From a virus, in the IMG/VR virus record IMGVR_UViG_3300030451_003695, positions 1-21,777 of that record: a stretch of DNA of 21,777 nt. The stretch is one strand, 5' to 3'. The stretch's first letter is position 1; each line of letters starts with the position of its first letter. The notes below the pieces were generated by a model, which was not told the origin of the DNA, ran no database searches, and worked only from the letters and a program-made list of their open reading frames with translations. Shown here piece after piece: positions 1-21,777 of this stretch. Position numbers and translations under genes: made by a program.

Positions 1-73
1 CTGAAGATAAAACTGTGTTAGCGTTGATAGCTCCTGCACCTATAAAACCTGTATTAATTTTAGTTTGAGACAT
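1..73 (-). CDS. A0: start of a third A-type fibre-like gene (partial)
   Basis: Only the first 24 codons are inside the window; the gene runs off the left edge. It starts with ATG at 73-71, preceded by a Shine-Dalgarno-like AAGG and an exact late promoter. The visible peptide (MSQTKINTGFIGAGAINANT, then VLSS) parallels the start of A1 (3950-4564), which has GAGAITANTVLSS at the same place. A 20-base stretch is identical in the two genes (3-22 and 4494-4513). In A1 this segment opens a shaft of ~10-residue repeats, so A0 is probably another short fibre or adhesin subunit. It follows C1 directly and would begin a further A-B-C unit. The rest of the protein cannot be seen, so its function is inferred from A1 alone. 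Confidence 0.75.
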   Translation of the reverse strand, partial: MSQTKINTGFIGAGAINANTVLSS

Positions 74-89
74 ACTTTACCTTTTTATC

Positions 90-97
90 TATTTATA
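90..97 (-). promoter_or_regulatory. T4-type late promoter upstream of A0
   Basis: TATAAATA reads exactly on the minus strand, in the 27-base gap between the C1 stop codon and the A0 start. It leaves a leader of about 10 bases if initiation follows T4 spacing. In T4 this element is recognised by RNA polymerase carrying gp55 and the gp33/gp45 co-activators, none of which is in this window. Confidence 0.75.
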
Positions 98-100
98 TGT

Positions 101-2584
101 TTACTTAGCAGTTACTGGATTTGTTCCGTCACCAATGAATGGGTGTTCAGCGAACGCTATATAAATAAACACTTCTCCAGATCTGTTACTACCTGAATTG
201 TTACTTCTTAATTTAAATCCATTTGATAAAAAATCTATTTGTTCTGATCCTGTTGATTCAGTGTTAGTTAAGTCTGGATAAAGAACACCATCCATTTGAT
301 TGAAAGGTGTACGTTTATTATCATACAAATACCAACTTGTTGCTCTTTGACGATTTCTAAGTAACAACCATGACGGCTTAAACCCAGTGTATATAAATGG
401 ACCATTTGAGTTTGCATTTCCCTTGTATGATCCAAATTTTGAAAAACCTTCTACTTCATGAAAAGCATACGTAACATAAGATTCTCCATTGCCATTAATA
501 ATTGCTGATGTTCCTAAAGTAATAACTGTGGATGATGGTGCCGTTGAATTGGTATAAGATGTGGATTGTATTTGTTGTTCAGCATTATTTAAGTCTACAA
601 AATATGAGCCGTCTGTTAATTTATGATGCCAAACCATCCAATCTCTATTATTAGTACTTGTGTTTTTAGTTATAAGAAAAGTAGGTGCTTGTGATAGTCC
701 GTGTCCAATAGTGGCTCCATTGGTACCATTACCAGTATGTTGAATTATGGAAAACCCAGCAGTTGAATTAACTTGAACGGTCGAATCAATTGATCCTGTA
801 TCATTAGTTGACGTAGTTCCTCCGTTACATACCCAATTCCAACTAACATATTTTTCATCTGCTGTATTAATAGATACATCATCTTCTATTGCAAATCCAC
901 CTTTTAAAAACTTTTGTAATCCATCTGTTGTTGTACTTTCTTGAGTTGTAGATATATTTAAATCTTTTTGTGGACCTCTATTACTATCATAAATTTGATG
1001 AGCGTCAGAAGCATCTCTGTTTTTAATCCAAACCCAATCTGGTTGATCTTTATTGGTTTCTGCCATATTATCTTGTCGTAACATTTTAAAACCACTTGGA
1101 ACACTATGATAAAAGTTTCCATTACCATCTCCATCTGAATTACCACCTGCTGTTTCATTACCATCAAAAGTAGGATTATCACCAAAGTTCCAATTAAAAG
1201 TATCACTGGATGTGACTGCCATAGCTGTAAACATAATTCTGCCTGGTCGCAGTATAGAAGCACTTCCAAGTGAACTTCCACTATTTGAATACCAAGTGAC
1301 TAAAGAATTATCTACATCAACTGCGATACCAATTACATCACCAGCAGCAAGAGCAGTTCCAGTTAAATTTGTTTGAACTGACGAAGATAAAGTTGAACTT
1401 GTAAGCCATCTATTACCATCATTTCTTATTTGCATGCCAACACCACAACCATCACCATTTGACAATTGTCCTCCTGGATAAAAGTTATATGTGTTATCCC
1501 AATAGTGCATATCTTCTTGGATGTAAATACCAAATGTTATGACATTACCACCTCCATTACTAGATATTCGTGCTTCTGCATACCATTTTCCGGAATTTGG
1601 TCTTAGTGTTGAACACATAGGATAACCAGCATTAGTTCCTGTAGGTGTGTATTGTAAATTACCTTTTCTTTGTGTAGTGACGTAACTAGGGTTGTATGGT
1701 CTCATTGTAGGTAGATTATTTGTAGGTGTGTCACTTCGTTGGTCTGAAGTAGTTAAATTTGAAGATGCATAATCATTAGTATTTCCACTTGTGTCATCTC
1801 CCAGAGATGAACTATCTTGGAACTTCATTCTAAACCCATTTGTACCATATGTAATACCACTTAATGTCTTAGGAATCCATCTGCCAGTTGAAGTGTCAGT
1901 TAAACCAAAGGTTGTAGGAGCAACTATACTTCCATCAACTAAATTAAATTCAGCTAAATATCCATCAAGATTGTTTGAAGTGGCTCCAGTAAATCTACCA
2001 ACATTATGCAATACAGTTGAATTTACTAATGTATCAAAATCTTGACTTGGTGCATTAGACCTATACCAACTTGTTACTTGATCACCGTCAATGTAAAGTT
2101 TTATTCTGTCAGTTGAATTAGATTGAGTCGTGTCTACTTGTAATAAAATATGATACCATTTACTCGTATCTTCGAATGTTCTATTTGTCCAATATTCTAT
2201 TTGTTCAGCACTACTTGAATATTCTCTTATATGTAATCTGTTTGCACCCTCCGTATCTCCACTTCCTGACCATTTAATATCAAAAAAAGAACTTCCACTT
2301 GAACCAGCATTAAAAATTCTTTGACCATAAGTATTGTTACCTACAGCATCACCTAATAGAGATCTTTTTGCCCATACTGAAACAGTAAATGTTTTTCTAT
2401 TACCAGCACTACTTGGTGTTCTAGTTAGCGAAACATTTGAAGAAGAATCAAACATACAACTTTTATCAATTGTACCATTATCGGTATATGGTAAGAATGT
2501 ACCTACTCTTTGACCCTGACCATTACCTGAGTATATAGTTGTAAAGAAATACTCTTCTCCTCTAATGATTGCAGGGATAGGCAT
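101..2584 (-). CDS. C1: large LamG/SPRY adhesin-like tail protein (827 aa)
   Basis: Probable virion-surface recognition protein. Three regions are visible. Residues ~55-228 form a LamG/concanavalin-type jellyroll, with typical strands such as WYHILLQVDTT and IKLYIDGDQV. Residues ~330-500 are SPRY-like (SGKWYAEARI, GDVIGIAVDVDN, FNWNFGDNPTF). Residues ~515-815 are a C-terminal phage region (WVWIKNRDASDAH, YVSWNWV, GFSKFGSYKGN, FIYTGFKPSWLLL, FIYIAFAEHPF), which I recall as a DUF7483-type domain of marine phages. The first ~45 residues (IIRG, FFTTIY, GQRVG, KSC-FD) are shared with C2 and are probably an attachment or assembly segment. The ATG overlaps the B1 stop (TAATG), and its Shine-Dalgarno AGGAG lies inside the last B1 codons, so the two are translationally coupled. 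No signal peptide or membrane segment is seen. The family call is good; the receptor is unknown. Confidence 0.85.
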   Translation of the reverse strand: MPIPAIIRGEEYFFTTIYSGNGQGQRVGTFLPYTDNGTIDKSCMFDSSSNVSLTRTPSSAGNRKTFTVSVWAKRSLLGDAVGNNTYGQRIFNAGSSGSSFFDIKWSGSGDTEGANRLHIREYSSSAEQIEYWTNRTFEDTSKWYHILLQVDTTQSNSTDRIKLYIDGDQVTSWYRSNAPSQDFDTLVNSTVLHNVGRFTGATSNNLDGYLAEFNLVDGSIVAPTTFGLTDTSTGRWIPKTLSGITYGTNGFRMKFQDSSSLGDDTSGNTNDYASSNLTTSDQRSDTPTNNLPTMRPYNPSYVTTQRKGNLQYTPTGTNAGYPMCSTLRPNSGKWYAEARISSNGGGNVITFGIYIQEDMHYWDNTYNFYPGGQLSNGDGCGVGMQIRNDGNRWLTSSTLSSSVQTNLTGTALAAGDVIGIAVDVDNSLVTWYSNSGSSLGSASILRPGRIMFTAMAVTSSDTFNWNFGDNPTFDGNETAGGNSDGDGNGNFYHSVPSGFKMLRQDNMAETNKDQPDWVWIKNRDASDAHQIYDSNRGPQKDLNISTTQESTTTDGLQKFLKGGFAIEDDVSINTADEKYVSWNWVCNGGTTSTNDTGSIDSTVQVNSTAGFSIIQHTGNGTNGATIGHGLSQAPTFLITKNTSTNNRDWMVWHHKLTDGSYFVDLNNAEQQIQSTSYTNSTAPSSTVITLGTSAIINGNGESYVTYAFHEVEGFSKFGSYKGNANSNGPFIYTGFKPSWLLLRNRQRATSWYLYDNKRTPFNQMDGVLYPDLTNTESTGSEQIDFLSNGFKLRSNNSGSNRSGEVFIYIAFAEHPFIGDGTNPVTAK

Positions 2585-3936
2585 TATGCTGCTCCTAAGT
2601 TAATTGAATTTATTGCATTAGACTCAGTAATACCAGATGGAGTTTGAGTCCATTCATTATACGCAAATCTAGCTGTACCATTTCTAGTACCATACAATAA
2701 AATATATGGACTTACAAATCCTGACGGTCCAGCATTAAATGCTTCACTTAAATTACCTTGACTTACTCCATTTTTATAAAATGTTACATTGTTAGTTGAA
2801 GTATCTGTATCTATTTTACAACCTATAACATCTCCTGTTGTATATGTAGCTCCATAACTAACTGTTGAAGAAGCATTATTATAAGTTTTTCCATTAATTG
2901 CGTATGTGACCCAACCTTCTGTGTCACCATAACTATTATCATCAGTCACACTTCTACTGGACTCAGACCAACCTATACTAAACTGGCCACTACTTGAACC
3001 TGCTGAATCAACATATAATTCATAATACCAAATACCACTATTAAGAGGAACTTGAATAGTTGTAAAACCACCTTTCCATGCAGAACTAGAAGTTGCAGCG
3101 TTTAGGTTACCATTAGAATAAACTTGTGCTGAACCTGTAATAGGGTTCCATGTACAATGATTATTTGTAGGAGAGTCAGTTTTTTGATCATTAGCAGCTA
3201 GGTTAGATGCACTAAAATCATTATCATTTCCAGACTCATCATCTCCTAAATCAGAACTATCTCTACCATCAATTTTAAATCCATTAGTTCCATACGATCC
3301 AGAATATTCTTTTGGTATCCATATACCATTATTGTTTGTTTCACCAAAGTATTCGGGACCATAACCATAACCATCAATAAAATGTATCTCCGCCAAATAG
3401 CTATCAAGTCTATTTGTAGATGTATTTGCACCACCAATATAATGAGCTTGGTTATTATTGAAATAACCTGAAGCATAATTTTCAGATGGATAATTTATAG
3501 TAGAAAAACTTGTTTGTCTTTCACCATTTACATAAAATCTCAATCTTTCACCTATTATTGCTTGAGATGAATCATGAACAAGTACAAAATGATACCATGC
3601 AGAATGATCTCTAAAAACTCGGTTTGTAATCATCATGTTTCCTGTTGGTTGATTCCAAACATAAAATTTATCAGCATAAAAATAAATGTAATCAGCAGAA
3701 TTTCCAAATGCAAGGTCTGTTCCAAATATAATTTCAGTTGAACTACCAGTTACTCCTCCTCGTTTTAGCCACCAACTAAAAGTATATGTTTTTCTATCAC
3801 CAGCACCACTAAATGTTTTTGACAAATAAGCGTTATCATTTCGATTAAATCTAATTGATTGGTCTATTGTGTAAGTTGCTACAGCTGTACTACCACTTGC
3901 TCCTTGTCTAATTAAGCCATCTTTGAATATCGACAT
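2584..3936 (-). CDS. B1: LamG + SPRY adhesin-like tail protein (450 aa)
   Basis: Probable surface or tail-associated recognition protein. Residues ~45-198 resemble a LamG/concanavalin-type jellyroll (KTYTFSWWLKRG, AWYHFVLVHD, LRFYVNGERQ, YLAEIHFIDG, FGETNNNGIWIP). Residues ~230-260 carry the linker GDDESGNDNDF followed by DSPTNN, which is also present in B2 and the C proteins. Residues ~298-428 resemble a SPRY domain (GIWYYELYVD, GDVIGCKIDTD, VTFYKNGV). It lacks the ~300-residue C-terminal region of the C proteins and ends INLGAA. Its TTAGGAGC codons also supply the Shine-Dalgarno of C1. It starts 13 bases after A1 ends, with GGAG upstream of the ATG and no promoter of its own, so it is probably co-expressed with A1 and C1. 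The fold calls rest on motif recognition only. Confidence 0.82.
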   Translation of the reverse strand: MSIFKDGLIRQGASGSTAVATYTIDQSIRFNRNDNAYLSKTFSGAGDRKTYTFSWWLKRGGVTGSSTEIIFGTDLAFGNSADYIYFYADKFYVWNQPTGNMMITNRVFRDHSAWYHFVLVHDSSQAIIGERLRFYVNGERQTSFSTINYPSENYASGYFNNNQAHYIGGANTSTNRLDSYLAEIHFIDGYGYGPEYFGETNNNGIWIPKEYSGSYGTNGFKIDGRDSSDLGDDESGNDNDFSASNLAANDQKTDSPTNNHCTWNPITGSAQVYSNGNLNAATSSSAWKGGFTTIQVPLNSGIWYYELYVDSAGSSSGQFSIGWSESSRSVTDDNSYGDTEGWVTYAINGKTYNNASSTVSYGATYTTGDVIGCKIDTDTSTNNVTFYKNGVSQGNLSEAFNAGPSGFVSPYILLYGTRNGTARFAYNEWTQTPSGITESNAINSINLGAA

Positions 3937-3949
3937 TCAATAGACTCCA

Positions 3950-4564
3950 TTATGTTACATTAAGTGACGCTACAGCATGAATAGCATTTGCAGCAACTAC
4001 AAGATAATCTATTCTATCTTGAGCATTAGCTGTTGTTGTAAGAGTTGGAGCGGTACCTCCTGGAAACTCCCATGCACCAGCATAGCTTAATGTTCTAGAT
4101 CCAGTTCCGTCCTGAGTTACTATAATACTTCCACCCTGTCCAACAGTTGGGTTAGATGGTAAGTTTAAATGAGTATTAATATTTAATGTCAAGTTAAATA
4201 TATTTGCATTGGCAAAGTTAAGTTGTACATTAGCTGCACCAACTGTTACTGATTCTACTCTACCAGATTGTGCTTTCTGATATGTATGGGTATTGTGTGT
4301 AAATACTCCATTTGAAGAGGCTATATCTCCAACAACTGCATTTGCATTTAGTTGTATAGCACCAACTGCATTACCTCTTATCTTAGCAGATGTAACAGCA
4401 TTGGAAGTTATTTTTGAATCTGTAATTGATAAATTTGCTATTTCTGATGTTCCAACATTTCCTGTAGCAATGAGATCTGCAGTTATAACACCAGAAGATA
4501 AAACTGTGTTAGCAGTTATTGCTCCTGCTCCTATTCCCGCTGTTCCTATTTTTGATAAAGCCAT
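3950..4564 (-). CDS. A1: short fibre-like protein with ~10-residue repeats and conserved C-terminal cap (204 aa)
   Basis: Residues ~12-80 are a run of 10-11-residue repeats, each starting with a small-residue-V/I motif (GAI 14, GVI 25, GNV 35, then 45, 55, 65, 75), as expected for a trimeric beta-rich fibre shaft. Residues ~98-204 form a compact cap with motifs QDGTGSRTLSYAGAWEFPGG, DRIDYLV and AIHAVASLNV. The cap is nearly identical in A2 and is common at the ends of marine phage fibre proteins. The ~100-residue N-terminal domain of A2 is missing, so A1 must attach to the virion differently or through partners. It starts 15 bases after the portal gene, with GAGG as Shine-Dalgarno, and heads the A1-B1-C1 cistron group. 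The function, short tail fibre or adhesin, is inferred. Confidence 0.78.
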   Translation of the reverse strand: MALSKIGTAGIGAGAITANTVLSSGVITADLIATGNVGTSEIANLSITDSKITSNAVTSAKIRGNAVGAIQLNANAVVGDIASSNGVFTHNTHTYQKAQSGRVESVTVGAANVQLNFANANIFNLTLNINTHLNLPSNPTVGQGGSIIVTQDGTGSRTLSYAGAWEFPGGTAPTLTTTANAQDRIDYLVVAANAIHAVASLNVT

Positions 4565-4578
4565 ATTTAATCCTCTTA

Positions 4579-6198
4579 TTATTTATCTTCAATTTCTGGA
4601 TTTGCATATTTAGTCATGTTATCAACTAGAGATTTTTCTTCTTCTGAAATAGTGTTTGCAGCTACAAAACTTTCTTGTTGTTCTTGTTCATTATCTTGCT
4701 GCTCATCACCTGACACATCATCCTCTGGTTCTTGTCTTTCTTCAACATCCATTTGTTTATCTTCATCTGCAATCTCATCCTCTGTCATTCTAAGTACATG
4801 AGATCTAACATACTGTTTACTAAAATATTTTCCTACAAATGAATCTACTTCTCCTAACAATCTTAATCTATCGCCCATAATCTCACTATACTTTAATTCT
4901 GCAAAATGGTTATCTTCTAAGAAATCATAATGAATATGTTCTCTCATTTCTTTCCATTCTGATCTTGAAGTAACACCAGTAAGAATTAGTTGAGTTTCAA
5001 GAATATTATCAAATAGTTGTGTAAATCTATTTCTTAATCTAGCAACAAACTTTGTAAACTTTAACTCATCTCTAGTTATTTCAGATGCTCTACCTAAATT
5101 AAAATTACTTTCAGGTTCCATTCTACTAATAGGAACATTTAACGCTTTATATAACTTCTTTTTAAAATACTCTACATCTTCCATTTCACCTAAGTTTTGT
5201 CCACCAGGTAAAGTTGTAATCTCAGTACTTCTACCACCTTCTCTTCTTGGTAACCAAAAGTCTTCCAACATAGTCATAAATTTTCTGTCATCTCTTACTT
5301 CACCAGTTTGAGCATCATAAACTAATTTATTTTTATGTTTAACCATCATATCTCTAAGATATTGTTCTGCTTTCATCTTAGGTAAGTTTCCAACATCAAT
5401 ATAAAATATTCTTCTTTCAGGTGCTCTTGCTAATCTATAGATAACAGTTGCATCTTCTAACATTCTTAACTGATTTAATGGTTTGATAGCTTTATGTAAA
5501 TGACCAAGTATCATAGCCATTCTGTTATCTAATAATCCTGTATGACAGAATATTATACTATCTTTACTAATCTTTAATCCTTGATTACTTCTGTTAATAC
5601 CTCTTGGATGATAGATATAATATTCAAGATAACCTTTTGTAAGGATAGCATTCATTTTATCATCCTTGGATTTTATAGGCTGTTTAACTTTTCTTATTTT
5701 TCTTGGATCAACTTGTCTAAGTTCTTGAATACCATCTCTTGGATTTTTTTCATCAATAACTACATGATAATATAATCTTCCATCTATATACCATCTTCTA
5801 AATAAATCATAAGCATTGGTGGTAAAATGTAATAATCTTAAAACTTTATCAAATTCTTCTCTTATTCTATTTTTAATTCCAACACTTGCTTTAAGATCAT
5901 CCAACACTATACTTACAGCTGGATCCTTTTCATTGTAAACTATAGCTTCATTTACTATATCATCAATAGCCAGATCAGCTTCTGGTTGTGTTGACATCTC
6001 TCTATATCTGGTAACAAGCTCTGCTTCAGACTTGGCAGTGCCTTCTAAATCTACATATGTTCCGTAAACACCACCGGGCGCTATCTCTAGCGCACCGTCA
6101 TTATCCTGTGGTGGAACAAACGACTTGAAATTATCGTTTTTTAATTTTTCTATCTCTGCTTTTCGGCCTATGGTAAAGCCAAATAAATCTATTGCCAT
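4579..6198 (-). CDS. 20: Portal vertex protein, T4 gp20 family (539 aa)
   Basis: Forms the dodecameric ring at one capsid vertex. It nucleates prohead assembly, is the channel through which gp17 pumps DNA, and docks the neck. The whole protein reads like cyanophage/T4 gp20: MAIDLFGFTIGRK at the start, VTRYREMSTQPEADLAIDDI (~83-102), RRWYIDGRLYYHVVID (~134-149), LRQVDPRKIRK (~159-169), a long stem/clip segment with RAPERRIFYIDVGNLPK (~258-274), and FNLGRASEITRDELKF (~365-380). T4 gp20 is 524 residues, so the length fits. The last ~65 residues are very acidic and Gln-rich (DEDKQMDVEERQEPEDD, DEQQDNEQEQQ). It has its own late promoter and a leader inverted repeat. gp19 lies upstream as in T4, but the downstream gene is A1 rather than the usual gp21 protease. 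Confidence 0.96.
   Translation of the reverse strand: MAIDLFGFTIGRKAEIEKLKNDNFKSFVPPQDNDGALEIAPGGVYGTYVDLEGTAKSEAELVTRYREMSTQPEADLAIDDIVNEAIVYNEKDPAVSIVLDDLKASVGIKNRIREEFDKVLRLLHFTTNAYDLFRRWYIDGRLYYHVVIDEKNPRDGIQELRQVDPRKIRKVKQPIKSKDDKMNAILTKGYLEYYIYHPRGINRSNQGLKISKDSIIFCHTGLLDNRMAMILGHLHKAIKPLNQLRMLEDATVIYRLARAPERRIFYIDVGNLPKMKAEQYLRDMMVKHKNKLVYDAQTGEVRDDRKFMTMLEDFWLPRREGGRSTEITTLPGGQNLGEMEDVEYFKKKLYKALNVPISRMEPESNFNLGRASEITRDELKFTKFVARLRNRFTQLFDNILETQLILTGVTSRSEWKEMREHIHYDFLEDNHFAELKYSEIMGDRLRLLGEVDSFVGKYFSKQYVRSHVLRMTEDEIADEDKQMDVEERQEPEDDVSGDEQQDNEQEQQESFVAANTISEEEKSLVDNMTKYANPEIEDK
4580..4587 (-). promoter_or_regulatory. Candidate weak late promoter upstream of A1
   Basis: GATAAATA differs from the T4 late consensus by one base and lies 15-23 bases upstream of the A1 start, at the spacing of the exact copies. 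It also encodes the last portal codons (Asp-Lys-stop), so chance is a real alternative. Confidence 0.35.
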
Positions 6199-6208
6199 GA
6201 CTACCCTT

Positions 6209-6229
6209 TAGTATTGTACTATAATACTA
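6209..6229 (-). promoter_or_regulatory. Inverted repeat between late promoter and start of gp20
   Basis: Two perfect 7-base arms (TAGTATT at 6229-6223 and AATACTA at 6215-6209, minus-strand sense) flank a 7-base spacer. The promoter-proximal arm overlaps the end of TATAAATA. The distal arm ends next to the Shine-Dalgarno-like AAAGGG. RNA coming through from gp19 could form the hairpin. RNA started at the late promoter would lack most of the first arm. Confidence 0.5.
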
Positions 6230-6235
6230 TTTATA
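6228..6235 (-). promoter_or_regulatory. T4-type late promoter upstream of gp20
   Basis: Exact TATAAATA on the minus strand in the 64-base gap between gp19 and gp20, about 30 bases upstream of the portal start. A sigma70-like pair also brackets it: TTGACC at 6241-6236 and TACAAT at 6218-6213, 17 bases apart. That pair would leave almost no leader, so the late element is the likelier signal. Confidence 0.8.
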
Positions 6236-6262
6236 GGTCAATACCTTTTTCAATCAATATTA

Positions 6263-6811
6263 CTAGTTGCCGCCAGCGTTACCAGTAACTCCACCAGAAA
6301 CTTCCCAATAATCATATGTGAAAGTAACTGTGAACTCACTAATAGCATCAGCAGCCCAATCCATTTCAATAGCAGCAACTTCTGTTGGAAAAATACCTAC
6401 AAAGTTGTATACTCTCAATGGAACACCAGTTTTACTGAACTGAGTCACTTGAGCATTTGACTTATAAAGTGTTGGTGACGAAGCACCAAAGTTTCTAAGG
6501 TTTCCTTGAAAACTATTAATAGTATTAGACCACTGTTCCATTGCATTTCTTATTGCAAAGTCTTCATCATTGATAACTGTAACCGTCCAGTCAGCAAATG
6601 TTCTATTTCCAGCTATTCTTAACTGTCTACCAAAATAAGGAACATCATTAATACCTAAGGTAGCAGCTGGAATCTGAGCAGCTCTACACAATAATGGTGT
6701 TTGGATATCTGCAGCAGCATTAGCCGGGTTAGTAATGTTGACTTGAAATAAGGATGGTCTAGCACCACCAAATTTAAGAGCACCTGCGAATAAGTTTATG
6801 TTGAATGCCAT
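6263..6811 (-). CDS. 19: Tail tube protein, T4 gp19 family (182 aa)
   Basis: Forms the stacked hexameric rings of the inner tail tube through which DNA passes. The sequence reads like cyanophage-type gp19 throughout: FAGALKFGGARPSLFQVNI (~8-26), LCRAAQIPAATLG (~41-53), PYFGRQLRIAGNRTFADWTV (~58-77), NDEDFAIRNAMEQWSN (~81-96) and a C-terminal FTVTFTYDYWEV strand (~159-170). It is slightly longer than T4 gp19 (163 residues), with a Gly/Asn-rich end. It directly follows the sheath gene, as in T4, with a 28-base gap that holds its own late promoter and a Shine-Dalgarno AGGAG at 6821-6825. Separate promoters for sheath and tube suit their high copy number in the virion. Confidence 0.96.
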   Translation of the reverse strand: MAFNINLFAGALKFGGARPSLFQVNITNPANAAADIQTPLLCRAAQIPAATLGINDVPYFGRQLRIAGNRTFADWTVTVINDEDFAIRNAMEQWSNTINSFQGNLRNFGASSPTLYKSNAQVTQFSKTGVPLRVYNFVGIFPTEVAAIEMDWAADAISEFTVTFTYDYWEVSGGVTGNAGGN

Positions 6812-6830
6812 TTGTTTTTTCTCCTACTCT

Positions 6831-6838
6831 TATTTATA
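6831..6838 (-). promoter_or_regulatory. T4-type late promoter upstream of gp19
   Basis: Exact TATAAATA on the minus strand, one base past the gp18 stop codon. AGGAG follows at 6825-6821 and the ATG at 6811-6809. This is a compact late promoter-leader layout. Confidence 0.8.
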
Positions 6839-6839
6839 C

Positions 6840-8801
6840 TTATACTTGACCAACTATTTCACTAAACTCTACTCCAGATCTTACTGCAACAAAATTAAGT
6901 TGAATAAAATTAATTGCTCTACTTGGTTTGATGAAAATATCTCCTACAAACTCATTTCGATCAATTATTTCTGGTGTATTGTTTGTTTCATCACAGACTA
7001 CTCTAAAGTCTTGGACACCTCTTCTTGCTTGTACATCTCTCAAGAAAGGATCTACCAAATTAACAAACTGTGATCTTGTGAAAGCATCATTGAACTCAAA
7101 TAGAGTAAATTTAGCAGCAGTAGATATTGCTTTTTCTAAAACAATAAACAATCTTCTGACATTTATTCTATCAAATGCACTTGGTTTAGCTAATAATGTT
7201 TTATCACCAAATAAAACTGTTCCTTGACCTGGGAATGTAACAACTGGGTTGATACCATTCTTATAAAGTAGATCTCTTTCAGCTTTATTAGGATTAAATG
7301 CTAATCTAGTAACATTCTTCATGACACCTCTGTTAAATCCAGCTGGTGAATACCAAGGATCTCTTGTAAGATCTGATCTTACCATTATCCCTGCTGTATC
7401 TCCATTTGCTGGAACATATCTTTGGATATCGTTAAACTTATCATACTGATACTTCCATCCACTATCCATTACTACATAACTTGAAGATGTTAAAGTATCT
7501 CTAAATGATATTATATCTTCAGCTTGTTTTCCTGAAAAACTATCATTTCCTACTACATCACCTCTTTCAGGTGACATAACTGCTATACAATCTTTTCTAG
7601 ATTCAACAATGTTACCAATAATATGTTCTAGTACAGTTCCGTTATTATCACCACCTAAAACAATAGAAATATCAACGTCTTCTGCACTTTTAAATTTATT
7701 GTATCCATTAATGTGATCTGTATTTCTAGGTGCAGCACCATCTCTACCATAAATTAAACTATCTGTAGCTGGAAGCGGTGCACCACTAAATGATGATCCT
7801 TTTTTAGAACCTGAATTAGTATGAGCAGAGTTATGAGCAGCCCACCAAACATACTTAGAGTTGTTGTTAATTACATCTACATAGTAATTGGTTGAACCGT
7901 CTTCGTTTTTAGCATCAGATGCTAAACTTACTCTTTCATATTTTTCTAATACAGTATTAAGTGTACCAGTCCATTCTCCGTCTTCATCAGCAACAACAAT
8001 GTGTGCTTCATCACCATTTCCTCCAGCTGTGTTAGCTGAATCAGATGTTCCTGGTGCTTTATCAAAGAAACCATGATATTCCCATCTTCTTTCTGGTGTA
8101 ACAACAGAAGCATTATGTGAACTGTTTGAAGAAGCAGCACCAACTGAATTACCTGTATATTTTTCAGTTAGTGTTAGTGAAGTATTACTTGCAATTGAAG
8201 CAACTTTTCTAAGTTCTTTATCAGGACCTAGAACTAAGATATCACCAACAGCTACTTGTGTTTGGAATAATGTTCCTAAACCAGCTAGTGTTTTAGAACC
8301 ATTTACTGGTTGTACGTTACCAGTTAATGTTGAACTAAATGCATTTGAACTTGCACATACACTTACCTTTAAACTGTTTCCTAACTCTCCTGGAAATCTT
8401 CCAATCCAATTACCAACACCACTTATTCCTGATGAATAGTTATCATCATAATCTTGATCATTTTTAATCAAAGTATTTTTAGTGTTAGCAGCATTACTTA
8501 TTGAATTTCTTGCAGCATCTGCACTATTAGATCCTGTCTCGTTAATAACCCTTACAGTAAATAAAGCATTACCATAAGCTAAAAAATTTGATGCAACAAA
8601 GAAATCTGTTGCTGTGTTACTTGTTAATGGTTTTTGAAAATTACTTATTAAATCGTCTTCTGATGTAATTAATACTCTTTCTCCTACTGGTCCCCATCTA
8701 AAATGGCCTGCGTAACCAGCCTCTGTAGTAGAGACAGCAGGGATTACAGTAGTAAGATCAACTTCTGATACATTAACACCTGGTGAAACTTGAAACGCCA
8801 T
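6840..8801 (-). CDS. 18: Contractile tail sheath protein, T4 gp18 family (653 aa)
   Basis: Polymerises around the tail tube and contracts to drive it through the host envelope. The N-terminus (FQVSPGVNVSEVDLTTVIP, then AGHFRWGPVGERVLI) is the standard sheath start. The conserved C-terminal domain is clear from ~460 on: VMDSGWKYQYDKFND, VRSDLTRDPWYSPAGFNRG, NPVVTFPGQGTVLFGDKTL, VRRLFIVLEKAI, FVNLVDPFLRDVQARRG and a final HxxxR-less FIQLNFVAVRSGVEFSE strand. The middle (~130-380) is the variable, surface-exposed part (Ser/Asn-rich), as expected for this family. Length matches T4 gp18 (659). It has a Shine-Dalgarno AGGAG at 8811-8815 and its own late promoter behind a relatively long leader. gp17 lies upstream and gp19 downstream, as in T4. 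Confidence 0.96.
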   Translation of the reverse strand: MAFQVSPGVNVSEVDLTTVIPAVSTTEAGYAGHFRWGPVGERVLITSEDDLISNFQKPLTSNTATDFFVASNFLAYGNALFTVRVINETGSNSADAARNSISNAANTKNTLIKNDQDYDDNYSSGISGVGNWIGRFPGELGNSLKVSVCASSNAFSSTLTGNVQPVNGSKTLAGLGTLFQTQVAVGDILVLGPDKELRKVASIASNTSLTLTEKYTGNSVGAASSNSSHNASVVTPERRWEYHGFFDKAPGTSDSANTAGGNGDEAHIVVADEDGEWTGTLNTVLEKYERVSLASDAKNEDGSTNYYVDVINNNSKYVWWAAHNSAHTNSGSKKGSSFSGAPLPATDSLIYGRDGAAPRNTDHINGYNKFKSAEDVDISIVLGGDNNGTVLEHIIGNIVESRKDCIAVMSPERGDVVGNDSFSGKQAEDIISFRDTLTSSSYVVMDSGWKYQYDKFNDIQRYVPANGDTAGIMVRSDLTRDPWYSPAGFNRGVMKNVTRLAFNPNKAERDLLYKNGINPVVTFPGQGTVLFGDKTLLAKPSAFDRINVRRLFIVLEKAISTAAKFTLFEFNDAFTRSQFVNLVDPFLRDVQARRGVQDFRVVCDETNNTPEIIDRNEFVGDIFIKPSRAINFIQLNFVAVRSGVEFSEIVGQV

Positions 8802-8852
8802 TTTTTAATTCTCCTACTAAATTTTAGTTTTATAATGAACTCTTTTATGAAT

Positions 8853-8860
8853 TATTTATA
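8853..8860 (-). promoter_or_regulatory. T4-type late promoter upstream of gp18
   Basis: Exact TATAAATA on the minus strand in the 70-base gap between gp17 and gp18. It lies about 50 bases upstream of the ATG, the longest leader among the late promoters here. No strong hairpin was seen in that leader. Confidence 0.78.
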
Positions 8861-8871
8861 ATTTTTTAGAT

Positions 8872-10515
8872 TTAACTAAAATTGTCTATTTTTACACTAA
8901 CCCAACGATCATGTGGATTTTGTAATGAATCATCCTTATCTAAAACTTCACTTTCACCATCTTCTCTAAAACCAAATGGTAACATTTGATCTTCGATCAT
9001 TTTCATCTTTTCCTTATATAGTTTTTCTCTAATATCAGTATCTGTAATTTCTTTGAAATATTCTTGTCTTGCTATCCAACTGAACAATACTGTACACATA
9101 ACTAAGTCATCATGTTGTCCATCTTCAGCTTCAAAACTAGCTCCTTTACCAACAAAACTACTTAATTCACTAATAAGATCAAAGTCTGGTATAATTAACT
9201 GATCATTTTCTATAAGATCTTTTAAGTTACTACATCCTATCCTTTTTACTTGTTTTGTTGTTTTAACTCCTAATGTTCTACCACTATGACTACCAAATCC
9301 ACTTGATACTTGTTGTCCAGCTCTACCCATATGAACAGTAGACATTAAATTTTCATATAACAAATCATTATGTAATATATCCACTACTTGTTGACCTATA
9401 TCGTTTGTTTCAACTAATATGAATGCATTATTGTAATGTTTACCAGTATTCTCAATAGTATTTGGATATAATAATGGACTTACAGTCTTATCCCTAAACT
9501 TAGCAACTACCTTAAATGGTTGTTTAGTTACATCAAATACTACAAATGCACTGTAATCTAATCCAACACCTCTTGCAACATCAACTGTAATAACATATGT
9601 ATGTCCAGGTTTAGATTCTTCATATATACTCATAGTTTCTGTTGTTTTGATAGGATAGTCAAACCTCATTGCTCTTAGTTTGGTTGAACTAATAAGAGTA
9701 TTCATAGATCCTATAAATTCACATTCAAACTCTTGCCTAAATTGTTCTTCACTTGTATTGCTTATAGTTTGTTGTTTCCATTTTTCATCTCTACCTGGTA
9801 TTTCATTCCATCCAACTTCTATAGGAGTATAACCATTTTTTTTATCTATAGCATCAGACCATAATTTGTAAAAGTGGTTTAATCCATTAGGTGTACTAAC
9901 TATGAATACTTTGGTTGTTTTACCAGATGATATTGTAGGATAAACTGATGCAAAGAAGTTTGTTGCTATATTGTTACTAACAAATGCAAACTCATCTAAG
10001 AAAATTAAGTTGTATGATCCACCTCTTATTGCACTACTACTCGTTGCACTAGCTACTATTTTGGATCCATTCTCTAATTCAATATTACCTTTATTCCAAA
10101 CTATAATTCCTTGTTGTAACCATTTTGGTAAATGCTCATATGCTAGTTGAATCTTTCCTAATAAATCTCTGGCTAATGAACCTTTGTTTGCTAATATAGC
10201 TATACTTTGATTATCTGTAAATAAAACTAACCATAACATATAAGCTGTTACAGTAGTTGATTTACCAGACTGTCTTGGAAGTTTATTTACAACAAATCTA
10301 TCTTTGTTGAATGTATTGACCATTTTAGTTTGAAAGTCATACATTTTAAAAGGTACTAGACCTTTATCAACATTTACTATTTTTATATATTTTTCAATGA
10401 AATATACAGAATCTTTTGCACATTTGATATATTCTTCTATCTGATCAGGAGAATATTCAATGTTAACATTGCCTCTCTTTAGATTAGGATTACCTAAGTA
10501 ATTTTCACTATTCAC
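8872..10515 (-). CDS. 17: Terminase large subunit, T4 gp17 family (547 aa)
   Basis: ATP-driven packaging motor and headful nuclease that docks on the portal. The ATPase half has a Walker A-type loop (LPRQSGKST, residues 79-87), Walker B with catalytic Glu (LIFLDEFAF, 170-178) and the coupling motif STPNG (207-211). The RNase H-like nuclease half has acidic residues at D311 (VDVARG), E369 (LVETND) and D469-D470 (QHDDLVM). It is shorter than T4 gp17 (610) but near the cyanophage size. The start is GTG at 10515-10513, overlapping the gp16 stop region by 8 bases. The next in-frame Met (58) would remove the family N-terminal segment just before Walker A. No good Shine-Dalgarno precedes the GTG, only an A-rich stretch, so expression may depend on coupling to gp16. 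Confidence 0.96.
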   Translation of the reverse strand: MNSENYLGNPNLKRGNVNIEYSPDQIEEYIKCAKDSVYFIEKYIKIVNVDKGLVPFKMYDFQTKMVNTFNKDRFVVNKLPRQSGKSTTVTAYMLWLVLFTDNQSIAILANKGSLARDLLGKIQLAYEHLPKWLQQGIIVWNKGNIELENGSKIVASATSSSAIRGGSYNLIFLDEFAFVSNNIATNFFASVYPTISSGKTTKVFIVSTPNGLNHFYKLWSDAIDKKNGYTPIEVGWNEIPGRDEKWKQQTISNTSEEQFRQEFECEFIGSMNTLISSTKLRAMRFDYPIKTTETMSIYEESKPGHTYVITVDVARGVGLDYSAFVVFDVTKQPFKVVAKFRDKTVSPLLYPNTIENTGKHYNNAFILVETNDIGQQVVDILHNDLLYENLMSTVHMGRAGQQVSSGFGSHSGRTLGVKTTKQVKRIGCSNLKDLIENDQLIIPDFDLISELSSFVGKGASFEAEDGQHDDLVMCTVLFSWIARQEYFKEITDTDIREKLYKEKMKMIEDQMLPFGFREDGESEVLDKDDSLQNPHDRWVSVKIDNFS

Positions 10516-10921
10516 TGTTTTTTCTTTTGTTTATAAATTTTTGTAAATCAGCTGTATTTCCTACATACAGTGAGTTGTTAACAGTTTTAGGTCCTTCTTG
10601 TATATCTTTATTAATAACTTTTATTTTTTTTTGTAACTCTAATAAATCTTTATTTGTATCACTTAATGTTTTTACTAGTTGACTTACCACTTCAAATGCT
10701 CTAGGATGTTGTGATTGCTGAGCAACATCTACTAATGTATTCAATGATTCTTGTCCTTTTTCAATTATAGTATATAAATTTTCTCTTGCATATTTGTAAT
10801 CAATATCTGCTTCACTTTCTTCTTTATTTGTGTCAACTTTTTTTGGTATTGTTACTTCAGTTTCTTTTTTTGTTTCTGGTAAGTTAAAAATACCTTCCAT
10901 ATTTTTTTCAAATTGAGTCAT
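10508..10921 (-). CDS. 16: Terminase small subunit, T4 gp16 family (137 aa)
   Basis: Regulatory, DNA-recognising partner of gp17 in packaging, forming ring oligomers in T4. The N-terminal ~50 residues are charged and low in complexity (KKETEVTIPKK, TNKEESEAD). The centre, ~50-115, is helical and coiled-coil-like, with the family motif SQHPRAFEVVSQLVKTLSD (~77-95) followed by NKDLLELQKKI. The position directly before gp17 and the size (T4 gp16 is 164 residues) support the call. The ATG overlaps the gp15 stop (TAATG). The Shine-Dalgarno GGAG is formed by the final Asp-Gly-Glu-Glu codons of gp15, so the two are translationally coupled. Confidence 0.9.
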   Translation of the reverse strand: MTQFEKNMEGIFNLPETKKETEVTIPKKVDTNKEESEADIDYKYARENLYTIIEKGQESLNTLVDVAQQSQHPRAFEVVSQLVKTLSDTNKDLLELQKKIKVINKDIQEGPKTVNNSLYVGNTADLQKFINKRKNSE

Positions 10922-11754
10922 TATTCTTCTCCATCCAGATCAGTCTCAAAGTCTATTGCAAAACCATAGTTGTCGTTTGCACTTATATTATCTATACTGA
11001 TACTTTGTGAACTATTAGCAGTTGGATTTCCATTAGCATCTAATCCAGGAGTTACAGTAATTTTTTCTATTCTTTTACCTTGCTGTAACTCAGTGTTAGC
11101 TGAATTAATAAAATCAACCATAGTTCTTTTAATAATACCAGATTTCTTAACAGGACCATAGATATATCCTTTAACTAAAAAATCTAAGTTATATATCAAA
11201 CTTCTTCTAGTCTCAAAATCACCTTCATAAGCATCTTCTGTTGTAACACTTTGTAATACAGTAGGTACATCATGTTTAATATTCATCTCTGGAATTATTT
11301 TAAGTGTTGTTGTCCATTCTGGTGTAAAGAACGGAAGTATCTGTTCTAATATTTGTACACCATCATCAGCATTCTTAACAAATACACTAAGACTAAAATT
11401 AAAGTCATAAGGCACAGGAGTGTAAACTGTTTTGATACTATTATTAGAACCAGTAGTACCAATTGTATTTACTCTTCGTTGTGTACTACTTAATTTTCTT
11501 TCTGGCATGTATGACATACCAGTCATTTCAAAACCCATTCTTGGTAAACTAATTTGTGATTGATTTGTAAGTTCTGGATCTTGAGTTATTCTAACTAAGA
11601 ATTTTTCTTTAGGTCCATACGCTATTGGAACTTTAAGAGCTTGTATTCTTTGTCCAGCTTTGTTAAATCTTTGTACAATAATATCGTTAAATAATGTACC
11701 AAACATTACAACATATCTTCTTATTACTTGGTTATAATACTGATGTCCAAACAT
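10921..11754 (-). CDS. 15: Tail sheath stabiliser / tail completion protein, T4 gp15 family (277 aa)
   Basis: Caps the finished tail, binds the last sheath and tube rings and joins the tail to the neck. The start MFGHQYYNQVIRRYVVMFGT and the following FNDIIVQRFN and VPIAYGPKEKFLVRI segments (~24-52) are characteristic of T4-like gp15. Further family-like stretches are LPRMGFEMTGMSY (~70-82), TPVPYDFNFSLSVFVKN (~111-127), ILEQILPFFTPEWTT (~135-149) and the YNLDFLVKGYIYGP segment (~188-201). Length equals the family norm (T4 272). The ATG overlaps the gp14 stop codon by one base, so it belongs to the gp13-gp17 operon with no promoter of its own. The gp14-gp15-gp16 context is the T4 order. Confidence 0.94.
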   Translation of the reverse strand: MFGHQYYNQVIRRYVVMFGTLFNDIIVQRFNKAGQRIQALKVPIAYGPKEKFLVRITQDPELTNQSQISLPRMGFEMTGMSYMPERKLSSTQRRVNTIGTTGSNNSIKTVYTPVPYDFNFSLSVFVKNADDGVQILEQILPFFTPEWTTTLKIIPEMNIKHDVPTVLQSVTTEDAYEGDFETRRSLIYNLDFLVKGYIYGPVKKSGIIKRTMVDFINSANTELQQGKRIEKITVTPGLDANGNPTANSSQSISIDNISANDNYGFAIDFETDLDGEE

Positions 11755-12620
11755 TAATACCTATCTACTTCTGAGAATGGATTACCTTCACTAAAGTCAA
11801 TAATACTATCTCCTTCAAACTGAAAGAATGAGTTATTAGCAGATACATCAGTTGTTTCAACTGTAAACTCTTGTAATAAACTACCACCACCTTCAATTAA
11901 TAACATATTGTCATCTTCAAGTTTAAATTGATAAGCAAGAGTACTAAGACTTTGTTTTGTTTCAATACTATCTATTTCAGTATTACCAGTTCTAATTCTT
12001 TCACTACTATATTTGAATAATTCGCATCTAAGATCATAAGTTTGTAATCTACCAGTTTGATAAAATATTTGCTCATGCTCAACAAACTTAATTTCAAATA
12101 ATTTATTTACTAACGGAAAGAATATAAGATCTCCTTCTTGAGGACGTTCACTTGATATTTGATAATTGTTAACTCCAGTTGTTCCTGTTTCTAATATAAT
12201 AGATTCTGTATTACTTGCTGCTGTGTTAGATAGAAACTGTCTTGATGGAGCATCTGTATTTGCTGATTCTTGTAGATAATTATAACCTACTTCAGTAGTT
12301 AATTTTTCTGTCTTTATTTGATCAAATCTTTTTCTTGCAACTGTAAGTGTAAGTTGATCATTTATTTGCAAACCAAACTTACTCATGAAATCTCCTTCAC
12401 CTTCAAACCCTTCAACATTCTTAACATACATTTCAATATCAGCTGCAGTTTCATATTTAAGTAGTTTATCTTCTCCAAAGAGATGATCTATCTCTTGGAT
12501 ACTCTTTGGCATATACTTTACGTTATGACCATATATTTTAATTGATTCGATTGTAAGATCTTCTACTAGATCTTGTTCTCTTGCGTATGCGAAGTTGTTA
12601 AAATATACATTAGTTGCCAC
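11754..12620 (-). CDS. 14: Neck protein, T4 gp14 family (288 aa)
   Basis: Together with gp13 it forms the neck that seals the filled head and accepts the tail. The cyanophage-type gp14 start is clear (NVYFNNFAYAREQDLVEDL, then IKIYGHNVKYMPK at ~29-41), as are FMSKFGLQINDQLTLTVARKRF (~78-99) and the GDLIFFPLVNKLFEIKFVEH segment (~161-180). It is somewhat longer than T4 gp14 (256). I place the start at GTG 12620-12618, two bases after the gp13 stop TAG. A Shine-Dalgarno GGAGG at 12627-12631 lies inside the last gp13 codons, six bases from the GTG. No ATG fits as well. It is translationally coupled to gp13 and overlaps gp15 by one base. Confidence 0.93.
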   Translation of the reverse strand: MATNVYFNNFAYAREQDLVEDLTIESIKIYGHNVKYMPKSIQEIDHLFGEDKLLKYETAADIEMYVKNVEGFEGEGDFMSKFGLQINDQLTLTVARKRFDQIKTEKLTTEVGYNYLQESANTDAPSRQFLSNTAASNTESIILETGTTGVNNYQISSERPQEGDLIFFPLVNKLFEIKFVEHEQIFYQTGRLQTYDLRCELFKYSSERIRTGNTEIDSIETKQSLSTLAYQFKLEDDNMLLIEGGGSLLQEFTVETTDVSANNSFFQFEGDSIIDFSEGNPFSEVDRY

Positions 12621-12621
12621 A

Positions 12622-13371
12622 CTATCCCTCCATATCCATTACTGGAAGTGAATAGCTTGATATTACTTCTTCTTCTAATTTTCTTTGTTCTTCTGTTGCT
12701 TCTTCCCATATTTTTTGACCATTGAATGTCAAACCACCTGGAAGTTGTATTCCTTCAAACTTTTTTAAGTTTTCACCCCATTGTCTTTTTATTAAACAAG
12801 TTGCATATCTTCTTAACCACCAATCATTCCACATATCAGTATGAACATCTGGGTCTATAACTGCATAAGCATCCATTAATACAAACTCTCCAACAACTAA
12901 ATCTTCTTTAGCTATATCAATGTTTACTTTATTCTTATGTCTGTTAAATCTTATAGGCTGACTACCTACAAATATTTCTTCCAAATTTTCTACGTGTCTC
13001 ATTGCTGTAACATAAGGAAGATATGTAGTTGATGTAAAGTCAAATAAATCGTTTAGATGAATTTGATATCTTATGTTAAATAAATTACTTGACTGTGTAC
13101 TATCTCCAATATCAAATAATCTTGTTACACCAATTATTTCTGGATCTTCATTAGTTAAATCTATTTGTTTATTATCTTTGATTGTTTGAGTTATTTCTAT
13201 TGGTTTAATAACTCTTTCTGTACCATCAAAATGGTAATCTCTATAATATGCTAAAGCATCATCAATTCTATCTTCAACCTGTGTATCATCAATATTAATA
13301 TCAACTACAGGTTTACCTAATGATCTCAGACAATACTCTTTGAATGTGTTTCTAGAATTTGGAACGGCCAT
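12622..13371 (-). CDS. 13: Neck protein, T4 gp13 family (249 aa)
   Basis: Head-completion and neck protein that binds the portal after packaging. The start FKEYCLRSLGKPVVDINIDD with VEDRIDDALAYYRDYHFDG (~31-49) is typical of T4-like gp13. So are the RLFDIGDS and YQIHLNDLFDF stretches (~85-113), the HKNKVNID segment (~144-151) and the WNDWWLRRYATCLIKRQWGENL segment (~181-202). It is shorter than T4 gp13 (309) but close to the cyanophage form. It is the first gene of the gp13-14-15-16-17 cluster, with its own exact late promoter and a Shine-Dalgarno AGGAG at 13377-13381. Both the ribosome-binding site and the start codon are part of a perfect inverted repeat. The last codons (Met-Glu-Gly) supply the gp14 ribosome-binding site. 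Confidence 0.94.
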   Translation of the reverse strand: MAVPNSRNTFKEYCLRSLGKPVVDINIDDTQVEDRIDDALAYYRDYHFDGTERVIKPIEITQTIKDNKQIDLTNEDPEIIGVTRLFDIGDSTQSSNLFNIRYQIHLNDLFDFTSTTYLPYVTAMRHVENLEEIFVGSQPIRFNRHKNKVNIDIAKEDLVVGEFVLMDAYAVIDPDVHTDMWNDWWLRRYATCLIKRQWGENLKKFEGIQLPGGLTFNGQKIWEEATEEQRKLEEEVISSYSLPVMDMEG

Positions 13372-13392
13372 AGTATCTCCTATTGATACTAT
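13370..13392 (-). promoter_or_regulatory. Inverted repeat enclosing the gp13 ribosome-binding site
   Basis: Perfect 8-base arms (ATAGTATC at 13392-13385 and GATACTAT at 13377-13370, minus-strand sense) are separated by 7 bases. The spacer holds AGGA of the Shine-Dalgarno, and the A and T of the start codon lie in the distal arm. The proximal arm overlaps the last bases of the late promoter. RNA started there would lack most of that arm and could not form the hairpin; read-through RNA could. T4 uses this device at genes such as e (lysozyme). Confidence 0.6.
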
Positions 13393-13397
13393 TTATA
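13390..13397 (-). promoter_or_regulatory. T4-type late promoter upstream of gp13
   Basis: Exact TATAAATA on the minus strand in the 31-base gap between the chaperone-like gene and gp13. With T4 spacing, initiation would fall near 13384, a very short leader that starts just before the Shine-Dalgarno. It probably serves the whole gp13-gp17 group. Confidence 0.8.
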
Positions 13398-13402
13398 AAC
13401 AA

Positions 13403-14029
13403 TTAATCGTTTGGATCCGTTGGCCACTTTTGTAGATCAGCCTCATAGTTTATATCACCATTTGCATGATATGTAGAAGTATTTAACGATATCAAAGCAT
13501 CTACATCTGAAGCAGAATTAATTTTGGCTTCCATTATCCCTGAATTTGCTCTTACTGAGTTAATATAAGTATTAACAGTTTTTGGAATAGCGGTTCCAGC
13601 TTGTGCTAACCTCAGAGTATACCAATCATATTTTGATATCAAATTTTGAGCTGTTTCTTTTATTTGATTCTTCCAAAGTGATTTAAGACCTAATGATTTA
13701 ACATCTCCAACATCTTTTCCTTCTGGGATAACTCCATCTGTTTTGTCTTGACTAGTGTATGTTGAATCAGCCAAATCTTTAGCAGTTGATGAATAAGTGC
13801 CTACTACTGTCCCTGCACTATCATTTACTGTATAAGAGATACCACCCATGTTATAATAGAATGTATCTTTTTGACCAGTTTCTGAATATGAATATAGTCC
13901 TATTGCTTTTAGTGCTGCAGGTGTCCAAATTCTAAAAATAGATGCTGGATACTGCGTTCCGTTAATAGTCATAGCCTTTGGACCATTAATGATCTCTATT
14001 ACTTGACTTGCTTTAACTCTTGCCCACAT
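13403..14029 (-). CDS. Probable tail fibre assembly chaperone-like protein (208 aa)
   Basis: The start MWARVKASQVIEIINGPKAM, followed by a short FRIWTPAALKAIGLYSY region, resembles the small chaperone-like proteins encoded beside tail fibre genes, which often begin MWA(R/K)-(I/V)-(E/K). The C-terminal half (~130-170: NLISKYDWYTLRLAQAGTAI, then VNTYINSVRA) is also like the 'DWY-x-(I/V)-R-...-G-x-(A/P)-(I/V)-P' end of fibre assembly proteins. It follows C2 directly and so sits at the end of the A2-B2-C2 set, which suits a helper for folding or attachment of these adhesins. It has its own late promoter and a good Shine-Dalgarno (AGGAG at 14038-14042). No catalytic motif is seen. The assignment rests on N- and C-terminal resemblance and position; a structural accessory role is possible. 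Confidence 0.6.
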   Translation of the reverse strand: MWARVKASQVIEIINGPKAMTINGTQYPASIFRIWTPAALKAIGLYSYSETGQKDTFYYNMGGISYTVNDSAGTVVGTYSSTAKDLADSTYTSQDKTDGVIPEGKDVGDVKSLGLKSLWKNQIKETAQNLISKYDWYTLRLAQAGTAIPKTVNTYINSVRANSGIMEAKINSASDVDALISLNTSTYHANGDINYEADLQKWPTDPND

Positions 14030-14051
14030 GTTTATATCTCCTTATGTTATT

Positions 14052-14059
14052 TATTTATA
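14052..14059 (-). promoter_or_regulatory. T4-type late promoter upstream of the chaperone-like gene
   Basis: Exact TATAAATA on the minus strand in the 53-base gap after the C2 stop codon. AGGAG follows ten bases downstream and the ATG is at 14029-14027. Confidence 0.78.
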
Positions 14060-14082
14060 AAAGTTTTTGTTTAATCCATTAA

Positions 14083-16437
14083 TTATCTTGCTGTTGGGAT
14101 TGTAATACCATCTGCTCCATGAAATGGGTGTTCTGCAAACGCCATGTAGACGTAAGTACCACCACTTCTGTTAATTTGAGAATTAGTTGTTCTGCATTTA
14201 AATCCATTTGATACAACATCTAAATCGATTGATGAACCATTATCTCCTTGAGTTAAATCAGCAAACAAAGAATTATTTGTAGGATTACGTGTGAACCTGG
14301 AATTATCCCATATTGGCCAATTGTTTGAAGAACTGTTTTCTTTGATCATAATCCATGCCGGCTTGAACCCGGTAAAGATAAAAGTACCATCCGCATTTCC
14401 ATTTCCCGTGTATGATCCAAATTTTGAGAATCCTTCAACACTTCTCCAGACATATGCAACCACATCAGACCCATTATTATTACTATTAGAATTACTACCA
14501 AGTTGAATATACGTACTACTAACACCAGTAAATTGTGTAGTAGCTGCACCAGAATCAACCATAGCATCAGGTTCATTTAAATGTAAATATTTATTAATAC
14601 CATTATACACATGATATACCGAGGTAGCTGCTCCAGCACCCGCATCCAATCTTTTTACAATAAACCATTCAGGAGTAGCTGATAATCCATGAGCAAATCT
14701 TAATGTACTCCCTGTTCCTTGAAATCTACAAATACTAAAACCAGCTGTATCATTTGCTTGGACAGTAGTTGCAACTGTTGCACCTGATCCGTCTGTATTG
14801 GCAACTTCAGTACCACTATTACCAACCCAATTCCATGCAACATAACTTTCACCATTAGTATTAAGAGCATCATTATCTTCAGTTGCAAATCCACCTATCA
14901 AAAATTTTTGTAATCCATCAGTTACAGTAGCTTCATTTGATTCAGAATTTTCCCATTCTTTTTGTGGTCCTCTTGATGAGTCATAGAAAGCATGAGCATC
15001 TGAAGCATCTCTATTTTTGATCCAAACAAAATCTGAGAGTCCTGCTTTTGTTGACGTAGGAAGGTTGTCTTGTTGTAAAGCCACAAAGCCAGTTGGTGGG
15101 GTGTAGCTGAAAGATTTTTGACCAAAGTTTGCTGTCCAACCACCATTATAACCAGTTGCTCCATCACCAACTGCAAAAGTATAATTACTATTAGGTATAC
15201 TTAATGTACCTTGACTTGCGTTATTTTTAAAAAACTGAACAGTAAGATTATCTAAATCCAAAGCTATTCCAATAACATCATTTGTTGTATATGTTGCATA
15301 AGTTACATCATAACTATTACTGGAATTGTAATACACTCTTCCGTTATATCCATAATACATATATCCTGCTAAACTTCCATCAGGTGGTTCAGGTAATCGT
15401 GTTGAGTTTGATCCGTATGGAAGTAATAAAGTAGAAGCTACTCCAACTTCAGCACGAGAAGCAACATCAACTGTAAATTCAGCATAATATTTACCACTAC
15501 TTGGTTTAAGTGTAGCATTATGATGTGAGAAATCAGAATTACCAGTAACAAGTTTTAAGTTACCCTCACTTAAAGTACCACCAGTTCCTTCTAATGTAGC
15601 ATGATTCTGAGTAGGACTGTCTGTTACAATATCACTAGCAACTAAATTTGTAACTGTTAAATCATTTCCATTACCACTAGTATCATCACCTATTGTTTGT
15701 CCTGCTGTGTTAGCAAATTGCATTCTATATCCGTTTGTACCATATGTGATTCCGGTTAATGTTTTTGGTATCCATCTTCCTGTTGAAGTATCAGTTAGAC
15801 CAAAGGTTGAAGGTGTTAATGCTGTACCATCAACAAAATTAAATTCTGCAATATAAGCACCTATAAAGGCATTTGTTGTACTCGTGGTTGTTTGTCCTCC
15901 AATGTTATGTTTTATTTGTGTATTAATAATTGAATTTGTAGGCACACTTGACCTATTATCAGTAGCAAATGAAGTTATTTGATCTCCATCAACATATAGC
16001 TTTATCTTATCAGTTCCACTTTGTGAAGAATCATTAGCAACTAAAATATGATAAAACTTAGATGTGTCTTCAAAAGTTCTATTTGTTGTAAAAATACTTG
16101 TACCACTACTATAAAATCTAAGTTTAAAATCTTCCATAAAAAGCCCAGCACTTGATGCTGAGTTCCATGCATCATCAGAAGAACTAGCATATAACAAAAT
16201 TCCATAATTTGACGTTGTTGGTTTAAACCATAGTGAGATAGTAAAGACACCCTTATTACCATCACTAGATGGAGTTCTTATTAATGATCCTGTGCTCGAT
16301 TTATCAAATATACAACTCTTTGCAATGGTACCATCATCATCAAAAGGTACAAACTTACCAACACGTTGACCTTTTCCATTACCTTCGTATATGGTTGTAA
16401 AGAAATGATCGGATCCTCTTATAATAGTTGCTGCCAC
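14083..16437 (-). CDS. C2: large LamG/SPRY adhesin-like tail protein (784 aa)
   Basis: Paralogue of C1 and C3 with the same layout. A shared N-terminal segment (IIRG, HFFTTIYEGNGKGQRVG, KSCIFD) comes first. A LamG-like jellyroll follows at ~55-215 (FTISLWFKP, FYHILVANDSS, IKLYVDGDQI, YIAEFNFVDG), then the linker GDDTSGNGNDL (~250-260). A SPRY-like region spans ~314-452 (SGKYYAEFTV, NDVIGIALDLDN, VQFFKNNASQG). The C-terminal phage region covers ~468-775 (FVWIKNRDASDAH, YVAWNWVGN, GFSKFGSYTGN, FIFTGFKPAWIMI, YVYMAFAEHPF). The start is GTG at 16437-16435. An ATG overlapping the B2 stop (16439-16437) is in the wrong frame and soon meets a stop codon, and AGGAG at 16444-16448 lies six bases from the GTG. 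It is coupled to B2 without a promoter. Receptor unknown. Confidence 0.85.
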   Translation of the reverse strand: MAATIIRGSDHFFTTIYEGNGKGQRVGKFVPFDDDGTIAKSCIFDKSSTGSLIRTPSSDGNKGVFTISLWFKPTTSNYGILLYASSSDDAWNSASSAGLFMEDFKLRFYSSGTSIFTTNRTFEDTSKFYHILVANDSSQSGTDKIKLYVDGDQITSFATDNRSSVPTNSIINTQIKHNIGGQTTTSTTNAFIGAYIAEFNFVDGTALTPSTFGLTDTSTGRWIPKTLTGITYGTNGYRMQFANTAGQTIGDDTSGNGNDLTVTNLVASDIVTDSPTQNHATLEGTGGTLSEGNLKLVTGNSDFSHHNATLKPSSGKYYAEFTVDVASRAEVGVASTLLLPYGSNSTRLPEPPDGSLAGYMYYGYNGRVYYNSSNSYDVTYATYTTNDVIGIALDLDNLTVQFFKNNASQGTLSIPNSNYTFAVGDGATGYNGGWTANFGQKSFSYTPPTGFVALQQDNLPTSTKAGLSDFVWIKNRDASDAHAFYDSSRGPQKEWENSESNEATVTDGLQKFLIGGFATEDNDALNTNGESYVAWNWVGNSGTEVANTDGSGATVATTVQANDTAGFSICRFQGTGSTLRFAHGLSATPEWFIVKRLDAGAGAATSVYHVYNGINKYLHLNEPDAMVDSGAATTQFTGVSSTYIQLGSNSNSNNNGSDVVAYVWRSVEGFSKFGSYTGNGNADGTFIFTGFKPAWIMIKENSSSNNWPIWDNSRFTRNPTNNSLFADLTQGDNGSSIDLDVVSNGFKCRTTNSQINRSGGTYVYMAFAEHPFHGADGITIPTAR

Positions 16438-16438
16438 A

Positions 16439-17965
16439 TTAAGCTCCTAAATTTTGTGAACAGATTGCTAAATATCCTGATAAAGGCGTATAATAGAATT
16501 TGCCTAATCCGTTACTATCAGATGCAGCGTTACTACCTGAAGTTTTATTACCATTAAAAGAATCATCCTGACCAAAATTGACATTTATTTTTGCAACTTG
16601 ATCATTTGCAAGTGTAAATCTTGGTACCCAATCTATTCCTTCTAGTGTTAAATTATCTGTTGGTGAAGTTGAATCAAAATCAACTGAACCATACAAAGAT
16701 CCATCTACATAAACTTTAAACTCATTATTATCAAAATCTGTATAAACTCCTATAATTTTACCATTCTGAAAAGGTGTCAATCCAGTTGCAACACTACTAC
16801 TTGTACCCCAAAACCATGTTGAATACGCGCTTCCAGTATGTCTCTGATTTAATCCAAAATCTCTAGTTGGAGAAGCGGTAGCTGTAGCACAATCTTCTAC
16901 ATCAGCATATCCTAAACCAAATGCTTCAGTAGAAGGATAAGTTGTTGTATACAATTCATAATACCACTTACCAGTTTTAACTGTCATATTACCAGCTCCA
17001 AAACCGTTTTGGTTTCCAGCAGGTTTAGAAACAAAAGATAATCCTTGATCTCTAACTCCTCTTACTGTCTGACCACTATCATAAGAATATTTGTCAAGGG
17101 AATTAAGAATACAAAAATTATTTGTTGGAGTATCTTTTACAATATCATGACTATCCATGTTGTTACCAGTAAAATTATTTCCATTACCACTCTGATCATC
17201 AGTAGGTGTTCCAGATGCTCCATTAAGATAAACCCCTGGAGTTCCAAAACTTATAGAACTTGTATCAATTTCAATAGGTCTCCATATTCCGTTAGAATCA
17301 AATTCTCCAAATGTTTCAGGTCCATATGCAGTACCAGAAACAACAACAATGTCTGACATATACCCATCAAAATAAAAGTTTTGTGCGTAACTATTTACAC
17401 TACTATAAGCTCCAAATGCATATGTACATCCTGTACCACCAAACCAATAAGTTCTATCTTTAGATCCTGGAGTAAATGAAGAAAAATCTTCTTCTCTTTC
17501 TCCGTTGATATACAGTCTAACTCTTTCATTTGCTTCGTCTTGTGTTGTATCATGTACTAGAACTAAATGATACCATGCACTAATATCTCTAAATGAACGA
17601 TTAGTTTTAAATACTAACACATAAGATGGTGATGGAGATATAGATGTACTTGCACCATTTAATTGTGCATAATATTGTAACTTACCATCTGTGGTAAAGG
17701 TCACTGAACCATATCTACCATTACTTCCATAAAAAGCTCCGAACATATAATTTGTAGTACCAGCACCAATAGCATAACCACCTAGTTTAAACCACATACT
17801 GATTGTAGAAGTAGTAACTCCAGCAGAACTTCCTGGAACGCTCCTATGCATAAGAGATTTAGCTTCTTGATTAAATCTAATTGATTGTGATACTTGATGA
17901 GCTGCATCAGCTGTTCCAGCTCCTGAAGCTCCGGATAAAATACTTGATTCAGATAATGAAGACAT
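16439..17965 (-). CDS. B2: LamG + SPRY adhesin-like tail protein (508 aa)
   Basis: Paralogue of B1 with the same plan. A short N-terminal stretch with GASGAGTADAA and QSIRFN parallels GASGST and QSIRFN in B1. A LamG-like jellyroll spans ~45-220 (TSTISMWFKLGG, AWYHLVLVHDTTQ, VRLYINGERE, YMSDIVVVSG, FGEFDSNGIWRP). The linker DDQSGNGNNF then DTPTNN is at ~258-290. A SPRY-like region lies at ~325-490 (GKWYYELYTTTY, KIIGVYTDFDN, FKVYVDGSLYGS, INVNFGQDDSF). It ends LAICSQNLGA. The TTAGGAGC codons before the stop double as the C2 Shine-Dalgarno, exactly as at the end of B1. It begins 10 bases after A2, with AGGAGT upstream of the ATG and no promoter, so it is co-transcribed with A2. Confidence 0.83.
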   Translation of the reverse strand: MSSLSESSILSGASGAGTADAAHQVSQSIRFNQEAKSLMHRSVPGSSAGVTTSTISMWFKLGGYAIGAGTTNYMFGAFYGSNGRYGSVTFTTDGKLQYYAQLNGASTSISPSPSYVLVFKTNRSFRDISAWYHLVLVHDTTQDEANERVRLYINGEREEDFSSFTPGSKDRTYWFGGTGCTYAFGAYSSVNSYAQNFYFDGYMSDIVVVSGTAYGPETFGEFDSNGIWRPIEIDTSSISFGTPGVYLNGASGTPTDDQSGNGNNFTGNNMDSHDIVKDTPTNNFCILNSLDKYSYDSGQTVRGVRDQGLSFVSKPAGNQNGFGAGNMTVKTGKWYYELYTTTYPSTEAFGLGYADVEDCATATASPTRDFGLNQRHTGSAYSTWFWGTSSSVATGLTPFQNGKIIGVYTDFDNNEFKVYVDGSLYGSVDFDSTSPTDNLTLEGIDWVPRFTLANDQVAKINVNFGQDDSFNGNKTSGSNAASDSNGLGKFYYTPLSGYLAICSQNLGA

Positions 17966-17974
17966 TATAAACTC

Positions 17975-18955
17975 CTATGAAACATTTAATGAAGCAACGG
18001 CATGGATTGCGTTACTAGCCCTCACTATGTAATCAATTCTGTCTTCTGCAGATGCTGTTGTTGATAGAGTTGGAGCAGTACCTCCTGGAAACTCCCATGC
18101 TCCTGCATAACTTAATGTACGTGATCCTGTACCATCCTGAACTACAAAGATACTTCCTGTTTGACCTGCAACTAAATTAGTTGGTAAATTTAAATGACTA
18201 TTATTAGCTAATGTAACTGCAAAATGGTTGTTGAGTGAAAAGTCAAGACTAATGTTAGCTGCTAAAATAGTTGATGAAGTAATAGATCCTCTTTGTGCTT
18301 TAGTAAAAGTTTGATTTTCTCCTGTAAATACAACACCTTCTCCTTGAACACTTGTCTTGTTTAACTCAGCCGCTCCAACTGCATTAGTTTGTATATGAAC
18401 ATTACTTACTGAATCAGCGGCAAGGTTAACAGCTGTTATAGCACCAGAACCTATTTTTGTATTTGCACTAACAGCACCAGTAGCTAATTCTGTTGGACCT
18501 ACTGCACCTGTAGCTATAAGATCAGCAGTAATAGATCCTGTAGATACTATTACATTAGCACTAATAGCACCATTAGCTATTGCATGTCTTGTAATAACAC
18601 CAGTTCCAAATAAAGTGTTTGAATTGATAGCACCAGTTTTAAGATGTCTACCTTCTATACTTGCTGTAGATGGAACTAATCCGTTAAATGTTTCTCCTAG
18701 TAGTATAGCAAAAAACGAAGCACCATTAGGAGGTGCTGAAGTAAAAACTATTTGATTTTGTCTTACTTCATAATCTTTTTCTGGTTCTTGTAATACACCA
18801 CCAACACTTACTAATACTTGGGCAGCAGAAGCTATATTTGGTTGATCTGAACCAATACTAAATGTAAAAGTATTAGCAGAGCCATTAAAACCTGAACTTA
18901 TATCATCTAATTTAGCAAATCTTCCGGCTGCTGGTATTCTACCTAAATATCCCAT
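17975..18955 (-). CDS. A2: tail fibre-like protein with N-terminal anchor-like domain, repeat shaft and conserved cap (326 aa)
   Basis: Three parts are visible. Residues 1-~100 (MGYLGRIPAAGRFAKLDDIS, then QVLVSVGGVLQEP, YEV, IVFTSAPPNGASFFAILLG) match an N-terminal domain common in marine T4-like tail fibres and likely to anchor them to the virion. Residues ~105-200 are nine 10-11-residue repeats, each opening with G/N-A/S/V-I/V (108, 119, 129, 140, 150, 160, 171, 181, 191), a probable trimeric shaft. Residues ~219-326 are the cap also found in A1 (QDGTGSRTLSYAGAWEFPGG, DRIDYIV, AIHAVASLNV). A2 and A1 share cap and shaft, but A1 lacks the anchor-like domain. A2 heads the A2-B2-C2 group behind a late promoter, with AAGGAT as Shine-Dalgarno. 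A fibre or adhesin role is inferred. Confidence 0.8.
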   Translation of the reverse strand: MGYLGRIPAAGRFAKLDDISSGFNGSANTFTFSIGSDQPNIASAAQVLVSVGGVLQEPEKDYEVRQNQIVFTSAPPNGASFFAILLGETFNGLVPSTASIEGRHLKTGAINSNTLFGTGVITRHAIANGAISANVIVSTGSITADLIATGAVGPTELATGAVSANTKIGSGAITAVNLAADSVSNVHIQTNAVGAAELNKTSVQGEGVVFTGENQTFTKAQRGSITSSTILAANISLDFSLNNHFAVTLANNSHLNLPTNLVAGQTGSIFVVQDGTGSRTLSYAGAWEFPGGTAPTLSTTASAEDRIDYIVRASNAIHAVASLNVS

Positions 18956-18971
18956 TTTTTATCCTTAATCC

Positions 18972-19002
18972 TATTTATACAATATCCTTAAAGTTTTGTC
19001 AA
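18972..19002 (-). promoter_or_regulatory. Late promoter upstream of A2 overlapping a sigma70-like promoter
   Basis: TATAAATA (18979-18972) is an exact T4-type late element. On the same strand TTGACA (19002-18997) stands exactly 17 bases upstream of TATAAA, the standard sigma70 -35/-10 spacing. One stretch may thus be read both by unmodified host polymerase and by late-modified polymerase. The -35 begins three bases after the C3 stop codon. AT-rich DNA gives TATAAA often; the perfect -35 at perfect spacing is the notable part. Confidence 0.65.
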
Positions 19003-19004
19003 CT

Positions 19005-21401
19005 CTAGATACTAGTTGCTAATGAAGTTCCATCATGTATTGGATGTTCTGCAAACGCCATATAAATATGAGTTCCATTGTTAATATCTGTTGAAGTCAT
19101 TCTTAATTTAAATCCACTAGCTAAAAAATCACACTGTACAGTTGATTCAACAGCATTTGATTCCCATCTAACATAATTTTTATTAGTAGTATTGTTAACA
19201 TTTCTTTCTCTATCCATCACTAACCATTTACCAGTGCTACTTATTCTCTTAATCATCAGAAATTTTGGTTTGAACCCAGTAAAAATGTAAGGACCATCAG
19301 CATTTGCATTTCCCGTATAGGATCCAATATGTGAATAGCCAGGAACACTATGCCAGCAATATGCAATAGCATCTCTATTATTAATAGTTGTTAAATTTTT
19401 TGCAAATGTAGTGGAAGTAATACTTCCCCATAAATTAGAACTATAGTTTGTTTGTGCATTAGTTAAATTTAATGTTAAATAATAATTTACTGATGTTAAA
19501 TCTTTGTGCCAAACAAACCAATTGTTATTGTTAGGTGAAATTTCCTTATAGATAATAAATTCTGGAGTCTGAGATAATCCATGTGCTAATGATCCGTCAA
19601 AATATTTACCTGTTACAATACTAAAACCAGCTGTTTGATTAGCTTGTATTGAAGAGGCTTGTGTCGCTCCAGAACCATCAGTGTTAGCAGAAGTAGTTCC
19701 TCCATTAGCTACCCAGTTCCAAGATATATACGATTCATTTACTGAATTAATTGAAGCATCATCTTCAATTGAAACACCACCTTTCAAAAACTTTTGTACA
19801 CCATCAGGAATATCTTGTGAAATACTCATTTGACTAGATTGTAAATTTTTCCTTACTCCTCTTGAACTATCATACAACTGAGGATGATCAGTTGCATCTC
19901 TATTTTTAACCCAGAATAAATCTGGTATACCTTTTCCGGTCTCAGGCAAGTTGTCTTGTTGCATTGCATTATATCCTGTTGGAGGAGTATATGCAAATGT
20001 TTTTTGACCAAAGTTATAAGTCAATGTTGTTCCATTATGTGTATATTGTAATGGTACAAGTGGTCCTGGCATTCCAAATCTAAGTGCTTTAGAAACATCT
20101 GAATTAGCTATTTCTGATGCAGTAGCTGAGTTCATCCAAGTTCCATTTTTTGAAAACCATACTGCTCCTTTATCAGCATCTATAGCAAAACCTATAACAT
20201 CATTTGTTGTAAATGAACTTCCATAAGTACCAGGAGAATAAGTACCAACATCACCTACAGTTGTATATCCTTGACCAGTATCACTTCTTATATAAGCTCC
20301 TTCTATTTTTTGAAGTGGGTTGTCTTGAGTGTAATGGTCTCTATAATCTGATTCTTTTCCAACACCTATAAGAAATAGTGTTGGACCAGCTGTTGTTATA
20401 GTTATTTCACAATAATATTTTCCTGAAGATAATGGCATATTTGAAGCTATAGAATTACCTTGAGATCCTCCTGTTTGGGCTGCTTTTAGATTTCCTTCAG
20501 AAGTTTGTATATATGTGTTTTTGATAACATTGTGTAAAGTTGCATGGTTTTGAGTAGGGCTATCTGTAGTAACATCGTTACCATCTAAATTTGTAACTGT
20601 AAAATCATTTCCATTACCACTTGTATCATCACCAATAGTTAAACCAGCAGTATTTGCAAATGTTAATCTGTATCCTTGTGAACCATATGTAATCCCAGAT
20701 AAAGTTTTAGGAACCCATCTTCCAGTCGAAGTGTCTGTTTGACCAAAAGTGTCAGGTGTTAATGCAGCTCCATCAACCATATTTACTTCTGCCAAATAAC
20801 CAAGACCTCTTACAATACTTGCTTGATTCGTATTTCCTAAAGTATTTTCAAAGGTTGTCTGGTTCCAATAACCAGTTTTATTAGAACCGGCTTGGGTTGG
20901 TGTTGAATTCCAAGTTGTTACTCTTTCTCCGTCAACATAAATTTTAATTCTATCAGCTTGAGTTGAATCAGTTGTATCTCTTACTACCATAATATGGTAC
21001 CACTTACTAGTATCTTCAAATGTTCTACTTGTTTGATAACTCCAATCATACGAACCTGGAGAAGATTTGATACAGTAATAATATAACTGATCACCAGTAG
21101 TAAATTCAAGTGCCTCTCCAACTGAAGAATAGTTATTACATATTAGGATTTGTCTTATTGTGCCTCCAGTAACACCTCTTTTAACCCAACATGAGAAACT
21201 TAATGTTGTATCATTTCCATTTGATCCTGGTGTTCTACCTAACCTAGCTTGAGCAGTGTTATGATTAATAATAACACTCTTATCTATAGTACCACTATCT
21301 GTGAATGGAACAAAGTTTCCAACTCTTTGTCCAGTACCAGTACCTTCGTACTTGTTTACAAAAAAATGTTCTTCTGGTTTTACTATAGTCGGTGTACCCA
21401 T
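19005..21401 (-). CDS. C3: large LamG/SPRY adhesin-like tail protein (798 aa)
   Basis: Third member of the C family and the most diverged at its ends. The N-terminal segment keeps the pattern (HFFVNKYEGTGTGQRVGNFV, then GTIDKS). The LamG-like jellyroll spans ~55-225 (TLSFSCWVKRG, WYHIMVVRDTT, IKIYVDGERV, YLAEVNMVDG, FGQTDTSTGRWVP). The linker GDDTSGNGNDF with DSPTQNH follows. The SPRY-like region begins near SSGKYYCEITI (~325) and includes NDVIGFAIDADK and VWFSKNGTWM. The C-terminal region carries LFWVKNRDATDHPQLYDSSR, YISWNWVANGG, HIGSYTGNA, YIFTGFKPKFLMI and IYMAFAEHPI. The ATG lies 10 bases after the preceding B-like gene, with AGGA as Shine-Dalgarno and no late promoter, so it looks coupled to that gene as C1 is to B1. 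Probable host-recognition protein. Confidence 0.84.
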   Translation of the reverse strand: MGTPTIVKPEEHFFVNKYEGTGTGQRVGNFVPFTDSGTIDKSVIINHNTAQARLGRTPGSNGNDTTLSFSCWVKRGVTGGTIRQILICNNYSSVGEALEFTTGDQLYYYCIKSSPGSYDWSYQTSRTFEDTSKWYHIMVVRDTTDSTQADRIKIYVDGERVTTWNSTPTQAGSNKTGYWNQTTFENTLGNTNQASIVRGLGYLAEVNMVDGAALTPDTFGQTDTSTGRWVPKTLSGITYGSQGYRLTFANTAGLTIGDDTSGNGNDFTVTNLDGNDVTTDSPTQNHATLHNVIKNTYIQTSEGNLKAAQTGGSQGNSIASNMPLSSGKYYCEITITTAGPTLFLIGVGKESDYRDHYTQDNPLQKIEGAYIRSDTGQGYTTVGDVGTYSPGTYGSSFTTNDVIGFAIDADKGAVWFSKNGTWMNSATASEIANSDVSKALRFGMPGPLVPLQYTHNGTTLTYNFGQKTFAYTPPTGYNAMQQDNLPETGKGIPDLFWVKNRDATDHPQLYDSSRGVRKNLQSSQMSISQDIPDGVQKFLKGGVSIEDDASINSVNESYISWNWVANGGTTSANTDGSGATQASSIQANQTAGFSIVTGKYFDGSLAHGLSQTPEFIIYKEISPNNNNWFVWHKDLTSVNYYLTLNLTNAQTNYSSNLWGSITSTTFAKNLTTINNRDAIAYCWHSVPGYSHIGSYTGNANADGPYIFTGFKPKFLMIKRISSTGKWLVMDRERNVNNTTNKNYVRWESNAVESTVQCDFLASGFKLRMTSTDINNGTHIYMAFAEHPIHDGTSLATSI

Positions 21402-21410
21402 ATTTTTTTC

Positions 21411-21777
21411 CTAAAAAAGATTTTTTGTCCTTAATGCTTTGAATCCTGAAGGGACTGAATACTTAAAGTTACCATTACCATCTCCATCAGTATTGTTTCC
21501 AGCTGTAACATTACCTGCGAAAGTTCCTTCTTGTCCAAAATTTATTATTGTTGTTGCATGTGTATAGTTTCCAATAAATGGTACAAAAAAACCAGTTGAA
21601 GGCGATCTAGAGCTAAAATCAAATCCTTGATTTCCAGCTTCAACCTCTGATTGATCGATTGTAGCACCACTTGCTTGGTTAGCTCTATACCACTGTCCAT
21701 TTTTTGACCACCAGATTAATTGATTATCAATATCAACAGCAACTCCAACTATATCTCCATTATTAGAAATAAAAGCA
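21411..21777 (-). CDS. B3: C-terminal part of a B-like SPRY protein (partial)
   Basis: The open frame runs off the right edge; 122 codons plus a TAG stop (21413-21411) are visible. The translated end reads like the second half of a SPRY-like domain: NNGDIVGVAVDIDNQLIWWS, then KNGQW, later IINFGQEGTFAGN, a Gly/Asn/Asp-rich stretch, and NFKYSVPSGFKAL close to the stop, ending TKNLF. The same segment occurs inside C1 (FNWNFGDNPTF to GNFYHSVPSGFKML, residues ~463-502) and, less closely, at the end of B2. The protein stops where B proteins stop, and C3 follows within 10 bases, so it is most likely the B member of another A-B-C unit. Its upstream part and start are outside the window. Confidence 0.78.
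   Translation of the reverse strand, partial: AFISNNGDIVGVAVDIDNQLIWWSKNGQWYRANQASGATIDQSEVEAGNQGFDFSSRSPSTGFFVPFIGNYTHATTIINFGQEGTFAGNVTAGNNTDGDGNGNFKYSVPSGFKALRTKNLF

What the first reader, a model, noticed from the sequence alone, without database searches (positions are those of the whole stretch)
1..21777. Repeated A-B-C adhesin cassette on both sides of the T4 morphogenesis core
Two complete units (A2-B2-C2 at 18955-14083 and A1-B1-C1 at 4564-101) and two partial ones (B3-C3 at the right edge, A0 at the left) have the same gene order, orientation and coupling. A is a fibre-like shaft plus cap, B is LamG+SPRY, and C is LamG+SPRY+C-terminal domain. LamG/SPRY proteins are known in marine phages. 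What is unusual is a whole three-gene module repeated around a fixed gp13-gp20 block. The phage may display several related recognition complexes at once, or keep a library of alternatives for recombination. Which of these applies is inference.
Basis: partly seen in the sequence, partly recalled or inferred. Interest (0 to 1): 0.78.

Follow-up and report, generated by a model that had tools for sequence, protein, structure and literature searches.

The report
Four adhesin cassettes flank phage core
A marine T4-like virus of bacteria carries four versions of the same three-gene host-recognition set, two on each side of its conserved neck-to-portal genes, and the recognition parts look collected from other marine phages rather than copied in place, which would give one particle several different grips on bacterial surfaces.

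Summary
The window lies, at 99.77% identity, inside a 69-kb contig that contains the flanks. They complete both partial units: exactly four intact A-B-C units, two upstream of gp13 and two downstream of gp20, all in one direction, with known T4 structural genes beyond them on both sides. A fourth gene, X, belongs to the module. A-B-C-X or A-X-B-C is common in marine viral contigs, usually once per contig.

"Repeated" is misleading. The B and C copies are not in-place duplicates: each pairs with genes of other phages, and a single origin of the resident copies is rejected. The A caps do form one lineage-specific clade. Between two near-identical strains, all 14 amino-acid-changing codons fall in B and C. 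Relatives with 99% identical gp13 have unrelated C genes.

Best explanation: A is a virion-specific adaptor; B and C are exchangeable surface-binding heads in two hypervariable host-recognition sites; all four sets are probably made late and displayed together. Simultaneous display is inferred; no proteomics exists.

The upstream site is the known host-recognition island of marine T4-like phages, and phages with several adhesins are known. The fourfold, two-sided stocking is new.

The parts
21411..21776 (-). B3, LamG-SPRY head protein, 5' end beyond the window (complete, 492 aa, in the 69-kb contig)
   Evidence: ORF open at edge; full ORF at G001 29277-30755; SPRY/phrog_27411
19005..21401 (-). 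C3, LamG-SPRY-DUF7483 head protein, 798 aa
   Evidence: PF24299 E 4e-80, SPRY E 2e-9
18972..18979 (-). T4-type late promoter element TATAAATA ahead of unit 2
   Evidence: 16 nt upstream of the A2 start codon
17975..18955 (-). A2, adaptor/fibre protein 326 aa: N-terminal fibre domain (9-87), repeat shaft, C-terminal cap (223-326)
   Evidence: phrog_18673 tail fiber E 4e-23; fold search; profile match to cyanophage P-SCSP1u fibre 8i4m_e E 7e-15
16439..17965 (-). B2, LamG-SPRY head protein 508 aa
   Evidence: PF13385 E 1.5e-10
14083..16437 (-). C2, LamG-SPRY-DUF7483 head protein 784 aa
   Evidence: PF24299 E 2e-87; model pLDDT 77.9, LamG 37-277, SPRY 278-460
14052..14059 (-). late promoter element TATAAATA ahead of X
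13403..14029 (-). X, fourth gene of the module, 208 aa; adjacent to B/C in many phages, proposed fibre-assembly chaperone
   Evidence: co-occurrence; sub-threshold Phage_tail_APC E 0.087 in one homologue
4579..13371 (-). conserved morphogenesis core gp13-gp14-gp15-gp16-gp17-gp18-gp19-gp20 between the two adhesin sites (context, not part of the cassettes)
   Evidence: PHROGs
3950..4564 (-). A1, short adaptor 204 aa (shaft + cap, no N-terminal fibre domain), 14 nt after gp20
   Evidence: 56% to A2; alignment
2584..3936 (-). B1, LamG-SPRY head protein 450 aa
   Evidence: SPRY E 7e-15; phrog_27411
101..2584 (-). C1, LamG-SPRY-DUF7483 head protein 827 aa, overlaps the B1 stop by 1 nt
   Evidence: PF24299 E 3e-101; gap table
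90..97 (-). late promoter element TATAAATA ahead of unit 0
   Evidence: 16 nt upstream of A0
1..75 (-). start of A0 (215 aa in the 69-kb contig, followed there by B0 486 aa and C0 795 aa)

Best explanation
The window shows the two hypervariable host-recognition sites of a marine T4-like phage, one just upstream of gp13 and one just downstream of gp20, each filled with two A-B-C adhesin cassettes. A is an adaptor built for this virion: it ends in a conserved cap and, in A2 and A3, begins with a tail-fibre attachment domain. B and C are lectin-like heads (LamG + SPRY, C also DUF7483) that carry short conserved N-terminal tails for docking and bind host surface glycans or proteins. X is a likely assembly helper shared by the four sets. 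New cassettes, or new B and C heads, arrive by recombination with other marine phages, not by copying in place. All four sets are expressed late and displayed together, giving one particle several related but different binding complexes. Shown: architecture, four intact units, separate ancestry of B and C copies, lineage-specific A, strain differences confined to B and C, turnover in near-identical relatives, late promoters. Inferred: presence in the virion, docking of B and C on A, ligand type, X as chaperone, simultaneous display.
For: Four intact units in one contig, structural genes on both sides. Window and contig are separate assemblies (49 mismatches in 21.8 kb) with the same junctions. 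AU test rejects a single origin of C1-C3 (p 5.5e-11) and of B1-B3 (p 2e-146); A0-A3 caps are not rejected as one clade (p 0.196) and group with the sister phage's A caps at 100/99. B and C of a unit have different nearest phages (C3 with L388, B3 with L290/L292/L281/L287). Strain comparison: A + X + core 21 synonymous, 0 non-synonymous codons; B + C 10 and 14 (Fisher p 1.2e-5). Relatives with gp13 99% identical have X at 64% and C at 37-48%, no closer to C2 than paralogues are. Downstream site empty (gap 15-217 nt) in 20 loci, filled with fibre-type genes in others. Module A-B-C-X / A-X-B-C recurs in other contigs with B-to-C gap median 1 nt. B and C fused into one protein next to A in L086. 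11 of 11 same-strand TATAAATA in 69 kb are intergenic, 5-51 nt before a gene, including A2 and A0. No RVT_1 or resolvase in the records.
Against: No proteomics or binding data. A1 and A0 lack the fibre N-terminal domain, so how the downstream sets attach is unclear; they might be decaying or dock elsewhere. Units 1 and 3 have no TATAAATA of their own and would depend on read-through. The record is incomplete, so recombinases or reverse transcriptases elsewhere in the genome are not excluded. The cap's resemblance to gp10-like branching domains is weak (Z 6-8.9). AU comparisons used neighbours chosen after seeing a larger tree.
Confidence: 0.66

Rival explanations
1. Alternative-set library: only one unit is displayed at a time or per lineage, and the others are a reserve of heads exchanged by recombination.
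For: Synonymous identity is locally raised between paralogues at the A0/A1 start (23 of 29 codons against 13.1 expected) and in the C0/C1 LamG-SPRY linker, hinting at exchange. Strain differences in B1 and B2 come in tight clusters of 6 changes in 17-18 nt, as patch conversion would give.
Against: All units are intact, co-oriented and in the late-gene direction, and two have their own late promoters. No inverted arrangement, no resolvase or reverse transcriptase in the records. The two strains share the same four-unit order.
Confidence: 0.17
2. In-place tandem duplication of one ancestral cassette followed by divergence.
For: Same gene order and coupling in all units; A caps of the genome are close to one another (A0, A1, A3 at 72-74%).
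Against: AU tests reject it for B and C. Codon identity between paralogues is at the level expected from codon usage, so there is no sign of recent copying outside short patches.
Confidence: 0.07
3. The downstream sets do not belong to the tail: they decorate the head or neck, or are non-virion proteins, since they lie among head genes and A0/A1 lack the fibre domain.
For: A0 and A1 start directly with the shaft; PHROGs lists relatives as 'head and packaging' virion structural proteins; the downstream site lies between portal and prohead genes.
Against: The same site carries collagen-type fibres with A caps in relatives; PHROGs category is not evidence of location; gene position among head genes does not fix protein location.
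Confidence: 0.15
4. Assembly artefact: repeated units mis-joined in a metagenome contig.
For: Metagenomic origin; units 0 and 3 are complete in one contig only.
Against: Two assemblies with 49 differences share every junction inside the window; relatives have comparable insertions at the same two sites; units are only 32-77% alike in protein, too different for assembler confusion.
Confidence: 0.04

Closest known systems
Host recognition cluster (HRC) of pelagimyophages and cyanomyophages (PMC7029224)
   Same: Hypervariable island with fibre and concanavalin-A-like proteins in the structural region upstream of gp13/gp14 of marine T4-like phages; our upstream units sit in this position.
   Different: The paper describes one island; here a second site after gp20 is also filled, and both hold repeated copies of one defined A-B-C module. 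The paper's text does not mention SPRY.
Branched multi-tailspike complexes of Ackermannviridae (CBA120, S117; PMC11414711)
   Same: Several receptor-binding proteins encoded together, conserved N-terminal docking parts, variable binding parts, gene swapping; A cap shows weak fold likeness to CBA120 TSP4 and T4 gp10 (Z 6-7).
   Different: Heads are LamG/SPRY/DUF7483, not depolymerase tailspikes; units lie at two loci 9 kb apart; no XD/TD domains shown; assembly untested.
DUF7483 proteins (PF24299) with LamG/SPRY in pelagiphages, roseophages, OM43 phage and cyanophages
   Same: Same domain order; homologues at 29-36% identity in HTVC011P, HTVC103P, MEP301, CRP-811, S-B68 and others; HTVC103P has two LamG-SPRY + DUF7483 gene pairs.
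   Different: No paper in the held library names DUF7483; the fourfold two-sided arrangement was not seen elsewhere in 153 further loci.
Metaviromic islands of marine phages (PMC3909814)
   Same: Recognition genes, lectin-like and carbohydrate-binding, are the parts that differ between otherwise near-identical marine phages.
   Different: Described by read recruitment and mostly podophages; no module structure given.

Membership tests
T4-like (Straboviridae/Kyanoviridae-type) marine myovirus | gp13-14-15-16-17-18-19-20 synteny followed by prohead genes, gp21, gp22 | tested here: met
   PHROGs assignments for gp13-gp20; prohead-type gene and head scaffolding protein downstream in the contig
T4-like (Straboviridae/Kyanoviridae-type) marine myovirus | late promoters TATAAATA / NATAAATA before late genes (PMC2984593) | tested here: met
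   11 of 11 same-strand matches in 69 kb intergenic and just upstream of genes; 7 of 7 in the window
Host recognition cluster of marine T4-like phages | non-syntenic island with adhesins upstream of the neck genes that varies between close relatives | tested here: met
   gp13 99% identical while C is 37-48%
Host recognition cluster of marine T4-like phages | bounded by VrlC | tested here: inconclusive
   a 2143-aa protein (phrog_358, unknown function) bounds the island; not shown to be VrlC
DUF7483 family (PF24299) | score above the curated cut-off | tested here: met
   C1 339, C2 294, C3 270 bits against cut-off 27
Branched receptor-binding complex (Ackermannviridae type) | XD/TD or gp10-like docking domains | tested here: inconclusive
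   A cap vs CBA120 TSP4 and T4 gp10 chains Z 6-7, best hit a capsid spike Z 8.9
Branched receptor-binding complex (Ackermannviridae type) | several different receptor-binding proteins in one virion | not testable with these tools
   needs proteomics or EM
Phase-variable (invertible) fibre cassette | inverted alternative segments and a site-specific recombinase | tested here: not met
   all units co-oriented; no resolvase match in the 69-kb record, though the record is incomplete and tyrosine recombinases were not searched
Diversity-generating retroelement target | reverse transcriptase and template repeat | tested here: inconclusive
   no RVT_1 match in the 69-kb record; the record is incomplete

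The most novel reading that the evidence does not exclude
A-B-C-X is a self-contained, exchangeable host-recognition module of marine phages in which A fits the module to a given virion and B and C are interchangeable heads; this phage stacks four modules at two sites so that one particle displays four different binding complexes, with DUF7483 as a new kind of adhesin domain.
Probability: 0.35. Interest if true: 0.75.

Novelty: new variant of a known kind. Interest (0 to 1): 0.52.

Why it matters
Host range of abundant marine T4-like phages is poorly understood because their adhesins are hard to recognise. The work gives a recognisable four-gene adhesin module (A, B, C, X) found across many marine phage contigs, points to which parts stay fixed to fit the virion (A, N-terminal tails) and which are swapped (B, C heads), and shows a second hypervariable site after gp20. 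It makes testable whether one virion carries several receptor-binding complexes.

Tried and rejected
Recent in-place duplication: rejected for B and C by AU tests and by codon identity at the codon-usage level. Assembly artefact: rejected, two assemblies share the junctions. Phase switching or DGR: no support. Host assignment: the contig's PstS has 60-62% matches in marine Alphaproteobacteria MAGs, but only nine hits in all and one at 58% in a gammaproteobacterium (Aliikangiella), so the host is left open. X against Pfam and PDB: only a sub-threshold Phage_tail_APC match in one homologue and nothing credible in the PDB. A2 model is of low overall confidence (pLDDT 64, pTM 0.36), so its fold matches are leads. 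The DUF7483 part of the C2 model was not matched to a known fold in the list obtained, which was filled by LamG and SPRY rows; it was not searched alone. Patch-conversion signal between paralogues is weak after many windows.
Full report
Observation. The window is a 21,777-bp virus record with all main genes on the - strand. Two complete A-B-C units and two partial ones are present as described. In-window similarity is far beyond chance. The core is gp13 (head-tail adaptor type), gp14 (head closure), gp15 (tail sheath stabilizer), gp16/gp17 (terminase), gp18 (sheath), gp19 (tube), gp20 (portal) by PHROGs. C proteins carry DUF7483 (PF24299) and SPRY; B proteins Laminin_G_3 and/or SPRY. A matches tail-fibre families.

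Flanks. A search with gp17 and A1 found IMGVR_UViG_3300030116_007754, 69,051 bp, which aligns to the window over 21,776 bp at 99.77%. It contains exactly four complete units. In gene order: 2143-aa protein, two small proteins, A3-B3-C3, A2-B2-C2, X, gp13 to gp20, A1-B1-C1, A0-B0-C0, then a prohead-type gene and further small genes, a gp21-position gene, and the head scaffolding protein. Beyond the 2143-aa protein lie baseplate genes. So the count is two plus two, bounded on both sides.

Relatives of the core. In a sister phage (62-kb contig IMGVR_UViG_3300025120_000045, gp17 75%) the upstream site holds A, A, B, C, X and the downstream site a collagen-repeat fibre, A and a LamG-only remnant of B, without C. 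L132 has gp20, collagen fibre, A, B, C, then the prohead gene. In 20 loci gp20 is followed within 217 nt by the prohead/protease genes, that is, the site is empty; in others it carries 1.3-9.5 kb, often a collagen-repeat fibre. Upstream of gp13, other T4-like contigs carry A-C-X-type series, for example C-A-C-X-A-C in L265 and A-BC-A-BC in L086. This upstream position matches the host recognition cluster described for pelagimyophages and cyanomyophages (PMC7029224).

Turnover. Contigs whose gp13 is 99% identical to the window have X at 64% and C at only 37-48% identity to C2; downstream, a contig with gp20 at 92% carries a collagen fibre and then an A only 64% like A0. Between the window and the 69-kb contig, codon differences in A, X and gp13-gp20 are 21 synonymous and 0 non-synonymous; in B and C they are 10 and 14 (Fisher p 1.2e-5). 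Several changes in B1 and B2 are clustered (6 changes in 17-18 nt).

Ancestry of the units. With C homologues from other contigs, C3 pairs with L388, C2 with L357/L358/L361, C1 with L415/L425/L292, and C0 stands alone. Forcing C1-C3 together costs 294 log-likelihood units (AU p 5.5e-11). B1, B2 and B3 likewise fall in different groups (AU p 2e-146), and the neighbours of a unit's B differ from those of its C. The A caps behave differently: those of this phage and its sister form one clade (100/99), and A0-A3 as one clade is not rejected (p 0.196). Comparison rows were picked near the resident copies after a first tree, so the p-values are indicative, but the likelihood gaps are very large. The simplest reading is an adaptor that stays with the virion lineage and heads that come from a common pool.

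The module elsewhere. Two profile scans gave 153 further loci. Among 96 distinct C-type units outside this phage the commonest arrangements are A-B-C-X (17), A-X-B-C (13), A-X-B-DUF7483 gene (11), A-C-X (11) and A-B-BC-X (6); the rest are shorter, many cut by contig ends. B-to-C gaps have median 1 nt (82 of 92 between -10 and 20 nt). The loci were found with B and C queries, so B and C are enriched by design; the adjacency of A and X is not. Most of these loci show no T4 core genes in the fetched stretch, and only this phage showed more than one full A-B-C unit. X also lies next to C homologues in isolates of Pelagibacter, Roseobacter and OM43 phages.

Structure. The C2 model (pLDDT 77.9) has a LamG/pentraxin-like domain at 37-277 and a SPRY domain at 278-460 (Z up to 21.7), then DUF7483. 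Its first 34 residues are predicted disordered yet are the best conserved part among seven C proteins of this clade (61% mean identity against 48% LamG, 30% SPRY, 45% DUF7483), which fits a docking tail. B proteins have a different conserved tail (GASG...SIRFN), which C proteins of relatives without B also have. In A2 (model pLDDT 64) residues 9-87 resemble fibre N-terminal domains of T7-like phages and cyanophages (Z 6-7; profile match to P-SCSP1u fibre E 7e-15); the cap resembles a capsid spike (Z 8.9) and, more weakly, CBA120 TSP4 and T4 gp10 (Z 6-7). gp10-like domains are the known linkers in branched adhesin complexes (PMC11414711), so this is a useful lead, not proof.

Expression. TATAAATA, the T4-type late promoter (PMC2984593), occurs 11 times on the gene strand of the 69-kb contig, every time in an intergenic gap 5-51 nt before a gene, including A2, A0, X, gp13, gp18, gp19, gp20. 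Units 1 and 3 lack one and would be read from upstream promoters; A1 has GATAAATA overlapping the gp20 stop region, which may be coincidence. No reverse transcriptase or serine recombinase was found.

Judgement. The arrangement is real and the module is real. It is best read as modular accumulation of adhesin sets at two host-recognition sites, likely for simultaneous display. Multi-adhesin phages, hypervariable recognition islands and LamG/SPRY marine adhesins are known separately; the defined A-B-C-X module, the second site after gp20 stocked with the same module, and the contrast between conserved adaptor and imported heads are the new elements.

Noticed in passing
IMGVR_UViG_3300030116_007754 (L117, L118), contig 58326-64764: Auxiliary metabolic genes: PstS-type phosphate-binding protein, redoxin, IscU/NifU_N, Fe-S biosynthesis (IscA/SufA type) and a fused SoxY-SoxZ protein; fused soxYZ is known in marine phages (PMC8190135).
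   Followed up: partly
downstream of gp20 in L122, L125, L132, L139, L140, L159, L172, L173, L180, L187, L190 and others: Many marine T4-like contigs carry a collagen-repeat fibre gene with a conserved N-terminus directly after gp20; the window phage lacks it and has A1 there instead.
   Followed up: partly
window 13403-14029: Gene X is a widespread uncharacterised family tied to this adhesin module; conserved DW...YR...R motif, sub-threshold like a tail assembly chaperone; only one X serves four units here.
   Followed up: partly
L086 5879-9715 and 10366-14247: B and C fused into one protein (LamG-SPRY twice plus DUF7483), twice in tandem with A upstream of gp13.
   Followed up: yes
L003 (Synechococcus phage S-B68) 19914-24701 and L274 (phage C72C1) 30272-34696: Single proteins with two or three DUF7483 domains in series.
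   Followed up: no
L005 against the 69-kb contig: gp16-gp19 essentially 100% identical but gp15 88% in protein, suggesting a recombination break inside the core.
   Followed up: no
L018/L120 around G002 50177-50956: A LamG-only remnant of B (259 aa) after A, with no C, looks like a decaying downstream unit.
   Followed up: no
window 160-167 and 19061-19068, + strand: TATAAATA on the opposite strand at equivalent places inside C1 and C3; probably the coding sequence of a conserved stretch.
   Followed up: no
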